DNA of 64,000 bases from Arthrobacter alpinus (GTDB taxonomy: Bacteria > Actinomycetota > Actinomycetes > Actinomycetales > Micrococcaceae). The notes beneath the pieces are model-generated. The model searched no databases. It was not told the origin of the DNA and worked only from the letters and a program-made list of their open reading frames with translations. Numbering within the stretch: the first letter of the stretch is position 1; the number at the start of each line of letters is the position of its first letter. Position numbers and translations under genes: made by a program. The stretch covers positions 62,001 through 126,000 of the forward strand of contig NZ_CP013200.1 of the NCBI RefSeq assembly GCF_001445575.1, in the 5' to 3' direction. Shown here in pieces: positions 1 to 64,000 of this stretch.

Positions 1-1
1 C

Positions 2-52
2 CACGCCGATCACACTGCATCATCTGGGCTTTCCGGTCAGGACCGTGCATGA
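2..52 (+). CDS. C-terminal end of an upstream gene (possibly thymidylate kinase)
   Basis: An open frame enters from the left edge and stops at a TGA that overlaps the holB start as ATGA, the usual sign of translational coupling. Only about 16 residues are visible, too few to identify. In many actinobacteria the gene before holB is tmk (thymidylate kinase), so that is the best guess from context only. Confidence 0.35.
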   Translation, partial: HADHTASSGLSGQDRA

Positions 53-1218
53 GCGTCTGGGTTGACCTCCAAGGTCAGGAATCTGTGGTGGCGCAGCTGC
101 GGCGCGCAGCCCAGTCCGGCAGTCCCACGCACGCATGGCTCCTGACGGGCCCACCCGGCTCCGGCCGCTCCAACGCGGCACTGGCATTTGCGGCTGCGCT
201 GGTGTGTGAACAAAGTGAACTCAACGCCCGAGGATGCGGCGTGTGCAAGGCCTGCCACACCACCCTGGGCGGAACCAACGCCGATGTCACCTTCATTGCC
301 ACCGAAAAAACCACCATCTCCATCGATGAGGCCCGGTCGCTGGTCCGTAAGGCGCACGACAGCCCCTCATCCGCCCGCTGGCGCGTCATGATTGTGGGCG
401 ACGCTGACCGCATGGCTGAGCGCACCACCAATGTCCTCCTCAAGGCCATCGAAGAGCCGCCGCCACGCACTATCTGGATCTTGTGCGCCCCGAGCCCTGC
501 CGATGTCCTGGTCACCATCCGATCCCGCTGCCGCACGCTCACTCTGCGCCTGCCACCTGTTGAGGACGTGGCCGCGCTGCTGGTGCGCCGCGACGGGATC
601 GAGCCTGGGCTGGCGCTTCTCGCCGCCCGCGCAGCGCAAAGCCACATTGGTATTGCGCGACGTCTCGCCAAGGATCCCGGTGCGCGCGAACGCCGCAACA
701 CCACTGTCCGACTGCCCCTGAATCTGCGCGATGTCACCACGGCCGTCATGGCCGCCGCATCTCTGCTGGCCCTCGCCCAGGAGGAGGCCGCCTCCTCCAA
801 TGAAGAGCGCGACGCCGTCGAGAAGGCCTCGCTGCTGCGGAACCTGGGCGCACCCGAGACCGGGACGCTTCCGCCGCCCATGCGCGCTCAAGTTCGCGCC
901 TTGGAAGAGGATCAGAAACGGCGCGCCAAGCGCTCGGTGACGGACCATCTTGACCGGGCCCTGACGGATCTGCTCTCCTTCTACCGCGATGTGCTGGTAC
1001 TTCAGCTCGACGCAAGAGGAGGCAACGGCGTCGAACCCGCCGGGGTAGATCTGGTCAACGAGACCCTGCGCGGGGAGCTGAGCGAATTTGCCCGCGGCTC
1101 GCGCGCCGAAGCCACCCTGGTCCGCCTTGATGCGATCAACGCCGTGCGCCACCGCCTCACCACCACCAATGTTGCCCCGCTGCTGGCTCTTGAAGCCATG
1201 GCAGTCAGCCTGCTCTAA
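49..1218 (+). CDS. holB: DNA polymerase III subunit delta'
   Basis: This is the delta' subunit of the DNA polymerase III clamp loader, which helps load the beta sliding clamp in the cytoplasm. The AAA+ fold is visible: a Walker A-like loop GPPGSGRS at residues 34-41, in which Arg replaces the catalytic Lys, as expected for this non-hydrolysing subunit. A four-Cys zinc module follows (Cys53, 63, 66, 69), then sensor-type residues around LLKAIEEPP and the SRC motif (IRSRC). The 389-residue length fits actinobacterial delta'. The ATG overlaps the stop of the preceding frame, suggesting a tmk-holB operon. A lipoprotein hydrolase follows after about 18 bases. Confidence 0.93.
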   Translation: MSVWVDLQGQESVVAQLRRAAQSGSPTHAWLLTGPPGSGRSNAALAFAAALVCEQSELNARGCGVCKACHTTLGGTNADVTFIATEKTTISIDEARSLVRKAHDSPSSARWRVMIVGDADRMAERTTNVLLKAIEEPPPRTIWILCAPSPADVLVTIRSRCRTLTLRLPPVEDVAALLVRRDGIEPGLALLAARAAQSHIGIARRLAKDPGARERRNTTVRLPLNLRDVTTAVMAAASLLALAQEEAASSNEERDAVEKASLLRNLGAPETGTLPPPMRAQVRALEEDQKRRAKRSVTDHLDRALTDLLSFYRDVLVLQLDARGGNGVEPAGVDLVNETLRGELSEFARGSRAEATLVRLDAINAVRHRLTTTNVAPLLALEAMAVSLL

Positions 1219-1236
1219 GCCATGAAGGATTTGTTT

Positions 1237-2784
1237 ATGACTGCCCCGAATGTACGACGGCGAAACCGCCTCCGTCTGCCCCTCACCGCCGCCGTGGTTG
1301 CGCTGGGCCTGATGCTGGGATCGTGCTCGGTACTGGCTCCCGAGCAGCCTACCGTAAGCTCCGCGGACCCGACGGTGGTGGGCGATGTGCCCGAAAACCT
1401 GAAGGATTTCTATACTCAGGCGGTGACGTGGACGTCTTGTAATGGCGGTTTCCAATGCTCTGATGTCGAGGTGCCGATCGACTATTCTGCTCCTGACAAG
1501 GCATCCATCAAGCTGTCCGTTATTCGCCTGCCAGCCACCGGAAAACGGCAGGGTGCCATGCTGGTCAACCCCGGCGGCCCGGGCAGTTCCGGCGTCGATA
1601 TGGTCAAGGACGGGGGCAAGAGCTATTTCTCAGAGAAGTTGCGGGGAGCTTACGACGTGGTGGGTTTTGACCCACGAGGTGTGCAGCGTTCCGCGCCCGT
1701 GAAGTGCCTTGATGACGCACAAATGGATGCCGCTCGCCAGATGGTCTTTGACGAAACCACTGACGCCGGCCTGGCGGCAATTGAGGCAGAGGCGAAACGT
1801 CAAGCGGATCTGTGCAAAACCAACTCCGGTCCGTCATTGCCCTTTGTGGACACCGTCAGCTCCGCCCGTGACATGGATATTTTGCGGGCCGTGGTGGGTG
1901 ATTCGAAACTGAACTACATGGGCTTCTCCTACGGCACCAAGCTGGGCGCCACCTATGCCGGGCTGTTCCCTGCCCGGGTTGGAAAATTCTCACTTGACGG
2001 CGCCATGGATCCGTCCCTGGACATCGATCAAGTCTCGATGGGTCAAGCCGTGGCCTTTGAAAACGCGTTGCGCGCCTGGGCCGCCAATTGCTTGGCGGGC
2101 TCCGAATGCCCCGTGTCGGGAACAGTGGATGAGGCGATGGCCCAAATCCGTGAACTGAACGCCGTCTACACGGACACCCCCCAGCAAACCCCTGAGGGCC
2201 GCGTAGTGAATGGAACGGAATTCACCGGCGCACTGGCATTTGGCATGTATTCCACTGACCTATGGGCACCCCTGTCCGGTGCCTTGAAGCAGGCGTTTGC
2301 CGGTGACGCCTCAGGCATGCTGATGTTGGCGGACTTCTCCGCCGACAGGGACTCTGATGGCAAGTACAACTCCAACACTTCTGCCGCGTTCACGGCGATC
2401 AATTGCCTGGACTACCCCATGAACTCAGACCTTGCACACATGGATCAGCAGGCTGAGCTCCTGCGCAAGGCCGCCCCCACTTTTGCGGACCTGTTGTCCT
2501 ACTCGGGCATGAGCTGCAAGTTCTGGCCCTACAAGGCAACCGGCAAGCCGGCCACCATTTCCGCTAAGGGCGCCGGCCCCATCTTGGTGGTTGGCACCAC
2601 AGGCGATCCGGCAACCCCGTACGCCTGGGCCGAAGCGTTGGCTAAGCAGCTTGATTCCGGCGTTTTGGTCACGTGGAAGGGCGAAGGCCACACCGCCTAC
2701 GGCCGCTCCAACGCGTGCCTGACATCTGTGGTGGATGACTACTTTGTGGACGGAAAGGTGCCCGTCGCGGGTACCAGCTGCTAG
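1237..2784 (+). CDS. Secreted alpha/beta-hydrolase lipoprotein, tripeptidyl aminopeptidase (TAP-like, S33)
   Basis: A secreted peptidase of the SlpD/SlpE tripeptidyl-aminopeptidase family, expected to trim N-terminal peptides outside the cell. A basic N-terminus and hydrophobic core end in the lipobox LGSC (Cys30 from this start), so the mature protein is probably lipid-anchored. The oxyanion segment VNPGGPGSSG, the nucleophile elbow GFSYG, the Asp segment GDPATPY and the His segment GEGHTAYG give a full Ser-Asp-His triad; the C-terminal part is the TAP-like domain. An upstream ATG at 1222 is in frame, but AAGGA at 1226-1230 sits 6-7 bases before the ATG at 1237, which decides the start. Confidence 0.9.
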   Translation: MTAPNVRRRNRLRLPLTAAVVALGLMLGSCSVLAPEQPTVSSADPTVVGDVPENLKDFYTQAVTWTSCNGGFQCSDVEVPIDYSAPDKASIKLSVIRLPATGKRQGAMLVNPGGPGSSGVDMVKDGGKSYFSEKLRGAYDVVGFDPRGVQRSAPVKCLDDAQMDAARQMVFDETTDAGLAAIEAEAKRQADLCKTNSGPSLPFVDTVSSARDMDILRAVVGDSKLNYMGFSYGTKLGATYAGLFPARVGKFSLDGAMDPSLDIDQVSMGQAVAFENALRAWAANCLAGSECPVSGTVDEAMAQIRELNAVYTDTPQQTPEGRVVNGTEFTGALAFGMYSTDLWAPLSGALKQAFAGDASGMLMLADFSADRDSDGKYNSNTSAAFTAINCLDYPMNSDLAHMDQQAELLRKAAPTFADLLSYSGMSCKFWPYKATGKPATISAKGAGPILVVGTTGDPATPYAWAEALAKQLDSGVLVTWKGEGHTAYGRSNACLTSVVDDYFVDGKVPVAGTSC

Positions 2785-2933
2785 CAATCGGGCTATGGCT
2801 GCGCTTTTTGCGGGGATTTTGGGTGGTTTGAGGGAGCTGCCAGCAAGGGCCGATTTTGTACATCGGCCCCGAACATATTAGACTGGTTTCTTGTGTTCGG
2901 TACTTGATCCCGCAAGGGGCCAGATCAGCACAG

Positions 2934-3009
2934 GCCTCCATAGCTCAGTTGGTAGAGCGTTTCACTCGTAATGAAAAGGTCAACAGTTCGATTCTGTTTG
3001 GAGGCTCCA
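2934..3009 (+). tRNA. tRNA-Thr (CGT)
   Basis: A complete cloverleaf. The acceptor arms GCCTCCA and TGGAGGC pair fully, followed by discriminator T and an encoded CCA. The anticodon stem TTTCA/TGAAA encloses loop CTCGTAA, with anticodon CGT at 2967-2969 (reads ACG). The T-arm GTTCGATTC is present. A terminator follows at once. Confidence 0.96.
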
Positions 3010-3011
3010 CT

Positions 3012-3037
3012 AAAACCCCGCCACGGCGGGGTTTTTT
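3012..3037 (+). terminator. Rho-independent terminator after tRNA-Thr
   Basis: CCCCGCC (3016-3022) pairs with GGCGGGG (3025-3031) and is followed by six T residues. It lies directly after the tRNA CCA end. Confidence 0.9.
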
Positions 3038-3100
3038 GGTTAATCCGACTTCCAAACCCCCAGTTGATGCGGCGTGGACGGGCAAATTCAAAGCCAGAAT

Positions 3101-3164
3101 GTATCGATCCGTGAGCTTTGGTCGTTTACGGAGCTCTAAACGACCAAAGCTCACGGATCGATAC
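3101..3164. repeat. Perfect 28-bp inverted repeat
   Basis: The arms 3101-3128 and 3137-3164 are exact reverse complements, separated by 8 bases that contain the palindrome GAGCTC. There is no T run on either side, so it is not a standard terminator. It lies between the tRNA-Thr terminator and ltrA. Confidence 0.95.
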
Positions 3165-3240
3165 TGGATACACTCCGCTTGGGCTCGCCTCCCGCCCATT
3201 TTTCACCATCAGCGCCGAATCTCGGGTCTACCATGAGCCC

Positions 3241-4418
3241 ATGGAGGGAATTCCCCAGTCACGCAATGCCCCGCCCCGGCCTCCGGCGCGTGAACCCGGT
3301 CGCGTCCACTGGATGGAGCTGTTCTTCGATCTGGTGTTCGTAGCATTCGTGGGGCAGCTGGCCCACGGTATTCATGGCGATCCCGGCTGGCCAGAGTTCG
3401 GTACCTACCTGTTGCTTTTCTTCCCAGCGTGGTGGGCATGGGTCAATATTGTCTCAGTCATCAATCTTCTGCCCGGGCTCTCCGCCCGCGCGCTGGGCCT
3501 GGCGATGCTGTCTGCCATGGCGGCCTCGGCACTCATGGCTGCATCCGCGCCCGAAGCCTTCGGCGACAGGGCATGGGCGTTTTCGCTGGCCAACGGCGCC
3601 CTGCGAGTGCTGCTCCTTGTGTTGTGGCTACGCCAGCACCGAGAACATTCGGCCGACCCCTCCTGGCGGATCTGGATCTACAACGGCGGCACCGCCACCC
3701 TCTGGCTCGCCGCAGCGCTCCTGCCGCTGCCGGCCGCCGTGGTGCTCTGGGCGGTTTCCATTGCGGTGGAGGTGGGCATGGTGGCCAACAGCAACCGGAT
3801 CGGGGCCGACCGCAGCATGGCCTCCATCAACATTGAACACGCCGCCGAGCGCTTGGGCTTGTTCGTCATCATCGTGCTGGGAGAATCGGTGTTCAGCATT
3901 GTCACGGATGCCTCGGCCGACTGGAGTCCGGGCGCCGGGCTCGCGGCGTCACTAGGGTTCGTGATTGTGGCCCTGCTCGGCTGGGCGTTCTTCCAATACG
4001 GCGTGGGCACGCTATCCGCGGGACTGGAGCGGCTCCATGAGCGCGGGGACCTCGCCGGCATCTTGCAGACCACACTGTTCATGCCGTTTGTGCTGGTGGT
4101 TGGCGTGACCTCAATTGCCGCCAGCATCGCCACAGCCATCCCTGAGCCGTTTGAGCGGCTGCCTCTGGGTGCGTCCATTGCCCTTGGCGGCGGGATCGCT
4201 CTGCTCCACGGCATGAACGTCTCGGTCTCCTGCGCTATGGCCAGCCACCCCGCGCGGCCAATGCCTGGAACGTCCCCACAGTGGTAATTGCGCTGGTTCT
4301 CATACCGGTCAGTACTCGGGTGCCGGCCGCCGCCGCACTTGCCTTGCTGGTGTCGCTGTTGGTGCTGGTAACGGCCTACGTTGAATTCAAGGCACGACGC
4401 CGGGCGCGGGATAGTTGA
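3241..4418 (+). CDS. ltrA: Low-temperature-requirement A (LtrA) family membrane protein, apparent frameshift near the C-terminus
   Basis: A polytopic membrane protein of the LtrA family; its molecular function is not well established. The signature near the N-terminus, VHWMELFFDLVFVAFVGQL, and a later GESVFSI segment are typical. Many hydrophobic helices are visible. The frame opened at 3241 stops at 4287 after an unrelated tail, while another frame continues from about 4212 to the TGA at 4416-4418 with the expected last membrane helix and a basic end (FKARRRARDS). One missing base near the GG at 4210-4211 would rejoin them. I chose ATG 3241; the open frame runs further up into the palindrome but has no better start there, and no strong ribosome-binding site is visible. 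Confidence 0.82.
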
Positions 4419-4435
4419 GCGCGTGGCGGGGCCCA

Positions 4436-4486
4436 CACACCCAAGGGGCCACTAGTACAGACGCGCCAGCGGCTGCACTTGGGGCG
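4436..4486. repeat. Copy of a dispersed hairpin repeat
   Basis: It shares GGGCCCACA and the loop segment ACAGACGCGCCAGCGGCTG with the repeat at 48.5-48.76 kb. The flanking arms here are CCCAAG and CTTGGG, different in sequence but still complementary. It lies between the convergent ltrA and iron-transport genes. Confidence 0.65.
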
Positions 4487-4496
4487 GGCGTGGGGC

Positions 4497-5702
4497 TCAG
4501 TCCCAGGGGAAGACGACGCCTTCGCCGACCACCTTCAGTGACAGTTCCGTGCCGGGGCGGGCCAACATCGCGTTCCAATGCCTGATGGTGATGATTTCGC
4601 CACCGACCGGCTGGTGCGGATCGAGGGGGTGATCGGCGTCGACCTTGATAGCGTCCAATTGGATTCGGACAGTAGTTTCGGGGCCAAAGTAATCGGTGTC
4701 GACCACGCGCCCGCGGATGGGGCCGCCGTCGGCAATACGGATTTGTTCGGGCCGGAGCATCAGATGCACTTTGCCTTGAATGGGTGGGCGGCGTACGGGG
4801 ATTCCGCCGAGCGAGCAGAGCGCTAGGGAGCCTTCCAGCCATGCTTCGATAATGACGGCGTCTCCCAGAAATTCTGCCGTGGCCCTGTCAGCCGGGCGGG
4901 TGTAGACAACGAAGGGACTGCCGATTTGGGCCAGCCTACCGTCGCGCATGACGGCCACTTGGTCGGCGAAGCTGAGCGCCTCCGCTTGATCGTGCGTGAC
5001 GAGGATGGTGGTCACCCCGGCCTGTTCCAATGTTTGGGAGACCGCGCGCCGGGTAGCAACGCGCAGGCCAGCATCGAGCGCGCTGAACGGTTCATCCAAC
5101 AGCATCAGTTCCGGCTGGCGGGCCAGCGCCCGCGCCAAGGCCACACGTTGCTGCTGTCCACCGGATAGCTGGTGCGGGCGGCGCTTGGCATAGGAGGGGT
5201 CCATCGAGACCATTTCCAGCAACTCCCCCACCCGCAGCGATGCAGCTTTACCTCGCAAAGGCAACCCGAAGGCGATGTTGGCGCCCACGTTCAAATGCGG
5301 AAATAGTGCACCATCCTGCGCCACGTAACCAACGCTGCGCTTGTGGGCAGGATTCCACTGGGACGGTCCGGCCACTTCTTTTCCACCGAGTGCGATCCGG
5401 CCAGAATCGGGTGCCGAGAAACCTGCAATGAGCCGCAGTAGCGTGGTTTTTCCGGAGCCGGATGGCCCCACGATGGCTGTGGTGCGCCCTTGCATGACGT
5501 CCAAGTCCACGCCCTTGAGCACATCGGTGCCACCAAAACTCTTGTGCACATCGCTGACCTGCAAATGCGCCGGGGCATCGCTGGTGGCCTGCACAAAGGT
5601 CCTGCTCCCTGCCGTGACCGGCACAGGCGTACTTACAGCGGCGCCGTCGGCTGCGGGGTCGCCGGCTGCAGCTGCGCCGGACTGTTTGGGGTGAGAGGTC
5701 AT
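4497..5702 (-). CDS. Iron(III) ABC transporter, ATP-binding protein (FbpC/PotA type)
   Basis: The ATPase that powers import through the permease encoded just upstream. Walker A GPSGSGKT is at residues 79-86, the signature is LSGGQQQR and Walker B is [11 protein letters not shown]; the switch His is in [11 protein letters not shown]. The last third is a TOBE-type regulatory domain, as in FbpC and PotA. The first 45 residues are an extra low-complexity Ala/Pro-rich segment. Its ATG overlaps the permease stop (ATGA), so the two are translationally coupled. The operon order is binding protein, permease, ATPase. Substrate is inferred from the partner binding protein and the IdeR-like box. Confidence 0.88.
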
Positions 5703-7312
5703 TGGCCGGCCGCTTTCTTGGATTGCACGAACAGGAGGTAGGTCATGGGTGCCGAGAGCAGAATCATCAGCAAGGCATAGGGGGCAGCGCCCATGTAGTC
5801 GATTTCGCTGCTCAGCGACCAGAACTGCGTGGCCAGGGTCCGGGTGCCATTGGGGGCAAGCAGCAAGGTTGCTGTCAGCTCATTGGCAATTCCAAGGAAC
5901 ACCAGAGCGGCACCACCTGCCGCCGCCGGAGCTGAGAGCCGCAATGTCACGCGCATGAACGCCAGCAGGGGCGGTTTGCCTAGCGCCTGGGCGGCCTCAT
6001 CGAGTTCATACGGCACCTGAGCCAGACCTGCCCGCAGGTTCACGAGTGCTCGCGGCATGAACAACAACGCGTAAGCGGCCACCAGCACCAAGGAACTTTG
6101 GTAAATCGCGGGCACGTTGTGGACAGTGATTGTCACCAGTGCCAACGCCACCACAATGCCCGGCATGGAACTGGAAATATAGTTCACGGCTTCCAGAACC
6201 TTACTGACGGGCCCGGCATGTCGGACCACCAAATAGGCCAGAGGGAAGGCCAACACCGTTGTCAGCAAGGCGCCGGCCAAGCCATAGCCCAACGTTTGCA
6301 GCAACGTTTGCAGTAGATCGGAGCGCTGCCAGATGGCGGCTCCCCCGGCAACCAGCCAGCGGCCCACATGCCACAGCGGAACACCCAGGGCCAGCGCCGA
6401 CACCGCGATCAGGAACAGCTGACTGGGCCCCTGAAAGACGCCAAGTTTGAGGCGGCTGGGGTTTGATTGCACACCAGCACCAACCCGCGCATACCGGGCA
6501 CTGCCGCGGGCCCTGGACTCGGCCAGCAAGAGTAACAGGCAAAAGACCACCAGGACGCTTGCGAGCATATTCGCTGCAGCACCGTTGAACGTGGACCGGA
6601 ACTGGTCATAAATGGCGGTGGTGAAGGTGTCGAACGCAATCATGGCGAAGGCGCCGTATTCGGCCAAAAGGTGCAAGGACACCAGCAGCGCCCCGCCGGC
6701 CGTTGCGAGCCGAAGCTGCGGCAACACCACACGGAAAAATACTCGTACAGGTCCAAGACCCAAAGATGCCGCCGACTGTTCCAACGCCGGATCCAAGCGG
6801 CTCAGCACGGCCGCAACGGGAATGTACACTAACGGAAAATAGGACAGCACCGAAATGAGGACACCGCCAAAGATCCCACCCAGAGACGGAATGGCGCTGA
6901 CCCAGGCATAACTGTTGACGAAGGCCGGGATAGCCAGAGGTGCCGCCAGAAGTACGGCCCAGACCTTATGTCCAGCAAGGCTGGTGCGCTCCACCAACCA
7001 AGCACCGCCAACGCCAATCACCACACACAGCGGCACGGTGATGAGCACCAACAACAGCGTATTGAACAGCAGTTCGCCAACACGGGGTCGGAACACCATC
7101 GCAATCACGGTGTCCCACCCGGTGTTGGCGGTAGCGACCACCACGAATCCCAGCGGCAGCACGGAGAACGCGGCAATCACCAGGCACAGCACAACGACGG
7201 GCCAGGGGCCGAGGTGTGGACCCCGCCCCCCAGCCTTCTTAGCCAAGGTGCGCTTGGCCAAAGTATTGGCACCCAACCTAGGCGCCGACGTCGTACGTTG
7301 CTTGGAAGTCAT
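5699..7312 (-). CDS. Iron(III) ABC transporter permease (FbpB type, duplicated membrane domain)
   Basis: A 537-residue permease with two homologous six-helix halves, the arrangement of FbpB/SfuB ferric permeases. Each half carries an EAA-type cytoplasmic loop: [20 protein letters not shown] in the first and [20 protein letters not shown] in the second. A basic N-terminus precedes the first helix. The gene begins 5 bases after the binding-protein stop and overlaps the ATPase gene by 4 bases, so all three should be made from one transcript. The alternatives are spermidine or thiamine import; the iron assignment rests on the binding protein. Confidence 0.88.
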
Positions 7313-7317
7313 TGACG

Positions 7318-8382
7318 TTAGAGCAGACCTGCCTGCGTCATGAGATCGGTAACCTGCGCAGAGTTCAACTTGGCAGGATCGATCTTGGGGGCTTGCAGAT
7401 CGGCCAGCGGGGTCAGCTTCTCGTTGGCAGCAACGTCAGAGCCCACCGGGTACTCGAAGCTGGTGCCGGTCTGGAGAATGGTCTGACCAGCCTTGCCAGT
7501 GACGTACTCGAGGAACTTCGCAGCACTGGTCTGATGCGCACTGGAGGCCAAAACGCCACCGCCGGAGATCGAAACGAATGCGCCCGGATCTTCATTCTTG
7601 AAGTAGTGCAGGGCCACGTTCTTGGAGTTCTCGCCGGTCTTGGCCTGATCGCCAAAGTAGTAGTAGTGGTAGATGACGGCGCCTTCAACCTCGCCAGCAT
7701 TGACAGCCTTCATGGCCGTGCTGTTGCCCTTGTAGGACTTGTAGTTTTCCTTCATGGACTTCAGCCAGGACAGCGTGGCGTCTTGGCCCTTGAGCTCCAG
7801 CATGGCCGAAACAATGGCCTGGAAATCAGCGCCGGACGGTGACGCGGCCCAGCGGCCCTTCCAGGCGGGATCGGCCAAGTCCATGATGGATTTGGGCAGT
7901 TGCGCCTCGGTCAGCTTGGTCTTGTCGTAGGCAAAGACGGTGCTGCGGGCGGCAATTCCGGTCCACTTGTTGGTGGACGGGCGGTATTCCGCCGGGACCT
8001 GCTCCTGCACCTTGGCGCTGGTGTCGGCGAAGAGGCCGGCATTTTCAACCTGCGTCATGGCTGGGGAGTTTTCCGTCAGGAACACATCGGCCGGCGACTT
8101 GGCACCTTCAGCGATGATCTGGTTGCTCAGCTCAAGGTCGCTGCCCTGGCGGAGAATGACCTTGATGCCTGTTTCCTTGGTGAACTCATCAACCCACGCC
8201 TGTGTGAGTGATTCATGCTGGGCGTTGTAGACGGTGATGGCGTCATTTGCGCCGCCGGATGCACCATTGCTCTCCGACGGTGTGGTGGAGCCGCTGCAGG
8301 CCGCAAGGGCAAGAATGGAGGCGCCTGCAATGACGGTCAGAGTGCTTTTTCGCAACGTCTTCAGGGTGGACCAGGTCAACAT
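7318..8382 (-). CDS. Iron(III) ABC transporter substrate-binding lipoprotein (FutA/FbpA type)
   Basis: A lipid-anchored binding protein for ferric iron outside the membrane. The signal peptide ends in the lipobox LALAAC. The mature start [15 protein letters not shown], the [12 protein letters not shown] loop and the tyrosine cluster [10 protein letters not shown] match iron-binding FutA/FbpA proteins, where such tyrosines ligate iron. The frame is open up to 8484, but ATG at 8382 is preceded by AAAGG and directly opens the signal peptide, so I used it. It is the first gene of the three-gene importer. Upstream lie an IdeR-like box and a CRP-like site. Confidence 0.88.
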
Positions 8383-8437
8383 GAGAGCCTTTCGGCAGTA
8401 GAAACAATTAGCGAAGATAAGTTGATCGTAATCGATC

Positions 8438-8456
8438 AAAGGGAACGCTAACCTTA
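8438..8456 (-). promoter_or_regulatory. Putative DtxR/IdeR iron box
   Basis: Read on the minus strand it gives TAAGGTTAGCGTTCCCTTT, about 12 of 19 matches to the TTAGGTTAGCCTAACCTAA consensus; the left half TAAGGTTAGC is nearly perfect. It lies 56-74 bases before the binding-protein start, where a repressor could block the promoter. Confidence 0.5.
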
Positions 8457-8469
8457 CTTTTCCCCTAAT

Positions 8470-8485
8470 TGTGACGCAGCTCACT
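8470..8485 (-). promoter_or_regulatory. CRP/GlxR-like site upstream of the iron importer
   Basis: TGTGA, six bases, TCACT: nine of ten positions of the TGTGA-N6-TCACA consensus. It lies about 90 bases before the binding-protein start. A similar site is upstream of pckG. Confidence 0.35.
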
Positions 8486-8530
8486 GCGCCATCAGTGGTG
8501 TTTTCACATTTCCGGTGGCCTCAATACCGA

Positions 8531-9031
8531 CTACTGCGCAGTAGATGACGTTTTGTGCAGCAACTCTGCGGCCCGCGCTACACGCTGGTGCACCAGCTCC
8601 GCTTTGAGCTCCACGGCCTGGGTAGTGCCCACGCCCAGCCTCAGTAAGGCCAGTGACTCTGCCGTTGCCGCCAGAGCATTGCCAGCCCTGGATAGCTCCC
8701 GGTGCACGTCATTGAGGTATCCGCCCGTTCCTGTAGGGATTTCCATCCCCTCGCTGGGACCGGCTGCCTGCGCCTCCACGGCTAGGCCGCGCACCACAGG
8801 CAGCAGGTCCGCTAGCCGGTCTGCCAGCCGCACCATGGCGTCATAGTTTTCGGTAGCCATCGCCGCCTCCGGCGCTTCGGCTTCTGCTAGCCCTTCAAGC
8901 ATTTGGTGGAAACGGTCAAGTCCACGGCGGAAACGGTCATGGGCTCGACGCCACACACCCTTGCCGAGTTCGGCATCGTCGCGCTTGGCCTGCCGGCTGG
9001 CACTAAAAAGCCCCTTGAACATGCCGCTCAT
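8531..9031 (-). CDS. Uncharacterised helical protein coupled to Bpa
   Basis: I do not recognise a named family. The 166-residue protein has no signal peptide or membrane helix and looks largely alpha-helical, with a basic N-terminal third (GVWRRAHDRFRRGLDRFHQM) and a Leu/Ala-rich remainder that may form helical hairpins. Its ATG overlaps the stop of bpa by four bases (ATGA), so the two proteins are made together and may act in the same process. A role as partner or substrate adaptor of the proteasome activator is a guess from context only. The gene ends this operon. Confidence 0.75.
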   Translation of the reverse strand: MSGMFKGLFSASRQAKRDDAELGKGVWRRAHDRFRRGLDRFHQMLEGLAEAEAPEAAMATENYDAMVRLADRLADLLPVVRGLAVEAQAAGPSEGMEIPTGTGGYLNDVHRELSRAGNALAATAESLALLRLGVGTTQAVELKAELVHQRVARAAELLHKTSSTAQ

Positions 9032-9696
9032 AGATACTGTCCCGGGCTGCCCGATTCGGCCCCGCCAGTGATGGAGCCAGAGCCATCGCCGGACACTGCT
9101 CGCGGCCCATCTGAGCCCGCCGGCGCGCGCTGCGGCTCACCGTTAGGGCCCACCACCACGCCCGGGGCAATGACGGTTCCGGGCGGCAGTTGGTGCAACG
9201 CCATCCGGGATGCCGTCTGCTGATTCGCCATGGCCTGTGCCGCCAGCGCCGTCTGAATGCCGTGAAACAGGCCCTCCAACCAGCCCACCAGCTGAGCTTG
9301 GGCAATGCGCAGCTCGGCGTCCGACGGCGCTTTTGTCTCCGAAAACGGCAGGCTCAGGCGGTGCAGTTCTGCCACGAGCTCAGGAGCCAGGCCGTCTTCG
9401 AGCTCGGCGATGGACGCTTGGTGAATTTCCGCGAGGCGAGTACGTGCAGCGTCATCGAGCGGGGCACTCTTCACCTCGTCCAGAAGCTGTTTGATCATGG
9501 TGCCAATCCGCATGACCTTCGCTGGCTGGTCCACCATCGCCGCCACATTGCTCGGCTTCTTGACGGCGGCAGGCTCGTCCGACTCGTTCAGCGCAGTCTT
9601 GTCCTGCCCCGCAGCTACCAGCCCGTCCAGAACACCGTCCACAACCTTGTCCTCGGCCGCATTGTCAGGGGCCGGGATCTGCGCCTTTTCACTCAT
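9028..9696 (-). CDS. bpa: Bacterial proteasome activator Bpa/PafE
   Basis: Bpa (PafE; Rv3780 in Mycobacterium tuberculosis) is an ATP-independent ring that docks on the 20S proteasome and opens its gate for unfolded proteins. This 222-residue protein has the central helical core (VMRIGTMIKQLLDEVKSAPL, then ARTRLAEIHQASIAELEDGL) and a Gly/Ser-rich tail ending exactly in GQYL, the conserved C-terminal docking motif. The disordered N-terminal 50 residues are usual. It implies that prcB/prcA proteasome genes exist elsewhere in the genome; none is in this window. It is followed, with a 4-base overlap, by an unknown helical protein. Confidence 0.92.
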   Translation of the reverse strand: MSEKAQIPAPDNAAEDKVVDGVLDGLVAAGQDKTALNESDEPAAVKKPSNVAAMVDQPAKVMRIGTMIKQLLDEVKSAPLDDAARTRLAEIHQASIAELEDGLAPELVAELHRLSLPFSETKAPSDAELRIAQAQLVGWLEGLFHGIQTALAAQAMANQQTASRMALHQLPPGTVIAPGVVVGPNGEPQRAPAGSDGPRAVSGDGSGSITGGAESGSPGQYL

Positions 9697-9813
9697 AACG
9701 CCAGTCTCTCATGTGCCCGCAGCTTCCGTCCCGATCACTGTTACGGCCAGTGTCACTGATATGTCTTTACATTTGTAACAGCCGTGGTCTGCGGGGGCTT
9801 TTCCCGCGTCTAA

Positions 9814-9851
9814 AAGAACGACGGCGGGTGAGCTCACCCGCCGTCGTTCTT
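9814..9851. terminator. Bidirectional terminator-like 19-bp palindrome
   Basis: The arms 9814-9832 and 9833-9851 form a perfect palindrome of 38 bases. It follows the ybdD stop on the minus strand and precedes the bpa promoter region, so it probably ends cstA-ybdD transcription. Only short T runs flank it. Confidence 0.75.
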
Positions 9852-9876
9852 GTCTTTGAAACACCGCCAGCAGAAA

Positions 9877-10077
9877 CTAGCAGCAGCGACCTTCAGGATT
9901 GGCGTCCTGGCGGTCAGTCTTATCGCGCCAGAACTCCTTGACCGTCATGGGCGCGGTGGCACAGGCGGTGGCCTGGTGATGCTCAAGATACTTGTCGTAA
10001 GAATCCTCGCCGAGGACCCCCTTGAGGTACTTGTTCACCGCCATCAGGCCGCGGCCGGCGCTGCGCAACACGTCCAT
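9877..10077 (-). CDS. ybdD: YbdD/YjiX family small protein
   Basis: A 66-residue soluble protein of the YbdD/YjiX (DUF466) family, which almost always follows cstA or its paralogue btsT and is thought to be needed with the transporter. Family features are visible: a basic N-terminal helix (VNKYLKGVLGEDSYDKYLEH), the segment MTVKEFWRDK, and a Cys-rich end (GRCC). It starts two bases after the cstA stop, so co-translation is likely. A terminator-like palindrome follows. Confidence 0.88.
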   Translation of the reverse strand: MDVLRSAGRGLMAVNKYLKGVLGEDSYDKYLEHHQATACATAPMTVKEFWRDKTDRQDANPEGRCC

Positions 10078-10079
10078 GA

Positions 10080-12347
10080 CTAGTGACCGGACCGTGCTGT
10101 TTGCTTGCCGGATTCAGCCCATTCCTTGACAAGCACCTTCTCGGCCGCGTTGGGAAGTACCGAAGCCGGGGCGAAAATACGCGATGCCACGGCAGGGTCT
10201 TCCATGCTGGGTCCGCCACCGGCCTTGATGGCGCGGATGGTGACCAGAATGGCCGTCGCAATGACGATCAGGGACAGCACCACAAAGATGATGGACAGTG
10301 TTCCCTGCACGAAGGTATTGCGAACAACGGCCTCCATTGCTGCAACAGTCTTGGCCGTACCGTGACTGGTTTCGCCGTTAGCCAGCGCCGTCTTGAACGC
10401 GTTGTGCTGAGCCCAGTAGCCCACGGCCGGGACGGTGGAGAAGATCTTCTGGAAGGAAGCAACCACTGTCACAACGGTGACAAAAGCGAGCGGCAGCGCC
10501 ACCATCCACAGGTACTTCACGTGCGTGGTCTTGGAAACGATCACGAGGCAGACGGACAGCGCAATGGCGGCCAGCAGCTGGTTGGCGATTCCGAAGAGCG
10601 GGAACAAGGTGTTGATGCCACCCAGCGGATCGGTGACTCCCATGATGAGGATCGCTCCCCAACCGGCCACCATGATGCCCGTGGTGATCCACGAGCCCGC
10701 GCGCCAAGAGGTGTCCTTGAACTTCGGCACAAAGTTACCAATGGAATCCTGCAGCATGAAGCGCGCAACGCGAGTTCCGGCGTCGACAGCGGTGAGGATG
10801 AAGAGCGCCTCAAACATGATGGCGAAGTGGTACCAGAAGCTCATCATCGCTTGGCCGCCGGCCACCTGCTGCATGATGTGCGCCAGACCCACGGCGAGGG
10901 TGGGGGCGCCGCCGGTGCGCGAAACGATGGACTCTTCGCCAACGTCGGACGCGGTTTGGGCCAGGGTTGCGGGGTCAACGTGCACACCGGTCAGGCCCAG
11001 CGAGTTCACGAACGCCGCCGCACCTTCGATGGTGCCGCCGGTGGCCGCCCCCGAGGAGTTCATGGCGAAGTAAATGCCGCGGTCAATGGACAGCGCCGCG
11101 ACCAGCGCCATGATGGCCACGAAGGACTCCATGAGCATGCCGCCGTAGCCAATGTAACGGGCCTGGCGTTCCTTTTCGATCAGCTTGGGCGTGGTGCCGG
11201 AGGCGATCAAGGCGTGGAAACCGGACAGCGCGCCACAGGCAATGGTGACAAACAGGAACGGGAACAGTGTGCCGGAGAAGACCGGGCCGTCGCTGCGGCC
11301 AGCAAATTCGCTGAATGCCGGGACGTTGATGGTGGGCCGGACCAGCACAATGGAGCCGGCCAGCATCACGATGGTGCCGATCTTCATGAATGTGGAGAGA
11401 TAGTCGCGCGGGGCCAGCAGGAGCCAGACGGGCAAGATGGCGGCAATGAAACCGTAGACGATGATGCACCAGGCGAGCGTGGTGCGGTCCAGATGGAATG
11501 CGGCAGCGCCCCATTCGGTGGCTGCGACCATGCCGCCGCCAATAATGGCCGCGAGCAGCAGTACGACGCCGATCAAGGAGACTTCCATGACCTTGCCGGG
11601 GCGCAGGAAACGCAGGTACACGCCCATGAACAGGGCGATCGGGATGGTCATGGAGACCGAGAAGACGCCCCACGGGGATTCGCCCAGTGCGTTGACAACC
11701 ACCAGGGCCAGGATGGCAACAATGATGATCATGATCAGCAGGGTGGCGATCAGGGCAGCGGTGCCGCCGATGACGCCGAGTTCTTCGCGCGCCATCTGGC
11801 CCAAGGAACGGCCGCCGCGGCGCATGGAGAAGTGGAGGACCAAGTAATCCTGGACCGCACCGGCAAGAACGACGCCGACGATGATCCAGATAGTGCCGGG
11901 CAGGTAACCCATTTGGGCTGCAAGGATGGGGCCCACGAGGGGGCCAGCGCCGGCAATGGCGGCGAAGTGGTGTCCGAAGAGGACGTTGCGGTCGGTGGGG
12001 ACGAAGTCCTTGCCGTCGGCCTTGTATTCGGCCGGGGTGGCGCGCTTGTCATTGGGCTTGACGAGAAATTTCTCGATGACCTTGGAGTAGAAACGGTAGG
12101 CAATCAAGTAGGTGCACACTGCGGCGAAAACGAACCAAATGGCGTTGACTGATTCACCGCGAACCACTGCCAACATGACCCAAGCAACGCCACCCAACAG
12201 CGCAATGGCTGCCCAGATGGCGATCTTGATCGGAGTCCACTTATGAGCCTCTGCCTCTTCTTCGAGGTTGACGGCTACGGGTGGCAGATCCGGGTCCTGG
12301 ACTAAAACATCGGCTGGTTCATCAGCCCTGCTCGACGGCACACTCAT
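10080..12347 (-). CDS. cstA: Carbon starvation protein CstA
   Basis: A large inner-membrane transporter (755 residues, many helices) of the CstA family; members import peptides or pyruvate when better carbon is scarce. The N-terminal 45 residues are acidic and cytoplasmic. Family blocks are clear: NDKRATPAEYKADGKDFVPT, VLFGHHFAAIAGAGPLVGPI, and the DYLVLHFSMRRGGRSLGQM segment. The gene is first of a two-gene unit with ybdD. The start ATG 12347 opens the conserved acidic leader; no strong ribosome-binding site is seen. A 375-base spacer with an intergenic repeat array lies upstream. Confidence 0.94.
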   Translation of the reverse strand: MSVPSSRADEPADVLVQDPDLPPVAVNLEEEAEAHKWTPIKIAIWAAIALLGGVAWVMLAVVRGESVNAIWFVFAAVCTYLIAYRFYSKVIEKFLVKPNDKRATPAEYKADGKDFVPTDRNVLFGHHFAAIAGAGPLVGPILAAQMGYLPGTIWIIVGVVLAGAVQDYLVLHFSMRRGGRSLGQMAREELGVIGGTAALIATLLIMIIIVAILALVVVNALGESPWGVFSVSMTIPIALFMGVYLRFLRPGKVMEVSLIGVVLLLAAIIGGGMVAATEWGAAAFHLDRTTLAWCIIVYGFIAAILPVWLLLAPRDYLSTFMKIGTIVMLAGSIVLVRPTINVPAFSEFAGRSDGPVFSGTLFPFLFVTIACGALSGFHALIASGTTPKLIEKERQARYIGYGGMLMESFVAIMALVAALSIDRGIYFAMNSSGAATGGTIEGAAAFVNSLGLTGVHVDPATLAQTASDVGEESIVSRTGGAPTLAVGLAHIMQQVAGGQAMMSFWYHFAIMFEALFILTAVDAGTRVARFMLQDSIGNFVPKFKDTSWRAGSWITTGIMVAGWGAILIMGVTDPLGGINTLFPLFGIANQLLAAIALSVCLVIVSKTTHVKYLWMVALPLAFVTVVTVVASFQKIFSTVPAVGYWAQHNAFKTALANGETSHGTAKTVAAMEAVVRNTFVQGTLSIIFVVLSLIVIATAILVTIRAIKAGGGPSMEDPAVASRIFAPASVLPNAAEKVLVKEWAESGKQTARSGH

Positions 12348-12544
12348 ATTATTCCCTACGCTAAAACTTCAATTACGGCCTTTTGAGGGTAGGCACAGGA
12401 TATGGGTCACAGTCCCGATGTGGCGTCAATCATGCTCTCCAAGCGACGAGTGGTAGTGAATGCGCGGCGAGTGGCAGGCGAGCGGCGCATCGCAAGGTGC
12501 TGACGTATCTGCAGGAGCGTTGGTAGTGCGGGCACCTCCTATCA

Positions 12545-12665
12545 ACGCTCCCGCAGCGAATGGGGTTAAACCCGATACGCTCCCGCAGCAATTGGGGTTT
12601 AACCCGAAACGCTCCCGCACAAGGTGAGGGAGCGTCGGCCAAAAAGCCCCGAAAGGTGAGGAAGC
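12545..12665. repeat. Intergenic GCTCCC repeat array, left part
   Basis: Two direct units of about 32 bases (12545-12576, 12577-12608), each beginning ACGCTCCCGCAGC and holding a GGGTTAAACCC-type palindrome, are followed by a closing unit that folds as GCTCCC/GGGAGC (12611-12632). A further 36-base unit (12630-12665) recurs on the other side of the IS. The rest of the 12348-12544 spacer shows nothing I can name. Confidence 0.8.
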
Positions 12666-12723
12666 CCCTCTGCGTCAGGCTGGTTGTGAGTCACTCATTA
12701 ACCGTTGATTGAAGGAGCCGGCC

Positions 12724-13128
12724 GTGGCCGTTGATAACAAGGGATTTACCCGTGAAGAGATCCGTGAGTTCGTGCATGAGTACTATTTGCAGCCGCGGGG
12801 GTCGCGGAAGGAGTGGCTTGCCTCGAAGTCCATCTCCGATTGGATCTTCCGCAGGTGGCGCACGATGGTGGTCGAAGGCGATATCGACCGGGGCCTGATT
12901 CCGCGAGAACATGGAGGTATGGTCCCGACAAATAGTGAGCTCTCCGCGTTTGAAAAAGCACGCGCGAAAGAGATAGCCGCCCATCGTGTTGAAGTCGAAA
13001 AATTCCAGAAGCGCATTGCTGAGCTTGAAGGAGTAAATTCGGCTCTGGGAAAAGCTATAGGGCTCTTGCACGAGTTGAACGTGCCAGAGTCCGATACAAC
13101 CCCGACGAGCGATCAGAAGCGTTCATAG
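12724..13128 (+). CDS. IS3-like transposase OrfA (DNA-binding part)
   Basis: The 134-residue first frame of the element. It starts with GTG at 12724, six bases after GAAGGAG; the frame is open to TTG 12709 but that start has no spacing for a ribosome site. The N-terminal half resembles a helix-turn-helix (FTREEIREFVHEYY and SRKEWLASKSISDWIFRRWR). A C-terminal coiled coil with Leu/Ile heptads (VEVEKFQKRIAELEGVNSAL) would allow dimers. The family's usual role is to bind the inverted repeats and regulate transposition. The slippery heptamer lies inside its last third. Confidence 0.82.
   Translation: MAVDNKGFTREEIREFVHEYYLQPRGSRKEWLASKSISDWIFRRWRTMVVEGDIDRGLIPREHGGMVPTNSELSAFEKARAKEIAAHRVEVEKFQKRIAELEGVNSALGKAIGLLHELNVPESDTTPTSDQKRS
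13047..13092 (+). promoter_or_regulatory. Programmed -1 ribosomal frameshift signal
   Basis: The slippery heptamer G GGA AAA (13047-13053) is in the orfA frame. After a 6-base spacer a hairpin follows: 13060-13066 pairs with 13086-13092, then after one mismatch 13068-13072 (GCACG) pairs with 13080-13084 (CGTGC), with a 7-base loop. Slipping back one base enters the orfB frame, which is open from 13029. Confidence 0.82.
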
Positions 13129-14156
13129 CAGCTGAGACCACCCTCGTCCTGGAGCTGAAAGAGCTCACCAGATCCCAGCGGACGGCTCTGAAGCTGACCG
13201 GGGTTTCGCGTGGGACCTGGCACTACAGGTTCAATCCCCGCCCAGGCGTGGAGAACCCCACCCATCAAGCCGACCGGGCCTATGAAAGCCGGATCAGTAC
13301 CATCCATCAGGAGTGGATTCTTGAGTTCATTCTGGCCGGCTGGGAGAAGAACAACTCCGTGGATCATTCTTTCGCCACGGCCTGGGACAACGGCGTGATG
13401 ATCGCCTCCCGCCGCACGTGGTGGCGGGTCGCGGCAGAGTACGAGGACCAGAATGCGCGCCCCACAGTCCCGACCAAACGCGGCGGTAAACGCGGCACCG
13501 CGCAGAAGCCGGTTCTCAAGGCCACCGGTCCCTGCCAGGTCTGGTCTTGGGACATCAGTGACGTCTATTCCAAGTGGCAGGGAAGGGTTTACAAGGTGTA
13601 TTCCATCATGGATATCTACTCCCGGGAGATCGTCGGCTGGCGGATCGAGGAACGCGAGGCTGACTACCTCGCCGTCGAGATGTTCGAGGCCGCCATCGCC
13701 CGCTACGGCGCCCCGCGCGTGGTTCACGCGGACTCGGGCCCATCCATGAGGTCACACCTGCTCCGTGACTCTCTCAATTCCCACGGCGTGGAACTCACTT
13801 TTAACCGTCCCTACGTCTCCAACGACAATCCCTTCAGTGAGTCAGGTTTTCGCACGATGAAATATCGGCCCGGTTACCCTCGAATCTTCGAAAGCCTCGA
13901 GGCCGCCAGGGACTACCTCACCGACTACGTGCGCTGGTACAGCAACGATCACAAACACTCCGGCATCGCCTTGTTCTCACCAGCACAAGTCCACGACGGG
14001 TCCTGGAAAGAGCTCTGGGATAAACGCGAAAAAACCCACCAGGAATACTACGAACAAAACCCAGGAAGGTTCCGCCAACGACCCACCACACCAGCCCCAG
14101 CCCAACACGTAGGGATCAACCTCCCCAAACCCGAAGAACACCAAAAAATAGCCTAG
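13053..14156 (+). CDS. IS3-like transposase OrfB, DDE integrase core (made as OrfAB fusion)
   Basis: The catalytic part of the transposase. In this frame there is no stop between 13029 and 14156; the first possible independent start is GTG 13248, but the slippery site upstream suggests it is made as an OrfA-OrfB fusion. The rve integrase core carries the DDE triad: Asp in WSWDISDV, Asp in VHADSG and Glu in NPFSESGF, the last two separated by exactly 35 residues as in IS3 enzymes. The C-terminal segment is basic and Pro-rich. No internal stop or deletion is seen. Confidence 0.88.
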   Translation, partial: SYRALARVERARVRYNPDERSEAFIAAETTLVLELKELTRSQRTALKLTGVSRGTWHYRFNPRPGVENPTHQADRAYESRISTIHQEWILEFILAGWEKNNSVDHSFATAWDNGVMIASRRTWWRVAAEYEDQNARPTVPTKRGGKRGTAQKPVLKATGPCQVWSWDISDVYSKWQGRVYKVYSIMDIYSREIVGWRIEEREADYLAVEMFEAAIARYGAPRVVHADSGPSMRSHLLRDSLNSHGVELTFNRPYVSNDNPFSESGFRTMKYRPGYPRIFESLEAARDYLTDYVRWYSNDHKHSGIALFSPAQVHDGSWKELWDKREKTHQEYYEQNPGRFRQRPTTPAPAQHVGINLPKPEEHQKIA

Positions 14157-14182
14157 TGACTCCACACAGCTTGACAATTTTC

Positions 14183-14223
14183 GAGCGTCGGGTCAAAAAC
14201 CCCGAAACGTGAGGAAGCGTCGG
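14183..14223. repeat. Intergenic repeat unit, right of the IS
   Basis: The sequence matches 12630-12665 at roughly nine bases in ten (shared cores GAGCGTCGG, CAAAAA, CCCCGAAA, GTGAGGAAGC). The IS therefore sits between two neighbouring units of one repeat array. Confidence 0.75.
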
Positions 14224-14245
14224 TGGGTGGTGGATGGGCCGGCAT

Positions 14246-15229
14246 CTAGAGCGTCAGTAGCACCTTGCCGACATGCGCGCCCGAATCAAAGTATTCATGC
14301 GCGGCGGCGACTTGCTCCAACGGGAACGTCTTGTCCACCATGGGCTTGATAGCGCCGCTGGCAATCAGGGGCCAGACGTGCTCGCGCACGCCTTCCATGA
14401 TGGCTGTCTTTTCCTCAACCGGCCGGGCACGCAGCGTGGTGCCAATAATGGCCGCGCGTTTGGTGAGCAGCGCACCCAGGTCCAGTTCCGCCGTCGCACC
14501 TCCCTGCAAGCCAATAACCACCAAACGGCCATAGGTGGCCAAGGCGGCCACATTGCGGGCCAGGTATTTAGCGCCGACGACGTCGAGAATCACGTTTGCG
14601 CCTTGACCCTCGGTAAATTCGTTGACTCGGTCCCCGAAGTCTTCGGTGCGGTAGTTGACGGCCGCATCGGCTCCGAGGTAGCTGGTGAGCATGGCGACCT
14701 TCTCGTCGCTGCCGGCCGTGGCAATAACTCGCGCACCGGCCGCCTTGGCGAGCTGGATGGCCATAGCCCCAATGCCGCCGGCGCCGCCGTGAATGAGCAC
14801 CGTCTCGCCGGGCTGCAGCTGAGCCGTCATGAACAGATTCGAGTGAACCGTGGCAGCAACCTCAGGTAGCCCTGCGGCGGAAATCACATCAATTCCTTCT
14901 GGCAACGGCAGCACTTGACCTGCCGGAACACAGACCTGAGCCGCATAACCGCCCCCTGTGAGCAAGGCCACAACCTTCTGGCCAACGCTGAACGGCTTAG
15001 TCACGTTCGTCCCAAAAGCGGCGATCCGACCCGACACTTCCAAGCCCAAAATGGGGGAGGCTCCGGGTGGCGGCGGGTAGAAACCACGGCGCTGCTGCAC
15101 GTCAGCACGGTTGATTCCCGCGGCAATCACGTCAATAAGCACCTCACCCGGGCCCGGCTGCGGCGCAGGGACCTCGGATATGGCCAGAACCTCCGGCCCG
15201 CCGTTGCCCGTTGTAACAATCGCCTTCAT
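14246..15229 (-). CDS. NAD(P)H-quinone oxidoreductase, PIG3/zeta-crystallin type
   Basis: A zinc-independent medium-chain dehydrogenase/reductase, expected to reduce quinones or enones with NADPH in the cytoplasm. The N-terminal GroES-like domain shows GPGEVLIDVIAAGINRADVQQRRGFYPPPPG, typical of PIG3 proteins in its parts AGINRAD and YPPPPG. The Rossmann domain has GGAGGIGAMAIQLAKAAG. Catalytic zinc ligands are absent. The frame is open to 15280, but ATG 15229 starts the conserved MKAIVTTG and has GGAG six to seven bases before it. It stands alone between the IS and tRNA-Ser; no operon partner. Confidence 0.88.
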   Translation of the reverse strand: MKAIVTTGNGGPEVLAISEVPAPQPGPGEVLIDVIAAGINRADVQQRRGFYPPPPGASPILGLEVSGRIAAFGTNVTKPFSVGQKVVALLTGGGYAAQVCVPAGQVLPLPEGIDVISAAGLPEVAATVHSNLFMTAQLQPGETVLIHGGAGGIGAMAIQLAKAAGARVIATAGSDEKVAMLTSYLGADAAVNYRTEDFGDRVNEFTEGQGANVILDVVGAKYLARNVAALATYGRLVVIGLQGGATAELDLGALLTKRAAIIGTTLRARPVEEKTAIMEGVREHVWPLIASGAIKPMVDKTFPLEQVAAAHEYFDSGAHVGKVLLTL

Positions 15230-15325
15230 AACCTTCTCCATTGCCGTTTTCACCCTGCGAATCCTCAAGAGGGCCGCCACTCATTTTGGTGGCATGGCCC
15301 TGCCTATGAAACACTACTAGTGTAA

Positions 15326-15413
15326 GGAAGGTTGTCCGAGCGGCCGATGGAGCTGGTCTTGAAAACCAGTGTGCGGTAACCCCGTACCGCGAGTTCGAAT
15401 CTCGCACCTTCCG
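15326..15413 (+). tRNA. tRNA-Ser (TGA)
   Basis: A class II tRNA with a long variable arm. GGAAGGT pairs with ACCTTCC and the discriminator is G; CCA is not encoded. The anticodon stem CTGGT/ACCAG holds loop CTTGAAA with anticodon TGA at 15360-15362. A strong terminator follows. Confidence 0.96.
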
Positions 15414-15418
15414 CGCTA

Positions 15419-15458
15419 AAAGAGGGAAGTAATCTCATCACGAGATTGCTTCCCTTTT
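15419..15458 (+). terminator. Terminator after tRNA-Ser(TGA)
   Basis: GGGAAGTAATCTC (15424-15436) pairs with GAGATTGCTTCCC (15442-15454) with one mismatch, flanked by AAAA and TTTT. It could act in both directions. Confidence 0.88.
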
Positions 15459-15686
15459 GCGTTCCCCTGGCCTTTCCGGCCGCGAGGCTGCCTGGCGTGG
15501 CGAAACCGGGCCGCCGCCTGAATTTCACTGTGGGCTTCCACTCCCCCGACCGCCGAATGCCCTCTCGCCAGCCAAAAGCACTCATTCAAACAGTGAAGCA
15601 AGTCACACTAGGCTCTTGCGAACGTAATGGAACATTTTCCAAAGTCACCGAACAGAGCCTGTGAGTTTACCTGACCGACTCAACCC

Positions 15687-15708
15687 GTTCATGAATGATT
15701 CACGTCAA
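15687..15708 (+). promoter_or_regulatory. Putative PhoP (PHO) box
   Basis: GTTCA at 15687 and ATTCA at 15698 are spaced 11 bases apart, as in actinobacterial PHO boxes built from 11-base direct repeats. It precedes the secreted nuclease/nucleotidase, a phosphate-scavenging type of gene. The remaining spacer (15459-15833) shows nothing else I can name. Confidence 0.35.
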
Positions 15709-15833
15709 TGCACTTGGCTCAATAGCGTTCCCTTATTTCTGTCCGCGGAGTGCCTTGTGCCGTTCTCGGAGCAGCTTACGGGCGATCATCACTCAAGGCA
15801 CAACGGCGTGCCACCCATTCGAGAGTTGGAGAC

Positions 15834-18800
15834 ATGACGAGCAACAACTTCTACAAGGCAGGACTCGGGGCCGCCTTGGCCCTAGGGCTCGCCGTTGCAC
15901 CGCTGGCGATTTCGCCCGCGCTGGCCAACGACGGACCCACACCAACAGAAACCACAGCAGCTGCGAGCACTGAAGCAGCCGCAAAGCAAAGTCCGACGGC
16001 GGATCCCTCACCGACTCTCGCAGCGGCACCGGCGGCTCCTCTGGCAGCCGCCCCGGCACCGGCGAACGTCATCATCAACGAGGCCTATGTCAACGGTGGC
16101 AGCGCTAACGCCACCTACAAGAATAAGTTTGTGGAGTTGTACAACCCCACCGCTGCGGACATCAACCTAAGCGGCTGGTCACTGCAGTACCGCTCCGGGA
16201 CAGGATTAGCGGCACCCACCGGACTGACTCCCCTGTCCGGCACCATCAAGGCCAACGATTACTTCCTGATCAAGGGCAACTCCAACGGTGACGCGGGCCT
16301 TGAACTACCTGCCACCGACGCGGATTCCAGCGGATTTGCTTTTGCTGGTGGTGGCGGCACGCTCATCCTCTCTAACCAAGCCACCAAGCTGCCGGCAAAC
16401 TTGGCCACGGGCTCCCTCACTGGCACGGCCGGTGTCGTTGATCTTCTGGGCTTCGGCACCTCCAACACTTTTGAGACAGCCGCGTCCTCGGCCGCTTCAG
16501 TCACCAACTCCCTGAACCGCAGCAACTTCGCGGACACAGACAACAACTCGTTGGACTTCACCCGTGCAACCCCCACCCCACCGGCACCCAGGGCGCAGGC
16601 GAGCCGCCCGCTCCCCCGAAGATGCCGGTATCAAAACCATCGCCGAGATCCAGGGCGAGGGCGCCAAGAGCCCCCTCGAAGGATCCACCGCCACCACCAA
16701 GGGCAAGGTCACCGCCGCCTACCCCACCGGCGGATTCAACGGCTACTTTATCCAGACCCCCGGGACCGGTGGCGATCTGGACATGGCAACCCACAAGGCC
16801 TCCGATGGCATCTTCGTCTATTCACCCGCGACCGTGGGTAGCGTCAACATTGGCGATTACGTCCAGGTCAAGGGACTCGTCAAGGAATTTGGCGGCGCCA
16901 CCGGCAGTACCACTACCGAGATCGACGTCGCCGCAGGTGGAATGACCAAACTGGACGACGCAGCGGTAGAGGTCAAGGCCGCCGTCGTCAGCGTTCCGGC
17001 AAGCACGGACGCACGCGAAACGCTCGAGGGCATGCTCGTTGCGCCCCAAGGTAAATTCACCATCACGGACAACTACTCACTGAGCAACTATGGCGAAGTC
17101 GGCCTGGCGACCGGGACCGCCCCGTTGGTCCAGCCCACCGCCGTGGCTCCGTATGGATCCGATGCATACAAGGCACAGGTTGAGCAGAATGCTGCCCGTG
17201 CCATCAAGCTCGACGACGGCGCCAGCACCAACTTCCTCAGCGCCGCCGGCTCTGTTGTTCCCTTGCCTTGGCTGAGCCAGGGTACGCCGATGCGCGTTGG
17301 ATCCGTCTCCGAGTTCATTGCTCCGGTGATTTTCGATGACCGTAACAGCGCCTACAAGTTCCAGCCTCTAGAAGCACTGACCCCAGACAACGCGGGAAAT
17401 GTGCAGCCCATCGCTTTCGGAAACACCCGGGCAGATGCACCCAATGACGTCAAGGGCAACCTCAAGGTTGCGTCCTTTAACGTCCAGAACTACTTCACCG
17501 AGACCGGTGATAAGAACCCCAGCTGCCAGTTCTACACCGACTACAGCGGCAACAAGATCAGCGTTAAGGGTGGCTGCGACCAGCGCGGAGCCGCCGATGC
17601 CGCGAATCTCTTGCGTCAACAGGACAAGATCGTCTCTGGCATCAACGCCTCCACGGCAGATGTGCTTTCGTTGGAAGAGATTGAGAACTCTGCAAAGTTT
17701 GGCAAGGACCGCGACGCGGCTCTGTCCACGCTCGTTGATGCCCTCAACGTAGCGGCCCCGGGAGTCTGGGACTATGTCCGCTCACCTGCTGCAGATAAGC
17801 GTCCCGCCGTTTCTGTAGAGGACGTGATCCGTACGGCCTACATTTACAAGAAGGCCGTCGCCGTGCCCGTTGGCGAATCGGTCATCCTTGATGATGCCGC
17901 TTTCACCGGCATTGCCCGGCAGCCGCTGGCCCAGTCCTTCAAGTTGGTTGGTGCCGCCGATTCTTCCAAGGTGCTGCTGATAGTCAACCACTTCAAGTCC
18001 AAGGGTTCAGCGATCGGAAACGACACCGATCAGGGGCAGGGCAACTCCAACCTGGCCCGCGTAGCGCAAGCTAAGGCTCTGGTGAAGTTCTCCACTGAGC
18101 AGCAGACCGCGCAAGGTACCAATAAGGTCCTCCTGATGGGTGACTTCAACGCCTATGGCTTTGAGGATCCCATCACCGTCATGACTGCCGCCGGTTACGT
18201 TGACCAGGATCCCAAGACGGGTAAGCACTCGTACAGCTTTGGCGGGATGGTTGGCTCACTGGACCATGTTCTTGCTTCCCCGGCTGCCGAAAACATCATC
18301 ACAGGCGCCGACATTTGGAACATCAACTCCGCTGAGTCCATTGCCATGGGCTACAGCCGTTACAAGTACAACGCAACGGACTTCTACACCCCGTCCATGT
18401 TCTCTGCTTCAGACCATGATCCCGTGGTGGTGGGCTTGAACCTCGCTACTGCTCCGGTAACGACTAAGGAAATCAACCTTCTAAACATCAATGATTTCCA
18501 CGGCCGCATTGACGCCAACACGGTGAAGTTTGCCGGCACGGTGGAGCAGCTGCGTGCAGCCTCAGGCGATGCCAATACGGCGTTCCTGTCCGCTGGCGAT
18601 AACATCGGTGCAAGTGTGTTTGCCTCGTCATCGCAAGACGACTTGCCCACCATTAATGTGCTGAACGCGCTGGATCTGCAGGCGTCCGCCGTCGGAAATC
18701 ATGAGTTCGACAAGGGCTTCGCTGATCTGGAAGGCCGTGTGGTTGACGCAGCCAACTGGGACTACCTCGGTGCCAACGTGTACAAGAAGGGCACCACCAC

Positions 18801-20634
18801 CCCGGCGCTCGATGAGTACAAGATCGTCACGGTCAATGGCGTGAAGGTGGCCATCATCGGCGCCATCACTCAGGAGACCCCAACCCTCGTCACTCCGTCC
18901 GGCATCTCCATGCTGGACTTCGGTGATCCCGTTGAAGCAGTCAACCGCGTGGCGAAGAAGATCACCGACGGCAATCTGGCCGATGTCATCGTGGCCGAAT
19001 ACCATGAGGGAGCCGGAGCCGGAACACCGGAAAAGGCAACCCTCGAGCAGGAAATTGCCGCAGGCGGCGCCTTCAAGGAGCTCGTGACAAAGACCAGTGC
19101 CTCGGTCAACGCCATCTTCACCGGGCACACTCACAAGCAGTACGCCTGGGATGCACCCATCCCTGGCATTTCCGCTGATGCGGCCTTGAAGACCCGCCCC
19201 GTGCTCCAGACCGGAAGCTATGGCGAGTTTATCGGCCAGATCAAGCTCACGGTCGACGCCGACAACAAGGTTGTCTCCTACACGCAGCGCAATGTGCCCC
19301 GAACCACCGCTGACGACGCCGCGCTCGTGGCCAAGTTCCCCCGCGTGGCGGAGGTCAAGACGATCACCGACAAGGCTCTGGCCGATGCCAAGGTTGCCGG
19401 TAGCGTCCCCGTTGGCAAGATCGCAGCTGACATCACCACGGCGCAGACCTTCGACGCCGCAACGAACAAGTTCATTCGTGACGACCGCGCCAGCGAATCC
19501 ACTCTAGGCAACCTGGTGGGCAACGCCCTCTTGGATGCGCTCAAGTCGGATCGGACAGGTGGAGCCGAGATCGGCGTCGTCAATCCCGGCGGCCTCCGCG
19601 CTGACCTGCTCTACAAGAACACCGGATTCGAGGATGGCGTGGTTAGCTACGCCGCCGCCAATGCGGTCCTGCCGTTCGTGAACAACCTATGGACCACCTC
19701 CCTCACCGGTGCGCAGCTCAAGACCCTGCTGGAGCAGCAGTGGCAGACTAACGCGGACGGCACTATCCCCAGCCGGCCGTTCCTGAATCTGGGCCTGTCC
19801 AACAACGTGGACTACACCTACGATTCCAGCCGCGCACTCGGCGATCACATCACCTCCGTGGTCATCAACGGCGCACCCTTGGATCTGGCGCGCTCCTACC
19901 GCGTAGGTACGTTCAGTTTCCTTGCAACGGGTGGCGACAACTTCCGCGTCTTCACCGAGGGTACCAACACCAAGGATTCCGGTCTCATTGACCGCGATGC
20001 TTGGATTACCTACCTCGGAGAGAAGTCCAAGGCTGCCCCGATCGCACCCGATTTCTCCCGCCGCGGCGTGGACGTAGTCGATGCACCAGCTGCTGTAACG
20101 GAGGGCCAGAAGGTCACGATGAAGCTCAACAAGCTGGATCTGACTTCACTGGGCAGCCCCGACTCCACCAAGGTTGCCGTCCGTTACGAACCTTCGGGCA
20201 GCGGCGGCGGCATCGGATTCGCCGTGCTCGGCGCAGCGGTTCTGCCGTCCGAACTGGGTACTTTCCCCGTCACCGACGGAGCTGCGACGCTGAGCTTCAC
20301 GGTGCCGGAACAGCTCAACGCCGGACGCTTCACCATCACCACCGACGGTGGAACATACGCCCGCCTGCCGATCACCATCCCGGTGACGGCCGACGCCGGC
20401 ACACCGACACCGACGGATACAAGTACGCCGAGTCCCACTGGAACCAGCACGACGCCGGGGGCCTCACCGTCCTCGCCGTCAACAGCGGGTGCCGGAAACG
20501 GCCCCGGTAACGGCTCGGGTGACCTCCCCAACACGGGAGCCACCGTGCTTCCGCTCGGTTTGGGCGCCTTGGTTCTGCTTGGAGCAGGTGCTGCAGTCGC
20601 CATGGCTAACCGCCGCAAGGCAGCTAAGCACTAG
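15834..20634 (+). CDS. Giant LPXTG-anchored extracellular nuclease/5'-nucleotidase (two apparent frameshifts in a linker)
   Basis: A secreted enzyme of about 1,600 residues that should degrade extracellular DNA and release phosphate from nucleotides. In order: signal peptide ending near SPALAND; lamin-tail domain (VIINEAYVNG onward); an OB-like domain (EIQGEGAKSP onward); an endonuclease/exonuclease/phosphatase domain (KVASFNVQNYF, LEEIENS, LLMGDFNAYG, SDHDPVVVG); a calcineurin-type phosphoesterase (LLNINDFHGRID, GNHEFDKG, FTGHTHKQ); the 5'-nucleotidase C-terminal domain (VNPGGLRADL); a Pro/Ser/Thr linker; then LPNTG, a hydrophobic helix and basic tail, the sortase anchor. The frame changes twice between about 16575 and 16616; adding one C at each C run restores a single frame, reading TPTPTGTQGAG and then PPAPPEDAG. 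ATG 15834 starts the signal peptide. Confidence 0.88.
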
Positions 20635-20658
20635 CAACTAGGCGCCGACCGCTAGGAA

Positions 20659-20724
20659 CTGACCCGCAGTGGACGGCGAGACTCACAGGATTCTCTGTGG
20701 TTCTCGCCGTTTGCTGCGGGTCAG
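20659..20724 (+). terminator. Large interrupted hairpin after the nuclease gene
   Basis: CTGACCCGCAG pairs with CTGCGGGTCAG, and inside it ACGGCGAGA pairs with TCTCGCCGT. There is no clear T run, so termination is likely but not certain. Confidence 0.65.
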
Positions 20725-20753
20725 CTGCGTTATGCGGTGCCGAGAAGACATAC

Positions 20754-20866
20754 GGGGGTAGTTATTACCATTCGCCACCGGCTTACCGCGCGCGAATGGT
20801 AGTAACTACCCCCGGAGTGCCGAGGAGGCCGGCCCACCGCGCGCGAATGGTAATAACTACCCCCCG
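20754..20866. repeat. Three-copy inverted/direct repeat around GGGGGTAGTTA
   Basis: A 22-base core is present once forward (20754-20775) and twice inverted (20792-20813 and about 20842-20863), the last two preceded by the same CCGCGCGCGAATGG context. Forward and inverted copies can pair. It fills the gap between two convergent genes. Confidence 0.82.
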
Positions 20867-20899
20867 GCGCACAGAACGAGGCAACCCCAGCCGGAATCC

Positions 20900-22869
20900 T
20901 TAGTCGAGGATGGCTGCGGCGATCGCGTCGGCGTCCAAGACGGTGCGGTAACCGCTGCGGTACTTGGCGGAGGCCTCCGCCGCGATAGCGGTACCCCATT
21001 GAGTTGAGGACAGCTGCAATCCCAAAACATACAGCCCCTCAACCGGCACACCGATCCCATCCACGGGACGGTACGGCGGCGCAGTGACGTCCAAACCGCT
21101 AGTGACCACGGGTCCGCCGTCGGAAGCCATCATCATGCGGGGCCGGACAATGCCGTCGGCCAACAGGTTTTGCAACAAGGGGGACGCACTATTTTGCGCG
21201 TTGTTAGACGGGGCCAATGCCTCGATCAGGTGGCGCGCTTCCCACGGGATATCGGCCACCCATGGAGAGCTGGCGGTGAACACCCCGTGCTGGACGCGGA
21301 ACACCGGATCCGGCCCAGTGAAATGAACCACCCCGGCCCGCACCAGCGCGGCCAACTGTTCCACGCGGATAGCTGGCGGACCGCTGGCCAACCCCTCCAC
21401 GAAGCCTTCAAACCAGCCGCGCAACTCCCCCAGCCACGATGCCTGAGTGATGCCGCGGTCAGCCACAAGAGATTTCACAATGGCACGCCCGGCATTCAGC
21501 GCACCAATAGCCATCTTGACCGGATCGTCTTCGCCGAGCGCGGACCCGGCAGCGTCCGCCACCAGGTACTCCAGCACGGCGGCGTCCAGCTGTTCGTGGG
21601 TGGCAAAGTGCCTGCCCGCACTAGGGAGTCCCCCACGGTCGGCGAGCCCGGCATCACTGGCTTTTTGCCCAGCGAGAGGGCGGGCCAGCCCGGGCAAGTC
21701 CAACACATGCCCGTGCTGCACGTGCCGCCCCAGCAACTCCGCGAGCTCCTGCTCCCAGGCCGGGGATCCGCCGTCGAGCCCGGTATGCAGCATGGCATCA
21801 AGCTCAGGCAACAGCTCGGGGGTGACCAGCTCGGGGCGGGTCCGGGCCAGCGTGGTGTAGTACGCCCAGATGGTATCGCGGTGCAGCAGCGGCCAAATAT
21901 CGTGGTCAAAACCGGCTGTGGCACCCATGGCGCGAATGGCGGCCACGGCATCCTCGCCCAGGAATCGCAGCGTGATCGATTGCGGGTAGTACGCGGCCAG
22001 TTCGGCCTTGGCCCGGTATGGCGTCCCTCGCCGCGAAGCGCCAACGATCACCGGCTCACGCCCTGACGCCACATACCGCAGCGCCTCGCCCGCCGGACGC
22101 CCGGTGTCCTCAAAACGCCCGCCGCGGCCCTCGGTCAGCTGGCCCAGCACATCAAAAAAGTTCAATCCCATGCCACGCACCAAGACGGTTTCGCCAGCGG
22201 GCAGCTGATCCCAATCCACATCGTTGGGCACGGCCGGGGGCAGGTACGTCAGCCCATGCTGGCGGGCGTCATCGCGCAGTCCGCGCTGGGCCGGACTCAG
22301 TTTCGACTCCACGTGCCCCAGCGCCAGCACCACCTGATCCGCGCGCAGCGTGCCACCGTCAAGGAGTACGACGTCGAACCCGCCTTGGGTGCGATCCCGC
22401 ACCACTCGCTTCGCCTCAGTGGCGTGATTGACCAGGGTGACTCCGGCTGGCAGGTTTTCGCGCAGCTGCTCAAAGCACCAGCTCAGATACCGGCCGTAGA
22501 TGGCACGGCTGGGGAAATTATTCGCAGCCAGGGCCGCCAACTCCTGCTGATCGCCTTCGCTGAGTCCGGGCCAGGGGGTGTCCAGCTGGGCCGCGCGCCA
22601 CTGGTTGAACGTGCAACCGGCTACGGGCGGAGCATCCACGCCCTGGTCAGGAATCAGTGTTGGAAAAAAGCTCTGGGTGTTCATCAGGTACAGGCGCGAT
22701 TGCTCCGTGCGCCAGACGTGGCCAGCCCCCGGGGCGAAGGGGTCAATGAGGTGTATGTGCAGCTCTCCGCCCTCGCTTTGAGCCCGGCGCGCCAACAGCC
22801 GTTCCACCACGGAAGTCCCGCGGGGCCCCGCCCCACAATTGCCACCGTCTGTACGCCCAAGGATTCCAC
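20900..22869 (-). CDS. FAD/NAD(P)-binding protein (FAD_NAD_binding_9 type), apparent frameshift near the N-terminus
   Basis: A soluble flavoprotein of about 650 residues; the reaction is unknown. The start ATG 22869 gives MESLGVQTVAIVG, then the frame is lost; the next frame supplies GAGPRGTSVVERLLARR. Adding one G to the run at 22831-22834 (plus-strand coordinates) makes the family's dinucleotide-binding motif VAIVGAGPRGTSVVERL, so the gene is probably intact in the cell. Further family blocks are ADQVVLALGHVES and VLVRGMGLNFFDVL, and near the end GVPVEGLYVLGLQLSSTQWG. It is divergent from the S9 peptidase gene and convergent with the nuclease. Members are sometimes named hydroxylases; I see no basis to choose. 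Confidence 0.8.
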
Positions 22870-22950
22870 TCCTTGAGCTTAACTGATGGAGCCTGCAGAG
22901 GCGGCCGCGGGACGAGCCGGGACGAGCCGGAGAACCCTGAACGGGCACAT

Positions 22951-23005
22951 GGTTGCGAGCTAACCGTGCGCAGCTCCAAGAGTGGCGCATGGTTAACTCG
23001 CAACC
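22951..23005. repeat. 21-bp imperfect inverted repeat in a divergent promoter region
   Basis: The arms 22951-22971 and 22985-23005 are complementary with two mismatches. They lie between the FAD gene and the S9 peptidase, whose start is only 27 bases away. Confidence 0.75.
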
Positions 23006-23032
23006 ACGCGCAGCTTCAACGAGGATGGATCC

Positions 23033-25134
23033 ATGACTGACCTTGCCCCGAGCCCCACACTTGCCCACGAACCCGCCGACGAATTCCTGTGGTTGGAAGA
23101 TATCCACGGCGACGACGCCATGACCTGGGTCCGTGAGCACAATGCCAGCACCGACGCCGCCTTGGTGAACCCCGCATATTCGGCGTTGGAGGCGCGAGTG
23201 CTGCAGGTACTGGACTCGGCGGACAGGATCCCGATGGTGTCCAAGCGCGGCGATTGGTACTACAACTTCTGGCGCGACGAGGCCAACCCGCGTGGGCTGT
23301 GGCGACGGACCAGCTGGGAAAGCTACCTCAGTGATGCACCCGAGTGGGACGTGCTGCTCGATGTTGATGCATTGAGCACCACCGAGGATGCCCAGTGGTT
23401 GTGGGCAGGAGCCTCATTCCTACGGCCAGCTCCCGGGAAGGAATACCGCCATGCCATGGTGGCGCTCTCGCCCGATGGCGGAGACGCGGTGGCATACCGG
23501 GAATTCGACCTTGCCACGCGCACGTTTGTGGCTGGCGGATTCGAGCTTCCGGCCGCCAAGACCCGGCTGAGCTGGGTGGATGCGGACACGCTCTATGTGG
23601 GCACCGATACCGGTGAGGGCTCCATGACAGCTTCTTCCTATCCGGCCGCTGCACGGGTGCTTCGTCGCGGCGAATCCCTGGCCCAGCTGGCCGCGAAGGA
23701 ACCGTTGTTCGCCGTCCCGCTGGACCACCTCAGCGGCGGCGTCTCCCACAGCAGCACTCCGGGATTCGAGCGGGACCTCGCCTACGATGTTTGGATTTCT
23801 ACAACAGCCGCAGCTACCTGCGCGTGGGCGATGACTGGGTGCACATCGACGTCCCGGATGACATGTCCGTTTCCCTCCACCACGAGTGGTTGCTCCTGCG
23901 CCCGCGCACCGATTGGAGTGTTTCCGGCAGTGTGTACGGCGCCGGCACCCTGCTGGCCATTGAGCTTGACGCATTCATGGCCGGCAGCCGTTCGCTGACC
24001 ACCATATTCGCCCCCTCGGCGGCGCAGTCGCTGCAGTCGTGGAGCCGGACCCGCGATTTCCTGCTGCTGAACCTGCTCTCCGATGTCTCGTCCAAGATCC
24101 TGGTGCTGGACCCGGCTGCGGACTGGGCCGCCTCGGAACTGGACGCCTGCCCGCCACTGCACTCGGTGGACGCCTTTGCCGTGGACGACGAGGATCCGGA
24201 CGCCGGCAACGACTACTGGCTTGTGGCGTCCGGATTCCTGACCCCCACCACCGTGCTGCGCGGCACCCTGACCCCGCGCGGCACCCCGGGTGCGGCCGCG
24301 GCGCTGGTCCGGGAGGCGCCGTCGTTCTTCACGGCGGAGAACTACTGCGTGGAGCAGCACTTTGCCACCTCCGCCGACGGCACCCGCGTGCCCTACTTCC
24401 AGGTGGGGCCCAAAGATCTGAAGCTCGACGGCGGCAATCCCACCTTCCTCAGTGGTTACGGCGGGTTTGAGGTGTCGCGGACGCCGGCTTACAGCGGCGC
24501 GGTGGGGCGCACCTGGCTCGAGCGCGGAGGCGTCTACGTGGTGGCGAACATCCGCGGCGGCGGCGAATACGGGCCCAACTGGCACACGGCCGCGCTCCAG
24601 GAAAACCGGCACCGCGCCTATGAGGACTTCGCTGCCGTGGCCCGCGATCTGTCGGCGCGAGGTGTGGCCTCCCCGGCGCATCTGGGGTGCGCAGGCGGTA
24701 GCAACGGTGGGCTGTTGGTGGGCAATATGCTCACGCAGTATCCGGAATTGTTCGGGGCGATTTCCTGTGGGGTGCCGCTGCTGGACATGCGCCGGTACAC
24801 GAAGCTATCCGCAGGTGCATCCTGGATTGCCGAGTATGGCGACCCGGATGTTCCGGAGCAGTGGGAATTCATCAAGACATTTTCGCCGTACCACCTGCTC
24901 CGTGCCGGGGTGAAGTATCCTGCCACGTTCATTTGGACGGCAACTTCGGATGACCGGGTGGGGCCCGTGCAGGCGCGCAAGATGGCGGCACGGATGGAAT
25001 CGATGGAAATTCCCGTCTGGTTCCACGAGGCGTTGGAAGGCGGTCATGCCGGTGCCGGAAACAACGAACAGGCGGCCAGACTGCATACGGCCTCGCATGA
25101 ATTCCTCTGGCGGGCTCTTAATGGTCAGCTGTAA
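23033..25134 (+). CDS. Prolyl oligopeptidase family (S9) serine peptidase, apparent frameshift
   Basis: A cytoplasmic S9 peptidase of about 700 residues that would cleave short peptides. The first frame (23033 to about 23790) begins FLWLEDIHGDDAM, the usual N-terminus, and covers part of the beta-propeller. The second frame continues as LDFYNSRSYLRVGDDW and ends with the catalytic domain: Ser in CAGGSNGGLLVGNM, Asp in TSDDRVGP and His in EGGHAGAG. One missing base near TTT 23790-23792 rejoins them as YDVLDFYNSRSY. With that the triad and full length are normal. ATG 23033 is the clear start. No signal peptide is seen. Confidence 0.85.
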
Positions 25135-25189
25135 TTTATGCGAAAACGTCTCGGCGCGCAGTGATTTTGCCCCTACCCCGGCTCTCGTT

Positions 25190-25219
25190 TTGCATTGTGG
25201 GCCCTCTACTGGGTAAAGT
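25190..25219 (+). promoter_or_regulatory. Putative promoter of tRNA-Ser(GCT)
   Basis: TTGCAT (25190-25195), 18-base spacer, TAAAGT (25214-25219), about 40 bases before the tRNA. Confidence 0.4.
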
Positions 25220-25258
25220 TTGGGATGCTGGTTAGGGGCTTCTACCTTAGCCAGTGCT

Positions 25259-25346
25259 GGAGACGTGCCAGAGCGGCCGAATGGGCTTCACTGCTAATGA
25301 AGTGTGGGGCACAACTCCACCGGGAGTTCAAATCTCCCCGTCTCCG
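25259..25346 (+). tRNA. tRNA-Ser (GCT)
   Basis: A class II tRNA. GGAGACG pairs with CGTCTCC, discriminator G, no encoded CCA. The anticodon stem CTTCA/TGAAG holds loop CTGCTAA with anticodon GCT at 25293-25295. Confidence 0.96.
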
Positions 25347-25352
25347 CAGCAT

Positions 25353-25390
25353 AAAATGCACCCCTCGATTTATCGAGGGGTGCATTTTTG
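25353..25390 (+). terminator. Terminator after tRNA-Ser(GCT)
   Basis: AAAATGCACCCCTCGA (25353-25368) pairs perfectly with 25373-25388 across a TTTA loop, ending in a T run. Confidence 0.92.
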
Positions 25391-25465
25391 CGTTCTGGCG
25401 CACCTGCTAGGCCTGCTCGCATCCCGCATCCCGCATCATAAACATCCGACCATTACACTTGCACC

Positions 25466-26137
25466 ATGGCCGTAACTGATGAAGCAATCACCAAGATCAA
25501 GGACATGATCATCTCCGGGAAGCTGTCGGCCGGAGATCGTCTGCCCCCGGAGAAGGAACTCAGCGAGAAACTGGGCCTTTCCCGCAGCTCGCTCCGCGAA
25601 GCCGTCAAGGCCTTAGAGATCATTCGCGTCCTGGACGTACGCCGAGGTGACGGCACGTACGTGACCAGCTTGGAACCCGAACTCCTCAGCGAGGCCATGA
25701 CGTTCATTGTGGACCTGCATCAGGACAAATCAATCCTGGACATCTTTGCCGTCCGGCGCATCCTGGAACCTGCGGCTGCCGCGATGGCTGCCACCCGCAT
25801 CACCCCGGAGCAAATTTCAGCCTTGCGGGCCACGATGGAGAACATCAACGAGGAAACGAGCGTCGAGTCACTGGTTGATCACGATCTGGTGTTCCATGAG
25901 CTCATCACTGCCGCCGCCGATAACTCCTACCTGGCCAGCGTCCTGAATGCCCTCTCCAGCAGCACCGTGCGCGCCCGCATTTGGCGCGGCCTGACACAGG
26001 AAAAGGCCGTGGACCGCACGCTCGCCGAGCACACAGCCATCATTGAAGCCTTGGAACGCGGCGACGCCGATCTGGCCAAGTCACTGCTGACAGTACACAT
26101 CAGCGGTGTTGAGCACTGGCTCCGACAGGCGCTGTAA
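25466..26137 (+). CDS. GntR-family regulator, FadR subfamily (FCD domain)
   Basis: A DNA-binding repressor or activator of the FadR subgroup. The N-terminal winged helix shows the family signature SAGDRLPPEKELSEKLGLSR and SSLREAVKALE, with the wing at RRGDGTYV. The C-terminal all-helical FCD domain has its metal-ligand pattern DHDLVFHELI, then EHTAIIEALERGD and a late His in LLTVHISGVEHW. It stands alone, between a tRNA terminator and a PadR unit, about 1.3 kb from the fucose transporter genes, which have no regulator of their own. It is therefore one of two candidates for the fucose regulator; direct evidence is lacking. Confidence 0.88.
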   Translation: MAVTDEAITKIKDMIISGKLSAGDRLPPEKELSEKLGLSRSSLREAVKALEIIRVLDVRRGDGTYVTSLEPELLSEAMTFIVDLHQDKSILDIFAVRRILEPAAAAMAATRITPEQISALRATMENINEETSVESLVDHDLVFHELITAAADNSYLASVLNALSSSTVRARIWRGLTQEKAVDRTLAEHTAIIEALERGDADLAKSLLTVHISGVEHWLRQAL

Positions 26138-26184
26138 CCACCCGATCCAGCGCTGCACCACCCTGCCCAGCAGTAACCGCCCGC

Positions 26185-26218
26185 CCGCCCGCCATGATGA
26201 CATGGCCGGCGGGATTTC
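26185..26218 (+). terminator. Terminator after the GntR gene
   Basis: GCCATG (26191-26196) pairs with CATGGC (26201-26206) over an ATGA loop; outer CCCGCC and GGCGGG extend the stem, followed by ATTTCTCTTT. Confidence 0.7.
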
Positions 26219-26238
26219 TCTTTAACAAGCTTGCCACA

Positions 26239-26250
26239 CTAACTAGTTAG
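26239..26250. promoter_or_regulatory. Candidate PadR operator
   Basis: The perfect 12-base palindrome CTAACTAGTTAG lies 15 bases before the PadR start, where an autoregulating repressor would bind. Confidence 0.45.
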
Positions 26251-26265
26251 ACATACTATCTAGCT

Positions 26266-26628
26266 ATGAGTTCATCAATCGAAGAACCGTGGCCGGGCGA
26301 CTGGAACCGCGCCTCACTGGGCCTCTGCGCACTGGAGGCTTTGACGGGCGGCCCCAGCTACGGATACGCCATCATCACCGCTCTTGAGGACGCAGGACTG
26401 GGCACCATCAAGGGCGGCACGCTCTACCCGCTGTTGACCCGTTTCGAGACGGCCGGCTGGGTCGAGGTTGAATGGCGCGCCGGCGAAAGCGGTCCCGGCA
26501 GAAAATACTTCTCGCTCACCGCCGCAGGCCGCACAGAGCTGGATCGCCAGCGCAAACAATGGCACACCTTCACTACCCGTACGACGGCATTTCTCGCCAC
26601 CGCACCCGATCGAGGAGTTTTGCAATGA
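26266..26628 (+). CDS. PadR-family transcriptional regulator
   Basis: A 120-residue winged-helix regulator. The PadR domain is clear: LGLCALEALTGGPSYGYAIITALEDAG, then the recognition segment KGGTLYPLLTRFETAGWVEVEW (parts LYPLL and GWVE are the family landmarks), then RKYFSLTAAGRTELDRQ. Members usually repress a small operon and themselves. Its stop overlaps the start of the next gene (ATGA), a HAAS-domain membrane protein; PadR-HAAS pairs are common and act as small sensory units. A 12-base palindrome just upstream is the likely operator. Confidence 0.92.
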   Translation: MSSSIEEPWPGDWNRASLGLCALEALTGGPSYGYAIITALEDAGLGTIKGGTLYPLLTRFETAGWVEVEWRAGESGPGRKYFSLTAAGRTELDRQRKQWHTFTTRTTAFLATAPDRGVLQ

Positions 26629-27359
26629 GCCAGGAAGAAATGACGAAAGGGACCCGCAAAAAGTGGCTGGACGCGCTGGCCATGGAACTACGCCTGAAGG
26701 ATTTCTCCGGCGCAGCTATTGGCGATGCGCTGGCAAGCGTTGAGGAGTTTCTTGCCGATTCCGGCCAATCCCCTGTGGAGGCCTTTGGCACACCCCGCGA
26801 CTACGCTGGGCAATTGGCGGGCGGAACGCAGCGGTCCGCCATCAAGGGCATGCGCGGGACCATCGCCTTCAGCGCCACCAGTCTCCTCGCATTCCTTACG
26901 TTCAACGCGGCCCTGACCCCATCGCCCAACGGAGGGCTGATGCTTATTAGCGCATGGCAGCTCGTGTGCATGCTCATTTTGGCCGCCCTGGTCATTTCAC
27001 TGCCGCTCTATCTGACGCATCTTTTACGACACACGTGGGCATTGATAGCCGTACCTGTTGTTGGCGCCGCGGCCGGGATACTCTCGGCATCACTCACACC
27101 GAAGACGGCCGCAGACGCTTACCTGACGCTCTCACCGGTGCCGGTTCTATTCATCAGCGCCGCCCTCATGCTGGCCCTGGCACTGGTCGGCACCATTAAT
27201 GTTGTGCGCGGGCAGCCAGATCTAATAGTCAGCCCGCTGGAGCCCGCCCCGGCCATGACGGTGAAGGCCCGCTGGTTCGAGATCCTCACCCAGTGGCTGT
27301 TCCCGATCCTCGCCGTCTTCCTGCTGGGCCTCACCACCCTTTTCAGCGCAGCGGCGTAA
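26625..27359 (+). CDS. HAAS-domain membrane protein (DUF1700-like), partner of PadR
   Basis: The N-terminal 65 residues resemble the HAAS signalling domain (KKWLDALAMELRLKDFSG, then VEEFLADSGQSPVEAFGTP and DYAGQL), which links PadR-regulated systems to membrane proteins. About five hydrophobic segments follow (from GTIAFSATSLLAFLTF onward), ending in a helix near the C-terminus. The frame is open further up, but ATG 26625 overlapping the PadR stop is the natural coupled start. The role is unknown: probably sensing at the membrane. A strong bidirectional terminator follows. Confidence 0.8.
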   Translation: MSQEEMTKGTRKKWLDALAMELRLKDFSGAAIGDALASVEEFLADSGQSPVEAFGTPRDYAGQLAGGTQRSAIKGMRGTIAFSATSLLAFLTFNAALTPSPNGGLMLISAWQLVCMLILAALVISLPLYLTHLLRHTWALIAVPVVGAAAGILSASLTPKTAADAYLTLSPVPVLFISAALMLALALVGTINVVRGQPDLIVSPLEPAPAMTVKARWFEILTQWLFPILAVFLLGLTTLFSAAA

Positions 27360-27371
27360 CTTCTGAACCGC

Positions 27372-27432
27372 AAAAGGCCCCGGCGGGCGTGGCTGCCGAA
27401 GTAATTCAGCAGCCACGCCCGCCGGGGCCTTT
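27372..27432. terminator. Bidirectional terminator between convergent genes
   Basis: AAAGGCCCCGGCGGGCGTGG (from 27373) pairs with the complementary arm ending GGGGCCTTT at 27431, giving a stem of over 20 pairs flanked by A and T runs. Confidence 0.9.
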
Positions 27433-27449
27433 GGTAGTTCTAGCGATTC

Positions 27450-28424
27450 TTACTCGTAGAGGTTCGCTGCGATATCGGCGTCGGCAATGTTGTTCTTGTC
27501 ATACCAGTAGAAGCCGGTGTCGATAACCTTCTCGACTTTTTCGCCCTTTATGGCGGCGACGGCGGCCTTGACCGTCTCGTAGCCAATACCCACGGGGTTC
27601 TGCGTGACAGCACCAGCCATGAGGCCATCCTTGATGGCCTCCATCTGAGCCTTGCCGGAGTCGAAACCAACAATGGTCAGCTTGCCGGTCTTGCCTGCTT
27701 CCTTCACTGCATTGACGACGCCGATTGCGGCGCCTTCGTTGGTGCCGTACATGCCGGCCAGATTTGGGTAGGCGGTCATGATGGATTTGGCTGCGTCGGT
27801 GGACTTGGCCTGGTCGCCATCCGCGTACTGAATGTCAACGATCTTGATGTCCGGAGCGTTGGCCTTCAGGTAGTCCACGAAGCCGTCGCGGCGATCGGTG
27901 CCAGAGGTGGCTGTCTGGGAGTGACCCACAATGGCAATCTCACCCTTCTTGCCCAGCAGCTCCGCCATGTGCTTTGCGGCCTCCGCCGCGGCCGCCTTGT
28001 TATCGGTTGAGGCAGTTGCCACGGGGATGTCGGAATCGACGCCGGAGTCAAAGGCAATCACCGGGATGTTCTTGCTCTTCGCATCCTGCAGAACACCCTC
28101 GGCAGCCTTGGAGTCCAAAGCCGCCAGAGCCAGCGCCTGCGGGTTCTTCGCCATGGCGTTGTTCAGCTGATCCATCTGCTGCTGAACGTTGGTTTCCTTG
28201 TCAGGGCCCTCGAAGGAGATCTCGACATCGAATTCCGCAGCGGCCTTCTCGGCACCTTGCTTCACTGACTGCCAGAACTGGTGCTGGAATCCCTTGGACA
28301 CAATTGCGATGTACGGCTTGCCGCCACCCCCTCCGGCAGGAGCTTGCGCTGCCGTGTCACAGGCCGCAACGCTCAGTGACAGTGCGGCGACGGCGGCCAG
28401 GGAGAGAAATTTTCTTCTTTGCAT
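27450..28424 (-). CDS. Sugar ABC transporter substrate-binding lipoprotein (RbsB-like; probably L-fucose)
   Basis: A periplasmic-binding-protein-1 type sugar receptor, anchored by the lipobox SVAAC. The mature part has the RbsB fold: IAIVSKGFQHQFWQSVKQGA, DKETNVQQQMDQLNN, and the ligand-binding DSGVDSD and TNEGAAIGV segments, ending with the DNPVGIG-like TQNPVGIGYET. It is last of the transporter operon (ATPase, permease, receptor). L-fucose as substrate is inferred from the adjoining catabolic genes; ribose or rhamnose remain possible. Confidence 0.85.
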   Translation of the reverse strand: MQRRKFLSLAAVAALSLSVAACDTAAQAPAGGGGGKPYIAIVSKGFQHQFWQSVKQGAEKAAAEFDVEISFEGPDKETNVQQQMDQLNNAMAKNPQALALAALDSKAAEGVLQDAKSKNIPVIAFDSGVDSDIPVATASTDNKAAAAEAAKHMAELLGKKGEIAIVGHSQTATSGTDRRDGFVDYLKANAPDIKIVDIQYADGDQAKSTDAAKSIMTAYPNLAGMYGTNEGAAIGVVNAVKEAGKTGKLTIVGFDSGKAQMEAIKDGLMAGAVTQNPVGIGYETVKAAVAAIKGEKVEKVIDTGFYWYDKNNIADADIAANLYE

Positions 28425-28495
28425 GAGGGGTCTAACTCCTTTGTAAGAAACACGTTTGACAAGGGGAAAAACTGCTAGGAATTGCTGGTAAAAAC

Positions 28496-29518
28496 TTAGT
28501 TACTGGCCTTCTTGCGGCGCATCATGTCCAGGTACACGGCGAGGAGGATCACCACGCCCACAGCCACCTGCTGCCATTCCTGCGGGATGGACATGATGGA
28601 CAGGCCGTTGGTCAGCACCGACATGATCAGCGCACCAATCACCGTGCCGATAATGGAGCCCTTGCCGCCGGCTAGGGACGTTCCGCCAATAACGACGGCG
28701 GCAATCGCCTGAAGCTCCAACCCGGCACCACCTGCGGGCTGAGCCGAGTTCAGGCGGGCCGTAGCGATGACACCGGCAAGACCGGTGAAGGACCCCGCAA
28801 CCGTGTAGATCAATACGGTCCACTTGGTCACATTGACACCGGACAAAGCGGTGGCCTGGACGTTGCTGCCGATGGAGTAGGTGTAGCGGCCCAAAACGGT
28901 CTTGGAGAGCAGGAGTCCGGCCACAATGGCTGCGGCAAACAGGATAAACACAGCATTAGGAATGACCAGGCCTGGGATGGACTTACCCAAGGCGAAGATG
29001 CTCTGGAAGCCCGCAACCTCATTGGTGTAGACCGGCTTGGTGCCGGAGATGACCAAGGCGAGGCCTGCGGCCACCATCATCATCGCCAGCGTGGCAATAA
29101 AGGAGGGGATCTTCATGACCGCCACCAGGAATCCGTTAATGCCACCCATCAAAGCGCCGAACAGCACGCCACAAACCACGCCAACAATCATGGGCATGCC
29201 CATTTGTGTCATGAACACGGCCGTCATAACGGAGGCCAGCGTCATACCCGTGCCAATGGACAGATCGATTCCACCGGTGATGATGACGAAGGTGGTTCCC
29301 AAAGCCAACAACCCGGTGACCACTGTGGAGAGCAGAATGTTGGAGAGGTTGGCAGCCTGGTAGAAGTTGGAACTGGCCACCGAGAAGAACAGCACCAGAG
29401 CCAAGAGGCTGGCAAAAGCCAGCAACTGCTGGAAGCTGGCCCGAAGCCGGGTGTTGAGTTCTGATTGTTTATGACTGGCAATCTTGGCAGTTTGCGCAGT
29501 GTCCTTTGTCAAGGTCAT
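28496..29518 (-). CDS. Sugar ABC transporter permease (RbsC-like)
   Basis: A 340-residue membrane permease of the ribose/galactose type. A soluble 30-residue N-terminus precedes eight to ten helices. Family landmarks are ITGGIDLSIGTGMTLASV, NGFLVAVMKIPSFIATL and VVIGGTSLAGGKGSIIGT. It would form the homodimeric channel for the two-domain ATPase encoded 18 bases upstream. The receptor gene follows after about 70 bases. Substrate as for the operon: likely L-fucose. Confidence 0.88.
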   Translation of the reverse strand: MTLTKDTAQTAKIASHKQSELNTRLRASFQQLLAFASLLALVLFFSVASSNFYQAANLSNILLSTVVTGLLALGTTFVIITGGIDLSIGTGMTLASVMTAVFMTQMGMPMIVGVVCGVLFGALMGGINGFLVAVMKIPSFIATLAMMMVAAGLALVISGTKPVYTNEVAGFQSIFALGKSIPGLVIPNAVFILFAAAIVAGLLLSKTVLGRYTYSIGSNVQATALSGVNVTKWTVLIYTVAGSFTGLAGVIATARLNSAQPAGGAGLELQAIAAVVIGGTSLAGGKGSIIGTVIGALIMSVLTNGLSIMSIPQEWQQVAVGVVILLAVYLDMMRRKKASN

Positions 29519-29536
29519 CTGTGTGCCTTTTCTTTC

Positions 29537-31084
29537 TTACTTCGTGGAGCGCTGCGCGCTGGAGGACGGGAGGGGCGCCAGGACGGCGCTGTGAGTGTTC
29601 AAGGTTGCCAATGCCATGATGTTCTCCTGGTTGGCCTCGGCATTGCTCAAGAAGCCAGTCAGGCGGCCTTCGCTCATCACCGCGATGCGGTGTGAGAGCC
29701 GCAGAACTTCAGGCAGTTCCGAGGAAATCATGATGATGGACTTGCCCTGGACCAAGAGTTCGTTCAAGAGTGCGTAGATCTCTTCCTTGGCCCCCACGTC
29801 AATCCCCCGTGTGGGTTCGTCAAAAATCAGAATGTCGCAATCCTTGACCAACCATTTTGCAATAACGATCTTCTGCTGGTTTCCACCGGAGAGGTTCTTG
29901 GCCACCTGCGCACTGGAAGGAGTTTTGATCCGCAGTTTGTCGATGTACGTTGACGCCGTGGATTTCATAGCCTTGTCATTGAGGACGCCCATGCGGCTGA
30001 ACATTTTCAAGGAGCTCAGGGCAATGTTGTCTTTGACGTCTCGCTCCAGCAGCAAGCCCAGATGCTTGCGGTCTTCGGAGAGGTAACCAACGCCCATGCT
30101 TGCGGCAACGGCGGGGTTGCTGATGCTGACCGGGCTGCCATTGAGTTCAATGGTTCCTGAGGAGATCTTGTCAGCGCCAACAATGGCACGAGCAACTTCG
30201 GTACGCCCGGCACCCATGAGTCCGGCAAAACCAAGAATTTCGCCTTTATGCAGTTCAAAGCTGATGTCCTGCAAAAGATCCTTGGTGGACAAGCCGGTGA
30301 CCTTCAGGACCACCTCGTCCGACGGCGTATGGGTCGCCGGCCGCTGGTTCCCCGAGATTTCCCGGCCCACCATGAGGTTGATGACCTCACCCATGGTGGT
30401 TTCGGCTGTGTTTACGGTGTCAATGTATTCGCCGTCGCGGATGACGGTGATGCGGTTGGAGATGGCTTTGAGCTCATCCATGCGATGCGAAATGTAGATG
30501 ACACCCGTTTCTTCGTTGGTGAAGGTCCGGATGAGATCGTGCAAAGTAGCAACTTCGGCATCATTGAGAGCTGCTGTGGGCTCATCCATGATCAAGATAC
30601 GTGATTTATAGGAAAGCGCCTTGGCAATTTCCACCATCTGCTGCTTGGCTACAGTGAGGTCGCCAACGCGTGCTTTAGGGTCAAGATCAATGTTGATTCG
30701 GTCAAAGAGCAGGCGGGCCTTGCGGTTCAAGGCACGTTCGCTCAGGAACAACCCACCCACCCGCGGTTCGCGGCCAATGTAGATATTCTGCGCTACGGAA
30801 AGATCCTGCATCAGGTTGAATTCCTGATGGATGATGCTGATACCCAGCTCTTGAGCATGCTTGGTGCCGGTGATGGCGACTTCTTCGCCATCAATTTCAA
30901 AGACGCCGGAATCCGGGACGTAAATACCGGAGAGCAACTTCATGAGGGTGGACTTGCCGGCACCGTTTTCGCCCACAAGCGCCAGGACCTCATTGTGAGC
31001 GAGGTCCAGCTGCATGTCCGACAAGGCCTTGACGCCCGGAAAGCTCTTGCTAACTCCGGATATCCGAAGGAGTTTTTTACTCAA
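29537..31084 (-). CDS. Sugar ABC transporter ATP-binding protein (RbsA/MglA-like, two ATPase domains)
   Basis: A 515-residue fused ATPase. The first domain has GENGAGKST, LTVAKQQMVEIAKAL in place of the signature, and LIMDEPTAAL. The second domain carries the usual degenerate Walker A (GLMGAGRTE), the signature LSGGNQQKIVIAKWL and LIFDEPTRGIDVGAK. This asymmetry is normal in RbsA and MglA. It is the first gene of the three-gene transporter; upstream lies a 220-base spacer with two operator-like sequences shared with the fucose catabolic promoter. Confidence 0.9.
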   Translation of the reverse strand: MSKKLLRISGVSKSFPGVKALSDMQLDLAHNEVLALVGENGAGKSTLMKLLSGIYVPDSGVFEIDGEEVAITGTKHAQELGISIIHQEFNLMQDLSVAQNIYIGREPRVGGLFLSERALNRKARLLFDRINIDLDPKARVGDLTVAKQQMVEIAKALSYKSRILIMDEPTAALNDAEVATLHDLIRTFTNEETGVIYISHRMDELKAISNRITVIRDGEYIDTVNTAETTMGEVINLMVGREISGNQRPATHTPSDEVVLKVTGLSTKDLLQDISFELHKGEILGFAGLMGAGRTEVARAIVGADKISSGTIELNGSPVSISNPAVAASMGVGYLSEDRKHLGLLLERDVKDNIALSSLKMFSRMGVLNDKAMKSTASTYIDKLRIKTPSSAQVAKNLSGGNQQKIVIAKWLVKDCDILIFDEPTRGIDVGAKEEIYALLNELLVQGKSIIMISSELPEVLRLSHRIAVMSEGRLTGFLSNAEANQENIMALATLNTHSAVLAPLPSSSAQRSTK

Positions 31085-31115
31085 TGTGCTGCCCTTCCAA
31101 GCCTCAAAACAATAA

Positions 31116-31294
31116 GTCGGACATCAAACCTCTTGGGAAGCCTATTGTCAACGAGCGAACCTAGGCGTCATCGCCAAAAAGGTGTAATTTCAGCCTTTCA
31201 CTGGGGCCAACAGGCCTCATCAGGGAATCCGCTTCCATCATGGTATGTTACCTGCGACACAAAGTGATACCAATATTCAAAATACATCCGATGT
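31116..31294 (-). promoter_or_regulatory. Transporter promoter region with operator-like sites
   Basis: TCGGACATCAAA begins at 31117 and the palindrome ACATCCGATGT lies at 31284-31294. The latter recurs as AAACATCCGATGTTT before fucD. The sites bracket the likely promoter of the transporter operon. Confidence 0.55.
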
Positions 31295-31305
31295 TTACGG
31301 AAATG

Positions 31306-32205
31306 TTATCCATAATACGTTTGGTAACACGTTCCTGACCAGATCGCTTGGGCCTCGGCCGGCCCCAATGAGTCGATCAAGGTCCCTGCCACGGACACTG
31401 TTTCCCCGTAGCTGGCACCGAGCAAACTGACAGGCCAATCCCCGCCAAACATGAGCCGGTGCGGCCCGAATGCCTCGAGTGCAACATCCCAGACCCGGCG
31501 CAACGCTGGGGCGCAGAAGACAGTGCCGTTAGCGTGCAGGCCTGACATTTTCGCCACCGTGTTGGGCAGGACCGCCGCCGCGCGCAACTGCTTCTCCCAA
31601 GCAGCCATGGCCGCCGCATCGGCGCGAGGTGGCTTCCCCATATGGTCAATAACCACTGTTAACTCGGGGAAGTCCTTGGCCAGCTGCGACACCTGACCCA
31701 GATGCCTGGGGAAGGCGTTGGGCACGTCAAAGGGAATCCCTTCGCGGGACAGGAGGGCCACCGTCTCGCGGACGGTGGCTAGCTCCAAAACGTCCGCTCT
31801 GGGATCGTCATGGAGCAGTGTCCGGACGCCACAGAATTTGGGATTCTCGCGCAACTTCTCCAACATCGCCGCAGCCTTCGCCGGCTCCTCGAGCGGCAGC
31901 CAGCCGACAACACCAATAATCCAATCGTTAGCCTGCGCAGCTGCCAACATGGCGTCATTCTCGCTCGCTGTGTCGTCGGCTTGGACCAAGATTGCCGCAC
32001 TCACACCGGCGCCGAAGAGTGCGCTCTGAGCTTGTTCGGCCGTGAACGTGTCATACAGAACGCCAAGCTCAGGCTGGAGCCAGGAGTATTGCCCCGGCGC
32101 CAGTTCCCAGAGGTGCAAGTGGGAATCGACCCGAAGTGTGGGCTCGGCCGGGTGAGGCGCAGTTGCGTTGGGCGCAACCATACTGGACGTGGGCAAACTA
32201 GGCAT
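31306..32205 (-). CDS. L-fuconolactonase (amidohydrolase family)
   Basis: It opens L-fucono-lactone to L-fuconate, the second chemical step of oxidative fucose breakdown. The amidohydrolase_2 fold is visible: the metal-binding VDSHLHLWEL near the start, VVIDHMGKPP in the middle, and the catalytic Asp in FGGDWPVSL near the end, as in the COG3618 lactonases. TTG 32211 is possible, but GGAG eight bases before ATG 32205 favours the latter. It overlaps the end of the dehydrogenase gene by eight bases and is the last gene of the catabolic operon. Confidence 0.87.
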   Translation of the reverse strand: MPSLPTSSMVAPNATAPHPAEPTLRVDSHLHLWELAPGQYSWLQPELGVLYDTFTAEQAQSALFGAGVSAAILVQADDTASENDAMLAAAQANDWIIGVVGWLPLEEPAKAAAMLEKLRENPKFCGVRTLLHDDPRADVLELATVRETVALLSREGIPFDVPNAFPRHLGQVSQLAKDFPELTVVIDHMGKPPRADAAAMAAWEKQLRAAAVLPNTVAKMSGLHANGTVFCAPALRRVWDVALEAFGPHRLMFGGDWPVSLLGASYGETVSVAGTLIDSLGPAEAQAIWSGTCYQTYYG

Positions 32206-33172
32206 GGACAAGCTCCGCGTCCAACAGCCCGCGCGAGACCAGCGCGGTCCACAGCTCGGCAGGGATCGCCGCCGCCATGCGCGCCGCGGTCTCGGTGATC
32301 TGCCGGGCGTTGGAGGCGCCCACCACCACGGTGCAGACGGCCGGGTGGCTCACAGCGAACTGCAGTGCCGCCGCGGGAAGTTCGACGCCGAACTCGTCAC
32401 AGCAGGCAGCGAGGGCTTTTGCGCGCGTCAAGATCTCGACGGGGGCGGGGGCGTAGTTGTAGTTTGCGTCGTCCGGCACCACCGGGCGGGCCAGGAGACC
32501 CGAGTTGTAGACGCCCACATTAGCTACGCCGACACCGCGCTCCAGACACAGCGGCATGAGGTCTGCGGCGGCCGGCTGCTCCAACAATGAGTAGCGCCCT
32601 GCCAGCATGATGATGTCCAGATCCGAGCCGAGTACGCATTCGCGCAACGCGTCAGCAGAGTTGGCGCCTACGCCGATGGCCTTGACGAGCCCTTCTTCGC
32701 GCAGTCTTACAAGAGCGGGCAGTGCTTGCTTGATGCCGGCTTGAAGATCGTAAACGTCGGGGTCATGGAGGTAGGCGATGTCAATGTTCGCCAGCCCGGT
32801 GCGTTCCAGAGAATCCTCAATGCTGCGGCGAATACCGGCTTCCGAGGGATCCCAGCGGCGCACTACGTCGGCAGGCACATCGAAGCCTTCAGCGTCCTTG
32901 GCTCCGGTGGGGTTAGCCACGGGCTCCAGGATGCGGCCCACCTTGGTGGAAATGACAAAATCTTCGCGCGGTTTGGTGGACAGGAAAGCGCCCACTCGGC
33001 GTTCGGACAGGCCCAACCCGTAGTGCGGTGCCGTGTCGAAGTAGCGGATGCCCGCGTCCCAGCCGGCCGCCAAAGCGGCGGCAGCAACGTCGTCGTCCAT
33101 GGCTCGGTACAAGTTACCTATGCCGGCGGCACCGAACCCCAGCATGCCTAGTGGCGGAATATTGGAATTCAC
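32198..33172 (-). CDS. L-fucose dehydrogenase (aldo/keto reductase family)
   Basis: An NAD(P)-dependent oxidoreductase that oxidises L-fucose to the lactone (family of D-threo-aldose 1-dehydrogenase). The AKR barrel begins LGFGAAGIGNLYRAM; catalytic Asp and Tyr lie in YFDTAPHYGLGLSERRVG, Lys in VISTKVGR, and His in IAYLHDPD. The cofactor region VVVGASNARQI is near the end. Start: GTG 33172 overlaps the mutarotase stop (GTGA), giving MNSNIPPLG; GTG 33184 is an in-frame alternative. Overlapping ends with both neighbours place it firmly in the fucose operon. Confidence 0.88.
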   Translation of the reverse strand: MNSNIPPLGMLGFGAAGIGNLYRAMDDDVAAAALAAGWDAGIRYFDTAPHYGLGLSERRVGAFLSTKPREDFVISTKVGRILEPVANPTGAKDAEGFDVPADVVRRWDPSEAGIRRSIEDSLERTGLANIDIAYLHDPDVYDLQAGIKQALPALVRLREEGLVKAIGVGANSADALRECVLGSDLDIIMLAGRYSLLEQPAAADLMPLCLERGVGVANVGVYNSGLLARPVVPDDANYNYAPAPVEILTRAKALAACCDEFGVELPAAALQFAVSHPAVCTVVVGASNARQITETAARMAAAIPAELWTALVSRGLLDAELVHA

Positions 33173-33483
33173 GGCAGTTCCCACACTTTCGCCAGGCCCA
33201 TGTCATCGCCTGAATAGTCATCTTCCACCTCGAGCAGCTCGGCCATGACGGCCTGCCACGCGATGTTCACGGGGTCCAGCGCTAATTCCTTGCGCATGGC
33301 CTGGTAATCGGCAACTTCCACCACATGGAAAAGATCCCGACCACTGCGCCAAATATTCCAGCTGGAGACTCCGGCGGCGCGCAGTGCGGCGTCTAAATCA
33401 TCGCTGATACGGGCATGGACGGTGTCATATTCAGCCTCTTTGCCGGGCTTCAACCGGGTATGGAGGGCGATTTTCTGGCTCAT
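33169..33483 (-). CDS. L-fucose/L-rhamnose mutarotase
   Basis: A 104-residue enzyme of the RhaM family that interconverts the alpha and beta anomers of L-fucose or L-rhamnose so that the dehydrogenase gets the correct form. Typical blocks are RLKPGKEAEYDTVHARI, VSSWNIWRSGRDLFHVVEV with the conserved aromatic and His residues, and the ending DDMGLAKVWEL. The surrounding genes indicate fucose. Its stop overlaps the GTG start of the dehydrogenase. Confidence 0.9.
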   Translation of the reverse strand: MSQKIALHTRLKPGKEAEYDTVHARISDDLDAALRAAGVSSWNIWRSGRDLFHVVEVADYQAMRKELALDPVNIAWQAVMAELLEVEDDYSGDDMGLAKVWELP

Positions 33484-33521
33484 GCGACAGTCACTTTCGC
33501 TGGTCTTGCGGGCTGGGTGGA

Positions 33522-34862
33522 TCAGGGTTCTGGGTTTAGTTCTGGGTTGAGGAAAAGTTCGATGACGGGAACGGTGACTCCGGGGCGTTGAACGGGCAGC
33601 TTCAACGTCAATGTTCCGGGCGCTTGGCCTGCGGGGGTCATATGGCCAGCGGCCTGACCCGGGTCCAGAACCATCATGGCAATTTCTGAAGCGTCGTTGA
33701 GCAATTGAGCGTAGCGGACCTTTCCGGCCAATCCGGGCAGATGAACATACTGGAACGGCCATGCAAAAAGATGTAGGTACAGTCTGTTACCGCGACGTGT
33801 GAAGCGGCCGTCTTGCGGAGCCGGGAGGCCTGCAGCGCCGGCCCCGTAAATGGATTTGCTGTGGAGGCGCATCCATTCGCCGATGCCAGCTAGCGACTGC
33901 ACTGCCCGCGGATCAATCTCTCCGCGGGCCGTGGGGCCAACATTGAGCAGCAGATTTCCGCCCTTGGACACTCCGTCAATGAGCATTCGGATGAGCAGAT
34001 CGGCGGACTTGTAATCCAGATTGTCCCGGTCATAGCCCCAGCTGCCGTTAAGTGTCTGGCAAGCCTCCCACGGAACTTCCTTATCACCGCTGACCATGAC
34101 ACCAGCCGGCTGGTACTGCTCCGGTGTAACAAAGTCTCCCGGCACGTCGAGCCTGTCGTTGACAATGATGGCTGGCTGAAGTTCGCGGATCATCTCCATC
34201 AGCTCGACCGAGCCCCAATCAGAGGCTCCCTTACCGCAGAAGGTGGATCCGCCGTCGGGGTTGGCAGTGGCCTGATCCGGATAGGAAAAGTCAAAGAACA
34301 AGTAATCGATCTGCCCATAATTGCTGAGCAGTTCGCGAACCTGACCGTGCAGGTACGCGCGGTACCTGGCACCGTCGCGGCCCTTGTTCAGTTCCTGCCA
34401 CGCCGGGTTGAGCCGGTCAGCGTGATTGCCGTCAATGGTGAAGTCCGGGTGGTGCCAATCGATGAGCGAGTGGTAGAAACCCACCTTCAGCCCGGCCTCG
34501 CGCAGCGCTTCCACGTACGGGGTGAGCAGGTCCTGCCCGCACGGGGTGTTGGTGGATTTGTACTCGGTGAGAGCAGAATCCCACAAGGCAAAACCGTCGT
34601 GGTGCTTGGTGGTCAGCACCACATACTTCATGCCAGCATTCTTTGCCGCGGCAGCCCACTCGCGAGGGTCATACAGGTCCGGATCGAAGTGCTCAAAGTA
34701 CTTGTTGTACTCCCCTGCACTCATGTTTTCCCGGTACCTGACCCACTCATGGCGTGCCGCGAGGGAATACAGCCCCCAGTGTACAAACATGCCGAATCGC
34801 TCCTCGGTAAACCAGGGTGCATGCCCGATGACAACTTGGGCGGGGGCTGCCGACGGCGTCAT
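33522..34862 (-). CDS. Alpha-L-fucosidase, glycoside hydrolase family 29
   Basis: It releases L-fucose from glycans or glycosides. GH29 motifs are strong: WFTEERFGMFVHWGLYSL, MKYVVLTTKHHDGFALWDS, GFYHSLIDWHHPDF, and the nucleophile region YLFFDFSYPD, then GNLLLNVGPTARGEI. There is no signal peptide, so it should be cytoplasmic and act on imported fucosides. The open frame runs to 35108 across fucD, but ATG 34862 begins the conserved part and lies five bases after the fucD stop. The C-terminal end (PVIELFLNPELNPEP) is a small beta domain. Confidence 0.92.
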   Translation of the reverse strand: MTPSAAPAQVVIGHAPWFTEERFGMFVHWGLYSLAARHEWVRYRENMSAGEYNKYFEHFDPDLYDPREWAAAAKNAGMKYVVLTTKHHDGFALWDSALTEYKSTNTPCGQDLLTPYVEALREAGLKVGFYHSLIDWHHPDFTIDGNHADRLNPAWQELNKGRDGARYRAYLHGQVRELLSNYGQIDYLFFDFSYPDQATANPDGGSTFCGKGASDWGSVELMEMIRELQPAIIVNDRLDVPGDFVTPEQYQPAGVMVSGDKEVPWEACQTLNGSWGYDRDNLDYKSADLLIRMLIDGVSKGGNLLLNVGPTARGEIDPRAVQSLAGIGEWMRLHSKSIYGAGAAGLPAPQDGRFTRRGNRLYLHLFAWPFQYVHLPGLAGKVRYAQLLNDASEIAMMVLDPGQAAGHMTPAGQAPGTLTLKLPVQRPGVTVPVIELFLNPELNPEP

Positions 34863-34866
34863 GGGT

Positions 34867-36249
34867 CTAGACCAGTTCCTTGGCTGATTCCGCTTTCGCT
34901 GCGTCGGCCGCGGCGGCTGCGGCTGCGTCGGCCGCAGCGACCTTGGCGGCGTCAGCAACCCAGAATCCGCCGTCCGGGAACGTGAATTCGGCAACGGATG
35001 CGGCGTGCATTTCGCTTCCGCCACCGGGCGCCAGCGGCGGCCAGTAGCAACCGTCGTGGACGTCGATCGGGTTGACAAAGTGTTCGTGGAGGTGATCGAC
35101 GAACTCAATCATGCGGTCATCTTTTTTGCCCGAGACGGCCACAAAGTCAAACATGGACAGGTGCTGAACAGCCTCGCACAGGCCTACGCCGCCGGCATGG
35201 GGGCAGACGCGGACGCCGAATTTGGCGGCCAGCAGCAAAATGGCCACGTTCTCGTTGACTCCGGCCACGCGGGCGGCATCAATCTGCAGCACCTGGAGGG
35301 AGTCTGCCTGCAGCATCTGCTTGAACACCACACGGTTCTGCACGTGCTCGCCGGTGGCCACCGGGATCGGGGCAACGCCGCGGGCAATGGCTGCATGGCC
35401 CAAAATGTCATCGGGGCTGGTGGGCTCTTCAATCCAGGCAATATCGAAGGGCGCCAAATGGCTCATCCACTCGATAGCCTCCTGGACATCCCAGCGCTGA
35501 TTGGCGTCGACAGCCACCTTAATATCAGGCCCGACGGCGGCGCGTGCGGTCCGAAGGCGGCGCACGTCATCGGCTAGATCGGCGCCCACCTTGAGCTTGA
35601 TCTGCTTGAAGCCGTCGGCTACAGCTTCCTTGGCCAGGCGAGTGAGCTTCTCATCCGAGTAGCCCAACCATCCGGGGGTGGTGGTGTAGCCGGGGTAGCC
35701 TTCGGCCAGCATCGTCGCGGTGCGCTCGGCGCGGCCGGGCAGTGCTGCGTTCAGGATCTCCAGCGCTTCATCCCGAGTCAGGGCATCGGTGAGATAGCGG
35801 AAGTCAACCAGGTCAACGAGTTCTTCCGGGCTCATGGCGGCCAGCAGCTGCCATAACGGCAGGCCGGCACGCTTGGACTTCAGGTCCCACAAGGCGTTGA
35901 CAACGGCACCGATAGCCATGTGCATGACACCCTTTTCCGGGCCCAGCCAGCGCAGTTGCGAATCGTGGGTGAGTTCCTTCCACGTCCGGCCCATGTCGGC
36001 GAGGATCTCTTCGGCATTGCGACCCAACAAGTACGGGGTCAGCGCCTTGATGGCTGCCGTCTCCACGTCATTGCCGCGGCCAATGGTGAACACAAAGCCG
36101 TGGCCTTCGTGGCCGTCGTCGCTGTCAGTAACCACTCGCAGATAGGCGGCTGAATAGTCCGGATCCGGGTTCATGGCGTCGGAGCCATCCAAGTCACGTG
36201 AGGTTGGAAAACGCACGTCACTAGTTTCCACGGCGATGATGGTGCTCAC
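34867..36249 (-). CDS. L-fuconate dehydratase (enolase superfamily)
   Basis: It dehydrates L-fuconate to 2-keto-3-deoxy-L-fuconate. The enolase-type N-terminal cap begins [20 protein letters not shown], diagnostic of this family. The barrel has the catalytic KxK ([11 protein letters not shown]), metal ligands Asp (VDANQRW), Glu ([10 protein letters not shown]) and Glu (ATGEHVQN), and the catalytic His in [10 protein letters not shown]. The last 30 residues are an unusual Ala-rich helix ([19 protein letters not shown]) absent from typical members. It is the first gene of the catabolic operon and is divergent from the hydrolase-dehydrogenase pair. Confidence 0.93.
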
Positions 36250-36312
36250 GGGCTGCTCCCTGTCAAAGAAGTTAGAAGAGGTTAGAAGAGGATGAAAAAG
36301 TTAGTTCTAGCT

Positions 36313-36327
36313 AAACATCCGATGTTT
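36313..36327. promoter_or_regulatory. Operator palindrome upstream of fucD
   Basis: AAACATCCGATGTTT is a perfect 7-1-7 palindrome 64 bases before fucD. A half site, TTCCGATGTT at 36391-36400, lies nearer the divergent gene. The same core occurs at 31284 and, in variant form, at 49.66 and 49.83 kb. Confidence 0.7.
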
Positions 36328-36470
36328 CGCCTGTCAATATGGGACTCAATGCTGAAATGCTGGCAAGATGTGGGTAAAGTGGCAACAAAGTTCCGATGTT
36401 AACGTCCTAGGATGCGCATCAACACCAGGCACCGCACTCATCGCGGTGGTACGTAGAGGATATGAATTTC

Positions 36471-37358
36471 ATGAAGATTGCACGCCTTGGCGATCCGGGC
36501 CAGGAAATTCCCGTGGTCATTGCCACCGATTCCAACGGAACCGAGCAAAGCTACGATGCACGCTCCCTGACAGCCGAGATCGACGGAGCATTCCTGGCCA
36601 ACGATGGCCTGAGTGCACTGCGCAAAGCGCTGAATAACGGCTCGCTGCCGATTCTTGCGAATGCTGCTGGACTGCGCATCGGCTCCCCCGTCGCCCGCCC
36701 CAATAACGTCATCTGCATCGGCATGAACTACGCCGCGCACGCAGCCGAGTCAGGTGCCCAGCCGCCCACCATTCCCGTGGTCTTCTTGAAACCGAACAAC
36801 ACCGTGACCGGCCCGTACGACGCCGCTCCCCTTCCCCCACTGGCCCAAAAATACGATTGGGAAGTTGAGCTGGGCGTCGTGATCGGCCGCGAGGTCAGCT
36901 ACCTTTCATCGCTCGAAGAAGCCGCTGGTGCCGTGGCTGGTTACGTGATTGCCAACGACCTTTCCGAACGCGAATACCAGCTTCCCGGCGCGGCTGGCCA
37001 GTGGACCAAGGGCAAGTCCTTGCCCAAGTCCACCCCTCTGGGGCCGTGGTTTGTGCCCGCCGACGAGGTTGACGGCAACAATCTGCGTTTGCGCAGCTGG
37101 GTTAATGGTGAACCCCGGCAGGATTCCAACACAGCAGATCTGATCTTCGATGTGCCCACTGCCATCCACCACCTGAGCCAGTACATGGTGCTTGAGGCCG
37201 GCGACGTCATTTTGACCGGGACACCCGAAGGTGTGGCCCTCTCGGGTCGCTTCCCCTACATCCAGGACGGCGACGTCGTCGAGGTTGAAATTGACGGTCT
37301 GGGTCGCCAGCGTCAGGAATTCTTCCGCGTCGGCGCCACCACCAGCCAGGAGGCATAA
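36471..37358 (+). CDS. 2,4-diketo-3-deoxy-L-fuconate hydrolase (fumarylacetoacetate hydrolase family)
   Basis: The last fucose step: it cleaves 2,4-diketo-3-deoxy-L-fuconate to pyruvate and L-lactate. The FAH fold is clear: VICIGMNYAAHAAE, the metal-ligand region WEVELGVVIG, the conserved YVIANDLSEREYQ, and GDVILTGTPEGVAL. An ATG at 36462 is in frame, but AGAGGA (36455-36460) is only one base from it and ten from ATG 36471, which also begins the usual MKIARLG. It is followed directly by the dehydrogenase gene. Confidence 0.9.
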   Translation: MKIARLGDPGQEIPVVIATDSNGTEQSYDARSLTAEIDGAFLANDGLSALRKALNNGSLPILANAAGLRIGSPVARPNNVICIGMNYAAHAAESGAQPPTIPVVFLKPNNTVTGPYDAAPLPPLAQKYDWEVELGVVIGREVSYLSSLEEAAGAVAGYVIANDLSEREYQLPGAAGQWTKGKSLPKSTPLGPWFVPADEVDGNNLRLRSWVNGEPRQDSNTADLIFDVPTAIHHLSQYMVLEAGDVILTGTPEGVALSGRFPYIQDGDVVEVEIDGLGRQRQEFFRVGATTSQEA

Positions 37359-38114
37359 ATGAGCCAGGAACTTTCCACTCTCACAGCAGTTGTCACCGGC
37401 GGCGCATCGGGTATTGGCGCAGCCATTGCAGCCAAGTTGCAGTCCATGGGCGCACAGATTGCCGTCCTGGATCTGAACCCGAATGACCTCCCCGAGGGCC
37501 AGCTCGGATTTGCCTGCGACGTCTCCGAGGACGCCTCGGTGGTGGCTGCCATCGCTGGCACCGTTGAGGCGTTTGGCGGCGTGGACATTGTTGTGAACAA
37601 CGCTGGCATCGGCGCCATCGGATCCGTGGAAGACAACGACGACGAGGAATGGGCTCGCGTGTGGAACATCAACGTAGTGGGCATGGTCCGCGTTTCACGC
37701 GCCGCACTGCCGCACCTGCGCCAGTCCTCCAGCGCCGCCATTGTGAACATTTCCTCCATCGCGGCGACGGCGGGCCTGCCCGCACGTGCCCTCTATTCGG
37801 CAACCAAGGGCGCAGTGTTGTCACTGACCCAGGCCATGGCCGCCGACCACCTCCGTGAAGGCATCCGCGTCAACGCCGTTAACCCCGGCACCGCAGACAC
37901 CCCTTGGATTGGCCGTCTGCTCTCTCAGGCCGATGACCCCGCCGCCGAGCGCGCGGCGCTCAACGCCCGGCAGCCGCATGGCCGCATGGTCACCGCCGAT
38001 GAAGTTGCCGGCGCCGTGGCCTACCTGGCCAGCCCGCTGTCAGGCTCCACTTCCGGAACGTCCATTGCTGTAGACGGCGGCATGCAGGCTCTGCGCCTAC
38101 GTCCCGTGGGATAA
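37359..38114 (+). CDS. 2-keto-3-deoxy-L-fuconate dehydrogenase (SDR family)
   Basis: A classical short-chain dehydrogenase that oxidises C4 of 2-keto-3-deoxy-L-fuconate with NAD. The cofactor motif TGGASGIG is at residues 13-20, NNAG follows, and the catalytic Ser, Tyr and Lys lie in NISSIAATAGLPARALYSATKGA. The ending GTSIAVDGGMQAL is typical. It starts one base after the hydrolase stop, so both are made together. SDR sequences alone do not fix substrate; the role follows from the complete pathway around it. Confidence 0.9.
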   Translation: MSQELSTLTAVVTGGASGIGAAIAAKLQSMGAQIAVLDLNPNDLPEGQLGFACDVSEDASVVAAIAGTVEAFGGVDIVVNNAGIGAIGSVEDNDDEEWARVWNINVVGMVRVSRAALPHLRQSSSAAIVNISSIAATAGLPARALYSATKGAVLSLTQAMAADHLREGIRVNAVNPGTADTPWIGRLLSQADDPAAERAALNARQPHGRMVTADEVAGAVAYLASPLSGSTSGTSIAVDGGMQALRLRPVG

Positions 38115-38120
38115 CACCTC

Positions 38121-38309
38121 CAACGCTGCATCACCTTCCGGCCGTTTTTAACCAACGCCGCATCACCTTCCGGGGTTAATCCCATTACGCTCCCTCTCTG
38201 ATGGAGACGCGATGCCAAAAATGGGCAGGAAGTGATGCGGCGTTGCACAAAACTGGCCGGAACATGATGCGGCGCTGCCGAAAACACGCCGGAAAGTGAT
38301 GCGGCGTTG
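38121..38309. repeat. Five-copy inverted repeat cluster (CCGGAA-GTGATGCGGCGTTG)
   Basis: Copies are at 38121-38141 and 38153-38173 in one orientation and at 38226-38245, 38257-38277 and 38289-38309 in the other, with few mismatches. The middle holds TACGCTCCCTC, a piece of the other repeat family. It separates two convergent genes and may serve as their terminator. Confidence 0.88.
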
Positions 38310-38314
38310 GGGTG

Positions 38315-40564
38315 TCAGCCGGCCTGGGCCAAGACCAGCGGCAGAACTTGCGCAGCTCCGGCACTTCGCAGGGCTCGGCCGGCTACGGTGAGGCTCCAGC
38401 GGCTGTCCACCAAATCATCGAGCAGGAGTACCGGGCCCGGATGGGCGCCGAGCGCAGCAGCAAGCTCCGGACCAACGGCAAAACGGTCCCACACCCCGGC
38501 CAAACGGTAAGCACTGTTGCCGCCGCGCTGGCCAGTGGGCCCACCGAATTCCAGCGACATCTCGCCGAGGTACGGCAGCCTGCCAATCTCACAAATGGCC
38601 TGAGCAAATGATTGCAGCAGCACCGGCTTGGTACGCGAGGGCATGGAAACCACGGCGACCGGACGTCCCGATCCTTCCCAGCCGTGCTGACCCCACTCGC
38701 GCAGCACTGCCACTACGGCTTGGGCCATGCCCGTTTCAAGTGGGGCATCCGGCGCCTCGGCGGCGAACATGCTCCGCAGGGAGTTGCCCCATCCAAGATC
38801 GCTGAGCCGGGCCAGTATCCGTCCGCCGGAGACCAATTCACCGGCCTTGAGTTTGCCCTTGACGGGAACACCCAACTTGTCCATTCCGGTGGGCCACATG
38901 GCCCGCGGGTCCAAGGGCAGCCCGGCATGACGCAGTGACTCGCCAGCCGCCTCAGCAGCACTGGAGACCACTTCGCCACTGAACCAACGGCCAGTACAGT
39001 TATCGCACCGCCCGCATGGCGCTGCGGTTTCGTCATCGAGTGCGGCTGCCAAATACTCCATGCGGCAGCCGGACATGCGTTCGTATTCCACCATGGACTG
39101 CTGCTCATCCACCCGCGCCTGGGCTATGCGGCGGTACCGCTCCTCGTCATAAACCCACGGTTGTCCCGTGGATTCCCAGCCACCGGAGACCCTGCGGACG
39201 GCGCCATCCACGGCAAGGACCTTCAACAGCAGCTCCAGCGGGGTCCGGCGTAAATCAACTCTGGCTTCCAGCGCGGGCGTGGACATGGCTTTGGGCGATT
39301 CGCCCAGTGTGGACAGCACCGCCATGGCCTTGTCTTGGGCCGGCATGGAGGCCGTGGCAAAGTAGCGCCAAATGTCAGCATCTTCGCTGCCGGGCAGGAG
39401 CAACACGTCGGCGTTCGCACTCCCACGGCCGGCACGGCCCACCTGTTGGTAGTAGGCGACCGGGGACGACGGCGCTCCCAAGTGAACAACGAATCCCAAG
39501 TCTGGTTTGTCGAAGCCCATGCCCAGAGCGCTCGTGGCCACCAGCGCCTTCACCTGGTTATTCTTCAGGGCCTCTTCCAACGCTTCGCGTTCCATGGTGT
39601 CGGTGCGGCCCGTATAAGCCTTCACCGCGTGGCCTGCCCCGGCCAACAGCCGCGCGGTGTCCTCAGCGGCGGAAACAGTGAGGGTGTAAATGATGCCGCT
39701 GCCCGGCAGCTCGGCCAGATGTGTCAGTAGCCAACCGAGCCGGTCACGGGAATCAGCCAGCCGCAGCACGCCCAACCGCAGGGATTTCCTGGCCAGCGGT
39801 CCACGAATGGTGAACACGCCCTTGCCCAGCTGCTCTTCAATATCGGCAACCACCCGGGAGTTGGCCGTGGCAGTGGTGGCCAATACCGGCACCGACGCCG
39901 GCAGCTGCGCAATGAGGTCCGCAATGCGGCGGTAGTCCGGACGGAAGTCATGGCCCCAGTCAGAGATGCAGTGGGCCTCGTCAATTACCAATAACCCGGT
40001 TCTGCGAATCAGCGTTGGCAGCTGATTCTCCCTGAACGACGGGTTGGTCAACCGCTCCGGGGACACCAGCAACACGTCCACCTCATCGGCCGCCAAGGCA
40101 GCAGAGACCTCACCCCACTCGGTGGCATTGGCGGAGTTAATAGCCATGGCCCGCACCCCGGCACGCTCGGCAGCGGCAACCTGATCACGCATCAAGGCCA
40201 AGAGCGGGGAGACGATCAGGGTAGGGCCGGCCCCGCGGCCCCGCAACAAAAGGGACGCCACAAAGTACACGGCCGATTTTCCCCAGCCGGTGCGCTGAAC
40301 CACCAAGGCGCGGCGACCGGCGTCGACCAGGGCCTCAATGGCTTCATACTGTCCGTCATGAAAATCCGCGTCCGCTCTGCCCACCAGGGCGCGCAACACT
40401 TCCAGAGCTTGCTCCCGGGTCTCGCCCCGGCTCTGGGCCTGGCTCTCGTCCCGGCTCTGGGCCTGGCTCGCGCCCCGGCTCCCGGTCTGGCCCGCGTCCC
40501 GATTCTCGGTTGAAAAGGCACTCTCGGGTGCCGCGGACATTCCGGGGGCTGGCTGTGTTGTCAT
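38315..40564 (-). CDS. recQ: RecQ-family DNA helicase with C-terminal phosphoribosyltransferase-like domain
   Basis: An ATP-driven 3'-5' DNA helicase, about 749 residues. After a 50-residue Gln/Arg/Ser-rich repeat leader, the motor shows QYEAIEALVDAGRRALVVQRTGWGKS (motifs 0 and I; GWGKS is Walker A), LVIDEAHCISDWGHDFRPDY (motif II, DEAH), TATANSRVV, and QQVGRAGRG (motif VI). A RecQ-Ct zinc region has Cys in CRMEY and CGRCDNC. The last 120 residues look like a phosphoribosyltransferase: VVSMPSRTKP and the PRPP-loop-like VLLLDDLVDSRWS. ATG 40564 is chosen; a longer in-frame start at 40615 overlaps the manB promoter. Confidence 0.88.
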   Translation of the reverse strand: MTTQPAPGMSAAPESAFSTENRDAGQTGSRGASQAQSRDESQAQSRGETREQALEVLRALVGRADADFHDGQYEAIEALVDAGRRALVVQRTGWGKSAVYFVASLLLRGRGAGPTLIVSPLLALMRDQVAAAERAGVRAMAINSANATEWGEVSAALAADEVDVLLVSPERLTNPSFRENQLPTLIRRTGLLVIDEAHCISDWGHDFRPDYRRIADLIAQLPASVPVLATTATANSRVVADIEEQLGKGVFTIRGPLARKSLRLGVLRLADSRDRLGWLLTHLAELPGSGIIYTLTVSAAEDTARLLAGAGHAVKAYTGRTDTMEREALEEALKNNQVKALVATSALGMGFDKPDLGFVVHLGAPSSPVAYYQQVGRAGRGSANADVLLLPGSEDADIWRYFATASMPAQDKAMAVLSTLGESPKAMSTPALEARVDLRRTPLELLLKVLAVDGAVRRVSGGWESTGQPWVYDEERYRRIAQARVDEQQSMVEYERMSGCRMEYLAAALDDETAAPCGRCDNCTGRWFSGEVVSSAAEAAGESLRHAGLPLDPRAMWPTGMDKLGVPVKGKLKAGELVSGGRILARLSDLGWGNSLRSMFAAEAPDAPLETGMAQAVVAVLREWGQHGWEGSGRPVAVVSMPSRTKPVLLQSFAQAICEIGRLPYLGEMSLEFGGPTGQRGGNSAYRLAGVWDRFAVGPELAAALGAHPGPVLLLDDLVDSRWSLTVAGRALRSAGAAQVLPLVLAQAG

Positions 40565-40662
40565 ACCCTCAGTATTCCAGCGGCCACCAACACGCAACGC
40601 CCCACCCCAGTCCACGCTGTGGATAACTCCACCGTTTTGGTCTCCAGCGGTAGGATGGACGG

Positions 40663-42081
40663 GTGACTACTGAAGATAATTCGCCGGTTGACCTGTCCAG
40701 CTCTTTCAAGGCGTATGACGTCCGCGGGATCGTGGGTCAATCCATCACCGCCGCCTCCGTCAAAGCCGTCGGTGCTGCTTTCGTCGATGTGCTGGGCCTG
40801 GAAGGCCAAAATATTTTGGTTGGTGGCGATATGCGCCCCTCCTCCCCCGAGTTCTCCCAAGCCTTTGCTGAGGGTGCTGCAGGACGCGGGGCCAATGTGC
40901 AGTTGTTGGGCCTGATCTCCACCGATGAGCTGTACTTCGCATCCGGGGTGCTCAATGCCGCTGGCGTGGTTTTCACCGCCAGCCACAACCCTGCCGAATA
41001 CAACGGCATGAAGATGACCAAGCCCGGCGCCGTCCCCGTTTCCTCGGAATCCGGGCTGACGGAAATCCGTGACCTCGCCCAGCAGTACCTCAGCGACTGC
41101 ATCCCGAACACCCCCGGCACTGTGGGCACCATTGGCACAGCGGATGTCCTCAAGGACTACTCCGAATACCTGCGCAAGCTGGTAAACCTGAGCGACTCGC
41201 GCCCTCTGAAAATTGTGGTTGACGCCGGCAACGGGATGGCTGGCATGACCACCCCCGCCGTTCTGGGCGACACCCTGCTCCCGGGCCTGCCTTTCGAGAT
41301 TATCCCGCTCTACTTTGAGCTCGACGGCACCTTCCCGAACCACCCGGCCAACCCGCTGGAACCGGCCAACCTCGTGGACCTGCAGGCAGCCGTGGTCAAG
41401 CATGGTGCGGACATTGGCCTGGCGTTCGACGGCGACGCTGACCGCTGCTTCGTCATCGATGAGCTGGGGGCTCCGCTTTCGCCGTCGGCCGTCACCGCCT
41501 TGGTGGCTCGGCGCGAAATTGCCCGCGCGAAGGCCTTGGGCGAGGAACATCCCACTGTGATCCACAACCTGATCACCTCCCGTGCGGTGCCTGAACTGAT
41601 CACGCACGACGGCGGCCGCCCCGTCCGTACGCGCGTGGGCCACTCCTTCATCAAGGCCACCATGGCCGCCGAAGGCGCAGTTTTCGGTGGCGAGCATTCC
41701 GCTCACTACTACTTCCGCGACTTCTTCAATGCCGATACCGGGATGCTGGCCGCCATGCATGTGCTGGCCGCCCTCGGCGAGCAGGATGGCCCGTTGTCAG
41801 ATCTGGGCCGCGAATACGAGCCCTACGTGTCCAGTGGCGAGATCAACTCCCAGCTGGCCGATGTCCCAGCCGCCGTGGCGCGCGTCCGCGCAGCCTACAC
41901 ACGTGATGATGTAGCGGTTGACGAACTCGATGGCATTACCTTCACGGCCAAGGACGGCACGTGGTGGTTCAACCTGCGGGCCTCCAACACGGAGCCTTTC
42001 CTGCGTCTGAACGCCGAAGCCGTGGATGCCGTGACCATGGCGGACATCCGCGACGCCGTCCTAGACCTCGTGCGCCAGTAG
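40663..42081 (+). CDS. manB: Phosphomannomutase/phosphoglucomutase
   Basis: It interconverts hexose 1- and 6-phosphates (mannose and possibly glucose) for glycan and cell-wall precursors. Of the alpha-D-phosphohexomutase family: catalytic Ser in TASHNPAEYNGMK, the metal loop FDGDADRC, the sugar-binding GGEHSAHYYF, and the phosphate-binding RASNTEPFLR. The 472-residue length is normal. GTG 40663 begins MTTEDNSPVDLSSSFKAYDVRG, with AGGATGG just upstream. It is divergent from recQ and followed by an unknown gene and nsrR on the same strand. Confidence 0.93.
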   Translation: MTTEDNSPVDLSSSFKAYDVRGIVGQSITAASVKAVGAAFVDVLGLEGQNILVGGDMRPSSPEFSQAFAEGAAGRGANVQLLGLISTDELYFASGVLNAAGVVFTASHNPAEYNGMKMTKPGAVPVSSESGLTEIRDLAQQYLSDCIPNTPGTVGTIGTADVLKDYSEYLRKLVNLSDSRPLKIVVDAGNGMAGMTTPAVLGDTLLPGLPFEIIPLYFELDGTFPNHPANPLEPANLVDLQAAVVKHGADIGLAFDGDADRCFVIDELGAPLSPSAVTALVARREIARAKALGEEHPTVIHNLITSRAVPELITHDGGRPVRTRVGHSFIKATMAAEGAVFGGEHSAHYYFRDFFNADTGMLAAMHVLAALGEQDGPLSDLGREYEPYVSSGEINSQLADVPAAVARVRAAYTRDDVAVDELDGITFTAKDGTWWFNLRASNTEPFLRLNAEAVDAVTMADIRDAVLDLVRQ

Positions 42082-42144
42082 CTTCCACAGGACCGGCAAC
42101 ACCGCTTCACACCAACACCAGCACCACTTTTTACAGGAGTACCT

Positions 42145-42600
42145 ATGGAGCCGAACACCCCCGAACAGTCCGAAGCCGACCAACTGGTGCAGGATGACCT
42201 GAACAAGCTCCTGGGCACCGCCCTAGGAGTTGCCGGTGAACAGCTGGAAACCCACGGCGCCTTCCTCCCGGTGGGTTTGGTCATGAGTAACGACGGGGAC
42301 CTGAGTTTGGTGGCCGTCTCCTCCAACGCTGCAGAAGGCGCCGGTGAGGAAGAGCTGGACGCCGACCAGATGGTGGCGGACCTGTTCGAGGCACTGAGCC
42401 AGCAGCGCGAGCAAAACCGTGCTGCCGCCGTCGTATGTGACATTCATTTGCCAGACGACGCCACCGATGCCATCCACGTGATGGCCGAGCACAGCACCGG
42501 CGTGAGTGTTTCCGCAGTCCGCCCCTACCGTCAGGCACCTACCGGATGGGAATTCGGCAACCCGTTCCTGGAGCCTGGCGAGACCACGATCTGGGCATGA
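42145..42600 (+). CDS. Conserved hypothetical protein
   Basis: I do not recognise the family. The 151-residue acidic protein has no signal peptide or membrane helix. Its middle (GAFLPVGLVMSNDGDLSLVAV) and end (AVVCDIHLPDDATDAIHVMA, then PYRQAPTGWEFGNPFLEPG) suggest a small alpha/beta fold. CAGGAG five bases before ATG 42145 supports it as a real gene. It lies 63 bases after manB and three bases before nsrR, so it may be co-transcribed with the regulator. Confidence 0.75.
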   Translation: MEPNTPEQSEADQLVQDDLNKLLGTALGVAGEQLETHGAFLPVGLVMSNDGDLSLVAVSSNAAEGAGEEELDADQMVADLFEALSQQREQNRAAAVVCDIHLPDDATDAIHVMAEHSTGVSVSAVRPYRQAPTGWEFGNPFLEPGETTIWA

Positions 42601-42603
42601 TCC

Positions 42604-43053
42604 ATGCGGATTAACTCCTTCGCAGACGTCAGTCTGAGGCTCTTGATGGTGTTAAGTTCCACCCCTGAGACCGAGCTCCCCACCACCCGCGAGCTCGCTG
42701 AGATGGTGGGGACGCCCTACAACCACGTCAGCAAAGCCGTGCTCAAATTGCGCCAAATGGGGCTAGTCGAGGCCATCCGCGGCCGCAGCGGCGGCGTACG
42801 AATCTCCGCTGCCGGCAAGGACGCCACCGTTGGTCGTGTGCTGCGCGTGCTCGATGATCACAACGATGTTGCCGCATGCCAAACCGACACGGGCGAATGC
42901 CCTTTGGTTCATGAGTGCGGTCTGCGCGGCGCCCTGAATCACGCCCGCGAGTCCTTCTACTCCTCCCTGGACAATGTCAGCATTTACAGCCTCGCCCGGA
43001 AGACACCAGACGGCCCCGTGCCTGTGATGTTAACCACATCACGCCCCGGGTGA
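42604..43053 (+). CDS. nsrR: Nitric-oxide-sensing Rrf2-family repressor NsrR
   Basis: An Rrf2 repressor whose iron-sulfur cluster is destroyed by nitric oxide, freeing target promoters. The winged helix shows SLRLLMVLSSTPE, TRELAEMVGTPYNHVSKAVLK and the wing RGRSGGVRIS. Three cluster Cys are in the spacing C-X6-C-X5-C (ACQTDTGECPLVHECGL), as in NsrR. hmp follows on the same strand, with a canonical NsrR box directly before it. The gene starts three bases after the preceding stop. Confidence 0.92.
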   Translation: MRINSFADVSLRLLMVLSSTPETELPTTRELAEMVGTPYNHVSKAVLKLRQMGLVEAIRGRSGGVRISAAGKDATVGRVLRVLDDHNDVAACQTDTGECPLVHECGLRGALNHARESFYSSLDNVSIYSLARKTPDGPVPVMLTTSRPG

Positions 43054-43071
43054 TCCGCGCCAAATCAGCAT

Positions 43072-43092
43072 ATTTCTACGATCGGTAGAAAT
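43072..43092. promoter_or_regulatory. Second palindrome upstream of hmp
   Basis: ATTTCTAC and GTAGAAAT are perfect inverted arms around GATCG. It lies 11 bases before the NsrR box. It may bind another regulator or overlap the promoter. Confidence 0.5.
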
Positions 43093-43102
43093 TGTAGATT
43101 TA

Positions 43103-43125
43103 AACTCGCATTTGAAATGCTACTT
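43103..43125. promoter_or_regulatory. NsrR operator upstream of hmp
   Basis: An 11-1-11 palindrome centred on 43114 with core GCATTTGAAATGC, matching the NsrR consensus TGCATTT-N-AAATGCA. It is 38 bases before the hmp start. Confidence 0.8.
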
Positions 43126-43162
43126 TGGAATTGTCACCATGACTTTTACCCAAGGAGTAAAG

Positions 43163-44335
43163 ATGCTTTCGGAAAAATCGCGACCGCTGATTGTTGCCAC
43201 ACTCCCCTTGGTGGGCTCACGCTTAGGCGCCATCACCCCGAACTTCTACAGCCGCATGCTCACCGCGCACCCGGAACTTCTGGACGGATTGTTCAGCCGG
43301 GCAAACCAAAACAACGGTGAGCAGCAGAAGGCTCTGGCCGGTTCCATTGCCGGCTTCGCCTCAGCTCTGGTGGCCAACCCGAACATCATCCCCGAGCAGC
43401 TGCTCAGCCGCATCGCCCACAAGCACACGTCATTGGGCATCACCGAAGACCAGTACCAAATCGTGTACAAGTACCTGTTCGAGGCCATCGCCGAAGAACT
43501 CGCAGACGTCATTACTGCCGAAATCGCCGAGGCCTGGACTGAGGTCTACTGGCTCATGGCCAACGCCTTGATCAAGATTGAGAAGGGCCTTTACGCCCTG
43601 CAGGCCAATGACAAGATGTGGATGCCATGGACAGTGGTTGAGAAGAATCCGGCCGGCACCGATTCCATGACCTTTGTGCTGGAGCCTGCCGATGACACCG
43701 CCGTCACCGTTGCCCGCCCCGGCCAGTTTGTCAGCGTCAAGGTGGCCTTGCCTGACGGTCTTCTCCAGTGCCGCCAGTACTCACTGTCCGCCGACGTGGA
43801 GTCCACCACTCGGCGCGTGTTCACCACCAAGCGCGACGACGGCGGCGAGGTTTCGCCCGTGCTGCACCGAGATGTACAGATAGGGGACGTGGTGGAGCTT
43901 TCCAATCCTTACGGCGATGTGACGCTCGACGGCGAGGGCCCGGTTGTCTTTGCTACGGCAGGGATCGGCTGCACCCCCTCCGCATCGGCGCTGCGTGCGC
44001 TGGCCACGGCTGGCTTGGACCGCGAGGTTTTGGTACTGCATGCGGAGAAGAATCTTCAGGCATGGGCGCTGCGGGACCAGATGACGGCCGATGTTGCGGC
44101 CATTGACGGGGCACAGTTGCAGCTTTGGTTGGAGGAACCCACCGCCGGTCACCACAAGGGATTCATGACCTTGGAGGGCCTGGATTTGCCAGCCAACGCA
44201 TCCATGTACGTCTGCGGCCCGCTGCCGTTCATGAAGGCCATTCGGAACCAGGCCATCGAGGCGGGCATCCCGTCCACCAAAATCCACTATGAGGTCTTCG
44301 GCCCGGACCTGTGGCTCGCAGGCGCCGCCTCCTAA
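43163..44335 (+). CDS. hmp: Flavohemoprotein, nitric oxide dioxygenase
   Basis: It converts nitric oxide plus oxygen to nitrate using NAD(P)H, in the cytoplasm. The N-terminal globin domain carries the proximal His in RIAHKHTSLGI and the conserved FEAIAEEL and WTEVYWLMAN helices. The reductase half has the FAD motif CRQYSLS and the NAD-binding VFATAGIGCTPSASALRAL and MYVCGPLPFMKAI. At 390 residues it is normal. The open frame starts at 43112, but AAGGAG (43152-43157) before ATG 43163 sets the start. Repression by NsrR is indicated by the operator upstream. Confidence 0.94.
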   Translation: MLSEKSRPLIVATLPLVGSRLGAITPNFYSRMLTAHPELLDGLFSRANQNNGEQQKALAGSIAGFASALVANPNIIPEQLLSRIAHKHTSLGITEDQYQIVYKYLFEAIAEELADVITAEIAEAWTEVYWLMANALIKIEKGLYALQANDKMWMPWTVVEKNPAGTDSMTFVLEPADDTAVTVARPGQFVSVKVALPDGLLQCRQYSLSADVESTTRRVFTTKRDDGGEVSPVLHRDVQIGDVVELSNPYGDVTLDGEGPVVFATAGIGCTPSASALRALATAGLDREVLVLHAEKNLQAWALRDQMTADVAAIDGAQLQLWLEEPTAGHHKGFMTLEGLDLPANASMYVCGPLPFMKAIRNQAIEAGIPSTKIHYEVFGPDLWLAGAAS

Positions 44336-44350
44336 CTTACCGCAACTGCT

Positions 44351-44444
44351 GATGGCGCCACAGTTCCCTCGCGGGCAGTAAGATTTCCTCGGTCGCTGAG
44401 CGACCTTGAAAATCCATCCCCGCTCCGGGAACCGTGGCGCCATC
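44351..44444. repeat. Nested palindrome between convergent hmp and pckG
   Basis: GATGGCGCCACAGTTCCC (44351-44368) pairs with 44427-44444 with one mismatch. Inside lies GGTCGC-TGA-GCGACC (44391-44405) plus smaller CCC/GGG hairpins. The result is a cloverleaf-like fold of about 94 bases, possibly a joint terminator or a structured RNA. Confidence 0.75.
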
Positions 44445-44495
44445 GCTGTAGTTAGGTGACGCCGCCCCAGCGCTTAGGTGTCGTTGCCTTTAAAG

Positions 44496-46324
44496 CTAGG
44501 CTGCGAAGCGCTCCTTGAGGGTGCGCAACTCCTCGGACAGCTCGGCCGGGAGGGAATCACCGAAGCGGGCGTACCACTCATCGATACCCTTGAGCTCGGC
44601 ATCCCATTCAGCCGGAACCACCTTCAGCGCGTCTTCCAGGTCCGCTGCTGTGACGTCCAGACCGGCGACGTCGATGGCACCGGGGTAGGAATGAATCCGA
44701 TGGGTGTCTCTACGGCGTCGGCTTTTCCTTCGATGCGCTCGATGGCCCACTTGAGCACGCGGCTATTCTCGCCGAATCCGGGCCACGCGAATCCGCCAGA
44801 TTCAGTGCGGCGGAACCAGTTGACCAAGAAGATCTTGGGCAGCCGGGCCTGGTTGGCCTTGGCCGAGAGGCTGATCCAGTGCTTGAGGTAGTCTCCTGCG
44901 TCGTAGCCGATGAACGGCAGCATGGCCATGGGGTCGCGGCGAACAACGCCCACGGCACCCGTGGCGGCAGCAGTGGTTTCAGAAGAAAGCGTTGAGCCCA
45001 TGAAGATCCCGTTGGTCCAGCTGCGAGCCTCGGTAATGAGAGGGATGGTGGTCTTGCGGCGACCACCGAAGAGGATGGCGTTGATTTCAACACCCTCGGT
45101 GTTGAAGTAGTCCTTGGACAACATGTCCACCTGGTCGATCGGGGTGGCGAAACGGGAGTTGGGGTGCGCAGCCGTGCGGCCGGCAGCCGGCGTCCAGTCA
45201 TGACCCTCCCAATCAGTCAGGTGAGCGGGCACTTCGGTGGTCATGCCCTCCCACCACACGCCGCCGTCGTCAGTCAGGGCCACATTGGTGAAGATGGAGT
45301 TGCCCTTGACAATCGCGGCCATGGCGTTGGGGTTGGTGGCCCAGCCGGTACCGGGAGCCACGCCGAACAAGCCAGCTTCGGGGTTCACTGCACGCAGCTC
45401 ACCCTCCTTACCGAAGCGCATCCAGTTGATGTCATCGCCCAGAGTTTCGGCCTTCCATCCGGGGATGGTCGGTTCCAGCAGCGCCAGGTTGGTCTTGCCG
45501 CAGGCCGAGGGGAACGCCGCAGCCACATGGTAGGTCTTCTGCTCGGGGCTGGTGAGCTTGAGGATCAGCATGTGCTCTGCAAGCCATCCCTCATCCCGGG
45601 CCATGACGGAGGCAATGCGCAGGGCAAAGCACTTCTTGCCCAGCAAGGCGTTTCCGCCGTAGCCGGAGCCGAAGGAGAAGATGGAGCGCTCTTCAGGGAA
45701 GTGGACAATCCACTTCTCATCGTTGCAGGGCCAGGCAACGTCCTTTTCGCCGTCAGCCAGCGGGGCTCCTACGGAGTGCAGTGCCGGGACGAAGAAGGCG
45801 TTGGTGTCCTCGATCTTGCGGAGAACGTCGGTGCCGATGGTGGCCATGATGCGCATGGAGGCAACAACGTAGGCGGAGTCAGTGATCTCCACGCCGAACT
45901 TGGGGTCCTGCGCGTCGAGCGGTCCCATGACGAAGGGGATGACGTACATGGTGCGTCCGCGCATGCTGCCGGCGAAGCGCTCGTTGAGGATCTCCTTCAT
46001 GGCGGCTGGATCCATCCAGTTGTTGGTGAAGCCGGCGTCGCGCTCCTTTTCGGAGCAGATGAAGGTGCGGTCCTCTACTCGGGCCACATCTTTGGGGTCC
46101 GAGAATGCTGCGAAGGAATTGGGGAAAAGTTCCGGGTTCAGGCGAGTGAAGGTACCTTCATTCACCAGGTCGTCCGTCAACAGGGCATATTCCTGCGCAG
46201 ACCCGTCTACCCAGCGGATGCTCTCCGGCAAGGTCAAAGCTGCAACCTCAGCTACCCAGGCGGCGAGGCCCTCGTGGGTAGTCATTGCCTGCTCAACGGA
46301 TTCCTGCACTGGCGCGTTGCCCAT
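44496..46324 (-). CDS. pckG: Phosphoenolpyruvate carboxykinase (GTP), apparent frameshift near the C-terminus
   Basis: The gluconeogenic enzyme that turns oxaloacetate and GTP into PEP and CO2. Family blocks: [17 protein letters not shown], the P-loop [15 protein letters not shown], the GTP-site segment [21 protein letters not shown] in parts. The main frame goes wrong after GFIPTP; the next frame continues [19 protein letters not shown] to the proper end TLKERFAA at 44496. One extra C in the coding-strand CCCC run (plus strand 44682-44685) restores a normal 600-residue protein. The start is ATG 46324, seven bases after AAGGG, rather than ATG 46339. A CRP-like site lies upstream. Confidence 0.9.
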
Positions 46325-46475
46325 TGTGTTGCCCTTCATTGGGTGGGTAGGTGATGTCTAAATGCTATGGCTCGTTTTTCGGCAGTCTTGAGCATTGGAC
46401 ATGGGATGTATTGCTTCGGACGCACGTAAGTTTCCCGACTTTCCGGGGTTTTTCAGGTTTGTTATCGAACCCATT

Positions 46476-46491
46476 TGTGATCCAGATCACC
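46476..46491. promoter_or_regulatory. CRP/GlxR-like site upstream of pckG
   Basis: TGTGATCCAGATCACC matches TGTGA-N6-TCACA at nine of ten positions. It lies about 150 bases before pckG, a gene expected to respond to carbon supply, and on the other side precedes the tRNA-Arg genes. Confidence 0.5.
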
Positions 46492-46539
46492 TAGACCGGT
46501 CCAGTGTCTGGGAACACGGAGGTTTGGATCGCCCTCAAT

Positions 46540-46569
46540 TTGTGCCGTGGAACAAAGTCGGGTTATAGT
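46540..46569 (+). promoter_or_regulatory. Putative promoter of the tRNA-Arg pair
   Basis: TTGTGC (46540-46545), 18-base spacer, TATAGT (46564-46569), about 37 bases before the first tRNA-Arg. Confidence 0.45.
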
Positions 46570-46606
46570 TATTCACGGTCGCAAGGCCAACAAAGAAACT
46601 AAATAT

Positions 46607-46679
46607 GCGTGCGTAGCTCAATGGATAGAGCACCTGACTACGGATCAGGAGGTTGGGGGTTCGAGTCCCTTCGCGCGCA
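46607..46679 (+). tRNA. tRNA-Arg (ACG), copy 1
   Basis: GCGTGCG pairs with CGCGCGC (one G-T), discriminator A, no encoded CCA. The anticodon stem CCTGA/TCAGG holds loop CTACGGA, anticodon ACG at 46640-46642. It is identical to the copy 185 bases downstream. Confidence 0.96.
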
Positions 46680-46791
46680 CTTATACGGCAGGCTCCCAAG
46701 CTTCGGCATGGGAATCTTTCGTTTAACACCGGCTTGACCCAGTAGGGTTGGAGCTACCGTTGACTGGAAGGTCAACAAAGTAATTGAATAT

Positions 46792-46864
46792 GCGTGCGTA
46801 GCTCAATGGATAGAGCACCTGACTACGGATCAGGAGGTTGGGGGTTCGAGTCCCTTCGCGCGCA
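46792..46864 (+). tRNA. tRNA-Arg (ACG), copy 2
   Basis: Same 73 bases as copy 1, anticodon ACG at 46825-46827. Similar leaders (CAACAAAG shortly before) and similar trailing hairpins suggest a local tandem duplication. Confidence 0.96.
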
Positions 46865-46870
46865 CTTGAT

Positions 46871-46905
46871 GAAAGAGTCCCAAGCTTCGGCTTGGGACTC
46901 TTCTC
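46871..46905 (+). terminator. Terminator after the second tRNA-Arg
   Basis: GAGTCCCAAGC pairs with GCTTGGGACTC over a TTCG loop, followed by a T-rich tract. A weaker version (CCCAAGC-TTCG-GCATGGG) follows the first copy near 46690. Confidence 0.85.
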
Positions 46906-46957
46906 GTTTAACCGTCCCTGCAGCGGTCGCTGATGTTTCACCACGCTGGCGAAGCAT

Positions 46958-47716
46958 TTAGGCCTCCGCAGCGAGCCCCTGCACCGCATGCGTCACGGCG
47001 TCCAGGAGGGTTTCATCGTGGAGCGTGCGGAAATGACCTGCGATGGGCAGCTCAATGTTGACCGCTCCGGCCAGCGCACTCCCACCGGGGATGTGTGGGT
47101 CAAACTCCGGATAAATTGAGACAATCTTGTGGTTGAGCGCGGTGTCCGCCTGCAACGCCAGCAGTACGGCATCGACGGGCGAGAAATCGCGCAAGGTCCG
47201 TGACAGCAAGTACTTGGCATAGGGCGAACCGGAAAATGGGGTTGCCACCGCCACGAGCCCAAGTACCTCTACTGGGGCGGGTGGGGCTGGGACTGGTGTT
47301 CCGGCGTCGTACTTCAGCGAGATATCAGGGCAAAGTACGGCATCAAGCATGGCACGCTTGCCAATCAGACCACCCTTGCTGTGCGCCAAGAGAATGCACT
47401 CGGTAATACCGTGCGACTCCCCCAGCTTGGCGAGAAACTTGGCTACCGAGGCTGCGGCTTCTGGCACAGGCCGGCGGTTCAATCCCAGCTCAGGGACGGA
47501 AAAGACGCGGAAGCCCAGTGCATTCAGCCTGGAGGCAGCAGGTTCCAAGAACAGCCAGCCCTCGTACACGCCCGGCAGGAGCACTATCGCCGGCAGCACC
47601 AAATTCCCCTCGCTGTAGCGGTCAGGGACTGCGGACCGGAAGAGCGATGCGAGCTGCTGCCAGCCGGCATAGATGTAGTCCAGCGCCCACCAACCCAGCC
47701 GCTTCAGGGATGTCAT
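46958..47716 (-). CDS. Alpha/beta-hydrolase, lipase/esterase-like
   Basis: A 252-residue hydrolase of unknown substrate. After a short amphipathic start come the alpha/beta-hydrolase landmarks: LVLPAIVLLPGVYEGWLFLEP near the oxyanion site, the nucleophile Ser in LLAHSKGGLIGKRA, and a likely His in LPIAGHFRTLHDE. The frame is open to 48046, but ATG 47716 overlaps the stop of the preceding hydrolase (ATGA), giving the natural start. Both hydrolases are probably co-translated and may work on related esters. Confidence 0.82.
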   Translation of the reverse strand: MTSLKRLGWWALDYIYAGWQQLASLFRSAVPDRYSEGNLVLPAIVLLPGVYEGWLFLEPAASRLNALGFRVFSVPELGLNRRPVPEAAASVAKFLAKLGESHGITECILLAHSKGGLIGKRAMLDAVLCPDISLKYDAGTPVPAPPAPVEVLGLVAVATPFSGSPYAKYLLSRTLRDFSPVDAVLLALQADTALNHKIVSIYPEFDPHIPGGSALAGAVNIELPIAGHFRTLHDETLLDAVTHAVQGLAAEA

Positions 47717-48450
47717 GCAGCGCCTACATGAGCCACAATATATTCGGCCACGCAGGCACCGTCCTTGACCATTGTTTCGTGGCCGCGCCCGGGGACTTCC
47801 TCCATGGTGGCGTCCGGGATCAGTGCCGTGACTTCTTCTACCCAGCTTCGCGGACAGATGCGGTCGCGGCTGCCCCGAATCACCAGCGTGTGCGCCTGAA
47901 TCTGCGGGAGGGTGTCCTCGATGGTGTGGACCATCATGTTCCGGAGCTTTTTGACGAACCAGCGAGGACCGGTCTTGGTGTAATTCTTCACTCCAAGGGA
48001 AATGACGCTGGGGCTCTCGCCAAAGAGATCCTGCATCATCCGCCACGACTGCCGCCTAATAGTGCGCTCGGAGCGGTTGACCGTGGGAGCTACCAGGATC
48101 AACTCCGGGAACAGATCCGGGCGCTGGGCCGCCGCCTCGGCAGCTACCTGAGTACCCATGGAATGGCCCACCAATACCGGTCTACCGAGATTTTCTGCCT
48201 CAACGAACTCGATGAGCAGGGCACCCATCTGGGCCATGGTCATCGCTTCAACCGGTTCGGCTGCGTCACCAAAGCCTGGCAGGTCAATGGCAACCACCCG
48301 GCCGTAGGATTCCAGTTCGGAGCTGAGCTGGGCGAAGTAGGAGATGCCCATGCCAATGCCGTGGACCAGCAGAAAAGTACGGGCGGCCCCTTTGTCGGTG
48401 TCAGTGGTGATGATTTCATGCTCACCCAGGACAACTTTTCGCACAGTCAT
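47713..48450 (-). CDS. Alpha/beta-hydrolase
   Basis: A 245-residue hydrolase; substrate unknown. Classic features are visible: oxyanion loop LLVHGIGMG, nucleophile elbow LVGHSMGTQVA, Asp in IRGSRDRICP and His in VPGRGHETM, so the triad is complete. No signal peptide. Its stop overlaps the start of the second hydrolase. Upstream lies a 317-base spacer filled mainly by a tandem repeat. Confidence 0.85.
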   Translation of the reverse strand: MTVRKVVLGEHEIITTDTDKGAARTFLLVHGIGMGISYFAQLSSELESYGRVVAIDLPGFGDAAEPVEAMTMAQMGALLIEFVEAENLGRPVLVGHSMGTQVAAEAAAQRPDLFPELILVAPTVNRSERTIRRQSWRMMQDLFGESPSVISLGVKNYTKTGPRWFVKKLRNMMVHTIEDTLPQIQAHTLVIRGSRDRICPRSWVEEVTALIPDATMEEVPGRGHETMVKDGACVAEYIVAHVGAA

Positions 48451-48504
48451 GCATCACAGTATGGCCTAGATGTACCCGCCACTGTTTTTTCGCGGCGCAG
48501 CTGG

Positions 48505-48759
48505 ATTTGGGCCCACGCTCGCCAAGTTCCCGGCAAATCGCGTCAGCGATTGTTTTTGCGGAGCCGGCTGGGCCCACAACTGCGAGGGACCCAACTAACA
48601 GACGCGCCAGCGGCTGTTAGTTGGGAGCATCTGAATTTGGGCCCACGCTCGCCAAGTTCCCGGCAAATCGCGTCAGCGATTGTTTTTGCGGAGCCGGCTG
48701 GGCCCACAACTGCGAGGGACCCAACTAACAGACGCGCCAGCGGCTGTTAGTTGGGAGCA
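48505..48759. repeat. Two identical 125-base tandem copies of a hairpin repeat
   Basis: Copies 48505-48629 and 48635-48759 look identical. Each holds AATCGC-GTCA-GCGATT followed by a T run, and a stem CCCAACTAACAG/CTGTTAGTTGGG around ACGCGCCAGCGG. Shorter relatives are at 4.44 and 62.05 kb. It fills most of the 48451-48767 spacer. Confidence 0.92.
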
Positions 48760-48767
48760 GTTGGGGA

Positions 48768-49499
48768 CTATTCGGGATCCACGAACTTCCGGATCTTCTT
48801 GCGGATACCGTCGAAATGGAGGCTGAGCAGCTCTGCGGCGCGCGGTCCGTCCTGAGCTACCACGGCATCGTAAATGGCACGGTGTTCGCCCGCTGTATGG
48901 ACCAGGTCCAAGCCGCCGGTGCCAATTTCCATGTGGATCTTGCGGTAGACCTTCCAAAAGACACCCATAAGGTTCATCAGCAGGTCATTGGCCAGGGGTT
49001 CGAACAGTAGGCGGTGGAATTCCGCATCGACTTCCGGGAAGGGCTCGGCACGGGCAGCCAGCCCTTCCATCTTTACAACGGTGGTTTCTATCTTCAGCAA
49101 GTGCTCGGCGTCAGTCAGGGAGATGGCGGAACTAATCAGACCCGATTCCAGCGCCTGACGAATGTCAACCAGTTGCAGGGCTTCCAACCCTTCATGGCGC
49201 AAGGACAACCGGCCGCGGAAGGTCAGGCCATCGGCGAGGGCGTCGAAATTACTGGGAGCCACGAACATGCCAAATCCATGCCGGATCTCAATGACACCCA
49301 GGGCTTGCAGGACCTTCAGGGATTCCCGCAGCGTGTTTCGGCCAACACCAAGCACCTCACACAGTTCACTCTCTGTGGGCATGGGGTCGCCGGCATCCAG
49401 GTCTCGCTCAAGGATGAGCTCCATGATGTCCGCTTGCAGGGCGCGCAGACGCGCCTGTGCACTGAACCGGGCTTTTGGCACAATAGTTGAGATGGGCAA
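48768..49499 (-). CDS. FadR-subfamily GntR regulator, probably of the sialic-acid operon
   Basis: A 243-residue regulator divergent from the sialic-acid operon, so probably its repressor, as NanR is in other bacteria. The winged helix shows DAGDPMPTESELCEVLGVGR and NTLRESLKVLQALGVIEIRHG; the FCD ligand domain follows with DIRQALESGLISSAI, DAEFHRLLFE and the late His residues in GEHRAIYDA and LSLHFDGI. It starts with TTG 49499, five to six bases after GAGGAG. Operator-like sequences lie in the 376-base divergent spacer. Confidence 0.87.
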   Translation of the reverse strand: MPISTIVPKARFSAQARLRALQADIMELILERDLDAGDPMPTESELCEVLGVGRNTLRESLKVLQALGVIEIRHGFGMFVAPSNFDALADGLTFRGRLSLRHEGLEALQLVDIRQALESGLISSAISLTDAEHLLKIETTVVKMEGLAARAEPFPEVDAEFHRLLFEPLANDLLMNLMGVFWKVYRKIHMEIGTGGLDLVHTAGEHRAIYDAVVAQDGPRAAELLSLHFDGIRKKIRKFVDPE

Positions 49500-49662
49500 C
49501 AGAACTCCTCAGAAACTAACACTGCAGGGACTTACTTTTATCACTTCGCTGGCGAAAACTCGGGAGAGCTTCCCCTGCCGCCGTCGGGCTTGATGCATGG
49601 CAACGCTGCCATTTGAGACCGCTTTAGTATTGGCACAACCGCGTGATACAGCTCATAGAATA

Positions 49663-49674
49663 TCGGATGTCCGA
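49663..49674. promoter_or_regulatory. Operator-like palindrome TCGGATGTCCGA
   Basis: A 12-base inverted repeat (TCGGA-TG-TCCGA) in the spacer between the FadR-type gene and the transporter operon. It overlaps the GGATGT core shared with the fucose operators. Confidence 0.55.
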
Positions 49675-49824
49675 CCATGTTGCCATTAAACCGGCACTCC
49701 GCGGCCGCACACTGGAAGACTTGCCACAAAAGCGCAGATCCCGCTACTGGCGCATCGAGACCAAAATGAGATCACAAAACATTTGACCAAAGCGTGTGAT
49801 GGCTATTACAGTTTCATTATAAGC

Positions 49825-49845
49825 ATCGGACGTCCTACATCCGAT
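49825..49845. promoter_or_regulatory. Double operator just before the sialic-acid operon
   Basis: ATCGGACGTCC and ACATCCGAT lie side by side, with outer arms ATCGGA/TCCGAT. TATAAG at about 49818-49823, directly before, could be a -10 box, so binding here should block transcription. The rest of the 49500-49875 spacer shows nothing else I can name. Confidence 0.6.
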
Positions 49846-49875
49846 AACTAATAGACGAAATGGTGAGTCAACAGA

Positions 49876-51492
49876 ATGAGCAATACTCTTCAGAACCTGC
49901 CTGCGACCCCGGCTTCGCGCCGCACATTCCTCAAGGCCGCTGGCGTCCTTGGTGCAGCGACCGCGTTCACGGCCACACTTGCCGCTTGTGGCTCCTCCAG
50001 CGATACCAGCAAAAAGGCCACCGGAGCGGTCAACAAGGATCTCAGCATTGAAGCTGGCATCTCTTACTCGCTCTCCACCGGCTTCGATCCCATGAGCTCC
50101 TCCGGCGCTACCCCGTTGGCCGCCAACCTGCACATCTTCGAAGGCCTTGTAGAACTTCACCCGGCAACGCGTGAGCCCTACAACGCTCTCGCCAAAGAAG
50201 ACCCGAAGATGGTGGACGACAAGACTTACCGTGTGACCATTCGCGACGGTGCAAAGTTCCACGACGGCACCCCGGTCACCACCGACGATGTTGCCTACTC
50301 CTTCGAGCGCGTTCTGGACCCGGCCAACAAGGCCCTGTTCGCTCAGTTCATCTTCTTCATCGACTCCGTCAAGAAGGTTGACGAGAAGACTGTCGAGTTC
50401 AAGCTCAACACCGCTTTCGCCGGCTTCGGCCCCCGCATCTCCGTGGTCAAGATTGTCCCCAAGGCTCTTGCTTCGGCAGACCAGAAGGCCTTCGACGCCA
50501 AGCCGATCGGCACAGGCCCGTACAAGTTCGTCTCCGCAGCCAAGGACGACAAGATCGTCTTCGCACGCAACGACGACTACAACGGCCCCAAGCCTGCCCT
50601 GGCCAAGGACATGACCTGGCTGCTGCTCTCAGATGCATCTGCCCGCGTTACGGCCATGCAGTCCGGCCGCGTTCAGGCCATCGAAGATGTTCCCTACTTG
50701 GACGTTGATGCGCTCAAGGCGAAGGTCGACGTCGAGTCCGTTCAGTCCTTCGGTCTGATGTTCCTCATGTTCAACCTGACCAAGGCTCCCTTCGACAAGA
50801 AGGAAGTTCGCCAGGCTCTGCATTACGCCCTGGACAAGGACGCCATCATCAAGACTGCCCTGTTGGGTAATGGCGAAGCGGCTACCTCCTACTTCCAGAC
50901 CACCCACCCGTCGTACTCCAAGGCTTCCACGGTTTACGCCTACGACGCCGAGAAGGCTAAGTCGCTGCTCTCCGCAGCAGGCGTTTCGGGCTTGAAGCTG
51001 ACGCTGACCAGCACCGACACCGCTTGGGTCAAGGATGTTATCCCGCTGATCAAGAAGAACTGGGATGCCATTGGCGTAACAACCACGCTGGAGCCGTTGG
51101 CTTCGGCAGCTGTCTACGCACCGGAGAAGGTAGGCGGCCTGAACTACGACGTCGTCGCAGCTCCAGGCGATCCCTCCGTCTTCGGCAACGACGCTGACAT
51201 TTTGCTCAGCTGGTTCTTCCGTGGTGACACCTGGGCCAAGAACCGCTTCGCATGGAGCGGCTCGGCAGAGTACAAGGAAGTCCAGACCAAGCTGACGGCA
51301 GCTCTTGCCGCTTCCGAGGCTGACGCCAAGGGCCTCTACAAGGAAATCGTGGACATCATCGCCGAGCAGGCGCCGTTGTACCCGATCTTCCACCGTAAGC
51401 TGCCCACCGCATGGGACTCCAAGAAGCTGACCGGCTTCCAGCCCCTGCCGACCACCGGCGTTTCCTTCATTGGTGTTGGACGCTCCGAGTAA
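49876..51492 (+). CDS. Sialic-acid/peptide-type ABC transporter substrate-binding protein (DppA family)
   Basis: A 538-residue exported receptor. The N-terminus has a twin-arginine pattern ([13 protein letters not shown]) and a lipobox ending TLAAC, so it is a Tat-exported lipoprotein. The mature part is an SBP_bac_5 protein: [37 protein letters not shown], and [15 protein letters not shown]. Receptors of this peptide-binding fold serve sialic acid in the Sat and Sia importers; the lyase, kinase and epimerase genes downstream point the same way. It is first of the operon and followed by a strong stem-loop. Confidence 0.87.
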
Positions 51493-51540
51493 ATTCAGTA
51501 CCTTTTATCACCTGACGTTTTACCTTGCATGACACACCCG

Positions 51541-51570
51541 GGGGGCTGTGGCCACTAGGCCACGGCCCCC
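51541..51570 (+). terminator. Intercistronic stem-loop after the receptor gene
   Basis: Thirteen pairs: GGGGGCTGTGGCC (51541-51553) with GGCCACGGCCCCC (51558-51570), loop ACTA. There is no T run, so it is more likely an mRNA-stabilising element or partial attenuator that favours receptor over permease. Confidence 0.7.
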
Positions 51571-51651
51571 TAGGTCTCACACCATATTTCCTATGACGCA
51601 GCCCACAGTTTTCTTGAATCGAAGCTGCAATTAGAACCGGAGTAAAGTACA

Positions 51652-52608
51652 TTGGCAAACTTTTTGCGACTGCTCGGACGCAGGCTCGCAGCGCTGCCGT
51701 TGATGATCTTGGGTGTAACCCTGCTCGTCTTCGTCGTGTTGCAGTTCGCGCCCGGTGACCGTGCCGTTGCCGCACTTGGTGAAGGAGCCTCTCCGGAGGC
51801 TTTGGAACAGTACCGCCAAGTCAACGGCCTCAACGATCCCCTCTTCATTCAGTATTTTCAATACCTAGGTCGACTCATCACGGGCGACTTCGGCAAGACC
51901 CTTCCGCCGGAAAAGCCCATTACTGAGGTTATTTCCGCCGCTTTCCCCGTGACCTTGCAGTTGACCCTTGTTGGCGTGATCATCGCGGTTATCATTTCGC
52001 TTGTTTTCGGTGTCCTTGCGGCCCTTTACCGTGACAAGTGGGTTGACCAGGTCATCCGCGTGTTCTCGGTAGCCGCTATTGCAACTCCGTCCTTCTGGTT
52101 GGGCATCTTGCTGATCCAGTGGTTCGCTCTCGGCGACAACTCTTGGTTCCCCTCAGGCGGCTTGGCCGATCCTGATGAAGGCTTTGGTGGCTGGCTTAGC
52201 TCCATGGCCCTACCGGCGTTGGCCCTGGCCATTCCCGTGTCAGCGTCCCTGATCCGAGTGGTTCGCACCTCCATGGTTGAGGAACTGGACCGCGATTACG
52301 TCCGTACAGCCATCGGCAACGGCGTCCCCTACACCACTGTTGTTTCCCGCAACGTGTTGCGCAACGCCCTTGTCACCCCCGTAACCGTGCTGGGTCTGCG
52401 CATTGGCTACCTGCTCGGCGGCGCCGTCGTTATTGAAATGATCTTCTCCCTGCCCGGCATGGGACAGCAGATTCTCAATGGCATCACCAACTCGGACACC
52501 AACCTTGTTCAGGGCGTTGTCCTGGTCATCGCCGTGACGTTCGTGATTGTGAACATCCTGGTGGACCTTATCTACCTGCTCATCAACCCCCGAATCAGGA
52601 CGGTCTAA
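51652..52608 (+). CDS. ABC transporter permease (DppB family)
   Basis: A 318-residue permease with six helices. It begins FLRLLGRRLAALPLMILGVTLLVFVVLQ, the usual DppB opening, with the periplasmic PGD motif. The EAA-like loop is DYVRTAIGNGVPYTTVVSRN, followed by VTVLGLRIGYLLGGAVVIE. It starts with TTG 51652; GGAG lies about ten bases before. It pairs with the permease half of the next gene, whose ATG comes three bases after this stop. Confidence 0.88.
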   Translation: MANFLRLLGRRLAALPLMILGVTLLVFVVLQFAPGDRAVAALGEGASPEALEQYRQVNGLNDPLFIQYFQYLGRLITGDFGKTLPPEKPITEVISAAFPVTLQLTLVGVIIAVIISLVFGVLAALYRDKWVDQVIRVFSVAAIATPSFWLGILLIQWFALGDNSWFPSGGLADPDEGFGGWLSSMALPALALAIPVSASLIRVVRTSMVEELDRDYVRTAIGNGVPYTTVVSRNVLRNALVTPVTVLGLRIGYLLGGAVVIEMIFSLPGMGQQILNGITNSDTNLVQGVVLVIAVTFVIVNILVDLIYLLINPRIRTV

Positions 52609-52611
52609 GTC

Positions 52612-54651
52612 ATGCGAAGCAAACTTGCCGAACGGCTAAGCGCGCCTGGCCTGCGCTTCAAGGCTCTTACTCTGGGGTCCAAACTGGCCCTGATTTTCCT
52701 GGTCTTCATTGTTATTGTGGCCATTCTGGCTCCGTGGATTGCACCGCATGATCCTCTGGAGACCGGCGATCCTGCGACGGCACCAAGCGGCGCCCACTGG
52801 TTTGGTACCGACCGCATTGGCCGTGACATCCTGTCCCGTCTGATGTACGGAGCTCAGGCCTCGCTGATGATTGGCCTCGGTGCCGTGGCACTGGCCATCA
52901 TTGTTGGCGCAACCCTTGGTGCCATCGCTGCAACGTCTTCGAAGACCACCAACGAGATCATCATGCGCATCATGGACATCTTGATGGCATTCCCCGGTAT
53001 CGCCCTGGCCGCGGTTCTGTTGACGGCTTTTGGCAACTCGGTCCCCACCATCATCTTGGCCATCGGCATCATTTACACCCCGCAGCTTGCCCGCGTGGTC
53101 CGCGCTAACGTGCTCTCACAGTACGGTGAGGATTATGTTCGCGCCGAGCGTGTTATCGGTGCCGGCCGTACCTACATCATGCTCAAGCACATTGTGCGCA
53201 ACACCGCCGCCCCCGTGCTGGTGTTCGCAACAGTCATGGTCGCCGACGCCATCATCTTGGAAGCCTCCCTTTCCTTCTTGGGCGCCGGTATTCAAGACCC
53301 CGCTCCCAGCTGGGGCAACGTCATCTCCTACGGACGTAACCTGGTGCTCTCCGGCGGCTGGTGGGCAACCACGTTCGCTGGTCTGGTCATCTTGCTGACG
53401 GTTCTGGCACTGAATATTCTGGCCGAGGGCCTCACCGATGCCATGGTCAACCCGAAGCTCAAGCGTGCCGCTCCGGTGAAGGACGACGACGGTTCGGCAG
53501 CTGCCGCTCTGGAGCTCGCCAAGGCTGATGCTGCAGCACGGGCCGCGATTGAAGACCCCTTCGCTGCACTGGATAAGGAACTGCTCCTGCTCCAGTCCGT
53601 TGAAAAGTCTCGCAGCGACCGCCTCGCACAGGTTGGACCCGACGCTCGTGTGATCCTGGAAGTGACGAACCTGTCCATCCGCTTCCCGGCCCGTTTCGAT
53701 GAGACACCGATTGTGGAAAACGTCTCCTTCACGGTTCGTGAAGGCGAAACCATGGGCCTGGTGGGCGAATCCGGTTGCGGCAAGTCCATCACCTCACTGG
53801 CCATCATGGGCTTGTTGCCCAAGACTGCTGTTGTCACCGGTTCCATCAAATTTGATGGCAAAGAACTTCTTGATCCTGTGACCAAGCACAGCTCTGTGAA
53901 GGCCTACGAAGGTCTGCGCGGCGAGCAGATCGCCATGGTCTATCAGGATGCTTTGAGCTCCCTGAACCCGTCCATGTTGATCAAGGACCAGATGTTGCAG
54001 CTCACCCGCCGCAACGGCCGCAAGACCCCCGCCGAGTTGCTGGAACTGGTCAAGCTTGACCCGGAACGTACGCTCAAGAGCTACCCGCACGAGCTCTCCG
54101 GCGGCCAGCGCCAGCGCGTATTGATCGCTATGGCCCTGTCCCGCTCGCCCAAGATTGTGGTCGCCGATGAGCCCACCACCGCCTTGGACGTAACGGTTCA
54201 GAAGCAGGTTGTTGACCTCCTGAACGAACTGCGTGAGCAGCTGGGCTTCGCCATGGTGTTCGTCAGCCACGACCTTGCCTTGGTCGCTTCATTGGCGCAC
54301 AAGATCACCGTCATGTACGCCGGGCAGGTTGTTGAATCTGCTCAGGCTGCAGAACTGCTGACGCACCCCACCCACGAATACACCCGTGGCCTGCTGGGCG
54401 CCGTGCTCTCCATCGAGTCCGACGCCGTCCGCCTCCACCAGATTCCCGGCACCGTTCCCTCGCCGCGTGAATTTGCCTTCGGTGACAGGTTCGCCGGCCG
54501 TTCACAGCGTCTAGACGCTGATCCGAACCAGAAGTTGAGCTTTGTTCCCATCACCCGTGATGGCGTTACAAGCGATCATTTCTGGGCCAGTCACAAGCGC
54601 GAAGATGCCCAGACGGTTTCCGCCGGGGCAGATACGGAAGGTGCCTCATGA
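52612..54651 (+). CDS. Fused ABC permease-ATPase (DppC-DppD fusion)
   Basis: A 679-residue fusion. Residues 1-290 are a DppC permease ([21 protein letters not shown] and the EAA loop [20 protein letters not shown]). A soluble 50-residue linker leads to a DppD ATPase: Walker A GESGCGKS at about 385-392, signature LSGGQRQR near 495, Walker [12 protein letters not shown], switch His in VSHDLAL, and a C-terminal peptide-importer extension. The same fusion occurs in the sialic-acid importer of Corynebacterium, as far as I recall, which supports the substrate. The stop overlaps the start of the next ATPase gene. Confidence 0.88.
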
Positions 54652-55475
54652 GCAAGCACACAGCAGCTGCCGCCAAAAACGGAGCTACCCCGGTCATTGA
54701 ACTGAAGGACCTGCACGTTCACCACCGGACCCGCTCCGGAGGACTGTTCAAGCCCAGCTACGTCAAGGCCGTCAATGGCGTGGACTTCTCCATCAGCCGC
54801 GGCGAGACCGTTGGCATTGTGGGCGAGTCCGGTTGTGGCAAGTCAACACTGGCTTCGGTTCTGGTAGGACTGCAAGAACCCACTTCAGGTGAAGTGTTGT
54901 TCCATGGCAAGCCCGCCATCAAGCGCAACGCCGCCATGCGCAAGGAATTCGGCCGCTCCGTCTCCGTAGTCTTCCAAGACCCGTCGACGGCACTGAACCC
55001 GCGCATGACCATCCAGGACATCCTGCTTGACCCGCTGATTATTCACGGGATTGGCAACGGCGCATCGCGCCTGGCCAAGGTTGCCGAACTCTTGGCGCTG
55101 GTTGGCTTGCCGCAGTCGGCAGCCGAGGTCACGCCGTCGCAAGTTTCCGGTGGACAGCGCCAGCGTGTGGCTATTGCCCGCGCCCTGGCCTTGGGCCCGG
55201 ACATCATGGTGGCCGATGAACCCACCTCGGCACTGGATGTTTCTGTCCGCGCTCAGGTACTGAACTTGCTCTCGGATCTGAAGAAGGAACTGAACCTGGG
55301 CATGGTTTTCATTAGCCATGACATCCAGACAGTTCGCTACGTTTCTGACCGCATCTGTGTCATGTACTACGGGCAGATTGTGGAGCAGGGCTCCGCGGAG
55401 CAGATCTTTGACAACCCCACCAACGACTACACGAAGAAGCTCCTCGGCGCCGCGCCGTCCCTTCTTCACATCTGA
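54648..55475 (+). CDS. ABC transporter ATP-binding protein (DppF family)
   Basis: The second ATPase of the importer, 275 residues. Walker A GESGCGKS is at 59-66, Q-loop VFQDPSTALNPRMT, signature [15 protein letters not shown], Walker B IMVADEPTSALDVSV, switch His in FISHDIQTV. It ends with the short SLLHI tail after DYTKKLL; the long iron-sulfur extension of some members is absent. Its ATG overlaps the stop of the fusion gene by four bases. Confidence 0.9.
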   Translation: MSKHTAAAAKNGATPVIELKDLHVHHRTRSGGLFKPSYVKAVNGVDFSISRGETVGIVGESGCGKSTLASVLVGLQEPTSGEVLFHGKPAIKRNAAMRKEFGRSVSVVFQDPSTALNPRMTIQDILLDPLIIHGIGNGASRLAKVAELLALVGLPQSAAEVTPSQVSGGQRQRVAIARALALGPDIMVADEPTSALDVSVRAQVLNLLSDLKKELNLGMVFISHDIQTVRYVSDRICVMYYGQIVEQGSAEQIFDNPTNDYTKKLLGAAPSLLHI

Positions 55476-55523
55476 TTTTCCCCATAGTTTTCCACCCATC
55501 AATACAAATTTGGAGCAATTCAC

Positions 55524-56453
55524 GTGACTACCGTCGCTACCCGTTTCCAGGGCGTTATCCCTCCCGTCTGCACCCCCCGCACAGCTGAAGGCGCCATTGA
55601 CGTCCCCTCGCTGGAGAACCTCACCCGCCACCTGATCGAAGGCGGCGTGAGCGGCCTGTTCGTCAACGGCTCCTCCGGCGAAGTGACCCACCAGACCAAC
55701 GACGAGCGCGACACCGTACTGCGCACCATTGCCGGCGTCAATGCCGGACAGGTCCCGTTGCTGGTAGGCGCTGTTGAGCAGACCACCAACCGCGTGGTTG
55801 AAGAAGCCCGCCGCATGGTCTCCCTGGGTGCCGACGCCATCGTCGCGACCAGCCAGTACTACGCCATCAGCAACGCTGAAGAGACCGGCCGCCACATCCG
55901 CACCGTGGCAGCCTCGGTGGACGTACCGTTGTTCGTTTACGACGTTCCGGTTCGCACCCACTTCAAGATGCCCACCGACCTGCTCCTGGAGCTGGGCCGC
56001 GAAGGCGTCATCGCCGGTGTCAAGGACTCCTCCGGTGACGATGTTTCCTTCCGCCAGCTGCTCATTGGTGCCAAGGACATCCCGAACTTCGACATCTTCA
56101 CCGGCCACGAAGTGGTTGTTGACGGTGCACTGCTCGGCGGCGCACAGGGTGTTGTGCCGGGCCTGGGTAACGTTGACCCCAAGGCTTACCGCCGCCTGTA
56201 CGATCTCTCCGTTGCTGGCGACTGGGCCGGTGCCGCTGCTGAGCAGGACCGCATCGCCGATGTCTTCAACATTGTTTACACCCCGAAGGCTGGCCGTCTC
56301 TCCGGCAACGCAGCAGGTCTGGGCGCGTTCAAGACCGCCCTGGTCCTCATGGGCATCATCAAGACCAACGTCATGAGCGCTCCGATGCTCGCGTTGGACG
56401 AAGATGAGACGGCAGCCATCAAGGTTATCCTTGAGCGCACGGGCCTGATCTAG
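55524..56453 (+). CDS. nanA: N-acetylneuraminate lyase (DapA/NanA superfamily)
   Basis: It splits sialic acid into N-acetylmannosamine and pyruvate. A class I aldolase barrel of 309 residues: the pyruvate-binding NGSSGEVTH, the catalytic Tyr in FVYDVPVRTHF and the Schiff-base Lys in GVIAGVKDSSGDD. By sequence alone it could be another DapA-type lyase; the ROK kinase and ManNAc-6-P epimerase downstream make sialic acid by far the most likely substrate. GTG-rich leader, with GGAGCAATTC before ATG 55524. Confidence 0.86.
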   Translation: MTTVATRFQGVIPPVCTPRTAEGAIDVPSLENLTRHLIEGGVSGLFVNGSSGEVTHQTNDERDTVLRTIAGVNAGQVPLLVGAVEQTTNRVVEEARRMVSLGADAIVATSQYYAISNAEETGRHIRTVAASVDVPLFVYDVPVRTHFKMPTDLLLELGREGVIAGVKDSSGDDVSFRQLLIGAKDIPNFDIFTGHEVVVDGALLGGAQGVVPGLGNVDPKAYRRLYDLSVAGDWAGAAAEQDRIADVFNIVYTPKAGRLSGNAAGLGAFKTALVLMGIIKTNVMSAPMLALDEDETAAIKVILERTGLI

Positions 56454-56538
56454 AACTTCTGTTCTGAACTGACTTCTGAAATCACTGAGCCATTCTGGTC
56501 TCAGGTGATCTAAGCTGCAGTTGATCTAAGCCGCTTTG

Positions 56539-56570
56539 CTGCTGCCCGGACGGATACGCCCGGGCAGCAG
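56539..56570 (+). terminator. Intercistronic stem-loop between lyase and kinase genes
   Basis: CTGCTGCCCG (56539-56548) pairs with CGGGCAGCAG (56561-56570) over a 12-base loop. No T run follows, so read-through or mRNA processing is more likely than full termination. Confidence 0.55.
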
Positions 56571-56641
56571 AATGGAAGCTTAGCTTTTGAATGTGCATCA
56601 ACCCCCGTTGTACGTGAACCACAGTCTTTGAAGGATCTTTC

Positions 56642-57574
56642 ATGCGGTACGTAGTTGGCGTTGACCTTGGCGGAACCAAAACAGCTGCCGGAGTGGTGGG
56701 CGAGGACGGCTCGGTATTGCTTACCGATCAAATTCCCACCCTGAACCGCGACGGCGGCGAGGCCATTCTTGATGCCACGACGGCCCTGATCGCCTCCCTC
56801 ATTGAACGTGCCGCAGCCATGGGTGCCGCCGTGGAAGCCGTAGGCATTGGCTCCGCTGGCGTCATCAATGCCGCCGAAGGCACAGTCATTTCCGCCACCG
56901 ACGCCATCCTCGGTTGGAGCGGAACAGCCATCACCGCGGGACTGACCGCCCGGCTGGGACTGCGCTGTGCCGTGGTCAATGACGTTCATGCCCATGCGCT
57001 GGGCGAGGCGTGGCACGGTGCCGGGGAGGGTGCCGCTACCGCTCTCATGGTTGCCTTTGGCACAGGAGTGGGCGGCAGCTTTGTCATCCAGGGCCAGCCG
57101 GTGCTCGGTGCGCACTTTGTGGGCGGGCATGTGGGGCACTTTGCCTCGCCGCTGGCTGTGTACCGCGGAGCTCCGTTGCCTTGTTCCTGCGGACATGAGG
57201 GTCATGTGGAGGCCATCGCCTCAGGTCCCGCGATCCACGCCGCCTACCTCCGTCACGGTGGCAGCGCCGCCCTGAGCGATACGCGCGAGGTGTTTGATGC
57301 TGCCCGGGCCGGAGATGATCTAGCCTTGGCCGTGATCGCCACCGCAGCAACGGCCGCCGGACAGGCAGTGGGCGGACTCATCAACATTCTGGATCCCGCC
57401 GTGGTGGTAGTCTCCGGAGGGTTGGCCGACGCCGGAGAACTGTGGTGGGATGCCATGGAGAAGGCCCTCCGCACAGAACTTCTGGCTCCCCTGGCCTCTG
57501 TGGCAGTGGTGCGAGCCAGCTTGGGCAACACTGCCGCCATAGTGGGCGCAGCATCCTTGGTCCTTGCCTCATAA
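56642..57574 (+). CDS. nanK: N-acetylmannosamine kinase (ROK family)
   Basis: It phosphorylates ManNAc to ManNAc-6-phosphate. The ATP motif VGVDLGGTKTAAGVV is at the N-terminus; catalytic Asp lies in CAVVNDVHAHALGE; the sugar site includes GTGVGGSFVI and GGHVGHF. The zinc motif is CSCGHEGHVEA: the third Cys of the usual CxCGxxGCxE is His here. ATG 56642 begins the conserved MRYVVGVD. It is followed by nanE 28 bases later. Confidence 0.88.
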   Translation: MRYVVGVDLGGTKTAAGVVGEDGSVLLTDQIPTLNRDGGEAILDATTALIASLIERAAAMGAAVEAVGIGSAGVINAAEGTVISATDAILGWSGTAITAGLTARLGLRCAVVNDVHAHALGEAWHGAGEGAATALMVAFGTGVGGSFVIQGQPVLGAHFVGGHVGHFASPLAVYRGAPLPCSCGHEGHVEAIASGPAIHAAYLRHGGSAALSDTREVFDAARAGDDLALAVIATAATAAGQAVGGLINILDPAVVVVSGGLADAGELWWDAMEKALRTELLAPLASVAVVRASLGNTAAIVGAASLVLAS

Positions 57575-57602
57575 TTTCGATTCATCTTTCCTAGGAGTCA
57601 CC

Positions 57603-58289
57603 ATGACACTGAAAATGACCAACTTTGATGCGCTTGCCGGGCAGCTTGTTGTATCCGCCCAGGCCTACCCGGGAGAGGCCATGCGCGATCCCCGCACCAT
57701 GGCCCAGATTGCCGCCTCAGCCGTAGTGGGCGGGGCTGCGGCCATCCGGGTCCAAGGCATTGCTGATATCCAGTTCGCTCGCGCTGCTGTGGAAGTTCCC
57801 GTGATCGGGCTCTGGAAAGACGGGCACGACGGCGTCTTCATCACCCCCACGCTGCGCCACGCCCTCGCCTGTGCCAGCGCCGGTGCCCACATCGTGGCCA
57901 TTGACGGCACGCGCCGCCCCCGCCCGGACGGGCTGACCCTGGCCGAGACCATTGCCGGCGTGCATGCCAATTCCAATTCGCTGGTCATGGCCGACTGTGG
58001 CTCCTTCGAGGACGCCGTTGCAGCTGCCGAAGCGGGCGCCGACCTGATCGGGACCACCTTGGCTGGCTACTCGGGCGAACGCCCCAAGACCGCCGGCCCG
58101 GATCTGGAACTCATCGCCGCGATCGCCGCCGCCAACTTGGGCAAGCCGCTCATCGCCGAAGGCCGCATCCACTCCCCCGCCCAGGCTCGGGCAGCAATGG
58201 ACGCCGGAGCCTTTGCCGTGGTGGTGGGTACCGCGATCACACACCCTTCCACCATCACCAGCTGGTTCAAGGCTGCTCTGGACGCCTAA
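57603..58289 (+). CDS. nanE: N-acetylmannosamine-6-phosphate 2-epimerase
   Basis: It converts ManNAc-6-P to GlcNAc-6-P, which then enters amino-sugar metabolism through genes not in this window. The NanE barrel shows LVVSAQAYPGEAMRDP, AAIRVQGIADI, VIGLWKDGHDGVFITP and the catalytic region AIDGTRRPRPDG, then LIAEGRIHSPAQA and VVGTAITHP. The frame is open from 57564, but TAGGAG before ATG 57603 sets the start. Last gene of the operon, followed by a palindromic terminator. Confidence 0.93.
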   Translation: MTLKMTNFDALAGQLVVSAQAYPGEAMRDPRTMAQIAASAVVGGAAAIRVQGIADIQFARAAVEVPVIGLWKDGHDGVFITPTLRHALACASAGAHIVAIDGTRRPRPDGLTLAETIAGVHANSNSLVMADCGSFEDAVAAAEAGADLIGTTLAGYSGERPKTAGPDLELIAAIAAANLGKPLIAEGRIHSPAQARAAMDAGAFAVVVGTAITHPSTITSWFKAALDA

Positions 58290-58328
58290 AGCGAGCGTTC
58301 CGCCAGCACTCCTTGCCGCACCTCACCT

Positions 58329-58391
58329 CGAGTGGGCAGTAGATACCAATGTTTCTGAGCAACATTGACATCTACTGCCCACTCGATTGTT
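58329..58391 (+). terminator. Terminator-like 25-bp palindrome after nanE
   Basis: The arms 58329-58353 and 58361-58385 pair with two mismatches over a 7-base loop; ATTGTTTT follows. Confidence 0.8.
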
Positions 58392-58511
58392 TTAAGCTCG
58401 TTCACACGGCAGAGTACGCAGAAGTGTGGATGAGTCTCACCACACTTCCTTGCACTGACCAGTCAGTTCTGATAATTTGTTCCAGTCACCCCCGCCTCGA
58501 AGGAGCGCCCT

Positions 58512-59446
58512 ATGCTCACTGCCCAACAGTTGCACGTCGCAGGGAGGCGCCACACCCTGTTGCCCGCCACCACTGCCGAAGCACACCGGGGTGAAGTGCT
58601 GCTCATCCAGGCCGACGGACAGGAACGCCGCACCGCTCTCGCCTTGTCCTTGACCGGCCGCATGAAGCCATCAACGGGGTCCGTGACGCTGGGCCACGAC
58701 GCCTCCATGTCTTCCCTTCGGCGGCGCAGCGCTCTGGTTGATTCACCGAACGTGAATGCTCCCGAACACCACCTCACCGCCCGGTCCATGACGGCCGAGG
58801 ATCTGGCCTTGGTGCCACTGAAGTTCCGCGACCGCACCCGCCCCACGGCGTGGCTGGTCAAGCATGGCTTCCGCGATGTTCTGGACCAGTGGATCGAGGA
58901 GTTGGCACCTGAACGGCTCCTGCACCTCCAGCTGGAATTGGCCTTGGCGAACCGAAATGTTGAGTTACTTGTTCTGGATTCCCCGGACCGCCACACCGCC
59001 GATATCTCCGCATGGTTGCCCCTGATGGAGGCAGCTGCGGCGGGCGAGCTTGGCCATGGCGACGACCCCGCAAGCACGCTCACGCCCCGCCCAATCATGG
59101 TGATTGGCGTTGTGGGCGGCTACCCGATGAGTGGGATGGACCGGCCGTCATCGCTGGCAATGCCGTTACGCTCGAGACTTTGGAGCACGACGGCGAAGAA
59201 CCTCCCGCCGCTACTCCCGGCGCAGACGAGATGGGGGCAGACGAAGTGGGAGTAGAGGAACTGAGCTCAGACGAGCTGCCGGACGATGACGTACCCGTAG
59301 AAGAGCCAGACTCTGCGCCCGCGGAGGAACCTTCAGGGGACGTCGCTGGGCAGGAGGCGGAACCGGCCCCGCCGCCCCTCACGAGCACCGCAGATCACCC
59401 CATCACATCAGCTCCAGTCGAGCCCACCCCGGAGGAAAAGCCATGA
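58512..59446 (+). CDS. Degenerate ABC ATPase-like protein with acidic tail, apparent frameshift
   Basis: The outline of an ABC ATPase is visible but its active site is lost. The Walker A position reads ADGQERRTAL instead of GxxGxGKT, the signature reads ELAPERLLHLQLELA, and Walker B reads LLVLDSPDRH, with no catalytic Glu. The first frame ends at 59255; another frame gives GPAVIAGNAVTLETLEHDGE and a 90-residue Glu/Asp/Pro-rich tail ending at 59446. One more G in the run at 59132-59134 joins them (PMSGDGPAVIAG). The stop overlaps the Pip/YhgE gene (ATGA), so the two are co-translated. A non-catalytic partner is the likeliest role. Confidence 0.75.
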
Positions 59447-61479
59447 CAGTGTTCCGCTTGGCCCTATCCGAACTCAAGCGCATGACCGGCGGGATCCTGC
59501 CGAAGCTGACCATTGTTGCCCTGGTCATGGTGCCGCTGCTCTATGGGGCGGTGTATTTGTATGCGAACTGGGATCCGTACGGCAACCTCGATCAGCTCCA
59601 GGCAGCCGTGGTGGTTCAGGACCAGGGCGCCACGACCAAGGATGGCGAGAAACTGACGGTTGGTCAGGACGTCGCTGACACTCTGGTGGAGGGGCATAAG
59701 TTCGATTGGCATCTGGTGGAGACGCCCCAAGAAGCCGAGGATGGGGTGCGCAGTGGCGAATTCGCGTTCGCACTGACAATCCCCAAGGACTTCTCAGCAA
59801 ATCTGGCCTCGCCGGAGAATTTTGATTCGGCCACGCAGGCCATGATGAGCGTGACCACCAATGACGCCAACAACTATTTATTGACCTCGATCGTGGACAA
59901 GGTGGCCACCCAGGTCCATGACTCCGTGGCACAGCAAGTGGGTGAGCAGACCGCCAACTCGCTGCTGACCGGATACGGCACCATCCACGCCCAACTGATT
60001 AAGGCGGCCGACGGCGCGAAACAGTTGGCAGAAGGCGCCACGACCCTGGATACCGGCGTAGGGACGCTCAAAACTGGTAGTTCCGATCTGTTGACGGGCG
60101 CGGATTCACTGGTGGCCGGGCAGACCCAGCTGGTCACCGGAGCGAAACAGCTGCAGGCCGGCGCATCGAAGCTGGACACGGGGCTTGGCCTGCTGGATTC
60201 CCAAACGTCCACGCTGCCGGGCGATACCAAGACGCTCTCCGATGGTGCTGCCGCCGTTGCCGCAGGCAACGCTGCCTTGAATACCAAGGTCCAAAGTGCC
60301 GCAGGTACTGCCGAGAAGCTCGATGGCGCCGTCACCGGAGCTATCAATGACAAGCTCGTGCAACTCGTCACAGATGGAGTCATCACCCCCGAGCAAGCCA
60401 CCAAGATCGGCGACTCATTGAAGAAGGATGCCGCGAGCCCGTCAATCACAGAACTCAAGGGTCAGCTGGCAACCGACACCAAAGATATTCAAAAGTTGGC
60501 TGATGGGTCTGCCGATGTGGCCGCCGGAGCATCGAAGCTTGCTGCTGCAACACCCAAACTCTCCGGGGCCATTTCGCAAGCAAAGACCGGCGCCAGCGAT
60601 CTGACCACGGGCGCCGGAACACTTGCCGATGGCCAGACCACGGCTTTGGACGGAGCCACGCAACTGGCTGCTGGCGCCAAGAAGCTCGATTCCGGGGTTG
60701 CTGATTTGAAGGTCGGCTCCGGCAAACTCGCAACCGGGCCCAGCGATCTCGCCACCCAGCTGCGCAGCGGCGCGGGGTCCGTGCCAGATCCCAATGACAA
60801 GGAGAAGCAAAACGCAGCCGGCGTCATCGCCGATCCCATTCGAGTGGATTCTGTCTCCCAAGCTCAGGCCGCCAACTATGGTTCGGGTCTGGCGCCGTTC
60901 TTCCTCGTGCTGGCCCTGTGGATCGGTGCGTTCATGCTGGTTCAGGCCATGCGGCCGCTAACGGTTCGGGCCCTTGCCTCCAATGCACCTTCGTGGAAGA
61001 TTGCGCTGGGCGGCTGGTTGCCGTTCGCCACCGTTTCCTGCGGCCAGGCGCTATTGCTATACGCCGTCGTGAAATTTGGCCTCGGCCTCGAGCCGAGTCA
61101 CCCATGGCTCACGCTCGGATTGCTCCTGCTGGCGTCAATGGCGTTCACGGCGTTGATTCAGGGCATTGTGGCGTTGCTGGGAACACCAGGTAAGTTTGTG
61201 GTCCTGATCCTGCTGGTGCTCCAGCTGGTGTCCTCTGGCGGCACATTCCCGTGGCAAACCACTCCTGCACCGCTGCACATCATGCACCAGATCCTGCCCA
61301 TGGGACATGTTGTTGAGGGGATGCGGCACCTAATCTACGGCGCCGATCTCGCTCCGCTGCTGCCCATTGTGCTGGGGTTGCTGGGCTACATGCTGTTGGG
61401 CTTGCTGTTGGCCTGGGCTGCTGTGTCGAAGAAGAAGACCTGGACACTCAAGACGCTGATGCCGGAGATCGAAGCCTAG
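59443..61479 (+). CDS. YhgE/Pip-family membrane protein
   Basis: A 678-residue membrane protein of the YhgE/Pip (phage infection protein) group, related to ABC-2 type permeases. One helix near the N-terminus (LTIVALVMVPLLYGAVYLYA) leads into a long outside domain with an 11-residue-type repeat, visible as AEGATTLDTGV, KTGSSDLLTGA, VAGQTQLVTGA and many more. Five helices follow from about residue 480, starting FFLVLALWIGAFMLVQAM. In related bacteria such proteins are phage receptors or help type VII secretion; which applies here is unknown. Its partner is the degenerate ATPase upstream. Confidence 0.88.
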   Translation: MTVFRLALSELKRMTGGILPKLTIVALVMVPLLYGAVYLYANWDPYGNLDQLQAAVVVQDQGATTKDGEKLTVGQDVADTLVEGHKFDWHLVETPQEAEDGVRSGEFAFALTIPKDFSANLASPENFDSATQAMMSVTTNDANNYLLTSIVDKVATQVHDSVAQQVGEQTANSLLTGYGTIHAQLIKAADGAKQLAEGATTLDTGVGTLKTGSSDLLTGADSLVAGQTQLVTGAKQLQAGASKLDTGLGLLDSQTSTLPGDTKTLSDGAAAVAAGNAALNTKVQSAAGTAEKLDGAVTGAINDKLVQLVTDGVITPEQATKIGDSLKKDAASPSITELKGQLATDTKDIQKLADGSADVAAGASKLAAATPKLSGAISQAKTGASDLTTGAGTLADGQTTALDGATQLAAGAKKLDSGVADLKVGSGKLATGPSDLATQLRSGAGSVPDPNDKEKQNAAGVIADPIRVDSVSQAQAANYGSGLAPFFLVLALWIGAFMLVQAMRPLTVRALASNAPSWKIALGGWLPFATVSCGQALLLYAVVKFGLGLEPSHPWLTLGLLLLASMAFTALIQGIVALLGTPGKFVVLILLVLQLVSSGGTFPWQTTPAPLHIMHQILPMGHVVEGMRHLIYGADLAPLLPIVLGLLGYMLLGLLLAWAAVSKKKTWTLKTLMPEIEA

Positions 61480-61486
61480 AATCGCC

Positions 61487-62011
61487 TTACGGGCGGGGCA
61501 CCACGATGTTCTTCAACTCGGCGTCCTGCCCGTCCAGCGTGGCCCAGTGGCTGCTGTGCTCCAAGACGGCAAAGGAACTCGTGGGGAACCCTGACGCCAG
61601 ATCCATATACGCATCCTGATCCGAATCCCGCGAAGCCAGCCGCAGCGCCAGCGCCTGCACGCCAGGCATGTGGGTGATGACCAGCAGCGTCCCCACAGTT
61701 TCCGGCACATGGTTGATGACCGAGAGCATGGATGTGGCCCCCGCCGCGTACAACCCGGATTCCAACTTCGGAGTGGGCGCCTTCTCCCCCAACTGCTGAC
61801 ACACCCACGTGCAGGTCTGTCGAGTCCGCACCGCCGATGAGCACAGGATGAAATCGGGCACCACACCGTTCTCCATCATCCATTTGCCGGCCAGCGGCGC
61901 CTCGGTGTGGCCACGCTGCGCCAGCGGCCGATCGTGATCCTCCACGCCCAGGGGGAATGCTGCCTTGGAATGGCGCATTAGGATCAACCGTTTAATATGG
62001 TATTCGCTCAT
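61487..62011 (-). CDS. SixA-like histidine phosphatase
   Basis: A 174-residue phosphatase of the histidine-phosphatase superfamily, near SixA, which removes phosphate from phosphohistidine in signalling proteins. The catalytic LILMRHSKAAF (RHG-type with Ser) is at the N-terminus; further residues are Arg in SSAVRTRQT and the second His in LVITHMPGVQALAL. The length is close to SixA. ATG 62011 is the only good start. It is convergent with the Pip gene, seven bases apart. Confidence 0.9.
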   Translation of the reverse strand: MSEYHIKRLILMRHSKAAFPLGVEDHDRPLAQRGHTEAPLAGKWMMENGVVPDFILCSSAVRTRQTCTWVCQQLGEKAPTPKLESGLYAAGATSMLSVINHVPETVGTLLVITHMPGVQALALRLASRDSDQDAYMDLASGFPTSSFAVLEHSSHWATLDGQDAELKNIVVPRP

Positions 62012-62044
62012 TCCCTCAGTTTAGTGACAGTTAAGGCAGTACGA

Positions 62045-62112
62045 CGGCGCCTGGGCCCACGACGCGAGGGACCCGCTGCGAGCCTGCGAGTAGCGGGAGC
62101 AGTTGGGGACCA
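62045..62112. repeat. Copy of the dispersed hairpin repeat
   Basis: It shares GGGCCCAC, GCGAGGGACCC and GGGAGCAGTTGGGGAC with the 48.5-kb copies, while the stem is CCCGCT/AGCGGG instead. It lies upstream of the SixA-like gene. Confidence 0.75.
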
Positions 62113-62177
62113 CCAAGGTGAGTCGAACGCCGTCGTACTTGAGGTGCGGCAAAACCCATTCCTCCCGGCCCTACAGA

Positions 62178-62272
62178 CCCTCCCTCAGCAAATGGGGTGT
62201 TTTGGGCAACGCTCCCTCAGCAAATGGGCTTAACGGCCAGACGCTCCCTCACTAAAAGCGAGGGAGCGTCTG
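62178..62272. repeat. GCTCCCTC intergenic repeat array
   Basis: Two direct units (62178-62208, 62209-62240), each with CTCCCTCAGCAAATGGG, then a closing hairpin GACGCTCCCTC/GAGGGAGCGTC (62240-62270). The layout repeats that at 12.55-12.64 kb. It may terminate the winged-helix gene ending at 62283. Confidence 0.85.
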
Positions 62273-62282
62273 AGAAGGAGTG

Positions 62283-63119
62283 CTAGATGGAGTATTCCGG
62301 GGCGGCCCAGACAACCACTTCGGGGTGCTCATAGAAGCGGTAGCCTTCGCCGCGAACGGTGCGCACGGTGTTGGCGAGGCGGCCCAGCTTGGAGCGGAGC
62401 CGGCGGATGTGAACGTCGATGGTGCGCTCGTTGGGGATCTCGTCGGCGTTGGACCAGAGGCCTTCGAGGAGTTCGTCGCGTCCAACGGTGCGGGTGCCGT
62501 TCTCGACCAGGTAATTGAGAAGTTCGAATTCCTTGAATGTGAGGTTCAGGGTGTCACCATCAAGGTGAACTTCGCGGCGGGCAAGATCGATCAGCACGCC
62601 GGTGGGGCGCTGTTCGGCGGCGGGAATGCGGACGGCTTCGGCGCGCTGGCGGCTGGCAACGGTGGGGTCGCCAAAGGTGGAGCGAACCACGTCCAGAGGA
62701 CTCCCTACAGCGTCCGACGGCGCAATCGCCACGGCGGCATAGCTCTGGGCCTGCGGCACCAGTGTCTGGGCGAAGGCCCGGATGTCTTGGGCCAGCTTGG
62801 CCAGCGACGTTCCGGCTGCAGCTGCAGTATCTTCGTCAACGCCCACGTACAGGACGAAGCCGCGGGCCACGTTATCGGGGCTGACCCCGCGAAGGCTATC
62901 CGCTCCAGCCCCTGCAATGACGGGCGTGGGCGCCGTCATGGGGTTGAGATCCCCGGAGGGGACGGCACGGAGACGGGCTGCCGCACTTCCAGCCTCGACA
63001 CGGTAGCCGGGCTGCTCCAAGTGCGTATTACGGGCAGCTGCGCCTTGAGTGGAGTTGCGGGCAACGGCCTTGGCGGCGTTGCGAACAGAGATGTGGACGT
63101 AACCGGATGCTACTGACAT
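62283..63119 (-). CDS. Winged-helix (OmpR-type) DNA-binding protein without receiver domain
   Basis: A 278-residue putative regulator. The last 100 residues are a clear OmpR/PhoB DNA-binding domain: VLIDLARREVHLDGDTLNLT, FKEFELLNYLVENG, VGRDELLEGLW, NERTIDVHIRRLRSKLG and VRTVRGEGYRF. The first 175 residues are not a receiver: no phospho-acceptor Asp block is seen, only an Ala-rich alpha/beta segment (FVLYVGVDEDTAAAAGTSLA). It may sense a ligand. The frame is open to 63269, but GAGGT before ATG 63119 sets the start. No sensor kinase is adjacent. Confidence 0.85.
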   Translation of the reverse strand: MSVASGYVHISVRNAAKAVARNSTQGAAARNTHLEQPGYRVEAGSAAARLRAVPSGDLNPMTAPTPVIAGAGADSLRGVSPDNVARGFVLYVGVDEDTAAAAGTSLAKLAQDIRAFAQTLVPQAQSYAAVAIAPSDAVGSPLDVVRSTFGDPTVASRQRAEAVRIPAAEQRPTGVLIDLARREVHLDGDTLNLTFKEFELLNYLVENGTRTVGRDELLEGLWSNADEIPNERTIDVHIRRLRSKLGRLANTVRTVRGEGYRFYEHPEVVVWAAPEYSI

Positions 63120-63752
63120 TGAACTACCTCGGTGTTTAGCCGTGTGACTACGGCGCGAATGCTTCGTGTGGTTCTGTCCCCCCAGAACCTTGCTGCCCCG
63201 TATTCCAGGGCCGGCCCTAGGGCCAAGACTGATAAATGCCGCGCCTTTGCGTTTGATGCTTCCGTACAATGTGCTCAGTGCAATGCGCGACGATCAGGGT
63301 TGCGAGCTAGGCCTGCATTCGACAACCAGACAGGAACCGTCCGGTCAATCCAAGACCAAGACGGAACGTTGCTGCGGCTGCAGAAGTTACTGAGTGGGTG
63401 TTCACGCTTTTCAGTGTCCTACGTAACAAAGCGAACTTGCAAGTAACATAGGCCCAAAGTGTCCACAATATGAGATTTTGCTCTAATTTGTGATCAAGCT
63501 AATAATGTTGCTTTGCTCTCATTTTAAGGCAAAAAGAGCACTCGCGGCAAATTAAATCAAACAAATTTTCATTTAATCGGTACTAAATTCTATGACGTGC
63601 TGATTATAGGGAAATTAGTTCATCTGCTCCCAACGCACGCCTATGATGGCCTCGGCAAGTTGCTCACTGCACACAGTTGCTTCACAGAGTTTGACGCTAG
63701 GTAAACAGAAGTTTACGGACAAGCGGTTTGTGGGTGGAATCCGGCCAGCTTG
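63120..63752. other. 633-base gene-free spacer with an AT-rich core
   Basis: The first 300 bases have the window's usual composition and should hold the promoter of the winged-helix gene. From about 63430 to 63620 the sequence becomes clearly AT-rich (for example CAAACAAATTTTCATTTAAT) unlike anything else here. No RNA gene, repeat or plausible short frame was found. Confidence 0.7.
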
Positions 63753-64000
63753 TTAGCTTGCGGTGTTGCGCAAGCCGAGGACCATCCAATGCGGACGCAG
63801 GCCCTTGATCTGGTCCCGGATTTTCACATGGTTGCGCCGGTTCATCATGAACAGTGCTGCCGAGCCTGCGGCAAAAGCAACCACTGCACCCAAGCCCAAC
63901 GACCAGCGGGCACCGAATTCAGTGGCGATCCAGCCAACAAGTGGCGCTCCGATGGGCGTCCCGCCCTGCAGCACCACCATATATACGGCGAGCACCCGGC
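63753..64000 (-). CDS. MFS transporter, C-terminal end (cut by window edge)
   Basis: Only the last 80 or so residues are inside the window; the start lies beyond base 64000. Two helices are visible (VYMVVLQGGTPIGAPLVGWI and LGLGAVVAFAAGSAALFM), separated by ATEFGARWS, the pattern of the last helices of a major-facilitator exporter. A basic cytoplasmic tail ends the protein. Substrate cannot be told. Confidence 0.75.
   Translation of the reverse strand, partial: RVLAVYMVVLQGGTPIGAPLVGWIATEFGARWSLGLGAVVAFAAGSAALFMMNRRNHVKIRDQIKGLRPHWMVLGLRNTAS

Follow-up and report, generated by a model that had tools for sequence, protein, structure and literature searches.

Conserved genes that break off and resume in another reading frame raise the question of whether the organism has lost them or the sequence record has lost bases. 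The window analyzed here, the whole 64,000-nucleotide stretch that forms bases 62,001–126,000 of a larger contig in a 4.33-Mb Arthrobacter genome of two contigs, contains six such genes: ltrA, a large nuclease gene with two breaks in its linker, an FAD protein gene, an S9 peptidase gene, pckG (GTP-dependent PEP carboxykinase), and an ABC-like gene. A sequence-only reading had proposed that these carry seven frameshifts, each by loss of one base, and that lost bases in the sequence data explain them better than gene decay.

Relatives and alignments

The nearest kin in the named genome collection are other Arthrobacter, where pckG reaches 91% identity, in Arthrobacter sp. H35-MC1 and A. psychrochitiniphilus. 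From each of five relatives, 80 kb of syntenic DNA was compared with the window; gene order is mostly conserved, and DNA identities are about 70–90%. Frame changes were detected by frameshift-tolerant protein-to-DNA alignment of intact homologues, and of the open reading frames (ORFs) of the relatives, against the window, and database homologues were aligned for ltrA, the ABC-like gene and pckG (the best 20, 21 and 20, respectively, of the 120 matches listed for each). A scan for frame changes between tblastn pieces confirmed four of the sites, missed those of the FAD and ABC-like genes, and gave many false alarms close to N-termini; the frameshift-tolerant aligner was used in its place. Genomes are referred to by label where several are compared: G014 is taken to be A. 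alpinus, G002 A. stackebrandtii and G006 Arthrobacter sp. ERGS1:01, and G024 is A. psychrochitiniphilus GP3.

Seven one-base-short sites in six genes

All seven breaks are present, and at every one of them the window is one base short in nucleotide alignments with the relatives. The coordinates proposed from the sequence alone are correct to about 20 bases by frameshift-tolerant alignment, and the features are collected in Table 1. The shift is supported in 5/5 relatives for both nuclease sites and for the FAD, S9 and pckG sites, in 4/4 relatives with a homologous ORF for the ABC-like gene, and in 2/2 for ltrA, the remaining three giving no alignment across the site; no relative's alignment that spans any of the seven sites lacks it. 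The same one-base shortfall appears against every database homologue aligned for ltrA (20/20), the ABC-like gene (21/21) and pckG (20/20), these being the best of 120 matches listed for each, and there are no in-frame stops in the alignments of these 20, 21 and 20 homologues across the breaks. The frame is thus intact in all relatives whose alignments cross a site and in all 61 database homologues (20 + 21 + 20). Frameshifts shared with relatives, which the sequence-only reading had named as evidence that would count against it, were looked for, and no relative or homologue aligned shares a break.

Table 1. Positions in the window of the interrupted genes and of their one-base-short sites
Feature	Coordinates	Strand	Basis and remarks
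ltrA (LtrA family, PF06772), upstream piece	3118..4287	+	Pfam, E 1.6e-58; the rest, about 60 codons, is in another frame; 20/20 homologues run across the break
ltrA one-base-short site	4219..4231	+	Alignments with relatives and homologues
Nuclease gene, upstream piece (lamin tail domain, PF00932)	15750..16841	+	Pfam
Nuclease gene, downstream piece (Exo_endo_phos, Metallophos, 5_nucleotid_C)	16564..20634	+	Pfam
Nuclease linker, first one-base-short site	16566..16581	+	5/5 relatives
Nuclease linker, second one-base-short site	16607..16619	+	5/5 relatives
FAD protein ORF	20900..23140	-	First 13 codons out of frame with the remainder
FAD gene one-base-short site	22830..22830	-	Alignment with relatives
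S9 peptidase, upstream piece (Peptidase_S9_N)	23033..23998	+	Pfam
S9 peptidase, downstream piece (Peptidase_S9)	23791..25134	+	Pfam
S9 one-base-short site	23789..23792	+	5/5 relatives; outside any C or G run
pckG (GTP-dependent PEP carboxykinase)	44508..46339	-	Main ORF 44624-46339 plus a tail of about 60 codons in another frame; PF17297, PF00821
pckG one-base-short site	44680..44686	-	5/5 relatives, 20/20 homologues
ABC-like gene	58512..59446	+	ORF 58512-59255, continued in another frame by ORF 59012-59446
ABC-like one-base-short site	59112..59118	+	4/4 relatives, 21/21 homologues

All seven events are in one sense (losses 7/7, gains 0), and the earlier statement that no insertion is seen holds for the well supported events in the window; the remaining shifts and stops lie near over-long N-termini or arise against over-long reference ORFs. 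On these alignments we regard the observation of seven one-base-short breaks as confirmed.

The intact forms of the genes are close at hand. The nuclease is a single unbroken ORF of 1583–1728 amino acids in all five relatives, and the closest proteins among the matches listed are whole: an A. alpinus LtrA (96.8% identical), a PEP carboxykinase of Arthrobacter sp. N199823 (96.7% identical), which carries the 12-residue motif that the sequence-only reading had restored, and an ABC-like protein from a metagenome (96.5% identical). PF00821 has two abutting matches in the genome (pckG). We also note a tandem pair of tRNA-Arg (acg) genes at 46607–46865, with 111 nt between them.

Selection beyond the breaks

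In the nuclease, FAD and S9 genes the sequence after the break has dN of 0.07–0.19 against dS of 0.70–2.26. The tails of pckG, ltrA and the ABC-like gene are more diverged than their heads (in pckG, dN of 0.17–0.22 versus 0.06–0.08), which at first sight reads as relaxed selection; that reading was rejected because comparisons between intact homologues give an equal contrast. Across 10 pckG, 8 ltrA and 8 ABC-like homologues chosen for this comparison, mean identity before and after the position of the break is 0.909 and 0.723 for pckG, 0.813 and 0.661 for ltrA, and 0.808 and 0.436 for the ABC-like gene, and the three window genes fall inside this pattern. The relaxed selection past the breaks that decay predicts is therefore not apparent, and a very recent loss would leave no such trace. 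Nor is there the mixture of disabling changes, stops together with gains and losses, that decay would bring; no stops occur in the alignments spanning the well supported shifts, and the window has losses only.

G/C-run context of the sites

The sequence-only reading had further held that lengthening a C or G run by one base restores a family motif at five of the seven sites, with ltrA probably the same, and this stands in part. The PEP carboxykinase and FAD motifs do exist in homologues: the FAD proteins of the five relatives contain VIVGAGPRGTSVMERL or AIVGAGPRGTSVMERL, and the G run at the FAD site is four long in the window and five long in 4/5 relatives. The S9 site, however, lies outside any C or G run, and at the positions tested the G/C runs near the ltrA, ABC-like and one of the nuclease sites are only 2, 3 and 3 bases long.

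The context was therefore counted over 16 sites chosen as sound, seven from the window and nine from outside it, with 20,000 random positions as the background. Nine of the 16 have a G/C run of four bases or more within 7 nt, compared to 8.3% of random positions (binomial p 1.2e-6, which assumes independent sites, the aligner positions being accurate to a few bases), and 13 of the 16 have one of three bases or more, compared to 35.6%. The longer run is absent at seven of the chosen sites, S9 among them, and the runs near sites are 2–5 bases long as called. The homopolymer part of the explanation is a statistical one. Events close to N-termini were left out of the set, as were the shifts at 179,233, 293,292, 298,380, 361,625, 222,797, 616,181, 625,907 and 429,738. 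The shift at 298,380 is upstream of clpB, and that at 293,292 precedes the true start codon of a DUF3073 gene, although it is one of the eight clusters counted in the stricter census described below.

A split seryl-tRNA synthetase gene

Outside the window, the seryl-tRNA synthetase gene (serS; contig 1, 718,020–719,293) is split by a one-base-short site into two overlapping pieces, residues 1–195 and 193–425, and is a whole single gene in 13/13 other genomes. The N-terminal domain family of this enzyme, PF02403, has a single match in the genome, and no second seryl-tRNA synthetase copy was found in it. Seryl-tRNA synthetase is indispensable to the cell. Unless frameshifting operates genome-wide, this break cannot be real.

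Frame changes elsewhere in the genome and in relatives

Two censuses place the window in a wider setting. The stricter one covered 444 kb of chromosome and required support from at least two reference genomes. It finds eight one-base-short clusters and a single one-base-long cluster in 226,614 tested bp of this genome, four one-base-short in 213,223 bp of G014 (A. alpinus), one short and two long in 205,911 bp of G001, none in 197,871 bp of G002 (A. stackebrandtii), one short in 44,079 bp of G006, and none in 45,784 bp of G024; there are no stops in the alignments spanning its well supported shifts. The wider census, with an interior filter, covered 844 kb and finds nine short and one long in 386,771 bp of this genome, the sole one-base-long event being in a gene that also carries stops. 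The corresponding counts are three short in 398,019 bp of G014, one short in 200,471 bp of G002, and one short, three long and one stop in 236,080 bp of G001, all within two multiply defective genes. The shift at 179,233 in this census is doubtful, because it also turns up in G002 when that genome is aligned with the G014 ORF concerned; leaving it out brings this genome to eight and G002 to none. A single-reference census of the 844 kb was set aside for its noise near N-termini and at over-long ORFs of the relatives, the stricter filters being preferred.

This genome thus leads in one-base-short events, with A. alpinus a weaker version of it, and mixed damage marks the real pseudogenes. Judging from the events in G014, part of the one-base-short background could be real. 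Chance is not a serious issue, with six same-sense broken genes set against a background that, in three relatives and by the stricter filter, is 0–4 events per 200 kb. By loose count the window has seven events and the 780 kb beyond it nine accepted ones, and with the same two-reference filter applied there are three clusters inside and five outside, a slight difference; because the window was reported for looking rich, we read nothing into its event density.

Among the relatives, one-base-short shifts in conserved genes are found in G014 (L095 at about 7,506 and 8,674–8,689, and L098 at about 4,758) and in G006 (L099 at about 7,432), and a G001 gene with several one-base-long shifts (L083, about 1,848–2,780) is judged by its mixed damage to be an ordinary pseudogene. 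Single-base gaps in highly conserved non-genic DNA are mostly in rRNA operons, with losses and gains in balance against A. alpinus (12 and 10) and G001 (12 and 14), and at 4 and 1 against G002; one leader site aside, these counts neither support nor refute lost bases. Ahead of the DUF3073 gene (contig 1, about 355,290; L115, about 9,292), some 100 nt match three relatives at 90–100% identity in most 50-nt bins, with neighboring DNA about 50–78% identical, and this segment is itself one G short. It may be a conserved leader RNA; the upstream region has no Rfam match at E <= 1.

Mutations, restored frames or lost bases

If the breaks belong to the organism, they could be genuine recent pseudogenes, with real one-base deletions in six genes that are too young for visible decay. 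Replication slippage in runs is able to delete bases, very recent deletions would likewise leave low divergence past the breaks, and the clade does contain real decayed genes, two of them in G001 and another in this genome (with a stop and a shift, at concatenated position about 207,236–207,320). These recognized decayed genes, however, have stops or mixed shifts and the six in the window do not; moreover, all seven sites are one base short with none one base long, and serS is split likewise with no second copy found. We consider such recent deletions improbable.

Clearly less probable still is that the breaks are real and that the cell nevertheless makes the proteins, getting back into frame at G/C runs through ribosomal frameshifting or RNA-polymerase slippage. 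This would square a split essential serS with a living cell, and the sites do cluster by short G/C runs, but the runs are only 2–5 bases long, the S9 site is without one, and six unrelated genes as well as serS must have acquired the property inside one species. No examined relative or homologue needs it; a conserved shift site, as expected of programmed frameshifting, is not seen in the homologues, which are single-frame. Equally improbable to us is its boldest form, a cold-adapted Arthrobacter that regularly recovers its reading frames, that of seryl-tRNA synthetase among them, by slippage at short G/C runs. Run length is also what varies in phase variation; the usual phase-variable tracts are, however, far longer than the 2–5 bases by these sites, and the genes are metabolic and housekeeping ones, leaving this the least credible of the alternatives.

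We put at about 93% the probability that the seven breaks are mistakes in the sequence record and not mutations of the organism. The breaks are absent in independently sequenced relatives, run in one sense, are enriched at homopolymers and extend to an indispensable gene; together with the absence of stops and the selection still evident past the breaks, this upholds the preference of the sequence-only reading for lost bases over decay. Single bases would have been dropped during read calling or consensus building, preferentially in short G or C runs, and each loss in a coding region would cut one ORF into two. We infer a read or consensus error as the cause and, because the genome is in two contigs, long-read data without adequate polishing.

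Implications and comparison with known systems

The breaks are not a biological feature; they are ordinary as biology and serve as a data-quality warning. To users of the assembly, PEP carboxykinase, the S9 peptidase, the large nuclease and even seryl-tRNA synthetase would look broken and be annotated so. With about 2.3 such shifts for every 100 kb of coding sequence tested under the interior filter, a fair number of the apparent pseudogenes of this genome are probably not genuine, and metabolic models or pseudogene counts derived from it need checking against reads.

Bacterial pseudogenes formed by a recent frameshift resemble the genes described here in that a conserved gene is split by the shift, but here the shifts come with neither stops nor one-base gains, and they also affect an indispensable gene. 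Another likeness is offered by long-read-only assemblies, for which PMC8812927 gives homopolymer indels as the commonest residual errors in bacteria. In the one nanopore assembly treated in PMC12007338, false deletions form the majority of indels and fall in homopolymers of two to eight bases, mostly four to five; A/T runs exceed G/C runs among its deletion errors, whereas here the G/C runs stand out. The errors of such assemblies share with this window the single-base deletions, the preference for short homopolymers, and the split genes whose relatives are intact.
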